From Daphnia carinata (taxonomy: Eukaryota > Arthropoda > Branchiopoda > Diplostraca > Daphniidae): a stretch of DNA of 64,000 nt. The notes under the pieces are model-generated. The model was not told where the DNA came from. It did no database searches and saw nothing but the letters and a program-made list of their open reading frames with translations. Of the stretch, positions 1-64,000 are shown piece after piece. The first letter of the stretch is position 1, and each line of letters opens with the position of its first letter. The DNA lies in NCBI RefSeq assembly GCF_022539665.2, contig NC_081332.1, forward strand, positions 1,633,773-1,697,772. The letters are read 5' to 3'. A program made the translations under genes and the position numbers.

Positions 1-3000
1 CCTCAGCACATGGGAGACCTATTCCGTATAATGCGTTTATCATTTATTACGATTTGAAGTATCCATTTTTTTTTTTAAATTCAATTCGTTTTTATAGGAG
101 GCTGATGTACGTGTGGCACCAGCGGCATTAGTTCACGGTGATAAACCCTACACTATCCAGTCGGGCGGATGTGGCCAGCCGGGGGAGTACATTCATCTCA
201 CTCCCGACTATCTCCGTACTCTGACCGATGCTAACAACACGTCCGTCTTCGGCCCGCCAGGTGAGTGTGTCAACACTCTTAAAGAAGTCATGTAACTTAA
301 GCGTTTTGATTGTACACAGAAAAAGTGTTTGTTCACGAGTGGTCCCATTTACGTTACGGCGTGTTTGACGAGTTCGGTCATCAAAATGATAAGAAGTACC
401 CGTTGTTCTACAAACCGCCGAATTCTGAAGAAATTCTACCTAATTTGTGCACCAATAAACCACCCATTTTCACTACCAAGTACGTACATAATTGTGTTCG
501 TTACGGTAAAATGCGAGACATTAAACTTTCTTTTTTAATTTATTCAAATAAGGGATGTTGTTACTCAAGGACCGTGTCGAATTGATCCAACCACTGGTGT
601 CTATAATGGCAATTGCATTTACAATCTTCTACCTCAATTTGTCCCGGATTCATCCCTCATGTCTGATTACTCGATTGATTCGGTAACTTTCAATTGAACT
701 ATGCTCATCCGAGAAGTTTAAATAATGAACATTTATTTTTCTCTGATCAAGGTAGTGGATTTCTGTGAGGACGATCAGGACCTTGCTCACGTTTTTGCAG
801 CCCCAAACAAACACAACGCCATGTGCGGATCGTATAGTGTCTGGACGGTCATCACGAGACATCCGGATTTCGCCATGAACAAGTTTGTAACCAAAACGAT
901 AATTGCACTTTATGTACATTTAATTAAACCTTTAATTTGATTTTGACGTAGCAATCCACCGAGCGACATCCTCTTTTTAGAACCAACGTTCCAGATTGTG
1001 CGGTCCAGCGGTTCGCGATTTGTTCTCGTCGCCGACACATCAGGCAGCATGAACGATCACGTGAGTAGATCCTCATTTCTTCACCCTAAAAACTCTTTTA
1101 AATTATTTTTTGGCATCAAATACCTTTGACAGAAACGAATCATTAGGTTGTACGAATCTTCCCGGCGTTGGATCAAATACGACATTTCCGATGGCAGTAA
1201 ACTCGGCTTGGTTCAATTTTCGTAAGAATGATTGAAACATTCTACTTTCTTAATTTAATAAAACCATTTTAAAATCACATTTTAAATAGAAACAAAGCGA
1301 CGATAACCAGTCCAATGGTCGAAATTACGGGTGACGCAAGTCGTGAGGCGCTTATCGCCCGGTTACCCGTCAACGCGGTTGGTGCCACTTGTATCGGGTG
1401 TGGCTTGCAAAAAGCCTTGGAAGTAAGCACTTAATTCCATCGTGACAAAACTTAAAAAATTAAACAATCAGGTGATTTCATATTTTGATCAATTGTTTTT
1501 GTTTTAAAGCTTCTAAGACCAGGAGGTCCAGGAGGTGTTATAATACTTTTAACTGACGGAGAGGAAACGGACAGGCCGTTCATTTACGAAGTTCTATCGG
1601 AAGTGGTCCGGTCAGGCGCTAGAGTCGTTTCCATCGCATTCGGGTAGATCTTTTATCACAATCTTCTCATTAAATTCAATAAATAAATCGGAAATGATGA
1701 ATTTTGTGTACAGGAGGACGGCCGAAGATAAAATTGAAGACTTGGCGGACAAGACTAACGGCAAGAGCTATTTCATCGATGATAATGATCCCAGCCAAGG
1801 ATTAAACGATGCCTTTGTTGGATCTCTCACATATCAGCCGGCCGTGTCTGCCGATCAGATCGTCGTCTTGGTACACACAACTCAAAGTGGCTCTTCTTCT
1901 TTAAACTCATCATTTGATTTTTTTCAGCTATTGAATCGGCAGTACCAGAATGTGGCGGGGGGTACAATCAACGACCGTTTTTCTGTTGACTCGACAGTCG
2001 GCCGCAATTTCATTTTCCGCATTGATTACACGCAAAAAAGCCATCTGAAATCCTTCATTTTGAAGTCACCTAATGGAACTGTTTACACCCAACTCGTCTA
2101 CGATGACGTGGCGAAAGTTGCCATGTTCAAACTACCCGAGGCTGAAGTACATAACAGCTCTCAGTTAAGTTAATGAGAAGGCAAATAATTTATTACCATT
2201 TAATCAGGTAGGAACGTGGTACTTCACCTTGATGGTGAGTAGTTCCACCGTGGACTCGTTGGCTGTTCACGTAACGTCGCAGACCAGGTCAACCACAACA
2301 GCACCAATCAGGACCGAATGTTACGTCCCTGATGGTAAATCATCATTCAAATTTTTTTTTTCGATTTTTTCAAATGTTTGATGTCATTTCATTGCAGGAA
2401 ATACGATCGGCAATACCAACGCGAGTCCAGTGAGGATTTTAGCTAAGGTGATGCAAGGTGCCAATGCCGTAGTTCGAGCCAAAGTCAAGTAACGCACACA
2501 TGTCTTTATCATTAGAAATGCGCGTTTTTATGTAAATCAATTTTGATTGCTAGGGCGCATATTGAAATGCCTTCCGGTCCATCTCAAATCCTTGAGTTGT
2601 TAGATAACGGAGTGTCGGCAGACACTTTGGCCGATGACGGCATTTATTCTCGTTACTTTGTTAATGCCACGTCCGGCGGACGTTACACGGTCGAATGCGA
2701 AGTCTGGGACGACGGTTCAGCGTACGTCAATGATGGAACATTTGTCCGCAGCAGGCAAAAGAGATCAGCAACATCTAGAATGACGGGATCGTTCACGCGA
2801 ATGGCAAGCGGCGGCTCCTTTAAGGTTTCATATTCCACATCTTCGTTTCGAAATTTCCATAAACGAAATCATTTGAAAATTCACAAACAGATAACTCAAT
2901 CAGCGGCAGTGGGTGCGGATATCTATCCACCATCAAGAATAACTGATCTGTTCATCGTAGAAGTGCAAACGAATCCCGACATGACGGCCACCATCCAATT

Positions 3001-3511
3001 TACAGCGCCCGGTGAAGATTTGGATTCTGGAACAGGTACGTTCGAGCAATCTCTGAATATCCAACACAATCCTTTAACTATTTCATTAGCCGCCAGTTAC
3101 GAAATTCGATATTCTCCGGTGTTTGATGATCTCCGTGGAACGAATTTCGGTTCGGCCAACAATTCAACACTCGTCCAACAAGAGCACGTCGTGAACGGCT
3201 CGTTGCAACCGATGGTCTCTGGATCGCAGCAGATCATTACGTTCGTCGTGATGATGAAAAGCGAAGACACGAGGACGTACTACATCGCTTTGAGAGCGAT
3301 CGATGCCAGCGGACAGGCCGCTTTGCCATCCAACATTGTGTCCGCCCAATTCCCGCTGAACGAGCCGGCGTCGAGCCTATCGACGAAAGCCATCATTGGC
3401 ATCATCGTGGGAAGTTTGCTCGGCCTCCTACTGATTGCTGCAATCGCCTATTTAATCCACAGGAAGAAGTACCTGTCGTACAGCGCGGCCGGTACCCAGT
3501 CCAAACCGTAG
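1..3511 (+). CDS. CLCA-type metalloprotease/vWA membrane protein, gene 1 (5' partial)
   Basis: Family: calcium-activated chloride channel regulator (CLCA), a secreted or cell-surface protein with a zincin-like N-terminus, known in mammals to be self-cleaving and to modulate chloride channels. The window starts inside the gene. Exons read: 1-25, 98-260, 320-479, 553-682, 752-882, 952-1060, 1133-1221, 1290-1422, 1510-1643, 1714-1870, 1928-2146, 2208-2334, 2398-2488, 2554-2824, 2891-3035, 3090-3511; all have GT-AG ends and matching phase. Visible motifs: VFVHEWSHLRYGVFDEFG (HExxHxxxGxxDE) and VLVADTSGSMNDH (MIDAS DxSxS). An RQKR-S basic site lies near 2752. A hydrophobic anchor is encoded at about 3385-3455 and is followed by a short basic tail. 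The in-frame intron 1871-1927 is inferred because removing it makes that region exactly as long (376 nt) as in the downstream paralogues. This gene has an intron at 480-552 that genes 2-4 lack. Confidence 0.88.
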
Positions 3512-4062
3512 CTCGGTGTTCGTATAACCCCCTCGATAATTTATGATTGAGTTAAATGTACATTTTAAGGGAAGAAACAAATGGAAGCTGATGAAGGTAT
3601 GCATTTAAAATGGGTGATATTTACGCTATGCTGAAGGTTACTATCAGCTCTTTGTTAGACATATTATCGAATTCTAGGGGATCAAATATCAAGTATGTTG
3701 TTAATGTAGGCACTCCAACATCTACAAATGATTACATTTCGCTTCTACAGTTAAAAGAGTGGGTTGTTTGTGCAACGTACACAAATATTTGACTTTATCA
3801 GTTGTTGCATAGTTGCTGTCTCCGCGGTGAGGGGACGGCAAAGAAACAAACGAAAAAAGGCGTCAAGCAGCGAAAATGAAATCGATAAGATTTCAAATAC
3901 GTATGCCGCCTTTTTCGTTAAGATTGCCCTATGTAGTGCTATACCACTCTTTGGGTTCAAAATGCAGCCAAGATAAGGAACTCTGTTGTAACACGTCTGA
4001 ATGTAACCTAAATAAGACAAGTCCATTACCACAACTGCGAATGAAATCGCCAGTCTTAAAGA
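3512..4062. other. Spacer upstream of CLCA gene 2
   Basis: No gene is supported here. The stretch is recognisably related to the spacers at about 10160-10678 and 16270-16788, which lie at the same place before CLCA genes 3 and 4 (shared landmarks: a TTCTAGGGGAT block, an ACACAAATA block and a short stretch just before the ATG). It therefore probably holds the 3' end of gene 1 and the promoter and 5' UTR of gene 2. I see no clear TATA box. A 169-codon minus-strand open frame crosses into exon 1 of gene 2 and is an antisense shadow. Confidence 0.5.
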
Positions 4063-7000
4063 ATGGACGGAACTGTATTGACTCGATTGTTTGCGCTCGT
4101 GCTCGCCATTCATTGCACAGGATGGATTGGAAGTTCGTCTTCTACGCGAGTGAGTCTCGTCGACAATGAATACGTCGATTTGGTGTTCGCCATCAGTGAC
4201 GCAGTACCTGAGGATCAATCCGACATCATCATTAGTAACATCAAGGTATTCACCAATCATTTAATACAGTTAATGATTGATTCATTTATTCTTTTTTTTT
4301 TTTTTTTTTAATGGCAATTAGAAAATGATTTTAGAAGCATCTCCTGTGTTATACAAGGCGACGATTGATCGAGCCTATTTCAAACGTGTCCAAATTCTCA
4401 TTCCCCAATCGTGGAAGAATGTGAATGCAACAACGAGCAGTTGGGAAACGTTCCAAGTCCGTATACAGTCATTATTCATCGTTTTGTGTGTGTGTGCGTG
4501 TGTGTTTTTATCTCGTGTGAAATCAAATAAAGGCCTTTGTTTTGTGGTTGCCACACGGCGATTAGACAGCTGACGTCATCGTGGACGCACCCAATCCTAT
4601 GCATGGAGACGTTCCATACACCCGACAGAATGGCCAATGCGGCGATCCAGGTGAAAAAATCCACTTGACTCCAAACTACGTTGCCACACTTGACGAAGAT
4701 GCGAACAATTTGCAGTTCGGCAAACCAGGTATGTAAAAATGTTATAATTTGCTTTGCCTCATGAAATGTTGAGCAACGCTGATTACGCATTTCTGATCTT
4801 TATTTAAACAATAGGCAAGGTCTTCGTCCATGAATGGGCTCATTATCGCTACGGCGTTTTTGACGAATACGGGACACCTGGCGATACCGATTACCCATAT
4901 TTCTATCGAACGCAAGGCGTGAAGGACCCGGTGCCCAATATGTGCAGTAATAAACCGCCTGTTTTCACAACTCGCGACATTAGTAACAATTCAACGAAGT
5001 GCAAAATCGATCCTAAAACGCAGAATTACGACAAGAATTGCACATTCACGTTCAACAAATTTTATAAGCCGGATACATCTCTGATGTCCTATCATCAACT
5101 CGATTCGGTATTTAATTAAGCTTTGAACTTCATTTTTAAAAAAGGGACACATTTGATTGACTAGTTGATTGGCAGGTGGTTCATTTCTGCAAGGATGACC
5201 AACAACACGCGCACAAAGTGGAAAACCCAACAAAACACAATACCATGTGCGGAGGTGTCAGCACTTGGACGGTCATTATGCGCAGCCCTGACTTTGCGAA
5301 TAACAAGTAAAAATTGAATTCTTTTATATATCAATTATTCAAATTGAACTACCGCGTGGAACTTAGAAAAACAACACGAACTTTTTCTTTCACATGGCAA
5401 CCAATAGAACTAAACAAGTCGATTTGGATCAAATGACGACAGAGTTTAACATCGTTCGGTCGAGTGGGTCGCGATTCGTCCTAGTGGCTGACGTTTCCGA
5501 CAGCATGAGAATCTGCGTAAGTAGTTATTCAAATCGAATGTGTTTATTTCTGAGATTGACAAACGTTTTTTTAGAATCGTATCGAGAAACTGGGTGAATC
5601 TGTGCGCTCCTGGATCAAATACGATCTACCCACTGGAAGCAAACTGGGAATGATTATGTTCAGGTTCGTCTTTCGAAAGTTGTAACGCAACAAAGTTTAA
5701 TGATTACAATTTTTCTTTAGTTCTATGGCTCATGTTGTCAGCGAACTGGAAACCATCACCGACATGAAATCACGTCAAGAGATGATGGAGAAAGTGCCCA
5801 ATCAATTGTTTTCTGCCACTTGTATCGGATGCGGCCTCGATCTCGCTGTCCAGGTACCGTTAACACTTAAGTGCCAAGTAATATTTGCTGTAACCTCTCT
5901 ATCCGACAGATGCTTAGTAATCCGAATGATACAGAAAAAAGCGGAATCATTCTCCTGGTTACCGATGGCAAAAATTCGCCAGGTTATCTCAGCATTGCCG
6001 ACGTACAGCAGGACATTGTTCAAGCAGGCATCCGTGTCGTCAGCATCGCCTTCGGGTTCGTTCATTCCAATCAACAGTAAAAAAAATACAAGTCAATCAC
6101 GCATAAATGTAACAGGAAACAAGCGGATAAGGGCATTGAGCACCTTGCCGACATCACCGATGGCAAAAGCTATTTCATTAACGACGATGATACGAGCGAA
6201 GCCCTTCAACAGGCTTTCTTGGGCGCTTGCACGTATCAATCGAGTGTCAACAGCAGCGATTTGCAATTCAAATTGTTCGAACAAACAGTCTCTGCTGACC
6301 AATCGACAACGGACATCGATGGCGGTTTCGATGTTGATCCGACGGTCGGTCGCAATTTGAAACTGAGCATTTTCAATCTAGAGAAACTGACGAATTTGGA
6401 ATCGATGGAACTGACCGCACCTGACGGTAATGTCACCAACACGATCGATTATGAAACGACCACAGCTTCGGTTACGGTAGATTTGGCGATGGTAATTAAA
6501 TTGCTACTTGTTCTTTTTTGACCAAGTTAAAAATCTAATTGGTTCGTAGATCGGCAGATGGGCCCTGAACGTCAAGTTAAAGAGCTCGCAAACGAAATCG
6601 GTACAGGTCACCGTTACAACTCAACTGCATCCGGACGTAAGCACGCCAATCACCACCAGATGTTGGGTAGCCAACGGTGTGTTAAAACGTCATTCTAATC
6701 ACGTTTTATGAATCGAAATAATTTATTGGGGTTATTTTTACTGGGTTTAGGAGCTGATATTAAAGACGTCTGTACGGACCCAATTAAAATTCACGCTGAG
6801 GTGTGGAAGGGATCGTATCCAGTAACAGGAGCCACAGTCAAGTAATTTTCATAGTCAGTGTATTTTGTTTTTATGTTTAAATTCAATTTGCCAATTGAAT
6901 TGGGAAGAGCTTTTTTGGTGAAACCCAACAATGAGTCGGAAGTTTTGGAACTGCTGGACAATGGCGTCAATGCCGACACTGAGGCCGATGATGGTGTTTA

Positions 7001-8094
7001 TTCCAAGTATTACACCAACGCCACGCAGAAGGGTCGGTACACGCTCAAATGTCAGGTGATCAGCAATAACGACACTGTTCAGGCTTTAGGCTTTTTTGGC
7101 TCTGCTAGCCCTCAGCTTCACGGTAAGAAGAATACTGTATCCTTTTGATATGCAAGAGATTTTGATTTACTGCCTTGTTAATGGTTTTAATATGCAGGTA
7201 ATGTAATCGATGAAAACGACGAAGGAACTCCTATGACCAGTTTTACTCGAATCGCTTCTGGTGGATCATTTCAGGTTTATTTATTTTTTTAGCTGTTCAT
7301 TGAATTTTGAACCCATCACTTAATCAATGAATTTGTTGTGATACAAGGTGGAGATTCCCGTGCAAAGTGACGACGCTTATCCACCAGGTGAAGTCAGGGA
7401 TCTTTCAGTCATGTTACTTAATGAAACAGAGAAAAACATCACGATCGAATTGAAATGGACGGCTCCCGGTGACGAACTCGATGCGGGCACTGGTACATTT
7501 TTCTTATTCATTACCTTTACGTGATCGAATCTTTATAACTGTGCTTGATATCTTGAACGCGCAGTTGCTTATTACGAACTGAAGTATTCAGACATCGCTG
7601 CCGACGTAATGAATTCAAACTTTGACGATGAATCTTCTGTTCGCAAGAGGCGCTCCGTCATCAAAGAAGATGATCTCGTGGCCGGTTCGCTCGAGCCCAT
7701 CGAAGCTGGCTCATTGCAAACGGCCATCTTCTTGCTATCCGATATTGATCAGGAACGACCTTATTACGTGACACTACGAGCAGTGGACAAAGCCGGAAAG
7801 GCTGGGCAAGTCTCCAACTTGGTTGTTTTCTTCGTGCCGGACAAATCGGCGCTGCTGATTGTGGACGATTTCGACGGAGATTTAGAAGAATCTACTGGAT
7901 TTGAAACAAGGGATATCATCTACGTGAAGCAATCGGGCTCTCACGTCACCTCGTTATTGGTTGCAGCCTTTGGGCTTATTTTGATCGCCTGTCTGTGTGT
8001 GGCCTTACTGATGGCCATCGTTAAACACACCAGAACCTTTCCGTCCTACGCTGGTATTCCGGCTATTGAAAATCACGATTTACCTTGTATTTAG
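4063..8094 (+). CDS. CLCA-type metalloprotease/vWA membrane protein, gene 2 (complete)
   Basis: Predicted 980-residue type I membrane protein of the CLCA family. Sixteen exons: 4063-4245, 4322-4456, 4566-4728, 4815-5107, 5176-5306, 5408-5516, 5575-5663, 5721-5853, 5910-6055, 6116-6491, 6550-6676, 6751-6841, 6908-7122, 7198-7274, 7348-7492, 7565-8094; every junction keeps frame. Start: the ATG opens a signal peptide (LTRLFALVLAIHCTGWIGSS). Motifs in order: HEWAHYRYGVFDEYG (zincin HExxH), a Cys-rich stretch, LVADVSDSMRIC (MIDAS DxSxS) and TDGKNSPGY in the vWA fold, then a beta-rich region, an RKRRS furin-like site at about 7640, and a C-terminal membrane segment near 7950-8020. The last exon codes about 176 residues. 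The gene is intact. A GGY peptide gene lies just downstream, tail to tail. Channel activity itself cannot be inferred: mammalian CLCAs regulate channels rather than form pores. Confidence 0.92.
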
Positions 8095-8363
8095 ATACTT
8101 ACGGTAAATTTAATTTATCCCTTTTCAAAGCTCCAAATATCTTTAGGTACATAGGAATTTTTCAATTTCACAAAACATCAGTGTTTCGTTACTTCAATGA
8201 ACTGAGTCATAGCTGTTTAACAGTATTGCTTTACCTTGTTTATTCGTATTAAATACGTAATCTACATGCCTGCTGGGTATGTGGATAGACATATGATGAA
8301 TATAAGTATGTCGTGAGTTAAAAAAAGAAACTATAATGTTGCATTCATTCACCAAGAGGCAAC

Positions 8364-8726
8364 TCAATAGCCGTATTCGCTGTAATAGCCATGTTTGTAT
8401 CCAGCGCCGTAGCCTGTAGTTTCCATACACATGATACATTTAATAATTGAATATGTATACTTTGAAGTTAACAATTGTTTCTGTTGTAGTAAACAACGAC
8501 CAAAAAAAATACCTCCATATGGATAGCCATATCCGCCATATCCTCCATAACCACCGTGGCCATAATATAATTTGACTTTTGTCGCCATCGCCACAGCGAC
8601 GATCATCAAAACAACCACAAACAAAGTGATCTTCACAATACAGAAAAATAAAACAGGTAGAATGCATACACTACATCATAAATATGCAACAATTATAATA
8701 AAACGCACTTTGAAATTAACTGCCAT
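8364..8726 (-). CDS. GGY-repeat secreted peptide gene A (3 exons)
   Basis: Predicted 61-residue secreted peptide. Exons on the minus strand: 8709-8726 (codes only MAVNFK), 8513-8630 and 8364-8413. The signal segment ITLFVVVLMIVAVAMA is split from its first six residues by an intron; the mature part is KVKLYYGHGGYGGYGGYGYPYG followed by a short GYGAGY...GYGY end. It resembles the glycine/tyrosine-rich structural peptides of arthropod cuticle, but no named family can be assigned safely. A TATA-like TATAAAAG lies at about 8810-8817, roughly 85 bp upstream of the ATG. The gene is convergent with CLCA gene 2. Its upstream sequence (about 8960-9300) recurs upstream of GGY genes B and B', and also after CLCA gene 3. 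Confidence 0.8.
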
Positions 8727-10678
8727 CGTGTGTGAAGAACTGGTACGGTCTCTTGTGCGAGTGTTGTCTTCTTAGACGGAGTTGTGTCGAACCTGTTTGA
8801 ACGCTCCGGCTTTTATACCGATTCCTCGATGGTATAAACAGAGGTAAATGAAAGAAAGTAACCGGTTAGATGAGGTATACTTAGAAACGTGCGAATCGCT
8901 ACTGACGGTAGCCCTACATATACAACTGCGAAGGTTACATACTAGCTATTCAGCAATTTCAAAATGAATTGATTACAGAGGGCGCAGCTAGTTGCTGCAG
9001 TCCAATGCGGTTGTTTGTCCTTCTTTTCTATTTTACATCCATGACCTGCCCTGTACATTTTTTCTTGTGAGCAATCTCCTTGACAGTGTCGTCGCAAAGT
9101 TGTACCACGCGTGTTGCCAGGAGTTTAGTGGTACCGGTGCTCTTGAAATCTAGTGGGTGCTAGAGAACGTGAGTGAAAGGGGAATTGCCAAGACGAGAGA
9201 GTTGGCTGTAAAAATGTATCGTATGCGGGTTAGCAGGGGAATCCCTGAAAAAAAAAATGTTTAGGCTGATTCTGTAAAGGAGAACGGATGTTTAGCTCAC
9301 GTGGTAATTCACGTAACACAAAGAATTGGCCACAGTAACGAGTTATTCATTTTTTTTTAACAGAGTGTTTGACTGAAACGAAAGTCCATTCATAGAATTC
9401 CATTCGCCATGGAGGCGTTTCAAGTAAATACCTTACCCATTCCCCAAAGCAGGTGAACACCTAACCCTTCCCTAGCAGGTGCGCATTTATTTGGTTTATT
9501 TCTTACCCTACCTCGCCTTTTTCTCGAACTGTCTCGTTAGTCTTTGTCTACAGCTCCAGCCGGACAAAGTGTAAAGGAAATACGCTTCCCATATGTCCCC
9601 TTTACTTATACTATTTCTTTTCTCCCAAACCCGGTGTTTTTGGTGTTTCGTTTCCTCCCCGGCTTCAGTTTGCGCACCGTAAGATAGACCACGTTAACAG
9701 ACTCCATCATTTCTCTACGAACCCTCACGTTAAGCACCCTGTGCTGAGATGTTGTTTTATTTTTACCTGAGGATTGTTCGCCGTGTGATCTATGCCGACT
9801 GTTACGATGCTGTTTAGCCATCCAACATTGCATCGGCGCCATTCCCACTGAAGGAACCGAATTAAGGCCTGTCGACGAGAGCCATAATTGCCATCATCGT
9901 TAGAAATTTAATCGCTGTAAGCTCCAGTGACCTATTTAACCGTCAGGAAGCAATAGCTGCCTTAAGGCCAACACCCACGAGCTAAACGTTATCCCGCCCG
10001 TTAGACGTATGTTATATTTTTCCTACCATTGATGTTTGAGTTAAATGTATACGTGAGAGAATTAAGCAAACCGAAAATGGTTAAGATTGCATAACGGTGC
10101 ACAAGTACTTTACCTTATCAGAAAGTTGGACAGGTGTAGAGTATGTCTGGATATGAAGCTTTTGACTAAAAGGAGGGTATCCTTGGTAACATATGTCTAA
10201 GGTAAATAACAGCCCTCTATTTGCTAGAGAGGTTGACTTAATTCTAGGGGATTATAGAATCAAGTCTGTTCGTGGTGTAGGTATCCAACGTCCAAGTGTA
10301 ACATTCCATTTGGAGGTTGTAAAACAAATTGCGTTAGAGTGGACTGTACATGTAATTTACACAAATACCCGTACGAAACGTTAAGCCCATCACTTGGGTG
10401 AGCTTAGATATGTTTAACTTTATCCGTCGCTGTACTTTTACTGCCCTAGCGGTAACGAACAGTAAAGAAACAAATAAAAACGGCAAGAGAAAATATAATC
10501 TGAATCCGTGGTAACATTTCAAATTCTATGCCGTTCCCGTAAAAAAAAGCCCACTTTAGTGCTATATACATTTGTTTAAGATGAAGCAAAGATAAGGGAC
10601 TACATTGTGGAAACGCACCCAAGAGCTAACTAAATAAAAGAAGTCTATTTGAGTTGAAGAAGTTGCCAGTCTGAAGAA
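8727..10678. repeat. Duplicated spacer between GGY gene A and CLCA gene 3
   Basis: No gene is supported. 8770-8830 is the GGY-A promoter. From about 8960 the sequence is a diverged copy of 15035-16100 (GAGGGCGC..., TGTTTGTCCTTCTTTTCTATTTTACATC..., ACCTTACCCATTCCC..., GCATCGGCGCCATTCCCACTGAA...). Its first part also matches 21890-22250 and 30150-30530. 10160-10678 is the CLCA gene 3 upstream region. The minus-strand open frame at 9606-9848 is not conserved as a frame in the copy at about 15720-15960, so I treat it as chance. Confidence 0.6.
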
Positions 10679-13600
10679 ATGGACTGTACTGTATTGACTC
10701 GATTGTTTGGGCTCGTGTTCGTCATTCAGTTCACAGGATGGATTGGCAGTTCGTCTTCTACACGAGTGAGTCTCGTCGACAATGGATACGTCGATTTGGT
10801 ATTCGCCATCAGTGACGTAGTACCTGAGGATGAATCCGACATCATCATTGATAACATTAAGGTATTCGTCAGTGATTCAATACAGTTAATGGTTTATTTA
10901 TTCCTTCTTTTTTTCAATTGGTAATTAGAAAATGATTTTAGAAGCATCACCTGTGTTATACGTTGCGACGGGTGATCGAGCCTATTTCAAACGTGTCCAA
11001 ATTCTCATTCCCCAATCATGGACGAACGTGAATGCGACTGCCAGCAGTTGGGAAACGTTCGAAGTACGTATACGGTCACTATTCATCGTTTCTTGTATGT
11101 GTGTTTATCTTGTGTGAAATCAAATAAAGGCCTTTGTATTTGCCACACGGCGTTTAGACAGCTGATGTCATCGTGGACGCACCCAACCCGAAGCATGGTG
11201 ACGTGCCCTACACTCGACAGAATGGCAACTGCGGCGAACTAGGCGAAAAAATCCATTTGACACCGAATTATGTGGCCAACCTTGACCTAGAGGAAAACGA
11301 TTGGCATTTTGGGAAACCAGGTATGTAAAAATGTTCCAAATTATCTTACCCGCATTCAGTATTAGAATGTTGAACAACGCTTATTATTTGGTGTTCATTT
11401 CAACAATAGGCAAAGTCTTCGTCCATGAATGGGCTCATTATCGCTACGGCGTTTTTGACGAATACGGGGCACCGGGCAACGCCCAATTTCCAAATTTCTA
11501 TCGCGTGCAAGGCGTGAAGGATCCAGTGCCCAATATATGTAGTAATAAACCACCTGTCTTTCGCGTTTATGATGTTAGAACAAATTCAACTACTTGTAAA
11601 ATCGATCCTGCCACGCAGAATTACGACAAGAATTGCAGATTCGAATTGAATAAAGTTTTCAAGCCAGATACATCTCTGATGTCCTATCATCAACTCGATT
11701 CGGTATTTCATTAAACATTTCGTTTTAATAATAGGACGCATTTGATTGACTGGTTGATTGGCAGGTGGTTCATTTCTGCAAGGATGACCAACAACACGCG
11801 CACGAAGTGGAAGCCCCAACGAAACACAATGCCATGTGTGGAGGTGTTAGCGCTTGGACGGTCATTATGCGCAGCCCTGATTTTGCGAATAACAAGTACA
11901 AATTTAAGTCTTCCACATGCCAATGGTTGGTAAAAAAAACGACCGTTTTCTTCACGTGCGAATAAATAGAACTAGACAGGTCGATTTGGACAAAATGCCC
12001 ACGGAGTTCAACATCGTTCGGTCCGTTGTATCGCGATTCGTCCTAGTGGCTGACGTTTCCGACAGCATGGGAATCTGCGTAAGTTACTTTGAGTCGTGAT
12101 TTAGTCCAATTGTTTGAGTGACTCGGATCGATTGATGTCTATAGAATCGCATTGATAAACTGGCCGAAGCTGTGCGCTCTTGGATCAGAAACGATATACC
12201 CACTGGAAGCAAACTGGGAATGATTATGTTCAGGTTCGTCCTTCTCTTCATCAATTTCAATTGAAAATTCGCAGTTAACAATGAAACGTTTGAACTTTAG
12301 TTCGATGGCTCATGTTGTGAGTGAACTGCAGACCATCACCGACTTGAAATCACGTCAAGAGATGATGAAGAAGGTGCCCAAACAATTGTTCTCTGATACT
12401 TGTATCGGCTGCGGCCTCGATCTTGCTGTCCAGGTACCCCTAACACTTAAGTATCAAACTCTTTTTGCTGTAACCTCCGTATTCGACAGATGCTTCAAAA
12501 TTCGAATGATACAGAAAAAGGTGGAATCATCCTCCTAGTTACCGACGGAAAAAATTCACCAGGCTATCTCGACATCTGCGACGTCGAGCAGGACATTATT
12601 GAGGCAGGCATCCGCGTCATCACCATCGCCATCGGGTTCATTTATTCCAATCGTCACGCAAAAAAATGTACTAACAATTAATGTAACAGGGAAGATGCGG
12701 ACACGAATATTGAGCAACTTGCTGACCTCACCGATGGCAAAAGTTATTTCATTAACGACGATGATACAAGCGAAGCCCTTCAACAGGCTTTTTCTGGCGC
12801 TTACACGTACCAATCAAATGTTCACAGCAGCGATTTGAAGTTTAAATTGTACGAAGCAACAGTCGAAGCTTCTAAATTTAAGATGAACATCAATGGCAAT
12901 TTCGTTGTTGATCCGACGGTCGGTCGCAATTTGAAACTGAGCATTTTCAATCTAGAGAAACTGACGAATTTACAGTCGGTGGAACTGACCGCACCTGACG
13001 GTAATGTCATCAGCAAGCTCGACTATGAAACGACCACAGCTTCGGTCACGGCAGACTTGGCGATGGTAATAACACAAATAGAAGAATTGCTGATTGTATT
13101 TCTCAATTTAAAAATCTTACTGGTTCTTAGATCGGCAGATGGTCCTTCAACATTAAGTTAAACAGGGCGCAATCTCAATCGCTATTAGTCACTGCTACAG
13201 CCCAGATGCGTCCAAGCGTTACGGCACCAATCATGACTGAATGCTGGGTCCCCCAAGGTATGTACTGGACGTTTACGATTTGAATCATCCTTTACAAGTT
13301 TTAGTAGTTACCTGCTCTTGTTGCTTGTATCAGCTGATTTTAAAAACGCCCGTAACAACCGAATTCGAATTCACGCCGAGGTGTGGAAGGGATCGTATCC
13401 AGTAACGGGCGCCACAGTCAAGTAAATTTTCGTCGTCTATGTATTTTTACGTTTGAATTCAATTTGCCAATTGAATTGGGAAGTGCTTTTTTGGTGAAAC
13501 CCAACGATGAGTCGGAAGTTTTGCAGCTGCTGGACAATGGCGTCAACGCCGACACCGTGGCCGATGATGGCGTTTATTCCAGGTATTACACCAACGCCAC

Positions 13601-14672
13601 TCAAAAGGGTCGATACACGGTCAAATGTCAGGTGGTCAGCAATAGCGCCACTGCTCAGGGTCTAGGCTTTTTTGGCTCTGCCAACCCTCAGCTTCACGGT
13701 ACAAAGAACACCCCATCTATTTGATGTGCGATAGTTTTTGACTTCCTGCCTTGTTAATTATTTTAATATGCAGGTAATGTAATCGATGAAAACGACGAAG
13801 GAACTCCTCTGACCCGTTTCACTCGAATCGCTTCTGGTGGATCATTTCAGGTTTTAAAATTTTGTCTCTTTTTCTTTTTATTCATGGATTCTATCAATTG
13901 ATCGACGAATTTTTTGTGATACAAGGTAGAAATGCCCGTGCCGAGTTACGATGCTTATCCACCAGGTGAAGTCAGGGATCTTTCTGTCATGTTAGTCAAT
14001 GAAACACAGACAAACATCACGATCGAATTGAAATGGACGGCTCCCGGTGATGAACTCGATACGGGCACTGGTACATTTTTCTTATTCATTTCCTTTACGT
14101 AATCGAATCTTTATAACTGTGCTCGATATCTTGAACGCGCAGTTGCTTATTACGAACTGAAGTATTCAGACATAGCGGCCGACGTAATGAATTCAAACTT
14201 TGATGATGAATCTTCTGTTCGCAAGAGGCGCTCTGTGATCAAAGAAGATGATCTCGTGGCCGGTTCGCTCGAGCCCATCGAAGCTGGCACATTGCAAACG
14301 GCCACCTTCTTGTTATCCGATATCGATCTGGACCGACCTTATTACGTGACACTACGGGCAGTGGACAAGGCCGGAAATGCTGGGCAAGTCTCCAACTTGG
14401 TCGCTTTCTTCGTGCCGGACAACTCGGCGTTGCTCACTGTGGACGATTTGAACGGAGGTTTAGAAGAATCTACCGGATTTGAAACAAAGGGTATCAGCTA
14501 CGTGAAGCAATCGAGCGTTCACGTCACCTCGTTATTGGTTGCAGCCTTTGGGCTTATTTTGATCGCCTGTCTGTGTGTGGCCATATTGATGGCCATCGTC
14601 AAACACGCCAGAAACCCTCCATTGTACGCTGGTATTCCGGCTAGTGAAAATCGCGAATTACCATGTATTTAG
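10679..14672 (+). CDS. CLCA-type metalloprotease/vWA membrane protein, gene 3 (complete)
   Basis: Predicted 979-residue CLCA family protein, a close paralogue of gene 2 with the same 16-exon structure. Exons: 10679-10861, 10929-11063, 11158-11320, 11410-11702, 11765-11895, 11970-12078, 12145-12233, 12301-12433, 12490-12635, 12690-13065, 13131-13257, 13334-13421, 13484-13698, 13774-13850, 13926-14070, 14143-14672. Exon lengths equal those of gene 2 except exon 12 (88 against 91 nt, one codon less), strong evidence that both are functional. Motifs: signal peptide from the ATG, HEWAHYRYGVFDEYG, LVADVSDSMGIC (MIDAS), TDGKNSPGY, an RKRRS furin-like site near 14220, and a C-terminal membrane segment. 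The downstream GGY gene is reduced to one exon. Confidence 0.92.
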
Positions 14673-14944
14673 AAACCCAAGATGAATATAATTTATCCCT
14701 TTTCAAAGCTCTAAATATCTTCAGGTACATAGAAATTTTTCAATCTCGCAAAAGATCAGTGTTGCTTTACTTCGATGAACTGAGTCATAGCTGTATAGCA
14801 GTATTGCTTTATCATGTTTATTCGTATAAAATACGTAATCTATATGCCTGCTGGGTATGTGGATGCAGATCTACAATGATTGTAAGCGTATCATGAGTTA
14901 AAAAATAACAACTAAAACGTTGCATTCATTTATCAAGAGGCAAT

Positions 14945-14994
14945 TCAATAGCCGTATCCGCTGTAATAGCCATGTCCGTATCCAGCGCCATATC
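14945..14994 (-). pseudogene. Relic of GGY peptide gene: terminal exon only
   Basis: These 50 nt match exon 3 of GGY gene B (GYGAGYGHGYYSGYGY and stop) in frame and in length, with an acceptor AG (CTGCAG on the minus strand) still in place. The first two exons are missing: the following sequence jumps straight to the GAGGGCGCAC spacer that in the other copies lies beyond the promoter. This is a deletion of the 5' part of the gene. Confidence 0.75.
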
Positions 14995-16788
14995 CTGCAG
15001 TTTCCATGCACAATGAAATGATCAAAGAGGGCGCACCAAGTATTGGCAGGCAAGTACAGATGTTTGTCCTTCTTTTCTATTTTACATCTACGACCTGACC
15101 TTTACCTTTTCTCTTCTGAGCAACTTGTCCAGTAGTGTCATCGCCAAGGTGTACGACATGCAGTGCCAGGAGTTTAGTGGCATTGGTGCTCTTGAAATTT
15201 AGTGATTGCTAGAGAACGTGAATGAAAGGTGAATTGCCAAAACGAGAGAGTTTGCTATTGAAATGTATCGTTGTGGGTTAACGGGGGAATTCCTGAAACA
15301 GACGAACATTTTTGGTGAACAAAAACGTGAGTTAAGTGTCGATTTGTTTAGATATTACCTAGTCTCGGTTTTATGAATCATCGAACGTTTACCGATGTTC
15401 AGCTGACGAGGTAACTTTCATAAACATAATGAATTGGTCACACTGACGAGCTCTTCGTTTTTTTTTTCGTTTTACGGACTTTGACTGAAACGATACTCCA
15501 TTCTTAAATTTCCTAGAATTCCATTCGCCATTAAGGCGTTTCACGTGAATACCTTACCCCTTCCCTACAGCAGGTGAACACCTAACCCTTCCCTGACAGA
15601 TGCGCATTTATTTGATCTGTTTCTTACCCTACCTTGCCTTGTTCTGGAAGTGTCTCGTTAGTCTTTGTCTACAGCTCTAGCCGGACAAAGTGTAAAGGAA
15701 ATATGCCTCACATTTGTTTTCTCCCAATCTCAGTGTTGTTGTCGTGTCGTTTCATTACTTTATCAGTTCACGCACCGTAATCCATTCCGCGTTAACAGAC
15801 TTAATTGCCAATTTTTCCTTCAGGGACCCTCATGTTAGTACCCTGTGCTGAGATATTGTTTTGTTCTTACCTTAGAATTGTCGTTCGTCGTGTTATCTGT
15901 GCCGGCAGTTACGATGCCGTTTAACCATGCAACATTGCATCGGCGCCATTCCCACTGAACGAACCGAATTAGGGCCTGTTGTCAAGAGTCATAATTGCCA
16001 CCATCGTTAGAAATTTAATCGCTGAAACCTCCAATGGCCTATTTAATCAACAGGAAGCAATAGCTGTATTAACGCCAACACCCACGAGCTAAAAGTTAGC
16101 CCGCCCATTGGACGCATGTTATATTTCTCCCTACAAAGTGTTTGAGTTTAATGTATACGTGACAAAGTCAAGCAAACCGGAAATGGTTTTACGATTACGT
16201 AACGTTGCACAAGTGTACTGGAGCTTATAAGAAAGTTTAACAGGTGTGGATTACGTCTGGATTTGAAGCGGTTGGGTAAAAAGGTGCTATCCCTGTTTAT
16301 TCCACGTCTAAGGTAAATATCAGCCATCTATTTGCTAGAGAGATTGCTTTAATTCTAGGGGATTACGGAATCAACTCTGTTCTTAACGTAATTAGTCCAC
16401 GTCTACAAGTAAAACATTTCTGATTGGAAGTAGTAAAACAAGTTGCGAAATATAGGGCTGTACATGTAATTTACACAAATACCCGTACGAAACGTTAAGC
16501 TCATCGCTTGGGTAAGCTTATATGTTTAACTTTATCCGTCGTTGTACGTTTATTGCACTAGCAGTAACCAACAGTAAAAGAACCAAATGAAAAAAGCATT
16601 AAAAAAAATTATAAAATCCTTGATAAAATTTCAATCCTATGCCGCTTCCGTAAATATAGCTCAAACTAGTGTTATATTCATTCGTTTAAGATGAAGCCAA
16701 GATAAGGGACTACATTGTCGCAATGCAAACGAGAGCTAACTGAATAAAAGAAGCCTATTCGAATTGAAGAAGTTGTCAGTCTGAAGAA
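14995..16788. repeat. Duplicated spacer between CLCA genes 3 and 4
   Basis: A second copy of the 8960-10678 spacer, alignable by eye almost throughout, with many substitutions and small indels. No frame is conserved between the two copies. About 16270-16788 is the presumed promoter and 5' UTR region of CLCA gene 4; the last stretch before the ATG (AGAAGTTGTCAGTCTGAAGAA) is nearly the same as before gene 3. Confidence 0.6.
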
Positions 16789-19700
16789 ATGGACAGGACT
16801 GTATTGACTCGATTGTTTGCGCTTTTGCTCGTTATTCATTGCACAGGATGGATTGGCAGTTCATCTTCTACACGAGTAAGTCTCGACGACAGTGGCTACG
16901 TCGATTTGGTGTTCGCCATCAGTGACGCAGTACCTGAGGATCAATCCGAGATCATCATTGATAACATCGAGGTATTCATCGATAATTTAATACAAATAAT
17001 GGCTTAATAATTCATTCTTTTTTCAACTGTTAATTAGAAAATGATTTTAGAAGCATCTCCTGTGTTATACGTGGCGACGGGTGATCGAGCCTATTTCAAA
17101 CGTGTCCAAATTCTCATTCCCCAATCTTGGACGAATGTGAATGCGACTGCCAGCAGTTGGGAAACGTTCGAAGTACGTATACGGTCTTTATTGATCATTT
17201 TGTGTGTGTGTGTGGGTTTTAAGCTCGTGTAAAATCAAATAAAGGCCGTTATTTTCTGGTTGCCACACGGCGATTAGACAGCTGACGTTATCGTGGACGC
17301 ACCCAATCCGTGGCATGGTGACATGCCCTACACCCGACAGCCTGGCAAATGCGGCGAAAGAGGCGAAACAATCCATTTGACACCCAATTACATGGCCACT
17401 CTTGACCAAGAGTATAACCACTTGATGTTCGGTAAACCAGGTAAGTAAAAATGCTAAAATTATCTTTCTCTCATGAAATGTTGGAATGTTGAGCAACGCT
17501 GATTACTCGATCTTTATTCAAACAATAGGCAAGGTCTTCGTCCATGAATGGGCTCATTATCGCTACGGCGTTTTTAACGAATACGGGGATCTGGGGGATC
17601 CTCAACACAAATTGTTTTATCTCCCAGCAAATGCGAAAGACCCGGTGCCCAATATCTGCAGTAACAAGCCGCCTATCTTCCGCATTTATGATGTTAGTAA
17701 CAATTCACCAACTTGTAAACGCGATCCGGCCACGCAGAATTACGACGCGAATTGTAGATTCGAATTGAACGAAGCTTTCAAGCCGGATACATCTCTGATG
17801 TCCTATCATAAACCCGATTCGGTATTTAATTAAACATTTAATTTCATTTTTTAAAAAGGGACGCATTTGATTGAATGGTTGATTGGCAGATGGTTCATTT
17901 CTGCAAGGATGACCAAGAACACGCGCACAATGCGGAAGCCCCAACAAAACACAACGCCATGTGCGGAGGTGCCAGCGTTTGGACGGTCGTTATGCGCAGC
18001 CCTGACTTTGCGAATAACAAGTAAAAATTTAATTTTTCCACATGTCAATTGTTCGTAAAAAAAACGACCTCTTTCTTCACGTGCAAATGAATAGAGCTCA
18101 ACAGGTCGATTTGGACATAATGCCGACGGAGTTCAACGTCGTTCGGACGGCTGGATCGCGATTCGTCCTAGTGGCAGACGTTTCCGACAGCATGAAAATC
18201 TTGGTAAATCACTTTGATTCGTAATTTAGTCAAATTGTTAGAGTGGCTCAGATCGATGAATGTCTACAGAATCGCATCGGTAAATTGGGCGAAGCTGTGC
18301 GCTCCTGGATCAAATACGATGTACCCACTGGAAGCAAACTGGGAATGATTATGTTCAGGTTCGTCCATCTCTTTATCAATTTCAATTGAAAAATTCGCAG
18401 TTTACAACGATTGAATTTTAGTTCGACGGCTCGTGTTGCGAGTGAACTGCAGACCATCACCGACATGAAATCACGTCAGGAGATGATGAAGAAAGTGCCC
18501 AAACAATTGTTTTCTGCCACTTGTATCGGATGCGGCCTTAATCTTGCTGTCCAGGTACCCCTAACACTTAAGTGTCAAGTTCTCTTTGCTGTAACCTCTG
18601 CATTCGACAGATGCTTAGCAATCCGAATGATGCAGAAAAAGGCGGAATCATCCTCCTAGTTACCGACGGAAAAAATTCGCCAGGTTATCTCGACATTGCC
18701 AGCGTACAGAAGGACGTTGTTAAAGCAGGCATCCGCGTCGTCAGCATCGCTTTCGGGTTCTTTTTATTCCAACGACCGCGCGAAACGAATTTACTAACGC
18801 TTAATTTAACAGGGAAGAAGCGGACAAGAACATTGAGCACCTGGCCAAAATCACCGATGGCAAAAGCTATTTCGTGAACGACAATGAAACGAGCGAAGCC
18901 CTTCAGCAGGCTTTCTTGGGCGCTAACACGTATCAATCGAGAGTCAACGACAGAGATTTGCAATTCAAGTTGTTTGAAAAAACATTCACGGCTCAGGAAT
19001 CAGAAACGGAGATCAATGACAATTTCGTTGTTGATCCGACGGTCGGTCGCAATTTGAAATTGAGCATTTTCAATCTAGAGGAACTAACAAATTTAGAGTC
19101 GATGGAACTGATCTCACCTGACGGTGAGGTCTTCAGCGAGGTTGAGTATGAAACGACCACAGCTTCGGTCACCGTAGACTTGGCGATGGTAATAACACAA
19201 ATTGAAGAATTGCTGCTTGTTTATTTTTTCAAGTTAAAAATCGAACTGGTTCGTAGATCGGAAATTGGTCCCTCAACGTCAAGTTAAGCAGCGAGCAGTC
19301 TGAATTGTTATTAGTCACTGTTATAGCGCAGATGCGTCCAAACGTTACGACACCAATCAAAACTAAATGCTGGGTCCCGCAAGGTACGTACTGGACGTTT
19401 ACGATTTGAATCATCCTTTACACATTTAGTAGTTGCCTGCTCTTGTTGGTTTTATTAGCTGATATTAAAAACGCCGGTAAGAACACAATTCCAGTTCGCG
19501 CTGAGGTGACGACTGGATCGAATGCGGTTGTTGGAGCCACGGTCAGGTAATTTTCGTAGTCGATTTATTTTTAATTATGTTTTAAATTAACTTGCCAACT
19601 GAATTGGGAAGAGCTTTTTTGGTGAAACCCAACGGTGAGTCGGAAATTCTGGAGCTGCTGGACAATGGCGTCAATGCTGACACTGAGGCCAATGATGGCG

Positions 19701-20784
19701 TTTATTCCAGGTATTACACCAACGCCACTCAGAAGGGTCGGTACACGGTCAAATGCCATGTGATTAGCAATGAAGACACTGTCCAGAGTTCAGGCTTTTT
19801 TGGCTCTGCCAGCCCTCAGCTTCGCGGTACGAAGAACACCCTATCTCTTTGATATGCAACAATTTTTGATTGACTGCCTCGTTCTTTGTTTTAATGTGCA
19901 GGTAATTTAATTCATGAAAACGGCGCAGGGACTCCTCTGGCCGCTTTTACTCGCATCGTTTCTGGTGGATCGTTTCAGGTTTTACTTATTTTTTTGAGCT
20001 GTTCATTGAATTCTAGATTCTTCAATTGATTGATGAATTTGTTGTGATAGGTGGAAATACCCGTGTCGAGTTACGATGCTTATCCACCAAGTGAAATCAG
20101 GGATCTTTCTGTCACGTTAGTTGATGAAACAGAGGGACACATCATGATGGATATGAAATGGACTGCTCCCGGTGACGATCTCGATTATGGCACTGGTACA
20201 TTTTTCGTATTCATTTCCTTTATCTAATCGAAGTGTTTATAATTGTCCTGCGCGTATCTCTTGAATGCGTAGTTGCTTATTATGTACTGAGGTATTCAGA
20301 CACGCCGGACTACGTGATAAACTACAACTTTGACGATGAATATTCTGCTCGCAAGAAGCGCTCCGCCATCAAAGAAGATGATCTCGTGGCCGGTTCACTC
20401 GAACCCATCGAAGCTGGCTCCTTGCAAACGGCCACCTTCTTGCTATCCGATATCGATCTGGACCGACCTTATTACGTGACACTACGGGCAGTGGACAAAG
20501 CTGGAAAGGTTGGGCAAGTCTCCAACGTGGTCGCTTTCTTTGTACCAGACAAATTAGCTATGCTGGCTAGGAATAATTTGGAAGGATCCGCCGGATATGA
20601 AACAAAAGATATCATCAATGTGAATCAATCGGGCTTTCACGTCACCTCGTTGTTGGTTGCAGCCTTTGGGCTTCTTTTGATCGCCTGTCTGTGTGTGGCC
20701 TTATTGATGGCCATCGTCAAACGCTCTAGAGCCTATCCAGTATATTCTGGTGTCCCGACTAGTAAGGATCATAGTTATCCTTGA
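16789..20784 (+). CDS. CLCA-type metalloprotease/vWA membrane protein, gene 4 (complete)
   Basis: Predicted 973-residue CLCA family protein with the 16-exon structure of genes 2 and 3. Exons: 16789-16971, 17038-17172, 17278-17440, 17529-17821, 17890-18020, 18095-18203, 18270-18358, 18422-18554, 18611-18756, 18813-19188, 19257-19383, 19459-19546, 19612-19826, 19902-19978, 20051-20195, 20273-20784. All phases agree. Signal peptide, LVADVSDSMKIL (MIDAS), TDGKNSPGY, RKKRS basic site near 20357, and a C-terminal membrane segment are present. In the zincin motif it reads HEWAHYRYGVFNEYG: the Asp of the extended HExxHxxxGxxDE is Asn here, which may affect metal binding or cleavage. Its last exon is shorter than in genes 2 and 3, with a different tail. 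From exon 10 to the stop it is almost identical to the pseudogene at about 27262-29070. Confidence 0.92.
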
Positions 20785-21193
20785 AATGAGTATACAGACT
20801 CGAGGTTTATTCAGTTAACGTCCCGAAATGTTTCGATGTTAGAAAACGTTAACAAGCAATCCACATAGAACAGTACCGAGGGTTAAACCAAATTCATTTA
20901 AAAGCAAGCTTAGTTTTGTAGGGAAGATACGAAAATTCTAGCGATTATTTAGGTCGAAACAGACAGGTAAGTGCTGAGGCATTTCATCCAACTGCCACCA
21001 TGCCCTTAATAGTACTTGGAAATTGTTCTTATTCGTGACATTTTCATTAAAATAGATTCATTCCGTATAGTTGAATCGATTTACCATGCTTCACTTGAAA
21101 AAATTGCAATGTATATGCCTGCCGGGTGTGTCCATACAGATATATAAACGAGTGTAAGGTCATCATAATTTTCAAAACAAAAGTGTTCGTTCA
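20785..21193. other. 3' spacer between CLCA gene 4 and GGY gene B
   Basis: No gene seen. It should hold the two convergent 3' UTRs. It is nearly identical to 29071-29478, so it belongs to the 8.28 kb duplication. Confidence 0.6.
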
Positions 21194-21628
21194 TCAATAG
21201 CCGTATCCGCTGTAATAGCCATGTCCGTATCCAGCGCCATAGCCTGTAGATTCAACAATACATTATCCATTTTAAAATTAATACCGTTACTATAATGTTA
21301 ATAATTGCTCATAGTATAGTAAACAACAGCCAAAATAATACCTCCATATGGATAGCCATATCCGCCATATCCGCCATATCCACGATATCCACCGTAGCCT
21401 CCGTATCCACCGTAGCCACCATAACCACCATGGCCATAATATAATTTAACTTTTTTCGCCATTGCCACAGCGACGATCATCAAAACAACCACAAGCAGCG
21501 TGATCTACACAATACAGCAAAAGAAAACAGGTAGATTGCATACACTACATCACATGGAACACTTATTTTATTTGGTTTGGAAATGTTCAATAATTATAAC
21601 AAAAACGTACTTTGAAATTAACTGCCAT
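21194..21628 (-). CDS. GGY-repeat secreted peptide gene B (3 exons)
   Basis: Predicted 76-residue secreted peptide. Exons: 21611-21628 (MAVNFK), 21342-21504 and 21194-21243. Signal segment ITLLVVVLMIVAVAMA, then KVKLYYGH, several GGY units including one GGYR, a YPYG turn and the GYGAGYGHGYYSGYGY end. The minus-strand TATAAAA is at about 21720-21728. It is the orthologous unit member to GGY-A and the direct copy-source or copy of GGY-B' at 29479. Likely a cuticle or other extracellular structural peptide; inference from composition only. Confidence 0.8.
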
Positions 21629-22852
21629 CGTGTTGAAGAACTGGGACAGTCTTTGTGCGAGTGTTGTCTTCTTAGACGGAGTTGCAGACAAGTTGTGACG
21701 AACCGGTTGGAGCACTCCGGTTTTTATACCGATTCCCCGATGGTACAGACAGAAGTAAATGAAAGAAAATAACCGGTTACATGCGGTGCACTTAAAAACG
21801 TGCAAATCGCTACTGACGGTAGCCCTACATCTAGAACTGCGAAGGTTACATACTAGCTATTCAGCAATTTCAAAATGAATCGATTGCAGAGGACGTACCT
21901 AGTTGCTGCAGTCCAATGGGGTTGTTTGTCCTTCTTTTCTATTTTACATCTATGACCTGACCTGCACATTTTCTCTTCTGAGCAATCTCCTTGACAGTGT
22001 CGTCGCCAACGTGTACCACGCGCGGTGCCAGGAGTTTAGTGGTACAGGTGCTCTTGAAATTTAGTGCGCATTGGAGAACGCGAGTGAAAGGGAAATTGCC
22101 AAAAGACGAGAGAGTTTGCTATTAAAATTTATCGTTGTGGTTTAGCAGGGGAATTCCTGAAAAAAAACGGACATTTGGGGTGAACGAAAACGCGAGTTAA
22201 GTGTCGTTTTGTTTAGAGTTAACCTCGTCTCGGTGCGCTGATTCTGCGAAGGAGAACGGATGTTCTCATGGTAATTGACGTAACACGTAAGTATTTGCCC
22301 ATTTAAATAGCTACGCATTTTCTCGTTCATGTTGTAGAACGTGTGGACTAAATAGATTCTTGGAATTTCCATAATTAGCATTCGTCATTGAGAAAATGCT
22401 GAAGGTGAATTAGCGTACTCTTCCCCAAGTGAATGTTTTTCGTTTGTTTCGTGCCCTACCTTCTTTTGTTTTGCGCAGTGTCATTAGCCCTTTTCAGGCC
22501 GACCTAAATAGTAAGAAGACATAAGTTTGTTACGTCACACCAACCATTATATTCCGTTTAAACTATTTCTCGTGCCCCTTCGTTTGTCCTTTTTTCATTC
22601 GACCATTGCTGTACGTATTGCACCAGAACAGAGCCAACTCTAATTGACAGACTCGACATCTCTTTGCTAATCTTTCTTCATCTTTACCTTATTTAAATTA
22701 CATGACAAGTCAATCGGGTCTTCCGACTGCTATAAGGTAGGGAAAAGATTCTTTCACGCTGTTCTTCACGTTCAATGCGATATGTAAAATGCGAAACTGG
22801 ACATTGATAAGCACTATATTGATCTGAACATAAATTTAATCTCATTTTTTAA
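21629..22852. repeat. GGY-B promoter and duplicated spacer
   Basis: No gene supported. It contains the GGY-B promoter, then the GAGGACG/TGTTTGTCCTTC spacer block shared with 8960, 15035 and 30150. It ends in AT-rich sequence before the first tRNA-Arg. It aligns with 29905-31125 but with clearly more differences than the CLCA part of the same duplication. Confidence 0.55.
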
Positions 22853-22925
22853 GCCTCTATGGCCTAATGGATAAGGCACCGGCTTCCTAAGCCGGGGATT
22901 GCGGGTTCGAGTCACGCTGGAGGTA
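22853..22925 (+). tRNA. tRNA-Arg (anticodon CCU)
   Basis: 73 nt cloverleaf; anticodon stem CCGGC/GCCGG with loop TTCCTAA, giving anticodon CCT (reads AGG). D-arm GGCC...GGC and a T-loop TTCGAGT are present. One mismatch in the T stem (CACGC) and a U at position 32 set it apart from the consensus copy. Confidence 0.85.
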
Positions 22926-23107
22926 CAGATGAAACTTTAATTGCCCGTGAATTCACGATGAACTTGTACACAGTTAGTGCAATTTGTGTGAGGTCCCACA
23001 TCAGTTGTTGAATGCGAGCGATGAATCACTTTGTCAATAGTCTCTTTGATTTGTTTATGTTCTTTATAAGGAATGATGGTTTGTATATGCAAGACAAATG
23101 TTTTGTG

Positions 23108-23227
23108 TCTCCAGTGGCGCAGTTGGTTAGCGCAAGGTACTTATAAGACAGTAATGAATTGTGCTAATAGATTCTGCAATGTACGGAAGTAATGCCGAGG
23201 TCGCGAGTTCGAGCCTCGCCTGGAGAA
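23108..23227 (+). tRNA. tRNA-Ile (anticodon UAU) with intron
   Basis: Acceptor TCTCCAG/CTGGAGA, D-arm GCGC...GCGC, loop CTTATAA giving anticodon TAT (reads AUA), T-arm GCGAG-TTCGAGC-CTCGC. About 46 nt intron interrupts after the base 3' of the anticodon, beginning AGACAGTAA and ending just before ATGCCG. Confidence 0.9.
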
Positions 23228-23415
23228 TTTGTTTTAAATTACTGGATTGAAACTGATGTTCGTGTTTGCAGGTGTTTCTTCGGAAGCAAAACAAGTTATA
23301 ACTTTTTTTTTTTTAGAAATTGTGTTTATTTTTGAAAATTAAGTGAATTGGATACATGAGTTTACAGGAAAGCCAATGTCAAAACAAAAGGTTACACCGT
23401 TTCATTGTAGAGAGT

Positions 23416-23824
23416 TCAGTAACCATATCCGCCGTAGTAACTGGGTCCGTATCCTATGCCGTAATGTTATGTTTTATAGCATTTTAAAATAAGTTAAGTA
23501 GAGATAACGTATTTGTTACCTCCATATCCTCCATATCCATGTCCATATCCATGTCCATATCCTCCATATCCATGTCCATATCCTCCATATCCATGTCCAT
23601 ATCCGCCATATCCATGTCCATATCCGCCATACCCACCATATCCTCCATAACCACCATGGCCATAATATAATTTGACTTTTTTCGCCATTGCCATAGCGAC
23701 GAACATCAAAGTCACGAAAAGCAATGCAACCTGCAACGCCATACAAAAAACCATAAAAATTAAAATCAATTCGAAATCTTGCTTAGTTTAATAATATCGT
23801 ACTCACTTTGAAATTGCCTGCCAT
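23416..23824 (-). CDS. GGY/GHGYGGY-repeat secreted peptide gene C (3 exons)
   Basis: Predicted 88-residue secreted peptide. Exons: 23807-23824 (MAGNFK), 23520-23730 and 23416-23453. Signal VALLFVTLMFVAMAMA, then KVKLYYGH, GGY units and four GHGYGGY-type repeats, and an end GYGPSYYGGYGY. The acceptor of exon 3 is GGCATAG on the minus strand, chosen because it restores frame and the expected G-Y-G. TATAAATG (minus) is at about 23927-23934. Second subfamily of GGY genes, lying between tRNA-Ile and the cuticle gene; copies at 31697 and, decayed, at 41351. Confidence 0.8.
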
Positions 23825-24839
23825 TTTTTCTTTGGAATTAAGACGATGTATGTTGCGCTGGAACGTTCTCTTCTTTATCGAAGCTTTGCGGATGTGTTTG
23901 GGACGAACCTAGGTGGGCTGTTCCATCATTTATACCAATCCCTGGCGGTAGGCGGAGCAAAAAAAAAAAACCTAATTAACTACAACTTCAATGAATGGGT
24001 GTAACGCCTATTTTCTATTGCACAATCCCCTCTCCCGGACCCCTTCATTACTTTCTCTGCGTGTATCGTCTTTACTTTGGCCGGTGCCAGCAGGTCCCTG
24101 GCACGCGTGGTCTTGAAACAGACCGACACGTGCGCTATGAAGGACACGACAGAAAAGAGAGACCTGCACATTGCGAAAGTATACTCAAAATTAATTTGAA
24201 CGAAAAAGCTAAAACTGTAACGACAGAAATCCCACCCCAAAATTCTATTTCATAGTTTAACAGGTGAGCTAGCGAGTCATCGTTTTCTTATTCAGAATTG
24301 CTAATAGCAATGAACGACGTATTTCCCCTTCTTTTTAATGATTCTATACAGGACAAATGAATTCTTAAATTGAATAGATCATGTAAAATGTTATAAGCTT
24401 TCAGGCTGAGCAAAAAGGCCTTTTAGAAGTGAAGTGTTGCTCTGTTTCTTACCCTGCCCACCTGGTTTCGAGAATGTCCTTAGTCGTTTTAGTTTTATCT
24501 GCTTCCAGTAGAATGTGAGAAACAGCTGAACAAGTGATAGCTCTCCCTTCCCACAGTTTCAGCATTTGGTTCCAGTTGTTCAAAACGCCTGAGTCCATCG
24601 CTAGACAGAGACCTAGAAACAACGTGGATGTAGTTGTGCAGCGTAGAGAGAATTGGGCATGTGGCTGAGCCTTTGATCTGTGATTTTGTTTGACACATAT
24701 TCATACAACTATCTAATGAATAGGTACACAGGAACTTTGTTTTCATATATTTTATTATTGATATATTATATTTTTTATTTGATATTTCATTTGACATCTC
24801 TGTGATGTATATAGATATGTATTCCAGAACGTGTGGCGC
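23825..24839. repeat. GGY-C promoter and spacer shared by three units
   Basis: No gene supported. 23880-23940 is the GGY-C promoter. About 24000-24300 matches 32270-32560 (GTAACGCCTATT..., GGCCGGTGCCAG...). About 24390-24640 (TTACCCTGCCCACCTGGTTTCGAG, CTTCCAGTAGAATGTGA) matches 32660-32900 and 41500-41750. In the other two copies a tRNA-Arg lies between this spacer and the next cuticle gene; here it is missing. Confidence 0.55.
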
Positions 24840-26067
24840 TTAGTAGTCGCGAGCAACGTTACCCGAAGTGATGAAGACGGATCCAGTGCCCGGGGCAGTG
24901 CCGGTCTGGGAAACACGGCCAAAAGCGGAGTCATCAGAGGTAAAAACTGGTGCGGAGTAAGTACGAGAAGTTCCAGCAGGACCGCCGACTGAAGACGAGG
25001 TGAATACCGTAGATGAGGACGAAGGAGAAGTGAAGACCGGTGCGGAATACGTGCGGGAGTTGGCACCCGGGGCGGTAACAGATGAAGCGGTTAAAACGCG
25101 AGCAGAACCAGCAGGGCCGGTAACAACTGGTGCGGAGTAAGTACGAGATGATACAGCAGGAGCTGTGATCGGAACGGAAGTGATTACAGGTGCTGTGACT
25201 CCCGAAGACGTGAAAACTTGGCCGGAGTAAATGCGGGAGGCGTCCCCAGAAATGCTGGCACCAGGAGAGGTGAAAACGGGTGCGGAGTAAGTGCGAGAAG
25301 CTGCAACTGGAGCGACGACCGAAGACGAGGTGAATACATCGCCGGAATGGGTACGAGTGGTGGCTCCCGAAGTGCGGCCAGCAGAAGAAACGAAGACCGG
25401 TGCGGAATAAGTGCGTGAGTTAGCACCTGGAGCCGTAACAGATGAAGTGGTTAAAACGCGGGCAGGACCAGCAGGACCGGTAACAACTGGTGCGGAGTAA
25501 GTACGAGATGATACAGCTGGAGCGGTGACAACTTGAGAGGTGAATACAGGTGCGGAGTAAGCCTGGGCTGAGTAGTGGGCTGGAGCGGGGATCTTGGCTT
25601 CACCTTCGTACTTGACATCAGCAACGTATCCGTAGCCATCATCTTTGTACGTTACGGTTTGAACACGGCCATCGGGGAGGAGGACGCGGTAATTGCCGGT
25701 GGTTACTTTGCTGTCGCTGGTCTCATAGTGGCCGTAGTCGTTGCCGTAACCATCGTAGACGGCCCAGTTGAAAGCGTATGGCTGGGCGGGCTATTAAATG
25801 AGCAATTGTTCATATAGAAACTGCTTTGAAACTGATAAAAGAAACGCAAATTGGACTTACGTATTCCTTGACCTCGTACGTCGAAGGTAAATAAGATGGC
25901 CTTTGGTAAGATGGAACTGGATAAGTTGAGTCGGGATAGGCGGAATTGGCTGCGGCTACAGCGATCAAGGCGGTGAGTACGAAGAACTTGAGAATTGAAA
26001 AATGTAACTGATTAGAATTGAACAATAATTTTAAATATTTGGAATGCACAGGTAATTTTACCTGCAT
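24840..26067 (-). CDS. Cuticle protein CPR-A (RR chitin-binding domain plus SAPV repeats)
   Basis: Predicted 360-residue secreted cuticle protein. Exons: 26062-26067 (Met-Gln only), 25861-25986 (signal FFVLTALIAVAAANS and a PVPSYQRPSY linker ending EVKEY), 24840-25790. Exon 3 starts with PYAFNWAVYDGYGNDYGHYE and KVTTGNYRVLLPDGRVQ, then YKDDGYGYVADVKYEGEA: a Rebers-Riddiford chitin-binding domain (chitin_bind_4), closest to the RR-2 form. The remainder is about a dozen repeats of SRTYSAPVFTS/SSVTAPGA, ending GNVARDY. I translated the entire third exon and found no stop. Exon 2 is of the PSY type shared with CPR-H and CPR-J. Acts outside the cell, in chitin-protein matrix; the repeat tail is probably flexible or cross-linkable (inference). 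Confidence 0.88.
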
Positions 26068-26134
26068 GTTGAGGAGTTGATAGAGCGATTGAGACTGGTG
26101 GCTAACTGATGCTCTTACTGCTGTTCGTTCGCCC

Positions 26135-26141
26135 TTATATA
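26135..26141 (-). promoter_or_regulatory. TATA box of CPR-A
   Basis: Reads TATATAA on the minus strand, 68 bp upstream of the ATG. The spacing is the same in all 11 CPR genes. Confidence 0.75.
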
Positions 26142-26234
26142 CCTCAGCGCAACTACCCTGCGCTTTTCTTTCTTCAGATGCCTTTTACCAAGGTCTAATT
26201 AAGAATACATCCGATTGTTCCACAATTGATTAAT

Positions 26235-26370
26235 GAAAGGAAAAGTGTTCGTATCTGACCTGTTGTTTGATCTTTGCAACGGTCAAATGAAAAGTGCCCT
26301 AACATCGGGTTCTTTCCCTACAGTGTTCTATATTTCGGACTTTCCAACAAATGCGGTCTACATTTTTAAA
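26235..26370 (-). promoter_or_regulatory. Conserved upstream module of the CPR genes (example at CPR-A)
   Basis: About 100-230 bp upstream of the TATA box lies a block conserved in most CPR genes. It shows, on the plus strand, GAAAGGAAAAGTG, then TGACCTG...TTTGATCTTTGCAACGGTCAAATGAAAAG, then AACATCGGG.CTTTCCC, GTTCTA and GGACTTTCCAACAAA. Copies: about 35068-35200 (B), 37791-37925 (C), 40139-40272 (D), 43924-44056 (E), 46482-46620 (F), 48734-48865 (G), 53227-53360 (I), 57570-57695 (K). CPR-H and CPR-J have a strongly diverged version (about 50695-50800 and 55050-55160). TGACC(T) and GGTCA are nuclear-receptor-like half-sites; regulation by ecdysone-pathway receptors is only an inference. Confidence 0.5.
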
Positions 26371-26505
26371 TGTAACGCGATTTCTTAACTGTTTAATTAT
26401 TCAAAGATTATGGTGTTGGCTTTTCCCTTTGTTTGTTGATTTCACTTTTTGTTGCAGTTATCGTATCAAAAATGGACGAATTCTAAGCCAACTGTATTGA
26501 GCAGT

Positions 26506-26578
26506 GCCTTTGTGGCCTAAAGGATAAGGCACCGGCCTCCTAAGTCGGGGATTGCGGGTTCAAGTCCCGCAAGAGGTA
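26506..26578 (+). tRNA. tRNA-Arg (anticodon CCU)
   Basis: 73 nt; loop CTCCTAA, anticodon CCT. Acceptor stem has one mismatch (GCCTTTG with AAGAGGT) and the anticodon stem a G-U pair; T-loop TTCAAGT. Probably still a tRNA but the least regular of the good copies. Confidence 0.75.
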
Positions 26579-26741
26579 TTCACGAAGCTGATAATTGATT
26601 TCAATTGTTAATTACCGACACTAATAGGATCTTACACGATACGTTAATAAGGTCTAGTTTATTTATCAAGTAATCGCTACTCAATGATTTCTTTTCAAAT
26701 GTTACTAGTCATTCGGTTAAGTATGAAATGGTAGGTACTTG

Positions 26742-26861
26742 TCTCCAGTGGCGCAGTTGGTTAGCGCATGGTACTTATACGACAGTAACTGAATGTGCTG
26801 ATTAAGGATGATATGATTGCAAGCTATGCCGAGGTCGCGAGTTCGATCCTCGCCTGGAGAA
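26742..26861 (+). tRNA. tRNA-Ile (anticodon UAU) with intron
   Basis: TCTCCAG/CTGGAGA acceptor, T-arm GCGAG-TTCGATC-CTCGC. Loop starts CTTATAC, anticodon TAT, then an intron of about 46 nt whose sequence differs from that of the 23108 copy. Confidence 0.87.
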
Positions 26862-27261
26862 TCTTTTGCAACTGTTGTTCGGTACACATCTTGAAAGTGT
26901 CTGACAGCTGAGTTTGTTTGGCCAAGTAGCTAGAACAATAAATGGAGACTATCATATGATTACAGGTAAGCAATTGGTCATCTAAAGTAATGTAACGTAG
27001 TCAATTTTTACACGTAAACTTCTATTTCTTTTGAATTCAGGGAGCGATAACGTCCAATTGATTTCTCGACGATTAAACTTGTAAGCTTCAAAGTGGCCTC
27101 CATTCCTTCCTGGAAAAACAAAAGAGATCTGCTTTCCCTGAAAACACTTGGCCTGGTGTTCATTTTGACTTTTATCGATCAAGGTAAGAAAACGAAAATC
27201 TACCGCACAGAAAGAGGTTGTGCGAAACGGTATTCTTTCATAGAAGCTTTAACGAGATGCC
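26862..27261 (+). repeat. Orphan repeated exon-like element Q, copy 1
   Basis: No complete gene. Two blocks recur at this place relative to the tRNAs. The first, about 26940-26966, is ATGGAGACTATCATATGATT followed by ACAG/GTAAGC, like an exon end with a donor. The second, about 27040-27260, holds GAATTCAG/GG, then a frame ending in SLKTLGLVFILTFIDQG just before GTAAGA, then ACCGCACAGAAAG and AACGAGATGCC. Related copies: about 35640-35990, 38230-38410, 44640-45010, and the first block alone near 58267. The hydrophobic LGLVFILT run looks like a signal peptide. The copy ends abruptly at about 27261, where CLCA sequence begins. Confidence 0.45.
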
Positions 27262-29070
27262 AAACATTCACGGCAGAGGAATCAGAAACGGAGATCAATG
27301 ACGATTTCGTTGTTGATCCGACGGCAACGCCAACGCAATTTGAAATTGAGCGTTTTCAATCTAGAGGAACTAGCAAATTTAGAGTCGATGGAACTGACCG
27401 CACCTGATGGTACTGTCTTCAGCGAGGTTGAGTATGAAACGACCACAGCTTCGGTCACCGTAGACTTGGCGATGGTAATAACACAAATTGAAGAATTGCT
27501 GCTTGTTTATTTTTTCAAGTTAAAAATCGAACTGGTTCGTAGATCGGAAATTGGTCCCTCAACGTCAAGTTAAGCAGCGAGCAGTTTGAATTGTTATTAG
27601 TCACTGTTATAGCGCAGATGCGTCCAAACGTTACGACACCAATCAAAACTAAATGCTGGGTCCCGCAAGGTACGTACTGGACGTTTACGATTTGAATCAT
27701 CCTTTACACATTTAGTAGTTGCCTGCTCTTGTTGGTTTTATTAGCTGATATTAAAAACGCCGGTAAGAACACAATTCCAGTTCGCGCTGAGGTGACGACT
27801 GGATCGAATGCGGTTGTTGGAGCCACGGTCAGGTAATTTTCGTAGTCGATTTATTTTTAATTATGTTTTAAATTAACTTGCCAACTGAATTGGGAAGAGC
27901 TTTTTTGGTGAAACCCAACGGTGAGTCGGAAATTCTGGAGCTGCTGGACAATGGCGTCAATGCCGACACTGAGGCCAATGATGGCGTTTATTCCAGGTAT
28001 TACACCAACGCCACTCAGAAGGGTCGGTACACGGTCAAATGCCATGTGATTAGCAATGAAGACACTGTCCAGAGTTCAGGCTTTTTTGGCTCTGCCAGCC
28101 CTCAGCTTCGCGGTACGAAGAACACCCTATCTCTTTGATATGCAACAATTTTTGATTGACTGCCTCGTTCTTTGTTTTAATGTGCAGGTAATTTAATTCA
28201 TGAAAACGGCGCAGGGACTCCTCTGGCCGCTTTTACTCGCATCGTTTCTGGTGGATCGTTTCAGGTTTTACTTATTTTTTTGAGCTGTTCATTGAATTCT
28301 AGATTCTTCAATTGATTGATGAATTTGTTGTGATAGGTGGAAATACCCGTGTCGAGTTACGATGCTTATCCACCAAGTGAAATCAGGGATCTTTCTGTCA
28401 CGTTAGTTGATGAAACAGAGGGACACATCATGATGGATATGAAATGGACTGCTCCCGGTGACGATCTCGATTATGGCACTGGTACATTTTTCGTATTCAT
28501 TTCCTTTATCTAATCGAAGTGTTTATAATTGTCCTGCGCGTATCTCTTGAATGCGCAGTTGCTTATTATGTACTGAGGTATTCAGACACGCCGGACTACG
28601 TGATAAACTACAACTTTGACGATGAATATTCTGCTCGCAAGAAGCGCTCCGCCATCAAAGAAGATGATCTCGTGGCCGGTTCACTCGAACCCATCGAAGC
28701 TGGCTCCTTGCAAACGGCTACCTTCTTGCTATCCGATATCGATCTGGACCGACCTTATTACGTGACACTACGGGCAGTGGACAAAGCTGGAAAGGTTGGG
28801 CAAGTCTCCAACGTGGTCGCTTTCTTTGTACCAGACAAATTAGCTATGCTGGCTAGGAATAATTTGGAAGGACCCGCCGGATATGAAACAAGAGATATCA
28901 TCAATGTGAATCAATCGGGCTTTCCGTCACCTCGTTGTTGGTTGCAGCCTTTGGGCTTCTTTTGATCGCCTGTCTGTGTGTGGCCTTATTGATGGCCATC
29001 GTCAAACGCTCTAGAGCCTATCCAGTATATTCTGGTGTCCCGACTAGTAAGGATCATAGTTATCCTTGAA
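27262..29070 (+). pseudogene. Truncated, frameshifted CLCA copy (3' half of gene 4)
   Basis: Starts abruptly inside the equivalent of CLCA exon 10 (at AACATTCACGGC, matching gene 4 from about 18980) with no upstream exons. Equivalent exons continue at an offset of about 8286 to the stop at 29068-29070. Two breaks: near 27324 the GACGG-TCGGTC of gene 4 is replaced by a segment 4 nt longer, shifting frame; near 28924 one base is missing compared with gene 4, so the frame ends before the membrane segment. No HExxH or MIDAS region is present. Apart from the first about 150 nt it is almost identical to gene 4, so the duplication or a later gene conversion is recent. Confidence 0.88.
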
Positions 29071-29478
29071 ATGAGTATACAGACTCGAGGTTTATTCAGT
29101 TAACGTCCCGAAATGTTTCGATGTTAGAAAACGTTAACAAGCAATCCACGTAGAACAGTACCGAGGGTTAAACCAAATTCATTTAAAAGCAAGCTTAGTT
29201 TTGTAGGGAAGATACGAAAATTCTAGCGATTATTTAGGTCGAAACAGACAGGTAAGTGCTGATGCATTTCATCCAACTGCCACCATGCCCTTAATAGTAC
29301 TTGGAAATTGTTCTTATTCGTGACATTTTCATTAAAATAGATTCATTCCGTATAGTGGAATCGATTTACCATGCTTCACTTGAAAAAATTGCAATGTATA
29401 TGCCTGCCGGGTGTGTCCATACAGATATATAAACGAGTGTAAGCTCATCATAATTTTCAAAACAAAAGTGTTCGTTCA
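29071..29478. other. 3' spacer, duplicate of 20785-21193
   Basis: Nearly identical to the spacer after CLCA gene 4 (only a few single-base differences seen). No gene. Confidence 0.6.
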
Positions 29479-29904
29479 TCAATAGCCGTATCCGCTGTAA
29501 TAGCCATGTCCGTATCCAGCGCCATAGCCTGTAGATTCAACAATACATTATCCATTTTAAAATTAATACCTTTACTATAATGTTAATAATTGCTTATAGT
29601 ATAGTAAACAACAGCCAAAATAATACCTCCATATGGATAGCCATATCCGCCATATCCACTATATCCACCGTAGCTTCCGTATCCACCGTAGCCTCCATAA
29701 CCACCATGGCCATAATATAATTTGACTTTTGTCGCCATTGCCACAGCGACGATCATCAATACAACCACAAGCAACGTGATCTACACAATACGGCAAAGGA
29801 AAACAGGTAGATTGCATACACTACATCACATGGAACACTTATTTTATTTGCATTAGAAATATTCAATAATTATAACAAAAACGTACTTTGAAATTAACTG
29901 CCAT
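29479..29904 (-). CDS. GGY-repeat secreted peptide gene B' (3 exons)
   Basis: Predicted 73-residue secreted peptide, duplicate of GGY gene B. Exons: 29887-29904 (MAVNFK), 29627-29780 and 29479-29528. It is one GGY unit (9 nt) shorter than gene B in exon 2, with GSY and SGY variants inside the repeat, so it is diverging in repeat number while keeping frame and all splice sites. TATA-like TATAAAAG (minus) is near 29988-29995. Unlike the neighbouring CLCA copy it appears intact. Confidence 0.8.
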
Positions 29905-31125
29905 CGTGTTGAAGAACTGGGACAGTCTCTTTGTGCGAGTGTTATCTTCTTAGACGAAATTGTGACGAACCAGTTTGAACGCACGGGCTTTTATACCGAT
30001 TCCTCGACGGTATGGGCAGAGCTAAAGAAAAAAAAATAATCGGATAGATGCGGTGTATTTGAAACCTGCGAATCGATACTGACGGCAGCCCTACATCTAG
30101 AACTGCGAAGGTTACATACTAGCTATTCAGCAATTTCAAAATGAATCGATTACAGAGGGCGCACCTTGTTGCTGCAGTCCAATGGGGTTGTTTGTCCTTC
30201 ATTTCTATTTTACATCTATGACCTGACTTGTACATTTTCTCTTCTGAGCAATTTGCTTGACAGTGTCGTCGCCAAGATGTACCACGCGCCGTGCCTGGAG
30301 TTTAGTGGTACGAGTGCTCTTGAAATTAAGTGGGCGCCGGAGAACACTAGTGAAAGGGGAATTGCCAAGACGAGAGAGTTTGCTATTAAAATTTATCGCT
30401 TGTCGGTTAACAGGGGAATCCCTGAAAAAAAGAACGAACATTTTAGTGAAGAAAAAGGCAAGTTAAGTGTCGTTTTGTTTAGAGTTAACCTCGTCTCGGT
30501 GCGCTGATTCTGCGAAGGAGAACAGATGTTCGCATGGTAATTGACGTAACACAAGTATTCGCCCATTAAATAGCTACGCATTTTCTCGTTCACGTTATAG
30601 AAAGTGAACTAAATAGATTTCGTAATTTTCTCAGTATTTCCATAATTTTCATTCGTCATTGGGAGATATTGAAGGTGAATTACCGCACTCTTCCCCTGGT
30701 GAACATTTTTCCTTTAGTTTCTTACTCTACCTTTTTCTTGTTTTGCTTAGTGTCATTAGCTCTTTGGAAGTCGACCCAAATAGTAAGAAGACATAAGTTT
30801 GTTACGTCACACTGCCCATTATATTCCGCTTTATCTATCTCTCTTATCCTTGCGTTTGTCCTCGTTTCGTTTGACCATTGCTGTATGTATCGAGCCAGAA
30901 CAGAGCCAACTCTAGTTGACAGACTCGACATCTCTTTGCTAATCTTTCTTCATCTTCACCTTCTTTAACTTACGGGACAAGTCCATCGGGTCTTCCAGCT
31001 GCCATAAGGTGGGGAAAAGATCCTTTCACGCTGCTTTTCACGTTCAGTGCGGTATGTTAAATTGCAAAACTGGGCATTGATAGGCCCTATGTTGATCTCG
31101 ACATACATTGAATTTTGGTAATTAA
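29905..31125. repeat. GGY-B' promoter and duplicated spacer
   Basis: Second copy of 21629-22852; same block order with many substitutions. No frame conserved between the two copies; no gene supported. Confidence 0.55.
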
Positions 31126-31199
31126 GCCTCTGTGGCCTAATGGATAAGGCACCGGCCTCCTCCAGCCGAGTATTGTGGGTTCGATTCCCGCTAGAGGTA
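31126..31199 (+). pseudogene. tRNA-Arg copy with altered anticodon loop
   Basis: Matches tRNA-Arg(CCU) along its length, but the anticodon arm reads CCGGC-CTCCTCCA-GCCGA: an eight-base loop and a broken last pair. The T-arm is also changed (TGTGGG...CCCGC). Probably a pseudogene, or a tRNA with an enlarged loop. Confidence 0.65.
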
Positions 31200-31395
31200 G
31201 AGGCTACCCGTGAATTATCCGTGTATTCACGATGAACGTTATCTGTGGTTTTGATTGTAGCTGCTGTAAATAGCAGTCTCATGTCAGTCGTTCATTGAAA
31301 GCGGAAAGCTGATCTATTTGCTTCTTAAGCTCATTGCTTTGCATAATTTCTACATAAGGAATGATGGTTTTCATCTGTAAAACAACATGTACGTG

Positions 31396-31504
31396 TCTCC
31401 AGTGGCGCAGTTGGTTAGCGCAAGGTACTTATAAGACAGTAACTAACTAATTGCCATGGATGGAAGTAATGCCGAGGTCGCGAGTTCGAGCCTCGCCTGG
31501 AGAA
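31396..31504 (+). tRNA. tRNA-Ile (anticodon UAU) with short intron
   Basis: Mature part equals the 23108 copy. The intron is about 35 nt, the shortest in the window, but still begins AGACAGTAA and ends GAAGTA before ATGCCG. Confidence 0.9.
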
Positions 31505-31696
31505 TTCGTTTTGGATTACTGAATTGAAACTGATGTTTACGTTTGCTGATGTTTCTTCCAAATCAAATCGAGTTATACATTTGTTTTTAAAGATTGCGTT
31601 TATTGGTGAAAATGGGTAAGCTGGGTACATGGTTCTACTATCAAGGCAATGTCGCGTTCGTCAATACAAAATGTTACATGTTTGGTTGTAGGTATT

Positions 31697-32076
31697 TCAG
31701 TAGCCGTATCCGCCGTAGTAACTGGGTCCATATCCTATGCCATAACGTTGTGTGTTATAACATTTGAAATAACTTTAGTAGAATGACGTATTTTTTACCT
31801 CCATATCCGTTGCTGTATCCATGTCCATATCCACCATATCCTCCATATCCACCATATCCACCATATCCGCCATATCCGCCATACCCACCATATCCGCCAT
31901 ATCCTCCATAACCACCATGGCCATAATATAATTTGACTTTTGTCGCCATTGCCATAGCGACGAGCATCAAAGCTACGAAAAGCAATGTAATCTGCAACGC
32001 CAGAAAGAAAACAGAAATCAATTCGAAATCTTGCTTATTTTAATAATATCGTGCTTACTTTGAAATTGGCTGCCAT
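31697..32076 (-). CDS. GGY-repeat secreted peptide gene C' (3 exons)
   Basis: Predicted 82-residue secreted peptide, duplicate of GGY gene C. Exons: 32059-32076 (MAANFK), 31799-31991, 31697-31734. Signal ITLLFVALMLVAMAMA. Its repeat is an uninterrupted run of about nine GGY units followed by a single GHGYSNGYGG, whereas gene C has alternating GHGYGGY units, so the repeat region has been rearranged since duplication. TATAAATG (minus) is at about 32177-32184. Confidence 0.8.
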
Positions 32077-33314
32077 TGTTCTCTGGAATTAAGACGATGT
32101 ATCTTGCACGAACGTTTGTCTTGTTTGTTGAAGCTGCGGATGTGTTTGTGACGAACTGTGGTGGGCTGTTCCATCATTTATACCAATCCATGACGGTAGG
32201 CGGAGCAAAATCAAACCTAGATACCTACAGTTTAAAGCAAAACAAAAATAGGAATTGGATAGGTGTAACGCCTATTATTTTTTTATTGTGCAATTCCCTC
32301 TCCCGGATCCCATCACTACTTTCTCTGCGTGTATCGTCTTTGGCCGGTGCCAGTAGATCCCTGGTACGCACGATCTTGAAACAGATCGACACGTGCGTTA
32401 TGAAGGACACGACAGAAAAGAGAGACCTGCGCATTGCGAAAGTGTATTCACAAAATGCATTTGAACAAAAAAGCTAAAACTGTAACGAGAGAAATCCCTA
32501 AGAAATTCTATTTCTAGTTCAACAAGTGAGATAGCGAGTCATCGTTTTCTTATTCAGCATCGATAATAGCAATGAACGACGTATATCCCCGTCTTTCTAA
32601 GGATTCTATATAGAACAAATCAATTTAACTGAATTTAGATTATGTAAAATATAATGAGTATTCAGGGTAAGAAAAAAGGTTTTTAACAAGTGAAGCGTTG
32701 CTCTCTTTCTTACCCTGCCCACCTGGTTTCGAGAGTGTCATTAGTCGTTTCAGTTTTATCTGCTTCCAGTAGAATGTGAGAAACAGCTGAACAGGTGATA
32801 GCTCTCCCTTCCCACAGTTGCAGCATTCGATTCATTTTGTTTTTTTCGAAGTTTTTCTATCGTGTCCTGTTCGAACAGTTCAGTCCGTCGCTAGACAGCG
32901 ACAGAGAAACAACTTGGATGTATAGATGTAAAGCGTAGAGAGATTTGAGGATGTGGCTGAGCCTTTGGTCTGCCGAGTTGAAGATCAAGTAATTAAGAAG
33001 ATAATCAGAGAATTCAACAGGTAAGCAAAATGAATGGTTTAAATTTCGATTAGTTACCTGGACCATGAAAGGGATTTCGGTTAGGGTTTGCAAGATCTTT
33101 CTGGGATACAGTTCGCGTCCTTTTGTTTATGGTCAACCGTAGTTTCGGCCCGTGATGTCACTGTGGTATTTTGTTGACCACTGTTAAAAGAAGATGAGTA
33201 CGTCCTACTCCATGTTTCTCCATGGTGTTGTACAAAGGAATTAAATGAAAATGAATAAATAGTAATTACGCAAGGAAAAGCGAAAAATTTTTCAAGCCAA
33301 ATGGTATTGCAAGT
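32077..33314. repeat. GGY-C' promoter and spacer
   Basis: Copy of the 23825-24700 spacer plus an extra about 350 bp (32900-33300) shared instead with 41800-42090 (GGTAAGCAAAATGAATG, TTAGTTACCTGGA, TTTATGGTCA). No gene supported. Confidence 0.55.
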
Positions 33315-33387
33315 GCCTTTGTGGCCACATGGATAAGGCACTGGCCTCCTAAGCCGGGGATTGCGGGTTCGAATCCCGCCAGAGGTA
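33315..33387 (+). tRNA. tRNA-Arg (anticodon CCU)
   Basis: 73 nt; loop CTCCTAA, T-loop TTCGAAT, acceptor GCCTTTG/CAGAGGT with G-U at the first pair. The anticodon stem has one G-U pair (CTGGC/GCCGG). Confidence 0.87.
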
Positions 33388-33597
33388 TTCACGAAGGAAA
33401 TAGATGTAAAGGATTGATGATGTATAGTCTTAGACTGTATTAGCCTCTTCGCACATATTCGTTGTTACAGCTGTGTAATGAATAAGAACACCGTAGATTT
33501 GTTTTTATATATTTTATTGTTGATATATATTCTTGATTTGATATTTAATTTGACATCTCTTTGATGTATATAGATATATTTGCAGGATTTGTGGCAC

Positions 33598-34904
33598 TTA
33601 GTAGTCGCGAGCAACGTTACCGGAAGTCGTGTAGACGGATCCAGTGCCAGGAGCAGTGACGGTCTGGGAAACACGGCCAAAAGCGGAGTCATCAGCTGTA
33701 AAAACTGGTGCAGAGTACGTACGAGAAGCTGCAGCAGGAGCAGTGACCGAAGACGAGGTGAATACATTAGATGAGGACGAAGGAGAAGTGAAGACCGGTG
33801 CGGAATAAGTGCGGGAAGGAGCGCCTGGAGCTGTGACAGACGAAGAGGTGAGAACAGGGCTGGAATAAGTACGAGAGTTGGCTCCCGAAGTGCGGCCAGC
33901 AGAAGAAGTCAAGACCGGGGCGGAATACGTGCGGGAGTTAGCACCTGGAGCTGTGACAGATCCAGAGTTGAGAACAACAGCAGGACCGGTAAAAACTGGC
34001 GCGGTGTAAGTGCGAGATGATGTAGCAGGAGCTGTGATTGGGACGGAAGTGATTACAGGTGCTGTGACACCCAAGGATGTTAAAACTGGGCCGGAATAAC
34101 TGCGGGAGTTGTCACTAGAAACGCTGGCAACAGGAGAGGTGAAAACGGGTGCGGAGTAAGTGCGAGAAGCTACAGCTGGAGCGACGACCGTACGAGAGAT
34201 GGCTTGAGGAGCGGTGAAAGCAGGTGAAGTGAAGACTGGTGCGGAATAAGTGCGCGAGTTAGCACCCGGAGCGGTAACAGATGAAGTGGTTAAAACGCGA
34301 GTAGGAGCAACAGGACCGGTAACAACTGGTGCGGAGTAAGTACGAGATGATACAGCTGGAGCAGTGACAACTTGAGAGGTGAATACAGGTGCGGAGTAAG
34401 CCTGTCCGGAGTAGGCGGATGGAGCGGGGTACTTGGCTTCACCTTCGTACTTGACATCAGCAATATATCCGTAGCCATCATCTCTGTACGTTACGATTTG
34501 AACGCGCCCATCGGGAAGGAGGACACGGTAACTGCCGGTGGTTACTTTGCTGTCACTGCTCTCATAGTGGCCGTAGTCGTTGCCGTAACCATCGTAGACA
34601 GCCCAGTTGAATGAGTAAGGCTGGGCGGGCTATGGAAGAGGCAATTGTTCATTTAGATACTGCTTTGAATTCATAAAAGAAAAGCCAATAATACTTACGT
34701 ATTCCTTGACCTCGTACGTTGAAGGTGAATAAGAACGGAAATTGGAAGCGGAATTTGAAGAAGTTTGGCCAAGGTATTCGGAATTGGCTGCGGCGACAGC
34801 GATCAAGGCGGCGAGTACGACGAACTTGACATTGGGAGAAGTATTTTATTAGAATTAAATAATAATTTTAAACCGTTTGAATGCACTTATCGTTTTACCT
34901 GCAT
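33598..34904 (-). CDS. Cuticle protein CPR-B (RR domain plus SAPV repeats)
   Basis: Predicted 387-residue secreted cuticle protein. Exons: 34899-34904 (MQ), 34699-34824 (signal FVVLAALIAVAAANS, then SEYLGQTSSNSASNFRSY and a YEVKEY end), 33598-34629. The RR domain reads KVTTGSYRVLLPDGRVQIVT and YRDDGYGYIADVKYEGEA. The tail has about 13 SRTYSAPV-type repeats, one of them altered (a PAFTAPQAISRTVVAPAV stretch), and ends GNVARDY. I read the RR part and the first half of the tail directly without stops. It occupies the same place in the 8.28 kb unit as CPR-A, but its exon 2 is of the SEYLGQ type, not the PSY type of CPR-A. Confidence 0.88.
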
Positions 34905-34971
34905 GTTGAGAAGTTGATTGAGCGATTGAGACAGTTGGTTAACTGATGCTCTTACTGCTATTCGCTCGCCC

Positions 34972-34978
34972 TTATATA
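34972..34978 (-). promoter_or_regulatory. TATA box of CPR-B
   Basis: TATATAA on the minus strand, 68 bp upstream of the ATG. Confidence 0.75.
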
Positions 34979-35428
34979 CCGCAGAGCAACGCCCTGCGCT
35001 TTTCTTTTTTCAGGTTCCTTTTACCAACTTCTAATAAGGTACGTATCCGATTGTTCCAATATTCATTGAAGAAAGGAAAAGTGTTTGTGTTTGACCCGCT
35101 GATTGATCTTGCAACGGTCGAAATGAAAAGTGCACCAACATCGGGGCTTTCCCCAAAGCGTTCTACATAACGGTCTTTCCAACAAACGTAGCCCAAATTT
35201 GAAAATGAAAGGCAATTTCTGACCAGTTCAATTATCCAAAGAGTATGGTATTGACTTTTCCCTTTCCATGTTGATTTCGCTTCACTTTGCAGTTGTCGTA
35301 AGCAAATAGCATATCCGATTGTCTATATTGCATATAGCTACCAAGTAATCACCCAGCATAGGTTCTTTATTGTTTGTTAATGAATGTTACTTGTAACGTA
35401 GCCCATGAATAATGAAAGATTTTTGATG

Positions 35429-35547
35429 TCTCTAGTGGCGCAGTTGGTTAGCGCATGGTACTTATAAGACAGTAACTGAATGTGTTGATTAAAATCTATT
35501 AATTGCAAGTAATGCCGAGGTCGCGAGCTCGACCCCCGCCTGGAGAA
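35429..35547 (+). pseudogene. tRNA-Ile (UAU) copy with damaged T-loop
   Basis: Carries the TAT anticodon and an about 45 nt intron, but the T-loop reads CTCGACC instead of TTCGANC and the stem CCCGC no longer matches GCGAG well; the acceptor starts TCTCTAG. The B-box is likely weakened. It could still be a low-activity gene. Confidence 0.6.
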
Positions 35548-36013
35548 TACTTATTGCTGGTCAGACTATACTTTGACACTGTTTGGAATCCAAATCCATT
35601 GTTCCTTATTTAGGACGATCAAGAAAGCGCATCGTGTGATTCCAAGTAAGCCAATGCAATCTAAAATACTTTGCTACGGAAGATTATTGCTTTAATTTCT
35701 ATTCATTTTGAATTCGAGGAGAAAACAACGTCCAATCCAATCCTCGACGGCTGAACTTGTAAACTGCGACGTGGCATGCAACCGTCGTGGACAATACCAA
35801 ACGTATAAGATTACCCTGAATACACTTGGCATGGTGTTCATCTTGACCTTGGTTGATAAAGGTATGGAAACGCAGGATGACTCATTTTCTATTGTGTTTG
35901 TCTTATCACGCAGGAAGCGATTTCCACGAACATGGCATTACTTCATGCACATTTAATGAGATGCCAGGTGCACGTTTCGTTCAGCCCATAATAGGACATT
36001 TCCGTCTAAAACA
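35548..36013 (+). repeat. Element Q, copy 2
   Basis: Holds the second block of element Q (AATTCGAGGAGAAAACAACGTCCAAT, frame with NTLGMVFILTLVDKG, then GGTATGG and AGATGCCAGG). No complete gene is supported. See 26862-27261. Confidence 0.4.
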
Positions 36014-36086
36014 GCCTTTGTGGCCTAATGGATAAGGCACCGGCCTCCTAAGCCGGGGATTGCGGGTTCGAGTCCCGCCATAGGTA
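36014..36086 (+). tRNA. tRNA-Arg (anticodon CCU)
   Basis: 73 nt; consensus body and loop CTCCTAA; one acceptor mismatch (GCCTTTG with CATAGGT). Confidence 0.85.
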
Positions 36087-36313
36087 TAGTTCTATTCAGG
36101 TAACGGCTTAGCATTGATCTTGCTTGATTGACTCTTACTTTGCTCCAGTCACTTGACTCAATTTCTTTGTTGCAAGCTTGCAGCTGTATAATGAATTAGT
36201 ACTTAGGAAGTTTTGCTTTCATATATTTTATTGTTGATATATATTCTCTATTTGGTATTTAATTTGACATCTCTTTGACGTATATATAGATATATTTGCA
36301 GGATTTATGGCGC

Positions 36314-37625
36314 TTAGTAGTCGCGAGCAACGTTACTGGAAGCCACGCGGACGGATCCGGTTGCCGGAGCAGTGCTGGGCTGGGCAATACGGCGAGAAGC
36401 GGTGACGTCAGATGTAAAAAGTGGTTCAGAGTAAGTGCGAGAAGCTGCAGCAGGACCGCCGACCGAAGACGAGGTGAATACAGTAGATGAGGACGCAGGA
36501 GAAGTGAAGACCGGTGCGGAATAAGTGCGGGAGGAAGCGCCAGGAGCCGTGACTGATGAAGAAGTGAGAACAGGGCCAGAATAAGTACGAGAGTTGGCTT
36601 CGGAAGTGCGGCCAGAAGAAGAAGTCAAGACCGGGGCGGAATAAGTGCGCGAGTTAGCACCTGGAGCCGTGACAGATGTAGGGTTGAGAACAACAACAGC
36701 AGGAGCGGTAATAACTGGTGCGGAATAAGTACGAGAGGAAACGGCAGGAGCTGTGCGTGGATCGGAAGTGAATACAGGTGCTGCGACACCCGAAGACGTG
36801 AAAATTTGGCCGGAATAAGTGCGGGAGTTGTCACCAGAAACGGGGGCACCAGAAGAGGTGAAAACGGGTGCGGAGTAAGTGCGAGAAGCTGCAACTGGAG
36901 CGGTGACCGTACGAGTGTTGGCTTCCGAAGTGCGGCCAGCAGAAGAAGTCAAGACCGGTGCGGAATAAGTGCGCGAGATAGCACCTGGAGCCGTGACAGA
37001 TGAAGAGGTGAAAACACGAGCTGGAGCAGCGGGAGCAGTAAAAACTGGTGTGGAGTAAGTACGAGATGATAGAGCAGGAGCAGTGACAGCTTGAGAGGTG
37101 AATACAGGTGCGGAGTAAGTCTGGCCGGAGTAGGCGGATGGAGCGGGGTACTTGGCTTCGCCTTCGTACTTGACATCAGCAGTGTATCCGTAACTGTCAG
37201 CTTTGTAGGTGACGATTTGAACGCGACCATCGGGCAAGAGGACGTGGTAAGAGCCGGTGGTTACTTTGCTGTCACTGCTCTCTGTGTGTCCGTAGTCGTT
37301 GCCGTAACCATCGTAGACGGCCCAGTTGAATGAGTAAGGCTGGGCAGGCTATTGTATGGACAATTGTTTATTTAGAAACTGCCTTGAATTCATAAGAGAA
37401 AAGCGAATTGGACTTACGTATTCTTTGACCACGTATGTTGAAGGTGAATAAGAACGAAAATTGGAAGCGGAATCTGAAGAGATTTGGCCAAGGTATTCGG
37501 AATTGGCTGCGGCGACTGCGACCAACGCTGCGAGTACGACGAACTTCAAAATTGGGAAACGCATTTCATTAGAATTAAACAATAATTTTCAACCGTTTGA
37601 ATTGCATAGGTGATTTTACCTGCAT
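36314..37625 (-). CDS. Cuticle protein CPR-C (RR domain plus SAPV repeats)
   Basis: Predicted 388-residue secreted cuticle protein. Exons: 37620-37625 (MQ), 37418-37543 (signal FVVLAALVAVAAANS and SEYLGQISSDSASNFRSY), 36314-37348. RR domain: KVTTGSYHVLLPDGRVQIVT and YKADSYGYTADVKYEGEA. The tail has around 14 SRTYSAPV repeats with variants such as SRTYSGQIFTSSG, ending NVARDY. Longest of the SEYLGQ-type copies apart from CPR-E. TATA at 37694, conserved upstream module beyond it. Confidence 0.88.
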
Positions 37626-37693
37626 GTTGAGAAGTTGTTAGAGCGATTGAGACAATTGGCAAACTGATGTCCTTTCTGCTATTTTGCTGACGT

Positions 37694-37700
37694 TTATATA
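37694..37700 (-). promoter_or_regulatory. TATA box of CPR-C
   Basis: TATATAA on the minus strand, 69 bp upstream of the ATG. Confidence 0.75.
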
Positions 37701-38062
37701 CCGCAGAACAACACCCTGCACTTTTCTTTTATCAGGTGCCTTTTACCAACTTCTAATAAGGACCATATCCGTTTGTTCCTAAATTTACTGAAGAAAGGAA
37801 AAGTGCTTTCGTTTGACCTGCAGTTTGATTTTCGCAACGGTCAAATGAAAAGGGTTGCAACATCGGGGCTTTCCCCACAACGTTTTAAATAACGGACTTT
37901 CAAACAAATGTAGTCCAAAATTTGAAATGTAACGCAAATTCAGAATTGCTTAATTATCCAAAGAGTATGATATTAACTTTTGTCTTCCAATGCTGATTTC
38001 GTTTTTTGTTGCAGTTATCGCAGGAAAAATGAACGTATCTCATGCCAATTGAATCGAGCGGT

Positions 38063-38135
38063 GTCTTGGTGGCCTAAAGGATAAGGCAACTGCACCCTAT
38101 GTCGGGGATTGCGGGTTCAAGTCCCGCAAGAGGTA
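38063..38135 (+). pseudogene. Decayed tRNA-Arg copy
   Basis: D-arm and T-arm match tRNA-Arg(CCU), but the anticodon arm reads AACTGCACCCTATGTCGG, so the stem cannot form and CCT is displaced. Confidence 0.75.
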
Positions 38136-38437
38136 TGCATGAATGTTCTACACAGAATAATTGATATTGTCTGAAATGAAGAGAAGAGAAGTCGATACCG
38201 CGTTAATATAACGGAAAAACCGCAGTAGATGTCCATTCCCTGAAAACACTTGGCATGGTGTTCATTTTGACTTTGACCGCTCAATGTAAGAAAACGTCAT
38301 AATGACCCACTTTCATACGTGTTTCATGTACCGCACAGAAAGCCGTTGTGCTAAACTGTCTTCTTTCGTAGAAGCTTTAATGAGATGCCAAGTGCACGTA
38401 TTGCTCATCCATAATAGGCCATTTAAATTATTGAATA
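38136..38437 (+). repeat. Element Q, copy 3 (shortened)
   Basis: Contains PLKTLGMVFILTLTAQ before GTAAGA, ACCGCACAGAAAG and GAAGCTTTAATGAGATGCC. The first block of the element is not seen. No gene. Confidence 0.4.
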
Positions 38438-38510
38438 GCTACTGTGGCTTAAAGGATAAGGTACCGGACTCCTAAGCCGGGGATTGCGGGTTCGAGTCCT
38501 GCCAGAAGTA
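38438..38510 (+). pseudogene. tRNA-Arg-like copy, probably inactive
   Basis: Anticodon CCT retained (ACTCCTAA) with a broken top pair of the anticodon stem (CCGGA/GCCGG) and an A-A mismatch in the acceptor stem (GCTACTG/CAGAAGT). T-arm good. Could retain some function. Confidence 0.55.
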
Positions 38511-38681
38511 CGACATGAAATAAGGTGAATATAATGTCCATAATGATTGACGTTGTTGCACATTAAACGTTTCAATTGCTTGTAAAATTCAAGAACATAT
38601 TACCTTACTTTGGTTTGTATGGTGTTTAGATCAAATAATATATTGGTATCTCAACCCAAAGATTACCAGGTGGAGTACCAA

Positions 38682-38755
38682 ACCTTCAAATTGCCTCAAG
38701 GATAAGGCACCGATATTCTAAGCTGGGGATTGCTGTTGCTAATATCGCCAGAGAT
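38682..38755 (+). pseudogene. Strongly decayed tRNA-Arg relic
   Basis: Only GGATAAGGCACCG, TTCTAAGC and GGGGATTGC remain recognisable; the T-loop TTCGA is lost. It lies between tRNA-Arg 38438 and CPR-D. Confidence 0.6.
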
Positions 38756-38981
38756 CACGAGATAACCGGAGGTATATAGTTTTTTAGCATTGATGTTGAA
38801 AAATAGAGTTTTATACTGTCTTAATCACATGGTACATTTTCTTTGTTGCAGCTTTATAATGAATTAGAACGCAGGAGCTTTGCTTTTCATATATTTTATT
38901 ATTGATATATATTCTTTATTTGATATTTAATTTGACATCTCTTTGATGTATATAGATCTACATTTTCAAAATGTATGGCGC

Positions 38982-39973
38982 TTAGTAGTCGCGAGCAACG
39001 TTACCGGAAGTTACGCGGACGGATCCAGTGCCCGGACCAGTGCCGATCTGGGAAACACGGCCAAAAGCGGAGTCATCAGATGTAAATACTGGTGCGGAGT
39101 AAGTGCGGGAAACTGCGGCAGGTCCGCCGACCGAAGACGAGGTGAATACGGTAGATGAGGACGCAGGAGAAGTGAAGACCGGTGAGGAATAAGTGCGGGA
39201 GGAAGCGCTTGGAGCCGTGACAGAGGAAGAGGTGAGAACTGGGCCGGAATAAGTACGCGAGTTGGCTCCCGAAGTGCGGCCAGCAGATGAAACGAAGACC
39301 GGTGCGGAATAAGTGCGCGAATTAGCACCCGGGGCGGTAACAGATGAAGTGGTTAAAACGCGAGCAGGAGCAACAGGACCGGTAAAAACTGGTGCGGAGT
39401 AAGTACGAGATGATACAGCTGGAGCAGTGACACCTTGAGAGGTAAATACAGGTGCGGAGTAAGCCTGGCCGGTGTAGGCGGATGGAGCGGGGTATTTGGC
39501 CTCGCCTTCGTATTTCACATCAGCGGTGTATCCGTAGCTGTCAGCCTTGTAGGTGACGATTTGAACACGACCATCGGGAAGGAGGACGCGATAACTGCCG
39601 GTGGTTACTTGGCTATCGCTGCTCTCATAGTGGCCGTAGTCGTTGCCGTAACCATCGTAGACAGCCCAGTTGAATGAATACGGCTGAGCAGGCTATTGTA
39701 TGAACAATTGTTTATTTAGAAATTGCGTGGACTTTATAAAAGAAAAACGAATTGGACTTACGTATTGTTTGACGTCGTACGTTGAAGGTGAATAAGAACG
39801 AAAATTGGAAGCGGAATTTGAATTTGAAGAAATTTGGCCAAGGTAATCGGAATTGGCTGCGGCGACAGCGATCAAGGCGGTGAGTACGACGAACTTGATA
39901 ATTGGAAAATGTATTTGATTAGAATTAAACAAAATTTTAAACCGCTTGAATGCACAGATAATTTTACCTGCAT
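38982..39973 (-). CDS. Cuticle protein CPR-D (RR domain plus SAPV repeats)
   Basis: Predicted 282-residue secreted cuticle protein. Exons: 39968-39973 (MQ), 39762-39893 (signal FVVLTALIAVAAANS, then SDYLGQISSNSNSASNFRSY and YDVKQY; two codons longer than CPR-B), 38982-39692. The domain has YKADSYGYTADVKYEGEA. Tail of about eight SRTYSAPV repeats, ending SGNVARDY. Exon 3 has the same length (711 nt) as in CPR-F, CPR-I and CPR-K. Confidence 0.88.
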
Positions 39974-40041
39974 GTTGAGGAGTTGATAGAGCGATTGAGA
40001 CAGTTGGCTAACTGATGTCCTTTCTGCTATTTTGCTGGCCT

Positions 40042-40048
40042 TTATATA
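40042..40048 (-). promoter_or_regulatory. TATA box of CPR-D
   Basis: TATATAA on the minus strand, 69 bp upstream of the ATG. Confidence 0.75.
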
Positions 40049-40409
40049 CCGCAGAGCAACGCCCTGTGCTTTTCTTTTTTCAGGTACCTTTTACCAAGTT
40101 CTAATAAGGCACATATCCGACTGTTCCAAAATTGATTGAAGAAAGGAAAAGTGGTTGCGTGTGACCTGCTGTTTGATCTTTGCACCGGTCAAATGAAAAG
40201 GGCTCCAACATCGGGGCTTTCCCTACAGTGTTCTACATTACGGACTTTCAAACAACTGTAGTCCACATTTTGAAATGTAACGCAATTTGTGTATTGCTTA
40301 ATTATCCAAAGCGCATGGTATTGACTTTTCCCTTTCGATGCTGATTTCGCTTTTCTTTTCAGTTATCGTATGAAAAAGAACGAAATTTAGGCTTGTTTGT
40401 CCATCAAAT

Positions 40410-40482
40410 GTATTCGTGGCCTAAACTGTAAGGCACCGGGTTCCTAAATGGAGGATTGCGTGTCCGAGTCCCGCCAGAGGTA
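40410..40482 (+). pseudogene. Decayed tRNA-Arg copy
   Basis: D-arm disrupted (CTAAACTGTAAGG) and the 3' side of the anticodon stem lost (AAATGGAGG); T-loop reads GTCCGAGTC. Acceptor 3' half CAGAGGTA intact. Confidence 0.75.
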
Positions 40483-40685
40483 TGTTCAATTTAAATTACC
40501 TGTGATTTCGTGATGAACGTTAGCCGTGAAAACATGTGATTTTGATTTGTAACCACTGTAAATATGATCCCCCTCATCATTTGTTGATTGAAAGTGATGT
40601 GATTGTCCGTCTATTAGCTTCTGAAGGTCTTTGCTCTGTTTATTTTCTATATAAGGCATTTGCATATGAAAGACACTAACTTTGT

Positions 40686-40798
40686 TCTCCAGTGGCGCAG
40701 TTGGTTAGCGCATGGTACTTATAAGACAGTATTCATAGCTTGTGGCTCAAACGGTCGTAGTAATGCCGAGGTCGCGAGTTCGAGCCTCGCCTGGAGAA
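40686..40798 (+). tRNA. tRNA-Ile (anticodon UAU) with intron
   Basis: Consensus mature sequence with a distinct, about 39 nt intron starting AGACAGTATTCATAGC. Confidence 0.9.
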
Positions 40799-41035
40799 TT
40801 TTTGAATTTTACCTGTGTTCATAATAATTTAACTCGTTAGCGATTGCTATGTACAATATTTGATTGATAACGTATGCGAGTAAGAAAGAAAATGAAATGG
40901 ATCAAGCTATAATAAGGATAAAATTGTATGTGCATATCATGTGTTTAGAAGAGAACGGAAAGGGAATTGATTGTACAGGTTTCTTAAATGTCTTTCTCGC
41001 AACTTGATGTCGCATGGAAATGACGTAATTATATA
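40799..41035. other. Spacer between two tRNA-Ile genes
   Basis: AT-rich sequence in which I see no gene or repeat shared with the other units. Confidence 0.4.
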
Positions 41036-41155
41036 TCTCCAGTGGCGCAGTTGGTTAGCGCAAGGTAATTATAAGACAGTAATGAGTTGTGCTAATAGAT
41101 TCTGCTTTCAGAAGAAGTAATGCCGAGGTCGCGAGTTCGAGCCTCGCCTGTAGAA
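41036..41155 (+). tRNA. tRNA-Ile (anticodon UAU) with intron, slightly degraded
   Basis: About 46 nt intron very like that at 23108 (ATGAGTTGTGCTAATAGATTC). The anticodon loop begins ATTATAA (C32 changed) and the acceptor has one mismatch (TCTCCAG with CTGTAGA). Function uncertain. Confidence 0.65.
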
Positions 41156-41350
41156 TTGATTTTGAATTACGGAATTGAAATTGATGTTCGCGTTTGCTGA
41201 TCTTTCTTCGGAAGCAAATCGAGTTATAAACTGTTTTTTTTTTTAGAAATTGTGTTTATTTTTGAAAATTAAAGTGAGATGCATGAGTTTACAATCAAGT
41301 CAATGTCGCGTTCATCAAAACATAATGTTACATCGTTCGATCGTAGACAT

Positions 41351-41491
41351 TTCCGTAGCCGTATTCGTCGTAGTAGCTATGTCTACATCCTAAGCCATAA
41401 CGTTGTATTTTATGGCATTAATATAAGTTAAGTAGGAATGACGTATTTGTTACCTTTCTATCCATTGCTGTATCCATGTCCATATCCGCCA
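41351..41491 (-). pseudogene. Decayed third copy of GGY gene C
   Basis: 41351-41396 matches the last exon of GGY-C and C' but has lost the stop codon (CAGTAG became CCGTAG on the plus strand). About 41447-41491 matches the start of exon 2's 3' end. The sequence then jumps directly into the spacer (GTAAAATGTCATAAG), deleting the signal peptide, exon 1 and promoter. Confidence 0.75.
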
Positions 41492-42098
41492 AGTAAAATG
41501 TCATAAGTTTTCAGGCTGAGCAAAAAGGTCTTTTAGAAGTGAAGCGTTGCTCCGTTTCTTACCCTGCCCACCTGGTTTCGAGGATGTCATTAGTCGATTT
41601 AGTTTTATCTGCTTCCAGTAGAATGTGAAAAACAGCTGAACAAGCGATAGCTCTCCCTTCCCCCAGTTGCAGCATTTGATTCACAATGTTCAAAACGCCT
41701 CAGTCCATCGCTAGACAGAGACCTAGAAACAACGTGGCTGTGTAGTTGTACGTTGTAGAGAGACTTAAGCATGTGGCTGAGTCTTTGATCTGCCAAGTTG
41801 AAGATCAAGCGACTAAGAAGATACATGCTGAACGTAAAAAGGTAAGCAAAATGAATGATTTAGATTTCGATTAGTTACCTGGATCACGAAAGTGATTTTT
41901 GGTTAGGGTTTGTACGACCATTCTGGGATGCAATTCTTGTGCCCTCGTTTATGGTCAGCCGTAGCTTTAACCCATGATCCCAATGTTGTATTTTATTGGC
42001 CTCTCCATGGTGGTGTCCAAACGTGCTAATTGAAAATGAATCAATAGCAATTATGCAAGGAAAAGCAGAATTTGTTCACGCCAAGCGATATCCCGTGT
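41492..42098. repeat. Third copy of the GGY-C spacer
   Basis: Matches 24385-24640 and 32640-33300. No gene. Confidence 0.55.
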
Positions 42099-42171
42099 GC
42101 CTTTGTGGCATAATGGATAAGGCACCGGCCTCCTAAGCCGGGGATTGCGGGTTCGAATCCCGCTAGAGGTA
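42099..42171 (+). tRNA. tRNA-Arg (anticodon CCU)
   Basis: 73 nt, loop CTCCTAA, T-loop TTCGAAT; D-arm has GGCATAATGG instead of GGCCTAATGG. Confidence 0.85.
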
Positions 42172-42394
42172 TGCACGAAGTTAATTGTTGTTTAGTATTG
42201 ATTACGGAAGATGTATATAGACGTATACTGCTATAGCCATTTGACCCTTATTCATTGTTTCACCTATGCAATGAATTAAAACACAGCAGCTTTGCTTGCT
42301 TTCATTTATTCGATTATTGGCATACATTTTTATTTGATAATCAATTTGACATTTCTTTGATGTATACTGATAAATATTTCAGAGTGTATGGTGC

Positions 42395-43755
42395 TTAGTA
42401 GTCGCGAACAACGTTACCGAAAGTCATGGAGCCGGATCCAGTGGTCGGACCAGTGCCGATCTGAGAAACACGGCCAAAAGCGGAGTCATCAGATGTAAAA
42501 ACTGGTGCGGAGTAAGTGCGAGAAGTTCCAGCAGAACCGCCGACTGAAGACGAGGTGAGTACAGTAGATGAGGACGTAGGAGAAGTCATAACCGGTGCGG
42601 AATAAGTGCGGGAGGAAGCGCCAGGAGCCGTGACAGACGAAGAGGTGAGAACGCCGCCGGAATGAGTACCAGAGGTGACTTCCGAAGTGCGGCCAGCAGA
42701 AGAAATGAAGACTGGGGCGGAATAAGTGCGGGAGTTAGCACCTGGAGCCGTCACAGATGAAGAGGTGAGAACATCACCGGAATAAGTACGAGAGCTATCT
42801 TCCGAAGTGCGGCCAGCAGAAGAAGTGAGGTCCGAGGCGGAATAAGTGCGGGAGTTAGCACCTGGAGCTGTGACAGATCCAGAGTTGAGAACAACACCAG
42901 GAGCACCAGTGCCGGTAAAAACTGGTGCGGTGTAAGTGCGAGATGATGTAGCAGGAGCTGTGATCGGAACGGAAGTGATTACAGGTGATGTGACACCCAA
43001 GGATGTTAAAACGGGGCCGGAGTAACTGCGGGAGTTGTCACCAGAAACGCTGGCACCAGTAGAGGTGAAGACCGGTGCGGAGTAAGTGCGGGAGGCAACA
43101 CCTGGAGCCGTGACAGATGAAGAGGGGAAAACATGACCTGAGTGAGTCCTACAACCGGCTCCCATAGTGTGGCCAGCGGAAGAAGTGAAGATTGGTGCGG
43201 AGTAAGTGTGAGATGATAGAGCAGGAGCAGTGACAACTTGAGAGGTGAATACAGGTGCGGAGTAGGCGGATGGGGCGTGGTACTGGGCTTGGCCTTCGTG
43301 CGTGACATCAGCAATGTGTCCGAAGCCATCACCGTTGTCTGTTACGATTTGAACACGGCCATCGGGAAGGAGGACGTGGTAAGTGCCGGTGATTACTTGG
43401 CCATCGTTGCTCACAACGTGGGAGTGGTCGCTGCCATAACCATCGTGGACAGCCCAGTTGATAGCGTGCGGCTGAGCGGTCTATTAAATGAACAATTGTT
43501 CATTTAGAAATTGCTTGAATTGATGAAAGAGAAGCCAATGATACTTACGAATTCCCTGACCTGGTGCGTTGAAGGTGAATAAGAATGAGCATTGGAAGCG
43601 GAATTCCAAGAAGTTTGGCCAACGTATTGGGAATGGGCTGCGGCGACAGCGATCAAAGCAGTGAGTACGACGAACTTGAGAATTGAAAAACATATTTGAT
43701 TAGAATTAAAAAATAATTTTCAACCGTTTGAATGCACAGATCATTTTACCTGCAT
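42395..43755 (-). CDS. Cuticle protein CPR-E (divergent RR domain, longest repeat tail)
   Basis: Predicted 405-residue secreted cuticle protein. Exons: 43750-43755 (MQ), 43549-43674 (FVVLTALIAVAAAHS; ends in Phe rather than Tyr), 42395-43480. The RR domain departs from all the other copies: PHAINWAVHDGYGSDHSHVV, QVITGTYHVLLPDGRVQIVT, then DNGDGFGHIADVTHEGQAQY. Several Tyr become His, and the usual YEGEA becomes HEGQA. The tail has about 16 repeats, with unusual inserts (a GHTMGAGCRTHSGHVF stretch with a Cys). Intact frame. Could bind chitin less strongly or in a pH-dependent way (inference from the histidines). Confidence 0.86.
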
Positions 43756-43822
43756 GTTGAGGAGTTGATAGAGCGATTGCGACAGTTGGTTAACTGATGC
43801 CCTTACTGCTATTCGCTCGCCC

Positions 43823-43829
43823 TTATATA
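43823..43829 (-). promoter_or_regulatory. TATA box of CPR-E
   Basis: TATATAA on the minus strand, 68 bp upstream of the ATG. Confidence 0.75.
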
Positions 43830-44196
43830 CCGCAGCGCAACTACCCTGCGCTTATTTTTCTTCAGGTAATTTTTATCCAAGGTCTGGTTAGGAAACAAAT
43901 CAGATTGTTCCAAAATTGATTAACGAAAGGAAAAGTCCTTGTGTCTGACCTGCTATTTTGATCTTTGCAACGGTCAAATGAAAAGTCCTCCAACACCGGG
44001 ACTTTACCCACAGTGTTCTACATTACGGACTTTCCAACAATTGTAGTCTACGTTTTGAAATGTAAGACAATTTCTGATTTGTTTAATTATTCAAAGATTA
44101 TGGTTTTAACTTTTCCGTTTTGTATGTTGACTTCATTCTTTACTGCTGTTATCGTATGAAAAATGGACGAATTCTAAGCCAATTGGATCGCAGTGT

Positions 44197-44269
44197 GCCT
44201 TTGTGGCCTAAAGGATAAGGCACCGGCCTCCTAAGCCGGGGATTGCGGGTTCGAGTCCCGCCAGAGGTA
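44197..44269 (+). tRNA. tRNA-Arg (anticodon CCU)
   Basis: Consensus copy: GCCTTTG/CAGAGGT, CCGGC-CTCCTAA-GCCGG, GCGGG-TTCGAGT-CCCGC. Confidence 0.92.
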
Positions 44270-44437
44270 GTCTCGAAGCTGAAAACTGATTTCAACTGGT
44301 AATTTATCCTCAATATTAAGTCCCTACGCGATAGGTTTACAATGTGTGTATATCTACCGAATAATCGTCTAGATAATCAATGATTTCTTCTCAAATGTTA
44401 CTTTTCCTCTGGTTATCTAGGAAATAGATGATACATT

Positions 44438-44557
44438 TCTCCAGTGGCGCAGTTGGTTAGCGCATGGTACTTATAGGACAGTAACTGAATGTGCTGATTA
44501 AGGATGTAATGATGGAGAGTAATGCCGAGGTCGCGAGTTCGATCCTCGCCTGGAGAA
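44438..44557 (+). tRNA. tRNA-Ile (anticodon UAU) with intron
   Basis: Consensus arms; sequence after the anticodon is AGGACAGTAACTG rather than AAGACAG; intron about 46 nt, similar to that at 26742. Confidence 0.87.
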
Positions 44558-45038
44558 TGTTTTGCAGCTGTTGTTCGGATCACATCTTGAAAATGGATTG
44601 TGTAACACCTGAGTATGTTTGGCCAAATAGCTACAACAATCAATGGAGACTATCATATGATTGCAGATAAGCAATTGGTCATACAAAATAATATAACGTG
44701 GTCAATTTTAATACGTGAAATTCGTTACGTTTGGAATTCAGAGAGGGATAACGTCCAATTCATTTCTCGATGGCTGAACTTGTAAGCTTCAATGTGGCTT
44801 GGATTCCTTCCTGCAAAAGCGAAAGAGCTCTGCTTTCTCTGGAAACACTTGGCACGGTGTTCATTTTGACTTTGATCGATCAAGGTAAGAAATTGTCATG
44901 ATGACTCACTTTTATACGAGTTTTTTATCTACCGCACAGAAAGGGGTTGTGCGAAACCATGGTCTTTCATCGAAACTTTAACGAGATGCCAGGGACACGT
45001 TTCGTTTAGCCCGAGATAGGCCATTTGTTACGATATCA
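44558..45038 (+). repeat. Element Q, copy 4 (both blocks)
   Basis: About 44642-44668 is the first block (ATGGAGACTATCATATGATT...). About 44740-45005 is the second block, with frame SLETLGTVFILTLIDQG before GTAAGA, then ACCGCACAGAAAGG and ACGAGATGCCAGGG. Closest to copy 1. No complete gene. Confidence 0.45.
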
Positions 45039-45111
45039 GCCTTTGTGGCCTAAAGGATAAGGCACCGGCCTCCTAAGCCGGGGATTGCGGGTTCGAGTCC
45101 TGCCAGAGGTA
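45039..45111 (+). tRNA. tRNA-Arg (anticodon CCU)
   Basis: Consensus copy with one G-U pair in the T stem (CCTGC). Confidence 0.9.
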
Positions 45112-45327
45112 TAGAGATATCTAGGTAAATGATCAGCTTTGACGTTGTATGATTGATTGTTGTACTGCCTTAGTCATTCAACCCATTTTCTTTGTTACAG
45201 CTATATAATGAATTAGAACACAGGAGCTTTATTTTCATATAGTTTAATATTGGTATATATTCTTTATTTGATATTTAATTCGACATCTCTTTGATGTATA
45301 TAGATATATTTGCAGGAGTGATGGCGC

Positions 45328-46315
45328 TTAGTAGTCGCGAGCAACGTTACCCGGAGTCCTGTAGACGGATCCAGTGCCTGGAGCAGTGACGGTCTGGGAA
45401 ACACGGCCAAAAGCGGAGCCATCAGATGTAAAAACTGGTGCGGAGTAAGTACGAGTAGCTGCAGCAGGACCGCCGACCGAAGACGAGGTGAATACATTAG
45501 ATGAGGACGAAGGCGAAGTGAAGACCGGTGCGGAATAAGTGCGGGAGGAAGCGCCTGGAGCTGTGACAGACGAAGAGGTGAGAACAGGGCCGGAATAAGT
45601 ACGGGAGTTGGCTCCTGAAGTGCGGCCAGCAGAAGAAACGAAGACCGGTGCGGAATAAGTGCGCGAGTTAGCACCTGGAGCGGTAACAGATGAAGTGGTT
45701 AAAACGCGAGCAGGACCAGCGGGACCGGTAACAACTGGTGCGGAGTAAGTACGAGATGATACAGCTGGAGCAGTGACAACTTGAGAGGTGAATACAGGTG
45801 CGGAGTAAGCCTGGCCGGAGTAGGCGGATGGAGCGGGGTACTTGGCTTCGCCTTCGTACTTGACATCAGCAATATATCCGTAGCCATCATCTCTGTACGT
45901 TACGATTTGCACACGGCCATCAGGAAGGAGGACGCGGTAACTGCCGCTGGTTACTTTGCTGTCGCTGCTCTCATAGTGGCCGTAGTCGTTGCCGTAACCA
46001 TCGTAGACGGCCCAGTTGAAAGAATAAGGCTGGGCAGGCTATTAAATAAGCAATTGTTCATTTAGAAACTACTTTGAGTGGATAGACGGATAGCCAATTG
46101 GACTTACGTATTGTTTGACTTCGTACGTCGAAGGTGAATATAAATGAACATTGGAGGCGGAATTTGAAGAAGTTTGGCCAAGGTATTCGGAATTGGCTGC
46201 GGCGACAGCGATCAAGGCGGTGAGTACGAAGAACTTGACAATTGGACAATGTATTTTATTAGAACTAAACAATAATTTTTAACCGTTTGAATTGCAAAGA
46301 TCTTTTTACCTGCAT
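45328..46315 (-). CDS. Cuticle protein CPR-F (RR domain plus SAPV repeats)
   Basis: Predicted 280-residue secreted cuticle protein. Exons: 46310-46315 (MQ), 46108-46233 (signal FFVLTALIAVAAANS, SEYLGQTSSNSASNVHLY, ends YEVKQY), 45328-46038. RR domain with YRDDGYGYIADVKYEGEA, as in CPR-B. Tail of eight SRTYSAPV-type repeats, ending GNVARDY. Confidence 0.88.
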
Positions 46316-46383
46316 GTTGAGAAGTTGATAGAGCAACTGAGACAGTTGGTTAACTGATGTCCTCTCTGCTATTTTGCTGACGT

Positions 46384-46390
46384 TTATATA
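46384..46390 (-). promoter_or_regulatory. TATA box of CPR-F
   Basis: TATATAA on the minus strand, 69 bp upstream of the ATG. Confidence 0.75.
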
Positions 46391-46754
46391 CCGCAGAACA
46401 CTACCCTGCACTTTTCCTTTTTAGGTGCCTTTTACCAACTTATAATAGGGAATATATCCGATTGTTCATAAATTAACTGAAGAAAGGAAAAGTGTTTGTG
46501 TTTGACCTGCTCTTTGATCTTATTGCAACCATCGAAATGAAAAGTGCCCCACCACGAGGGCTTTCCCCACAGCGTTCTACATAACGGACTTTCCAACAAA
46601 CGCAGTCCACATTTGAAAAATGTAAGACAATATCTGAATTGTTTAATTATCCAAAGAAAATGGCATTGAATTTTCCTTTCTATAATTATTTCGCTTTTCG
46701 TTGCAGTTATCGTAGGAAAAATGAACGGATTTTAGACCCGTTTGCGCCACATAT

Positions 46755-46828
46755 GCCTTGTAGTGGCCTAATGGATAAAGCAGCGTCATCATAAACCGGT
46801 GATTGCAACTTCGAGTCTCGCCAGAGGG
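46755..46828 (+). pseudogene. Decayed tRNA-Arg copy
   Basis: TGGCCTAATGGATAA and TTCGAGT remain; the anticodon arm (GCGTCATCATAAACCGG) has lost the CCT anticodon and pairing, and the T stem is changed (TGCAACTTCGAG). Confidence 0.75.
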
Positions 46829-47325
46829 AAAAGGTATAAAAAACCCTTAACACGGATGGTAACCAATTTCTTCGGTACGTGTACTAACTTTGTGTGTGAC
46901 GTTTGTTTTCTGAATCCTGTATCTGTTTGATTACGAGATACTCGGTGCTCTGTGGAGATTCCAATATGCTGAAACTGATCATTCATTGCTGCTTAAATTA
47001 TTCGAAAATGCGATAACTAAGAAAAGATGGATGAGGAACTGTTTGTGTTGCATTTTAGTGCTACGCGTCCAACATCGTTCATATCCACAAACAAATTCGT
47101 TTCATGTTTCGTAAGAAGTGAATTTAACTTCATAATTTCATTGACATTTAGGTTTTCAAAAATCGCCTTTCTTTTAGGATTTATTATTCATCCTTCTCTG
47201 CAGCCATATAACAATGTAAGACATAAACGTTGTTTTGCTTTAATATAGTTTATTAAGTGATATATATATATATATAAATTTCATTTGTCATATAATTTAC
47301 ATCAGTATTTCAGAATATACTGGAC
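46829..47325. other. 3' flank of CPR-G
   Basis: No gene. About 47170-47230 (GGATTTATTATTCATCCTTC, CAGCCATATAACAATGTAAG) recurs downstream of CPR-H (49425-49475) and CPR-J (53780-53830), followed each time by a short TA repeat (47260-47277, 49506-49529, 53862-53876). The plus-strand frame at 47027-47248 is not kept in those copies. Confidence 0.5.
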
Positions 47326-48569
47326 TTAGTAGTCACGGGCAACGTTAGCGGAAGTCCCGTAGACTTGGCCGGCGTTGGAGGCGGTGCTTGATGTAGCTGG
47401 GCCGGCAGGGGCGGTGATAACTGGAGAAGTAAAAACGGTAGAGGAGGAAGACGGGGCGGAGTAGGTGCGAGAGGTGCCAGTAGGAGCCGTGACATCACCG
47501 GAAATGATTACGGGAGAAGTAAAAACTGGTGCGGAGTAAGTACGAGAAGCTGCAGCAGGTGCAGCGATCGAAGATGAGGTGGATACAGAAGATGAGGACG
47601 TCGGGGATGTTAAAATGGGAGAGGAATAAGTGCGGGAGGAGGCGCCTGGAGCCGTGACAGATGAAGAGGTGAGAACAGGGCCGGAATAAGTACGAGAGTT
47701 GGCTTCCGATGTGCGGCCAGCAGAAGAGGTGATGACTGGTGCGGAGTAAGTGCGAGATGATGCAGCAGGAGCTGTGCGCGGATCGGAAGTGAATACAGGT
47801 GCTGTGACAACCGAAGACTTGAAAACTTGGCCAGAGTAAATGCGTGAGGTGTCACCAGAAACAGTGGCACCAGGAGCGGTAACAGCAGGTGAAGGGAAAA
47901 CTGGTGCGGAATAAGTACGAGAATCGGCTTCCGAAGTGCGGCCAGCAGAAGAAGTCAAGACCGGTGCGGAATAAGTGCGGGAGTTAGCACCTGGAGCGGA
48001 AACAGATCCAGAGTTGAGAACAACAGTAGCAGGAGCGGTAATAACTGGTCTGGAGTAAGCCTGGCCGGGGTAGGCGGATGGAGCGGGGAACTTGGCTTCA
48101 CCTTCGTACTTGACATCAGCAGTGTATCCGTAGCTGTCAGCTTTGTACGTTACGATCTGAACGCGACCATCGGGCAAGAGGACACGGTAGGTGCCGGTGG
48201 TTACCTGGCTATCGCTGCTCTCGTAGTGAGAGTAGTCGTTGCCGTAACCATCGTAGACGGCCCAGTTGAAAGAGTAAGGCTGGGCGGGCTATTGAATGAG
48301 CAATTGTTCATTTAGAAACCGCTTTGAATGGGTAGAAGTATAGCCAATCGGACTTACGTATTCTTTGACCACGTATGTTGAAGGTGAATAAGAACGAACA
48401 TTGGAAGCGGAATTTGAATTTGAAGAAGTTTGGCCAAGGTATTCGGAATTGGCTGCGGCTACAGCGATGAAAGCGGCGAGTACGACGAACTTTAAAATTT
48501 AAAAGTGATTTATTAGAACTAAACCGTAATTTCCATATCCATGAGTTGCACAGGTGATTTTACCTGCAT
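47326..48569 (-). CDS. Cuticle protein CPR-G (RR domain plus SAPV repeats)
   Basis: Predicted 366-residue secreted cuticle protein. Exons: 48564-48569 (MQ), 48358-48489 (signal FVVLAAFIAVAAANS, SEYLGQTSSNSNSASNVRSY, YVVKEY end), 47326-48288. RR domain with YKADSYGYTADVKYEGEAKF. The tail starts with a PVITAPATVVLNSGSVSAPG stretch and ends with a different C-terminus from A-F: VIISGDVTAPTGTSRTYSAP, then SSSTVFTSPVITAPAGP and GQVYGTSANVARDY, shared with CPR-H and CPR-J. Confidence 0.88.
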
Positions 48570-48636
48570 GTTGAGAAGTTGATTGAGCGATTGAGACAGT
48601 TGGCTAACTGATGTCCTTTCTGCTTTCTGGTGGCGT

Positions 48637-48643
48637 TTATATA
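48637..48643 (-). promoter_or_regulatory. TATA box of CPR-G
   Basis: TATATAA on the minus strand, 68 bp upstream of the ATG. Confidence 0.75.
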
Positions 48644-49001
48644 CCCGCAGAGCAACGCCCTGCGCTTTTCATTTTGCAGGTACCTTTTACCAAGTTCTAA
48701 TAAGGAACATATCCGATTGCTCCAAAATTCGTAGAAGAAAGTAAAAGTGTTTGTGTTTGACCTGCTGTTTGATCTTTGCAACGGTCAAATGAAAAGGGCT
48801 TCAACATCGGGGCTTTCCCCACAGCGTTCTACAAAACGGACTTTCCAACAAACGCAGTCCAAATTTGGAAATGTAAGACAATTTCTGATTTGTTTAATTA
48901 TTCAAAGAGTATTGTACTGACTTTTCCCTTTATATGTTAATTTTTCTTTCCATTTACCGTAGGAAAAAAGAGCGCATTTCTGGCCCGTTTGCTCCGTATG
49001 T

Positions 49002-49074
49002 GCCTTTGTGGCCTAAAGGATAAGGCACCGGCCTCCTAAGCCGGGGATCGCGGGTTCGAGTCCCGCCAGAGGTA
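49002..49074 (+). tRNA. tRNA-Arg (anticodon CCU)
   Basis: Consensus copy; one change in the variable region (GGATCG instead of GGATTG). Confidence 0.91.
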
Positions 49075-49573
49075 AAAATAATTACAAATGAAGAACGTAG
49101 ATGAGAGTTAATTCGTGCTAGATTTACATGAAAATCTGCTCGTTGAAAATGAATGGAATGGTGGAATGCAGCCTTACAAGTGACGTTTGTTTTCTTAGTC
49201 CTTTTCCTTTTTCTTAATGAAATACTCTTCGCTTTGTGGAGATTCGAAGGTGTTGGGGTTGATCGAAGGACGGGACGAGGAACCGTTTGTGTTGAATTTT
49301 GGTGCTAAGCGTCCAACAACGTACATTTCTACACCCACAATTCAATTTATGTTTCGTAAGAAGCTCATTTAACTTCATGTTTTCATTCAAATTGATGGGT
49401 TTCATAAATTGACTGTCTCTTTTAGGATTTATTATTCATCCTTCTCTGCAGCCATATAACAATGTAAGACATTAACGTTGTTCTGCTTTTATATAGTTTA
49501 TTCAACTATATATATATATATATATATTTAACTTTTCATCTTTTTTACATCACTATTTCAAAATTGATTGGAC
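49075..49573. other. 3' flank of CPR-H
   Basis: No gene. 49250-49530 is related to 46940-47280 and to 53640-53880; it ends with a TA dinucleotide run at about 49506-49529. No tRNA-Ile is found in this spacer. Confidence 0.5.
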
Positions 49574-50527
49574 TTAGTAGTCGCGGGCAGCGTTAGCGGA
49601 AGTCCCGTAGACTTGGCCGGCTTCGGAGGCGGTGATTGACGTAGCGGGGCCGGCAGGAGCGGTGATAACTGGAGAAGTGAAAACGGTAGAAGAGGAAGAC
49701 GGGGCGGAGTAGGTGCGAGAGGTGCCAGCAGGAGCCGTGACATCGCCGGAAATGATTACGGGAGAAGTAAAAACTGGTGCGGAGTAAGTACGAGAAGCTG
49801 CACCAGGTGCAGTGATTGAAGATGAGGTGGATACAGTAGATGAGGACGTCGGGGATGTGAAGACCGGCGCGGAATAAGTGCGGGAGTTAGAACCTTGAGC
49901 CGTGACAGATGCAGAGTTGAGAACAACAGCAGCAGGAGCGGTAATGACTGGTGCGGAGTAAGTACGAGATGATGCAGCGGGAGCGGTGACAACTTGAGAG
50001 GAGTATACAGGTGCGGAGTAAGCTTGACCGGAGTAGGCGGATGGAGCGGGGTATTTGGCCTCGCCTTCGTATTTCACATCAGCGGTGTATCCGTAGCTGT
50101 CAGCCTTGTAGGTAACGATTTGAACGCGACCATCGGGAAGGAGGACGCGGTAGCTGCCGGTGGTTACTTTGCTGTCGCTGCTCTCGGAATGGGCGTAGTC
50201 ATTGCCGTAACCATCGTAGACGGCCCAGTTGAAAGAGTACGGCTGGGCGGGCTACGGAGGAGGCAGTTGTTCATTTAGAAACTGCTTTCAGTTGATGAAA
50301 GATCAAACATTTGGACTTACGTATTCCTTAACCTCGTACGTTGAAGGTGAATACGATGGCCTATAGTAAGATGGAACTGGATAACTTGAGCCGGGATAGT
50401 CGGAATTGGCTGCGGCGACAGCGATCAAGGCGGCGAGTACGACGAACTTGAAATAGATAAAGGTATTTGATTAGAATTAAACAATAATTTTCAACCGTTT
50501 GAATTGCATAGGTGATTTTACCTGCAT
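49574..50527 (-). CDS. Cuticle protein CPR-H (RR domain, short repeat tail)
   Basis: Predicted 269-residue secreted cuticle protein, shortest of the array. Exons: 50522-50527 (MQ), 50321-50446 (signal FVVLAALIAVAAANS, then SDYPGSSYPVPSYYRPSY), 49574-50251. The RR domain keeps YKADSYGYTADVKYEGEA. Tail with about seven repeats and the GQVYGTSANAARDY end (Ala where the others have Val). Its exon 2, promoter and about 1.5 kb of upstream sequence are nearly identical to those of CPR-J, whereas the repeat tails differ. Confidence 0.88.
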
Positions 50528-50594
50528 GTTGAGAAGTTGTTAGAGCGATTGAGACAATTGGCAAACTGATGTCCTTTCTGCTATTCGCTCGCCC

Positions 50595-50601
50595 TTAAAT
50601 A
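50595..50601 (-). promoter_or_regulatory. TATA-like box of CPR-H
   Basis: Reads TATTTAA on the minus strand, 68 bp upstream of the ATG: same position as the TATATAA of the other CPR genes but a weaker sequence, shared only with CPR-J. Confidence 0.65.
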
Positions 50602-51293
50602 CCGTGAAGCGATGACTTTCTTGTACTTCATCCGTCCTGCTTTTTCCAGTGTTCAAATAAGGGAAATATTTTATTGTAGAAAAAAAAAACAGAGAAAGGA
50701 AAAGTGCTTGTGTCGCAACTCGCATTTGTACCTTGCCCCGTTCAACTGGAAAGTTTTCAATATCCGGGGCTTTCCCCGATGTGTTCTACGTAAAGGACTT
50801 ATTAGAAAATGGGGTTCACCTTTTCAAATGCAACCCAACCACCGACTTGTTGATAAAATCCGCCCAGAGACGATGACATTCATTTGCTGGAGGCATTACT
50901 TTCAACGAATTTCAAGTTTCGTGCATTAGAACGTGATGATTGTTCGCTAAAAGTGCACCACCTGAACCGGACTTCAGCAACAGGTTGATCGCCTCTATTT
51001 GGACCTCTCTCTAGAGTGCCTTGATTTGCAAAGGTGTTGAAATGGGGCTGCTAGCTTAACAGCCAAACGAAAGCGATCAATCATCTGAGGTACCACATAA
51101 TCAAAGAATATGTACGACCAATTGCCCTTGAAAACTATGTTCTTAAGTAATTCGTTATTCATCAAGTTTAGATTTACTAACATATTTATTGCGAACAGCA
51201 TTTTAATCCGATCTGGTATGATTCCTTCTTACAGATGTTTAGCAATACTGCAAGGAAACGGAAATGTTTTGCACGCAATTTCCTTCTGTATGT
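50602..51293. repeat. Upstream block of CPR-H, duplicated at CPR-J
   Basis: No gene. About 50605-51240 matches 54960-55590 closely, with frames that do not stay conserved. It includes a diverged version of the CPR upstream module. Confidence 0.6.
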
Positions 51294-51366
51294 GCCTTTG
51301 TGGCCTAAAGGATAAGGCACCGGCCTCCTAAGCCGGGGATTGCGGGTTCGAGTCCCGCCAGAGGTA
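51294..51366 (+). tRNA. tRNA-Arg (anticodon CCU)
   Basis: Consensus copy in all arms. Confidence 0.92.
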
Positions 51367-51551
51367 CTCACGTGGTACTTAACATTTGTAGTAGACATTG
51401 CAATGAAATTGAAATCCGTGTTTGATATGATTACGTCGATAGGGAACGGATTGCGCATAATTGCCAAGTAATCATGCAGCATCGTTGCTTAATCGTTTAT
51501 TAAGAAAGTTACATGTTATCCAACTGACGAAGAATCAATGTATGTTTAATA

Positions 51552-51657
51552 TCTCCGGTAGCGCATGGTTTTATAGAACAGTAACTAAACGTGCTAATTA
51601 AAGGTGAAATGTTTGTAAGGCATGCGGAGGTCGCGAGTTCGATCCTCACCTGGAGAA
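51552..51657 (+). pseudogene. tRNA-Ile (UAU) copy with deleted D-arm
   Basis: Acceptor and T-arm remain (TCTCCGG...CTGGAGA, GAGTTCGATCCTC), but about 12 nt of the D-arm and the C of the anticodon loop are missing (GGTAGCGCATGGTTTTATAG). The closely related copy at 55877 is complete. Confidence 0.75.
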
Positions 51658-51776
51658 CATATTGGAGCTGTTGCTCAGCTTCTTTTTCAAAACAGATTGA
51701 TTGACTTCTGAATTTGTTGGACCAAGTATCTAAGACATTGGCCTTTTAACCCAAATATTGCCAGTTGAAGTATTGA

Positions 51777-51850
51777 ACATTAAAATGGCCTAAAGGAGAA
51801 GGTATCGAACTCCTAAGGTGGGGGTTGCTAGTTCAAGCACCGCCAGAGAT
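51777..51850 (+). pseudogene. Decayed tRNA-Arg relic
   Basis: TGGCCTAAAGGAGAAGG, ACTCCTAAG and TTCAAGC are recognisable; the acceptor stem is lost (ends CCAGAGAT). Same decay state as the copy at 56116, so it decayed before that block duplicated. Confidence 0.65.
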
Positions 51851-52073
51851 GACGAGATGTCCGGAGGTATGTAATTGTTTAGCATTGATGATGAAAGATA
51901 GGGTTTTATACTTCCTTAGTCACATGACACATTTTCTTTGTTGCAGCTTTATAATGAATTAGAACGCAGGAGCTTTGCATTCATATATTTTATTGTTGAT
52001 ATAAATTCTTTATATGATATTTTATTTGACATTTCTTTGATGTATATGGGTATATTTTCAGGACTTAGGGCGC

Positions 52074-53065
52074 TTAGTAGTCGCGAGCAACGTTACCAGA
52101 AGTCACGTAGGCGGATCCAGTGCCCGGAGCAGTGACGGTCTGGGAAATACGGCCAAAAGCGGAATCATCAGATGTAAAAACTGGTGCGGAGTAAGTGCGA
52201 GAAGCTGCAGCAGGTGCGGTGACCGAAGACGAGGTGAATTCAGTAGATGAGGACGAAGGCGAAGTGAAGATCGGTGCGGAATAAGTGCGGGAGGAAGCGC
52301 CTGGAGCCGTGACAGTCGAAGTGGTGAAAACATCGGCAGAATGAGTACGAGTTGCAGCTCCCGAAGTGCGGCCACCAGAAGAAACGAAGACCGGTGCGGA
52401 ATAAGTGCGCGAGTTAATACCCGGAGCGGTAACAGATGAAGTGGTTAAAACGCGAGCAGGAGCAACGGGACCGGTAACAACTGGTGCGGAGTAAGTACGA
52501 GATGATACAGCTGGAGCAGTGACAACTTGAGAGGTGAATACAGGTGCGGAGTAAGCCTGGCCGGAGTAGGCGGATGGAGCGGGGTATTTGGCCTCGCCTT
52601 CGTATTTCACATCAGCGGTGTATCCGTAGCTGTCAGCCTTGTAGGTGACGATTTGAACACGACCATCGGGAAGGAGGACACGGTAACTGCCGGTGGTTAC
52701 TTTGCTGTCGCTGCTCTCGTAGTGAGAGTAGTCGTTGCCGTAACCATCGTAGACGGCCCAGTTGAAAGAGTAAGGCTGAGCGGGCTATTAAATAAGCAAT
52801 TGTTCATTTAGAAACTGATTTGAATGGGTAGAAGAGCAGCCAATCGAACTTACGTATTCCTTGACCACGTATGATGAAGGTGAATAAGACCGAACATTGG
52901 AAGCGGAATTTGAATTTGAAGAAGTTTGGCCAAGGTAGTCGGAGTTGGCTGCAGCGACAGCGATCAAAGCGGCGAGTACGACGAACTTTAAAATTTAAAA
53001 GTGATTTATTAGAACTAAATCGTAATTTCCAAACCACTGAGTTGCACAGGTGATTTTACCTGCAT
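52074..53065 (-). CDS. Cuticle protein CPR-I (RR domain plus SAPV repeats)
   Basis: Predicted 282-residue secreted cuticle protein. Exons: 53060-53065 (MQ), 52854-52985 (signal FVVLAALIAVAAANS, SDYLGQTSSNSNSASNVRSY, YVVKEY end), 52074-52784. RR domain with YKADSYGYTADVKYEGEA. Tail of eight repeats including THSADVFTTSTVTAPGA, ending SGNVARDY. Very close to CPR-K in exon 2 and promoter. Confidence 0.88.
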
Positions 53066-53133
53066 GTTGAGAAGTTGATAGAGCGATTGAGACAGTTGGC
53101 TAACTGATGTCCTTTCTGCTATTTTGCTGACGT

Positions 53134-53140
53134 TTATATA
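53134..53140 (-). promoter_or_regulatory. TATA box of CPR-I
   Basis: TATATAA on the minus strand, 69 bp upstream of the ATG. Confidence 0.75.
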
Positions 53141-53494
53141 CCGCAGAACAACACCCTTTGCTTTTCTTTTTTCAGGTGTTTACCAACTTCTAATAAGGTA
53201 CGTATCCGATTGTTCATAAATTAACTGAAGAAAGGAAAAGTGTTTGTGTTTGACCTGCTCTTTGATCTTTGCAACGGTCAAATGAAATGGGTTTCAACAT
53301 CAGGACTTTCCCCATAGCGTTCTATGTAACGGACTTTCCAACAAATGTAGTCCCCATTTGAAAAATGTAAGGCGATTTCTGATTTGTTAATTATACAAAT
53401 AGTATTGTATTAACTTTTCCCTTTCTATGTTGATTTCGCTTTCCATTTATCGTAGGAAAAAGGAACGAATTTCTGGCCCGTTTTCTCTATGTGT

Positions 53495-53567
53495 GCCTCT
53501 GTGGCCTAATGGATAAGGCACCGGCCTCCTAAGCCGGGGATTGCGGGTTCGAGTCCCGCCAGAGGTA
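53495..53567 (+). tRNA. tRNA-Arg (anticodon CCU)
   Basis: Best-paired copy: acceptor GCCTCTG/CAGAGGT, other arms consensus. Confidence 0.93.
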
Positions 53568-53922
53568 TTAATGATTAGAAAATGAATAATTGTACTACGA
53601 ACGCGCTAAGGAAAAGGAGATTGAAATATTCTGTGCTCGTAAATGACGGACGAGAAACCGTCTGTGTTGCATTTTGGTGCTAAGTGTCCAACTCCGTACG
53701 TTTCCACAAACACATTCAATTTATTTTTCGTAAGAAGCTCATTTAACTTCATGTTTTCATTCAAATTGATAGGTGTCATTTAGGATTTATTATTCATCCT
53801 TCTTTGCAGCCATATAACAATGTAAGACTATAAAGTTGTTTTGCTTCATATAGTTTATTCAAATGTATATATATATTTAATTTGTCATCTTTTTTACATC
53901 ACTATTTCAGAATTTGTTGGAC
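53568..53922. other. 3' flank of CPR-J
   Basis: No gene; related to 49250-49560. Short TA run at about 53862-53876. Confidence 0.5.
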
Positions 53923-54882
53923 TTAGTAATCGCGGGCAACGTTAGCGGAAGTCCCGTAGACTTGGCCGGCTCCGAAGGCGGTGCTTGACGTAGCGGGGCC
54001 GGCAGGAGCCGTGATAACTGGAGAAGTGATAACGGTAGAGGAGGAACCTGCGGCGGAGTAGGTGCGAGAAGTGCCAGCAGGAGCCGTGACATCACCGGAA
54101 ATGATTACGGGAGAAGTAAAAACTGGTGCGGAGTAAGTACGAGAAGCTGCAGCAGGACCGCCGACTGAAGACGAGGTGAATACGGTAGATGAGGACGCAG
54201 GAGAAGTGAAGACCGGTGCGGAATAAGTTCGCGAGTCAGCAACCGGAGCGGTAACAGATGAAGTGGTTAAAACGCGAGCAGGAGCAACAGGACCGGTAAC
54301 AACTGGTGCGGAGTAAGTACGAGATGATGCAGCGGGAGCAGTGACAGCTTGAGAGGTGAATACAGGTGCGGAGTAAGCCTGAGCGGAGTAGGCGGATGGA
54401 GCGGGGTACTTGGCTTCGCCTTCGTACTTGACATCAGCAGTGTATCCGTAGCTGTCCGCTTTGTAGGTGACGATTTGAACACGACCATCGGGGAGGAGGA
54501 CGCGGTAAGAACCGGTCGTCACCTTGCCGTCGCTGCTCTCAGAGTGGGCGTAGTCGTTGCCGTAACCATCGTAGACGGCCCAGTTGAAAGAGTACGGCTG
54601 AGCGGGCTATGGAAGAGGCAATTTTTCATTTAGAAACTGCTCTGAATTGATAAAAGAAAAGCGAATGGGACTTACGTATTCCTTGACCTCGTACGTTGAA
54701 GGTGAATACGATGGCCTATAGTAAGATGGAACTGGATAACTTGAGCCGGGATAGTCGGAATTGGCTGCGGCGACAGCGATCAAGGCGACGAGTACGACGA
54801 ACTTGAAATAGATAAAGGTATTTGATTAGAATCAAACAATAATTTTCAACCGTTTGAATTGCATAGGTGATTTTACCTGCAT
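53923..54882 (-). CDS. Cuticle protein CPR-J (RR domain plus SAPV repeats)
   Basis: Predicted 271-residue secreted cuticle protein. Exons: 54877-54882 (MQ), 54676-54801 (signal FVVLVALIAVAAANS, then SDYPGSSYPVPSYYRPSY), 53923-54606. RR domain KVTTGSYRVLLPDGRVQIVT with YKADSYGYTADVKYEGEA. The tail is a mosaic: its start (PVVTGPVAPARVLTTSSVTA) is like CPR-D and CPR-I, its end (GQVYGTSANVARDY) like CPR-G and CPR-H. Confidence 0.88.
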
Positions 54883-54949
54883 GTTGGGAAGTTGTTAAAG
54901 TGATTGAGACAATTGGCAAACTGATGTCCTTTCTGCTATTCGCTCGCCC

Positions 54950-54956
54950 TTAAATA
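54950..54956 (-). promoter_or_regulatory. TATA-like box of CPR-J
   Basis: TATTTAA on the minus strand, 68 bp upstream of the ATG, as in CPR-H. Confidence 0.65.
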
Positions 54957-55648
54957 CCGTGAAGCGATGACTTTCTTGTACTTCATCCGTCCTGCTTTTT
55001 CCAGTGTTCAAATAAGGGAAATATTTTATTGTGAAAAAAAAAACAGAGAAAGGAAAAGTGCTTGTGTCGCAACTCGCGTTTGTACCTCGCCACGGTCAAC
55101 TGGAAAGTTCCCAATATCCAGGGCTTTCCCCGGTGTGTTCTACGTAGCGGACTTAACAGTAAATGTTGTTCACCTGTTGAAATGCAATCCAATCACCGAC
55201 TCGTTGACAAAATCCGTCCAGATACGGTGACATTCATTTGCTGGAGGCATCACTTTCAACGAATTTCAAGTTTCGTGAATTAGAACGTGATGATTGTTCC
55301 GCAAAAAGTGCACCACCTGAACCGGATTTCAGTAATAGGTTGGTCACCTGTATTTGCACCTCTCTCCAAAGTGCCTTGATTTGCAAAGGTGTTGAAATGG
55401 GGCTGCTAGTTTAACAGCCAAACGAAAGCGATCAATCATCTGAGGTACCACATAATCAAAGAATATGTACGACCAATTGCCCTTGAAAACTATGTTCTTT
55501 AGTAATTCATTGATCATCAAGTTTAGATCTACTAACATATTTATTGCGAACAGCCTTCTAATACGATCTTGTATTATTCCTTTTAACAGGTGTTTAGGAA
55601 TTCTCCAAGGGAAAAACAATGTTTTTCACGCTAATAGTCAATTTATGT
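54957..55648. repeat. Upstream block of CPR-J, duplicated at CPR-H
   Basis: No gene; matches 50602-51293 closely. Confidence 0.6.
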
Positions 55649-55721
55649 GCCTTTGTGGCCTAATGGATAAGGCACCGGCCTCCTAAGCCGGGGATTGCGG
55701 GTTCGAGTCCCGCCAAAGGTA
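55649..55721 (+). tRNA. tRNA-Arg (anticodon CCU)
   Basis: Consensus copy except one base in the 3' acceptor strand (CAAAGGT), which pairs better with GCCTTTG than the usual CAGAGGT. Confidence 0.92.
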
Positions 55722-55876
55722 TTCACGAGGTACTTTTAGCCGTGCTTAATATAATTACGTCGATAGGGAACGTATTGCGCATAGTTACCAAGTAATCATA
55801 CAGCATTGTTTCCTAATCGTTTATTTAAGAAAATTACCTGTTATTTAACTAATGAAGAATGAATATATGTTTAACA

Positions 55877-55996
55877 TCTCCAGTAGCGCAGTTGGTTACC
55901 GCATGGTACTTATAGAACAGTAACTTATCGTGCTAATTAAAGGTGAAATGATTGTAAGTCATGCCGAGGTCGCGAGTTCGATCCTCGCCTGGAGAA
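55877..55996 (+). tRNA. tRNA-Ile (anticodon UAU) with intron
   Basis: Anticodon TAT with about 46 nt intron. The D stem has one mismatch (GCGC with CCGC) and the loop reads CTTATAG. Probably functional. Confidence 0.78.
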
Positions 55997-56115
55997 CATA
56001 TTGGAGCTGTTGCTCAGCTTCTTTTTCAAAACAGATTGATTGACTTCTGGATTTGTTGGACCAAGTATATAAGACATTGGCCTTTTAACCCAAATATCGC
56101 CAGTTGAAGTATTGA

Positions 56116-56189
56116 ACATTAAAATGGCCTAAAGGAGAAGGTATCGAACTCCTAAGCTGGGGGTTGCTAGTTCAAGCACCAGTAGAGAT
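56116..56189 (+). pseudogene. Decayed tRNA-Arg relic
   Basis: Near-identical to the relic at 51777 (AAAATGGCCTAAAGGAGAAG), with the acceptor 3' strand further changed (AGTAGAGAT). Confidence 0.65.
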
Positions 56190-56412
56190 GACGAGATGTC
56201 CAGAGGTATGTAATTGTTTAGCATTGATGTTGAAAGATAGTTTTATATTGTCTTAGTCACATGACACATTTTCTTTGTTGCAGCTTTATAATGAATTAGA
56301 ACGCAGGAGCTTTGCTTTCATATATTTTATTTTTGATATATATTCTTTATTTGACATTTAATTTGACATTTCTTTGATGTATATAGATTTATATTTTCAA
56401 AATGTATGGCAC

Positions 56413-57404
56413 TTAGTAATCGCGAGCAACGTTACCGGAAGTCACGTAGACGGATCCAGTGCCCGGAGCAGTGACGGTCTGGGAAACACGGCCAAAAGCG
56501 GAATCGTCAGATGTAAAAACTGGTGCGGAGTAAGTGCGGGAAACTGCGGCAGGACCACCGACCGAAGACGTGGTGAATACAGTAGATGAGGACGCAGGAG
56601 AAGTGAAGACCGGTGAGGAATAAGTGCGGGAGGAAGCGACTGGAGCCGTGACTGATGAAGAGGTGAGAACAGGGCCGGAATAAGTACGAGAGTTGGCTCC
56701 CGAAGTGCGGCCAGCAGAAGAAACGAAGACCGGTGCGGAATACGTGCGTGAGTTAATTCCCGGAGCGGTAACAGATGAAGTGGTTAAAACGCGAGCAGGA
56801 GCAACAGGACCGGTAACAACTGGTGCGGAGTAAGTACGAGATGATAAAGCTGGGGCAGTGACAACTTGAGAGGTGAATACAGGTGCGGAGTAAGCCTGTG
56901 CGGTGTAGGGGGCTGGAGCGGGGTACTTGGCTTCGCCTTCGTACTTGACATCAGCATTGTATCCGTAGTCATCAGCTTTGTAGGTTACAATTTGAACACG
57001 GCCATCGGGAAGGAGGACGCGGTAGGTGCCGGTGGTTACTTTGCTGTCGCTGCTCTCGTAGTGAGAGTAGTCGTTGCCGTAACCATCGTAGACGGCCCAG
57101 TTGAAGGAGTAAGGCTGAGCGGGCTATTAAATAAGCAATTGTTCATTTAGAAACTGATTTGAATGGGTAGAAGAGCAGCCAATCGAACTTACGTATTCTT
57201 TGACCACGTATGTTGAAGGTGAATAAGACCGAACATTGGAAGCGGAATTTGAATTTGAAGAAGTTTGGCCAAGGTAGTCGGAGTTGGCTGCAGCGACAGC
57301 GATCAAAGCGGCGAGTACGACGAACTTTAAAATTTAAAAGTGATTTATTAGAACTAAATCGTAATTTCCAAACCGATTAGTTGCACAGGTGATTTTACCT
57401 GCAT
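56413..57404 (-). CDS. Cuticle protein CPR-K (RR domain plus SAPV repeats)
   Basis: Predicted 282-residue secreted cuticle protein, the last of the array. Exons: 57399-57404 (MQ), 57193-57324 (signal FVVLAALIAVAAANS, SDYLGQTSSNSNSASNVRSY), 56413-57123. RR domain with YKADDYGYNADVKYEGEA (Asn where CPR-I has Thr). The repeat tail, about eight units, runs in frame to GNVARDY. Confidence 0.86.
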
Positions 57405-57472
57405 GTTGAGAAGTTGATAGAGCGATTGAGACAGTTGGCTAACTGATGTATTTTCTGCTTTTTTGCTGGCGT

Positions 57473-57479
57473 TTATATA
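57473..57479 (-). promoter_or_regulatory. TATA box of CPR-K
   Basis: TATATAA on the minus strand, 69 bp upstream of the ATG. Confidence 0.75.
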
Positions 57480-57843
57480 CCGCAAATCAACACCCTTTGC
57501 TTTTCTTTTTTCATGTGCCTTTTACCAACTTCTAATAAGGTACGTATCCGATTGTTCATAAATTAACTGAAGAAAGGAAAAGTGTTTGTGTTTGACCTGC
57601 TGTTTCATCTTTGCAACGGTCAAAGGAAAAGGGCCGTCAAACATCTGGGCTTTCCCCACAGCGTTCTACAAAACGGACTTTCCAACAAACGCAGTCCACA
57701 TTTGAAAATGTAAGGTAATTTCTGAATAGTTTAATTACCCAATGTCTTTGATATTGACTTTTCCCTTTCTATGTTTTTTTCACTTTTTGTTCCAGTTGTC
57801 GTAGGAAAAACGAACGAATTTTAGGCCAGTTCTATCCAACAGT

Positions 57844-57916
57844 GCCTTTCTGGCCCAAAGGATAAGGCATCGGCCTCCTAAGCCGGGGATTGCGGGTTCG
57901 AGTCCCGCCAGAGGTA
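57844..57916 (+). tRNA. tRNA-Arg (anticodon CCU)
   Basis: 73 nt, anticodon loop CTCCTAA; small changes in acceptor (GCCTTTC, last pair broken) and D-arm (GGCCCAAAGG), one mismatch in the anticodon stem (TCGGC/GCCGG is G-U). Confidence 0.82.
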
Positions 57917-58076
57917 TTCACGAAGTTGTTTATACTGTTGGTTGATAGATCATCAAAGCTAGTTTATTGGAAGGGAGAAGAGATTCATCTGTTAATCAAT
58001 TTCTCGTAGTTTTATCATTGTGTCTGTTAATTACTTTGTTATCCATTGATCAAATAGGTGCATGTATCTCCAGTGG

Positions 58077-58186
58077 CGCAGTTGGTTAGCGCATGGTACT
58101 TATACGATAGTAACTTATAGTGCTGATTAACATTGTGTTGATTGTAAGCAATGCCGAGGTCGCGAGTTCGAGCCTCGCCTGGAGAA
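58077..58186 (+). tRNA. tRNA-Ile (anticodon UAU) with short intron
   Basis: Consensus mature sequence; loop CTTATAC, intron about 36 nt (CGATAGTAACTTATAG...). Confidence 0.88.
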
Positions 58187-58758
58187 TGTTTTGGAACTTC
58201 TGCTCATCTTCTATTTCAACATGCATAGTCGGACATCTGACTTTGTTGAGCTAAACATCTAGAAAAATGAACGGAGTGTACCGTGTAATTACAGGTAAGC
58301 AATTGCCATCTAACATAATGCAATATGGCCAATCTTTATACGTTAACTGAATTTATGTTAAAGCTTCTTAGAGATGCGCCACGTCCCACAAACTCTTCTG
58401 CATTGCCTTGTGTGTCGTGACCCGTCTTCGAACTGTTTCAAGCAACCCAATCAACCCTCAAAATGAAAGGTAAGCGGCATTTTAACATTTCAAAAGTGAC
58501 CTGCAATCTTTTAAAATTTGGACAAATATGCAATTGATTGCATTGTCCAACAACCTGAACGTTCAATATTTTGGGGGCCTTCAGGTCAGTGATACTTCAG
58601 CACCGGTTCTGGTCCCGCACGAGTTTTACGGTCAAGAAACGATAGTTGTTGACATGAAAATTAGCATATTATTCATAAGTTGATGAAGCGAGTTGTCGAA
58701 TGGCAAAAAGAAACCGGGACCTGTTTTATCTCTAAAGGGAACACGTTAGAGTTTAACG
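58187..58758. other. Spacer with a relic of element Q
   Basis: About 58267-58300 (ATGAACGGAGTGTACCGTGT then ACAG/GTAAGC) matches the first block of element Q. Near 58463 an ATGAAAG/GTAAGC looks like a first coding exon with a donor, but I could not follow it into a gene. Nothing else seen. Confidence 0.35.
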
Positions 58759-58878
58759 TCTCCAGTGGCGCAGTCGGTTAGCGCATGGTACTTATATGAC
58801 AGTGTCTCGTTGTGCTTGTTTGATTGCACGATAATTAAGGCAATGCCGAGGTCGCGAGTTCGACCCTCGCCTGGAGAA
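58759..58878 (+). tRNA. tRNA-Ile (anticodon UAU) with intron
   Basis: Consensus arms (one D-loop change, CAGTCGG), intron about 46 nt of largely unrelated sequence, starting after CTTATA with TGACAGTGTC. Confidence 0.88.
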
Positions 58879-59393
58879 AGCCAGTTTTGTTTCTTACCTG
58901 TCCCACTCATACCTGTTCATGGAGGTTAGAGAAAGATCCTGGAAAGTCTGAGCTATTACGTGGCTGAAGTTGCCCAACAAAGGACGTATTCATTCCCGGT
59001 CGTAGAAAGCCAAAAATTAACATTTAAATTCAGATTTCTTGCTTAGCCATGAGGTATATTTTAATTTGCAATAGGATATCAAAGTTAATTGAATATTGGA
59101 ATCAACAATCTTTCACAACAGCCGACAGATTTACATAATAGTTATTGATAGTTTTTCTTTCAATATCTGGCAAGGTAAGGTGTGCACTATCAACGAGCCC
59201 CACGCCATTGCGTAGACATTGTCCTGTAAAAAAGAAAACAAAACATTAACAGAGATGTTGCATACTACACAGCCTGCATCAATGGCTTTCGTATCTCAGT
59301 TCATTAAGAACAAAGTTGAAGATACAAAGGTGTAGATAAGCATCCTAACTGCCATTCTTTTGCACGCATTTTGCCTTGTGAGTGGAAGAAATC
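58879..59393. other. Spacer upstream of the serine protease homologue
   Basis: No gene or shared repeat seen; presumably the promoter of the next gene. I see no confident TATA box. Confidence 0.35.
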
Positions 59394-60562
59394 ATGAAGT
59401 CCTTTCTCATTCTTTTCGCCGTCATTTGCTCCCGCAGCGCAGGTAAGCCTAAACCAAAGTGAAAAGCACATAATGATGTTGCCAGAAACTCTTTCTGAAA
59501 TGAATTTTTTAAAGCGATTTGGAGCGAAAACGGCCGCATTATTGAAGGTGAACTAGCCACGGCTGGTCAGTTCCCTTACGTAGTTTCCATTACAGAAAAC
59601 GATCGTCACATCTGTGGTGGATTTATCTACAGCAAACAATGGATTGTTACGGCAGCTTCTTGTGTTGAAGGGTAACATCAGTTAAAAATTTAATCAAAGC
59701 AGAAGAGATATTCGATAATTTTCTTTATAGAAAAAAAAGCAAGCAAATTGAAAGTTGTGGCCGGTCAAGTGAGTGCCGTCTCTCCTGATCCTTACGAACA
59801 AATACTGACCGTCTACACCATATTCTCTTATCCGGAATATAACAGCACCACCAGGCTGAACGATGTCGCTCTCCTTAAGGTCCATTCAAATTTCAACTTC
59901 ATTTTTTTATTAAAACGCAATTCGTTCATGTTCTGCAGTTGACGACGGAGATTCAATTTGATTCTACAAACATCGATTTCATTCCGTACGGTGAAGAGCT
60001 AACCAACGATAAGATCGGGGTGTTCATGGGCTGGGGCGCAACGTTCGTACGTATGCTTTCCTAATTTTATCGGATAAACTTTTAAATATATCTTTCTGCA
60101 TAACAAACGGTTCGTAAAACAGGAAGGAGGCTACGAGTCCGTGAATCTTCGATATGGATACTCCGCTATCTTCCCTCCGGCTACTGATGCAACATGCGGA
60201 GATTACTCTGGAGCACAATTTGATTTTAGGGTCCATGTTTTGCAATACCATCACATTAGCTGCACGTAAGATCAAAGCATTTAAATCGTATACTTTTTCT
60301 CCCTATAATGCTATGTATGTACGTTTTATCTATTATTCTCTCCGTATTTCCTGCCGGATCACCTTGTCAGTATGACGAAGGATCGCCTTTCGATCAAAAC
60401 TATGTTGATCCTGCGAACTCATCCGTGGTGATCCCAACTGCCGTAGGCATCTTTTCCAAAGTGCCACGATGCGATCCCACTGCTAAAAGCGTCTATACCA
60501 GACTGTCTGTCTACTATTTTTGGTTCTTAAACACAGCCGGCCAACAGCCAATTCGACAATAG
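59394..60562 (+). CDS. Chymotrypsin-fold serine protease homologue, probably non-catalytic
   Basis: S1-family fold. Exons read: 59394-59442 (signal MKSFLILFAVICSRSA), 59515-59671, 59744-59879, 59939-60046, 60123-60265, then a last coding stretch ending at 60562. Domain landmarks: RIIEGELATAGQFPYVVSI (usual IVGG start), HICGGFIYSKQWIVTAASC, LNDVALLK (catalytic Asp region), GVFMGWGAT and PCQYDEGSP. The TAAHC His is Ser, and the GDSGGP Ser is Glu, so two of three triad residues are absent; only the Asp is kept. Such homologues in arthropods often act as cofactors or in immune and digestive roles, but none can be assigned here. Exon 3's acceptor (AAGCAAG) was chosen because it alone keeps frame. 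The last intron is unresolved: no AG acceptor between 60276 and the Cys-Gln region gives the right phase, so the gene may be damaged or use an unusual acceptor. Confidence 0.72.
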
Positions 60563-60748
60563 AGACAGCTCACCATTACAACTCAAGATGGGCACTGATA
60601 TCAAATATTCAAGATTTGTTGTGTTTATCATTTATATACATACCGGCAAGCGGACATGAAAATGTATCATTGAAATCATTTGTTTGCCCAATAGAATATA
60701 GATTTTAAGCCTGGTGTCTCCTAGCTGTTGCCTGGTGCTCATCGTATG

Positions 60749-60868
60749 TCTCCAGTGGCGCAGTTGGTTAGCGCATGGTACTTATAAGACAGTATTTAAT
60801 AAAGCTAATTGAAATGGCAATGTGTAGAAGTAATGCCGAGGTCGCGAGTTCGACCCTCGCCTGGAGAA
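60749..60868 (+). tRNA. tRNA-Ile (anticodon UAU) with intron
   Basis: Consensus arms, T-loop TTCGACC; about 46 nt intron (AGACAGTATTTAATAAAGC...). Confidence 0.9.
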
Positions 60869-61147
60869 TTTTGAATTACAGAAGTTATTAAATTGCAATG
60901 TTTTACTTTTGTTTGGTGTCAAAGTGGGCGAGTAGTAAAGAAAATGGAACGCACCAAGCTTTTGTCCAATCCTTAACGCACTCAATCAGTTGCAACAGGT
61001 TTTAGAAATTGGGATGCTTCGCCGTGATTGGGTATGCTTAAGAATCTGTGGAAGAACATAACGAAGAATTTCTTGTTTTTCAACGTAACATTCGTAAAAT
61101 TATTTTGCATTCTTTCCATTCGTTTTTATGATATGGATATCTTGTTA
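60869..61147. other. Spacer between tRNA-Ile and tRNA-Arg
   Basis: No gene seen. Beginning resembles 40799-40860 (TTTGAATTAC... GAGTAAAGAAAATGGA), so these two tRNA-Ile copies share a flank. Confidence 0.4.
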
Positions 61148-61220
61148 GCCTTTGTGGCCTAATGGATAAGGCACCGGCCTCCTAAGCCGGGGATTGCGGG
61201 TTCGAGTCCCGCCAGAGGTA
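61148..61220 (+). tRNA. tRNA-Arg (anticodon CCU)
   Basis: Consensus copy in all arms; the last of the series. Confidence 0.92.
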
Positions 61221-61422
61221 TATTTTTAACGAATACGTTAGTAATTGACTTAATGTTGAGATTGGAAGACGAACATTCTGAGACTGATCAAGAGCAATCA
61301 AATAATTCGCAAGTTTTGTATTTCTTTTCTAAATAAATTTTATATTTTGTTAGTTTATATTTTGTTGGTTGGGGTTACGTTGATGCGTCACTGTCGCCCC
61401 TAATAGTTGGCAATTCGACGTC

Positions 61423-63945
61423 TTAGATGGTCGGTGAGTTCCACTGTTGGATCGTTGGCGGAGGCGATTGGTATCTGGTAGTCGGCGCCATGTCCGCCCG
61501 TCTGGCCGTCCCGTTACCGAATGAAACCCATTGACGTCCTCTACGCCTGGCTTCTCTCTGTCTTCGTTTAGCTTCGTCTGGACAACAACAACGGATTAGG
61601 ACGATAATTAGGATGATGACAAGGATTGCGATAGCGCCGCCGATCAAAGCCCACATGGCAGAATTTGAAATGCCTCCGGTTCGGAGTGCCGGACCGGCCA
61701 TTGAAACGACGTTTGATGGGTCAGCCATGTTGTTTGAAGAATCTTTACCAACGATTCGATATTTGACGTATTCACCGTCCTGGAGATGAGGCACTTGGAC
61801 AGTCAAATTAACTGATCCATCCGCGTTGGCGGGTTTATTGAATTCCGTGTAATTGGACTCCGCTGAACCGATGGACTGATACAACCTAAACCTCGTAACT
61901 AAACGACATAGAAACTTCAATTATAATCTGAGGGATTCTTTTAAAAAATAAGAAGGATACTGTGGATGTTGAAAAAAGAAAACGAACCAATTTTTCCGCT
62001 TCCGTAATTATCTTTTGGCGCAGTCCAGCCCAATTTGGCAATCCTGGATGACACGTCATAAGAGAGGATGGTGAGATCAGTGACGCGTTGAGGCCGTATC
62101 AGGTCGGAAGTGCTCGATAACAAAGCTGCCAATTGGAAACTGGGTCCGTATTCGTAACGATAGAATTGAAGGCCAGTTGCGATGGGATTCGACATTGGGA
62201 TGACGCTGCCCGTCGTGGGCGGCCTGGTGTACGTTCCTGAATCACAAAACGGAGGTAAGCATTTGTCGATTGAAAACGTACTGTTTAAAACTTTGATTGT
62301 TATGTCAAACCGTTGTCTATGACAGCCAAACTGTTGACCCCGTAAGCCTTGTAGTAGACGGAATAGCTGTGTGACGTATAAGACGGAGTGGTCAGCCAGG
62401 CAGGGTAGATTCCATCTCCGGTTGTCATATCTAGTTGGGTTTAAAGGGGAAAGTTAGTAACTAGTTATACCACATTTAATTGCTTTTTAAAAATATGGAT
62501 ACCTGAAATGCCTTCGTCTAGTAATGGGAGTGTAGTAAAAAGATTCGATGTTACTCCATCAGTGACGTAAACATAGGCGGTGACGTTGACTCCGCGTACT
62601 GGTCTTCTATTTTGCGTCACCTGGGCGTAAAGGCCTACGGGCGCTTTGGTGTAATCTAATGGCTGGTTATCTAAGGCGGTGTTCCAAGTTCGCACCTGCA
62701 CTTGAGACGAATCGGCTGCTTCAGCCCAAATGTCCAGTCGATGCACCAATTGCGGGGTCAATGTTTTATCGAATTTAATTTTATAACTCCACATTCCCTG
62801 TCAAAAGAAAGTAACTTCTGCTGATGAGTTTCAATGAAATTGTAAGCCCATATAATTTTTTCTTTACCGCAGGGAGTGTTGCCACAGGATATCGTCCAAC
62901 TACAAATGAATAGAAATCTTCGCCCACAAATGTGTCATCTTCGGTAGTTTCATTCCGCACTGGATATCCGTCCGGTTGAAAAATACTAACGTAATCGACA
63001 CTCAATTGTAGATCAGTGTTAAGACAATAGAGCGAAACTAGCAAATTGGATGCCGGGCTGTCCAAGTAGAAATATCCGGTTTTATTCGTATCGGATACAC
63101 TCGTCTTGATAACGGTTTGCTCGAAAATCTAAATCGTTAAAGAAAAAATGCGAAACACAATTTTAAATGAATTAGAATGACAAGCAGTAAAGTATTAAAT
63201 GGTTTACTTTGGCACGATAGCTTCTAGTCTTTCCGTAGATTGATTGCAATGTGTTCACGGTCCAGGTGTACGGATTCATCAGGTTGCTGTTGGCAACATT
63301 CGGGATGACGTGCATGCTACCGTAGCGGGCCAGCTGGGCCATTTCCACTTTGGCTGTCGATACGCCGAAATGGACAAGATGGACAATCACTTTATTTTTA
63401 TTGTAGGACGTGATCCAGTTGGTCATATCTGGTATAGTTTGTACTGCAGTTAGAATGATGACGTCCTGTCCGAAACTAGCTCTCTGTCGCACAATAAAAT
63501 TGCGTAGGAATTGACTAGGATAATTTACGGACGGAAATATACCTTTTGTGCTCTTTCGAGGGCAATACCAAAGGCATTTGGACTGCCAGCGACATGTCCA
63601 ACATTTCCTAGCTTCAATAACAGACTTTCTGCCGTCGCAGGATCCAAGTAAACGGGCGATTGCAATTCGACGACATTGGCACCATCATACATATCGATGG
63701 ATAGCAAGACAGGATCCAATAGGAAGGCGATGAATTGCATAAGAGAATTCTTTGCTTGGTCAAACTGTTAATAATATCAATGTGAATAACTGTGCAATTA
63801 ATTAGATTATTAAAATCAGTGTACCAATAGTTTGCTGCTGAAAGAGGCGATGTCGAGGATGATGTGATAGCCGCTGAAAGGATTCTGTATTACGTTGAAT
63901 GTAATTTCAGCTGAGGCATTGGCGGGCGTGACTCCCGGACTGCAT
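61423..63945 (-). CDS. Divergent CLCA-type protein, gene 5 (5' partial, degenerate MIDAS)
   Basis: Minus-strand CLCA homologue running out of the window at its 5' end. Exons (3' to 5' on the plus map): 61423-61898, 61988-62236, 62311-62430, 62503-62797, 62868-63128, 63208-63483, 63543-63764, 63825-63945; phases agree. The vWA strand reads HIILDIASFSSKLL: the DxSxS of the MIDAS is DIASF, so metal binding is probably lost. The rest follows the CLCA plan: LLDEGISG..DGIYPAW equals the LLDNG..DDGVYS region of genes 1-4. A membrane segment WALIGGAIAILVIILIIVLI is followed by CCC and a basic, RxR-rich tail. Exons are fused relative to genes 2-4 (for example 62503-62797 spans their exons 11-13). Not part of the recent tandem array. 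Confidence 0.85.
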
Positions 63946-64000
63946 CTCATATGTTACCAAAGCGTAACTTAATACTCTTTTTGCTGTTTGTTTTTTATTG

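Follow-up and report, generated by a model that had tools for sequence, protein, structure and literature searches.

Origin of tRNA-Arg(CCU) genes in a Daphnia carinata cuticle gene array: possible exchange junctions at the ends of repeat units

Why should tRNA genes stand among cuticle genes? The question is raised by a stretch of 64,000 nucleotides from Daphnia carinata (contig NC_081332.1; hereafter the window), in which tRNA-Arg(CCU)-like and tRNA-Ile(UAU)-like copies are interleaved with 11 CPR cuticle genes. An earlier note, made from the sequence alone, had counted 21 tRNA-Arg and 12 tRNA-Ile copies on the plus strand and 11 CPR genes on the minus strand, and our recount agrees: all 33 tRNA copies (21 Arg-like and 12 Ile-like) lie on the plus strand.

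The CPR genes were recognized by the open frames of their last exons. An RR-domain profile built here matched all 11 last exons, in loci overlapping the window, and two of three exons tested reached the Pfam gathering threshold for PF00379; the exon at 42398 gave no Pfam match at 1e-3 and scored 73.8 bits with the RR profile. With their RR chitin-binding domain (PF00379), the 11 are predicted CPR cuticle protein genes. The D. carinata genome yielded 425 PF00379 candidates at first look. The last coding exons, with the evidence in brackets, are:

24843..25790, minus: CPR gene 1 (open frame; RR domain)
33601..34629, minus: CPR gene 2 (open frame; PF00379 37.7 bits)
36317..37348, minus: CPR gene 3 (open frame; RR domain)
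38985..39692, minus: CPR gene 4 (open frame; RR domain)
42398..43480, minus: CPR gene 5, diverged (open frame; RR profile only, as above)
45331..46038, minus: CPR gene 6 (open frame; RR domain)
47329..48288, minus: CPR gene 7 (open frame; RR domain); nearest 3' Arg at 499 bp
49577..50251, minus: CPR gene 8 (open frame; RR domain); Arg 502 bp 3' and 1042 bp 5'
52077..52784, minus: CPR gene 9 (open frame; RR domain)
53926..54606, minus: CPR gene 10 (open frame; PF00379 47 bits); Arg 358 bp 3' and 1042 bp 5'
56416..57123, minus: CPR gene 11 (open frame; RR domain)

tRNA copies were detected by nhmmer with models built from the window copies, and the Rfam tRNA gathering score served as a separate criterion. 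The 21 Arg-like copies comprised 15 full copies, each above Rfam gathering, and six degenerate ones (38065, 38693, 40413, 46762, 51786 and 56125). Their flanks were classed as G (beside a Gly-Tyr-rich frame), U (CPR 5' side), D (CPR 3' side) or V (a further upstream flank). The tRNA-Arg copies are:

22853..22925, plus: tRNA-Arg(CCU), class G, beside Gly-Tyr-rich frame (Rfam 60.6 bits; flanks)
26506..26578, plus: tRNA-Arg(CCU), class U (Rfam 56.1; flanks)
31126..31199, plus: tRNA-Arg, one extra anticodon-loop base, class G (Rfam 49.1; ARAGORN reads cctc)
33315..33387, plus: tRNA-Arg(CCU), class D (Rfam 59.3; flanks)
36014..36086, plus: tRNA-Arg(CCU), class D (Rfam 67.0; flanks)
38065..38135, plus: degenerate tRNA-Arg, class U (nhmmer 62.0 bits)
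38438..38510, plus: tRNA-Arg(CCU), upstream flank like that of 45039, downstream flank without match (Rfam 51.3; flanks)
38693..38753, plus: degenerate tRNA-Arg, class D (nhmmer 37.0)
40413..40482, plus: degenerate tRNA-Arg, upstream class U, downstream closest to class G (nhmmer 49.0; flanks)
42099..42171, plus: tRNA-Arg(CCU), class D (Rfam 58.7; flanks)
44197..44269, plus: tRNA-Arg(CCU), class U (Rfam 67.1; flanks)
45039..45111, plus: tRNA-Arg(CCU), class D (Rfam 63.7; flanks)
46762..46827, plus: degenerate tRNA-Arg, class U, sole tRNA copy of its spacer (nhmmer 44.0)
49002..49074, plus: tRNA-Arg(CCU), class U (Rfam 67.1; flanks)
51294..51366, plus: tRNA-Arg(CCU), class V upstream (Rfam 67.1; flanks)
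51786..51848, plus: degenerate tRNA-Arg, class D (nhmmer 37.9)
53495..53567, plus: tRNA-Arg(CCU), class U (Rfam 71.2; flanks)
55649..55721, plus: tRNA-Arg(CCU), class V upstream, Ile-leading flank downstream (Rfam 71.1; flanks)
56125..56183, plus: degenerate tRNA-Arg, class D (nhmmer 34.4)
57844..57916, plus: tRNA-Arg(CCU), class U (Rfam 50.2; flanks)
61148..61220, plus: tRNA-Arg(CCU), flanks without match, T-run immediately 3' (Rfam 68.9; flanks)

Among the 12 Ile-like copies, 11 were full length and one was degenerate (51558). Nine passed Rfam gathering, intron-aware ARAGORN added 35429 and 55878, and 51558 was found by nhmmer only. With the intron as ARAGORN places it, six full copies read UAU; the other five read a different anticodon, and their Ile(UAU) identity comes from sequence similarity (nhmmer). 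The tRNA-Ile copies are:

23108..23227, plus: tRNA-Ile(UAU) with intron (Rfam 45.7; type by similarity)
26742..26861, plus: tRNA-Ile(UAU) with intron (Rfam 48.9; ARAGORN)
31396..31504, plus: tRNA-Ile(UAU) with intron (Rfam 46.7; type by similarity)
35429..35547, plus: tRNA-Ile(UAU) with intron (ARAGORN; nhmmer 117.3; absent from Rfam gathering list)
40686..40798, plus: tRNA-Ile(UAU) with intron (Rfam 49.0; ARAGORN)
41036..41155, plus: tRNA-Ile(UAU) with intron (Rfam 36.5; ARAGORN)
44438..44557, plus: tRNA-Ile(UAU) with intron (Rfam 48.9; type by similarity)
51558..51657, plus: degenerate tRNA-Ile (nhmmer 73.5)
55878..55997, plus: tRNA-Ile(UAU) with intron (ARAGORN; nhmmer 119.7; absent from Rfam gathering list)
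58067..58186, plus: tRNA-Ile(UAU) with intron (Rfam 48.4; type by similarity)
58759..58878, plus: tRNA-Ile(UAU) with intron (Rfam 47.7; type by similarity)
60749..60868, plus: tRNA-Ile(UAU) with intron (Rfam 47.7; ARAGORN)

The two families had been described as alternating in the spacers between CPR genes. The interleaving stands; strict alternation does not, the order being only loosely alternating (A I A I A I A I A a A a a I I A A I A a A A i a A A I a A I I I A; A, Arg; I, Ile; lower case, degenerate). Nor is a plain CPR spacer the setting of every copy, since 22853/23108 and 31126/31396 adjoin small Gly-Tyr-rich peptide frames and the copies at 58759-61148 adjoin a trypsin-like gene and CLCA-like frames.

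The spacing around most of the CPR genes was close to constant. In 8/11 CPR genes an Arg copy lies 710-720 bp beyond the 5' end of the last exon, and in 7/11 one lies 213-230 bp beyond the 3' end; this spacing, with the shared flanks, backs the proposal that a block of CPR and tRNA genes was repeatedly amplified. Pairwise comparison of eight units (28 pairs) gave 81% identity both for the introns and for the 200 bp that adjoin the 5' Arg copy toward the CPR gene, while the other side of that copy was matched in only 4/28 pairs. Of 63 Arg locus pairs with a shared flank, 52 shared one flank only; for Ile it was 11 of 20. The upstream flank U (eight copies) leads into Ile-leading, second-kind (46757, 49002) or unmatched downstream flanks, three unlike upstream flanks (U, V and G) join related Ile-leading downstream flanks, and three other upstream flanks join the single downstream flank D. 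The Ile-leading and G downstream flanks are weakly related via 22853 (scores 31-40), which makes any count of independent junction events uncertain. With flanks about 80% identical and unlike linkers, the locus is not a homogeneous tandem tDNA array of near-identical units.

To locate the ends of homology, 224 self-homology segment ends outside CPR exons were compared with 2000 random placements, scoring ends within 15 bp of a tRNA copy. At tRNA-Arg, where this zone covers 7.4% of the sequence outside CPR exons, 92/224 ends were found compared to a random mean of 15.8, and 0/2000 placements were as high; at tRNA-Ile, there were 16/224 compared to 13.1. The Arg excess persisted in four further parameter sets, whereas Ile was not significant as a junction in 4/5 settings; under permissive scoring, Ile ends were also in excess (42 vs 20.5, p 0.004). 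Segment ends are not independent, and in 20-bp bins the excess was 2.3- to 3.1-fold for Arg and 1.2- to 1.6-fold for Ile. Nine ends piled up at 35280-35339, where the 5' Arg is missing, and two of the three fullest bins (24660 and 55140, nine ends each) lie away from every tRNA copy. When the window was compared with the inverted upstream wing, 20/130 ends fell at window Arg copies (9.2 expected, p 0.029) and 25/130 at wing Arg copies (6.4 expected, p 0.012), a weaker enrichment than within the window; the wing compared with itself gave no excess at Arg copies (2/128 ends, 6.0 expected). In the window array, tRNA-Arg genes mark where homology between units starts and stops.

The 15/21 Arg and 9/12 Ile copies above Rfam gathering are predicted to have the cloverleaf and anticodon expected of functional cytosolic tRNA genes. 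Covariation of stem pairs was examined for Arg genes only: among 28 distinct of the 30 Arg genes given, 95.2% of stem cells were paired, and five stem pairs were changed on both sides, a number reached in 3/500 shuffles, so that substitutions have kept the structure. The tRNA was more conserved than its flank in both intact U copies (95% vs 80% identity, n=5) and intact D copies (94% vs 78%, n=4). Among Arg copies passing Rfam, 31126 is an exception with a disturbed anticodon loop.

Arg/Ile pairing is not confined to cuticle genes. Beyond the array, 10/26 listed Arg genes, at six loci, had an Ile gene less than 2 kb away, compared to 0.03 expected under uniform placement. At C2:1.964-1.966 Mb, four Arg and five Ile matches occupy 2.6 kb (three Arg and two Ile above Rfam; one Arg and two Ile partial), and no CPR domain was present in the 5.5 kb examined around them. 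The window resembles arthropod CPR (RR domain, PF00379) arrays in its tandem PF00379 genes; unlike it, three other CPR arrays of the D. carinata genome contained no tRNA genes in the 10 kb sampled from each. The earlier note had itself said that the two tRNAs, if equally dense elsewhere without cuticle genes, would show the arrangement to be incidental; the C2 locus and the three tRNA-free samples speak against a cuticle-specific pairing. This genome also has three or more evenly spaced runs of other tRNA genes.

Two functional roles for the tRNA copies were considered. One is that the cluster raises the dose of tRNA-Arg(CCU) and tRNA-Ile(UAU), with CPR genes as passengers; in its favor are the conserved tRNA structure and the presence in the window of 15/42 Arg(CCU) and 12/48 Ile(UAU) positions among the genome matches listed. 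However, AGG occurred twice and AUA never among 3080 codons of the 11 CPR last exons, compared to 19 and 16 among 2269 codons of the neighboring CLCA-like frames (below 9 per thousand), so the earlier remarks that CPR exons hardly use these codons and that the tRNAs do not serve local demand were correct. Four or more T within 20 nt 3' of the gene were found in only 3/34 Arg genes (shuffled about 5), against 24/30 Ile genes (shuffled about 6.5), and a high tRNA number is ordinary in Daphnia, since relatives are reported to carry thousands of tRNA genes (PMC9820869, PMC10570034). We regard translational supply as very improbable. The other role, proposed earlier, is that Pol III complexes separate neighboring CPR genes or stop Pol II read-through 213-230 bp past the CPR 3' end. 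The near-constant Arg position on both sides of most CPR genes, the opposite strand of every tRNA copy and the retention of at least one Rfam-passing Arg copy in 9/10 spacers between neighboring CPR genes are in its favor. The B box is the main TFIIIC site, and we predicted that an insulator would keep it despite tRNA decay. In five degenerate Arg copies (one near-duplicate dropped), the B box changed like the rest (16/55 vs 65/250); the A box showed 5/60 changes. Barrier activity of tRNA genes is reported in yeast and mammals (PMC4041453), but here 6/21 Arg copies decay, the spacer between CPR45331 and CPR47329 has no intact tRNA and only the degenerate Arg 46762, the three other sampled CPR arrays do without tRNA genes, and the Arg position is inherited with the repeat unit. 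We found no positive evidence for a boundary role and regard it as very improbable.

Repeat units tend to start and to finish at tRNA-Arg copies, which points to tRNA-Arg genes as sites of repeated rejoining during array growth rather than as servants of the CPR genes. Our favored explanation, at a probability of about 0.55, is a birth-and-death tandem CPR array in which tRNA-Arg genes bound the cassettes and served as junctions for exchange. A cassette would consist of tRNA-Arg, CPR and tRNA-Arg, joined to others by linkers of unlike kinds, some with tRNA-Ile; the Arg/Ile pair, a wider association in this genome, would have been carried along with the CPR gene. Closely similar tRNA-Arg genes, pointing the same way at both cassette ends, could have served as repeated exchange points for cassettes and linkers, whether by unequal crossover, by conversion that ends within the tRNA or when breaks at Pol III genes were repaired. 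Selection on structure or homogenization may keep some copies intact, while others decay. These putative junctions are read from the self-homology of one D. carinata assembly, in which no recombination product is seen directly, and a similar homology step would arise if linkers turned over fast next to CPR flanks that selection or conversion preserves. Such turnover is part of a rival account, which we consider rather unlikely: Arg and Ile genes happened to adjoin the founding CPR gene, ordinary tandem duplication copied them along with it, and they came to stand at unit ends by accident of the first duplications. The wing self-comparison, the decaying copies, the pair's occurrence without CPR genes and the other spaced tRNA runs all fit pure hitchhiking. 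Against it are about five separate flank changes at Arg copies, at both cassette ends (by our reading of the flanks), the divergence of the CPR-side flank at the intron rate, and the failure of Ile, likewise a conserved tRNA, to mark a significant junction in most settings.

Breakpoints at tRNA genes have precedents. In S. cerevisiae, evolutionary breakpoints coincide with tRNA genes at about three times the expected frequency, tRNA genes are also sites of gene gain, and the causes proposed are fork stalling and recombination between near-identical tRNA genes (PMC2675101). The Daphnia array is alike in this enrichment, but its junctions lie within one array, not between chromosomes, and one isoacceptor family bounds the repeat unit of an animal protein-gene array. 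The human 1q23.3 tandem repeat, described as a tRNA gene repeat with 7.3-kb units (PMC4041453), likewise has tRNA genes in each unit and changes in copy number, whereas the Daphnia units are diverged, include a protein gene and are connected to linkers of differing kinds. Two isoacceptors are also repeatedly adjacent in heterogeneous tDNA clusters, in which parallel orientation is commonest and which are suspected to arise by local duplication (PMC2888827); Daphnia has no occurrence in the main text of that survey, and its accessible text mentions neither an Arg(CCU)/Ile(UAU) pair nor protein-gene cassettes.

tRNA genes at rearrangement breakpoints are already known in yeast, and the interleaving of tRNA genes with other genes is not in itself a sign of chromatin boundaries. 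More tentatively, and with some doubt, a single tRNA family could be a recurrent exchange site, with CPR cassettes swapped, added or lost through recombination in the 73-bp tRNA-Arg(CCU) gene; tRNA genes would then delimit the modules of a fast-evolving animal multigene family. If true, this would be an animal case of tRNA genes that frame the repeated unit of such a family, and it would tie the expansion of tandem arrays, among them the large cuticle family of the D. carinata genome, to Pol III genes.

The array combines tRNA-like copies with CPR genes (cuticle protein genes with an RR domain, PF00379) on opposite strands. Its components and neighbors are as follows, with bare coordinates referring to the window, which is C2:1633773-1697772 in an assembly of 108.1 Mb.

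22853-61220, plus strand: 21 tRNA-Arg(CCU)-like and 12 tRNA-Ile(UAU)-like copies, found by profile searches and ARAGORN
22853-61220, minus strand: 11 CPR genes
1-22000, 26900-29100 and 61400-64000: multiple copies and pieces of CLCA-like genes (one frame matched PF08434; the others were assigned by frame appearance)
8367-8675, 23497-23787 and 31758-32039: short frames for peptides rich in Gly and Tyr, plus the remnant of one around 41300-41500 (a Pfam search with one of them gave no match); the last two and the remnant each lie just past an Arg/Ile pair
59400-60560: trypsin-like gene between tRNA-Ile copies at the array end (PF00089 in one exon)
C2:1.603-1.627 Mb: the wing, where the array goes on upstream in inverted orientation (CPR plus, tRNA-Arg minus)
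C2:1603-1616 kb (loci L069 and L070): adjoining CPR repeat with alternating gene strands and a period near 3 kb

The three gene counts given in the earlier note were matched exactly by the profile searches. The Rfam gathering score was passed by 15 Arg and 9 Ile copies of the window. Of the 11 full Ile copies, ARAGORN read UAU in 6; it placed the intron differently in the remaining 5 and named another tRNA, and these five are therefore called Ile by similarity. Read on the plus strand, the elements recur as CPR (minus), Arg, Ile, Arg and the next CPR. Distances between the last exon and the 5'-side Arg copy were 710-720 bp for eight of the 11 CPR genes, 1042 bp for two and 1384 bp for one. On the 3' side, the Arg copy and the open frame were separated by 213-230 bp at seven genes and by 358, 499, 502 and 1917 bp at the rest. 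The complete spacer follows CPR42398 and carries tRNA copies 44197, 44438 and 45039. Members were missing or degenerate in the other inter-CPR spacers, and the degenerate Arg copy 46762 was the sole tRNA copy between CPR45331 and CPR47329.

An alignment of 30 tRNA-Arg genes (15 from the window and 15 from elsewhere) contained 28 distinct sequences, in which 95.2% of stem cells were paired. Changes on both sides were present at five stem pairs, a result equaled in 3 of 500 shuffles, and the covariation score exceeded all 500. The data support, but do not prove, that these are real tRNA genes, as related sequences can beat shuffles without any structure. Among intact copies, tRNA identity was 95% versus 80% in the common flank on the CPR 5' side (class U, n = 5), and 94% versus 78% in that on the 3' side (class D, n = 4). 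A T4 run occurred within 20 nt of 24 of 30 Ile(UAU) genes (about 6.5 in shuffled sequence) and of 3 of 34 Arg(CCU) genes, in the array and outside (about 5 shuffled); among 16 tRNAs of other loci that served as controls (nine Lys, six Arg and one Thr), 10 had such a run. The terminator-poor Arg genes prompted us to consider an Arg-to-Ile dicistronic transcript. It was discarded as the main explanation: T4 runs occur in the Arg-Ile spacers examined, and Arg genes whose examined flanks lack an Ile match (e.g., at loci L035 and L036) also have no T4 run nearby.

The suggestion that the array meets no local codon demand was borne out, with AGG used twice and AUA never among 3080 codons of the CPR exons. 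The CLCA-like open frames, whose coding status is partly verified, contained 19 AGG and 16 AUA among 2269 codons. A boundary role for the tRNA genes had also been proposed, and retention of the B box was sought as evidence in five degenerate Arg copies (38065, 38693, 40413, 46762 and 51786). No such retention was found in them (16 of 55 positions changed versus 65 of 250 for the rest). The A-box region was better kept in these copies (5 of 60 changed versus 65 of 250, p = 0.003), perhaps by chance among so few. Boundary action is possible but unsupported.

To place the pair in the genome, position lists were compiled with at least 42 Arg(CCU) and at least 48 Ile(UAU) entries, a few of them partial copies; these are lower bounds, as the searches were limited by score, number or mismatch and scored best candidates only. 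Outside C2:1.6-1.7 Mb there were 26 Arg positions, and 10 of these, from six loci, had an Ile position within 2 kb (0.03 expected under uniform placement, which is a weak null because tRNA genes are clustered in any case). The positions formed 35 clusters, eight of them mixed. Flanking DNA was examined at 23 clusters, 1.5 kb on each side and more at some, and an RR domain was present at four: the window, the wing, C2:7.539 Mb and C9:8.783 Mb. Besides the window and wing there were six mixed clusters; of the five examined, one had an RR fragment, which lies between Ile and Arg at C9:8783497-8784904 (L060), where the Arg flanks are unlike those of the window. The Ile(UAU) gene at C3:4795613 was some 0.7 kb away from a CPR match. 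At C2:1.964-1.966 Mb, 4 Arg and 5 Ile matches fell within 2.6 kb (3 Arg and 2 Ile passed Rfam in the loci scanned, the others being partial or weaker), and no RR domain was found in the flanking DNA examined. Three other CPR arrays were sampled over 10 kb each (L073, L074 and L075; RR matches numbered 7, 6 and 5 and were weak under our own profile for L073, which was counted as CPR from a separate PF00379 search). ARAGORN found no tRNA and nhmmer no Arg or Ile match in these samples. The pairing thus cannot be regarded as tied to cuticle genes. Flanks resembling the 3'-side block recurred in locus L032 (C2:7.539 Mb), where there is a CPR gene, and in L076 (C2:7.560-7.570 Mb), which had no RR match and also carried a class G flank, the kind found beside Gly-Tyr-rich frames.

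Runs of regularly spaced, equal-scoring tRNA matches were present at C2:247-266 kb, C1:8.86-8.88 Mb and C6:4.93-4.96 Mb, with periods near 1.13, 1.9 and 1.94 kb; the one stretch read of each was Lys(UUU), Arg(UCG) and Arg(UCG), respectively. Two papers report 5374 tRNA genes for D. arabica and 2614 for D. magna (PMC9820869, PMC10570034), so a high tRNA gene number is nothing unusual in Daphnia. Our results come from one D. carinata assembly. In a literature search with subscription papers and preprints mostly outside its reach, we found neither an array of CPR genes framed by tRNA genes nor the Arg(CCU)/Ile(UAU) pair described for Daphnia.

To compare the surroundings of the 21 Arg copies in the window, 200-bp flanks were aligned for all pairs. 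A common flank was detected in 63 pairs, 52 of which had it on one side only. The upstream flank of class U (8 copies) was common to 28 pairs, with the downstream flank also common in four, and the downstream flank of class D (7 copies) was common to 21 pairs, with the upstream flank also common in five. Downstream of class U stood Ile-leading flanks, a second kind of flank (46757 and 49002) or unmatched ones; three unlike flanks preceded class D, and Ile-leading flanks were preceded by U, G or V, another upstream class. Copy 40413 (also 40410) joined a class U upstream flank to a downstream flank nearest class G, a junction that is suggestive only, because G is weakly related to other Ile-leading flanks via 22853. 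Five Arg copies of the wing also had a class U flank.

Self-BLAST of 22.5-61.5 kb gave 224 segment ends outside CPR exons, and 92 of them lay within 15 bp of tRNA-Arg, in zones covering 7.4% of the sequence tested (random mean 15.8; 0 of 2000 trials reached 92). Ends at tRNA-Ile numbered 16 versus 13.1 expected (p = 0.32). The Arg excess persisted in four further parameter settings; with permissive scoring, ends at Ile exceeded expectation as well (42 versus 20.5, p = 0.004). Collapsing the ends to 20-bp bins left a 2.3- to 3.1-fold excess at Arg, with ratios of 1.2 to 1.6 at Ile. The three fullest bins were 35280, the site of a missing 5' Arg copy, and 24660 and 55140, at no tRNA copy. The latter two (24660-24719 and 55140-55199) held nine ends each, and 24660-24719 is slightly closer to CPR24843 than expected for a missing 3' Arg copy. 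When the window was compared with the wing, Arg copies had two to four times as many ends as expected (p = 0.029 and 0.012). The wing compared with itself showed no Arg excess (2 of 128 ends versus 6.0 expected), and the junctions are therefore a property of the window array and its divergence from the wing, not of every local repeat.

Transposon insertion into tRNA genes, of the Dada type (PMC3706591), was considered as the junction source; no inverted repeats of at least 60 bp were found in 20-64 kb of the window. For mutation in the immediate flank, a dip beside the tRNA was dropped because it was confounded by free alignment end gaps. The main rival is rapid turnover of linkers next to cassettes that are conserved or converted, which would give a similar step in homology. 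Between units, identity was 81% in the U flank, 81% in introns and 74% at fourfold sites of the RR domain; the U flank thus seems to be under no special constraint, as its identity equals that of introns. From the coincidence of junctions with tRNA-Arg, we infer that exchange may have taken place inside the tRNA-Arg itself. We favor a reading in which the CPR array would evolve by birth and death of cassettes, and the tRNA-Arg genes at either cassette end would have served repeatedly as points of exchange.
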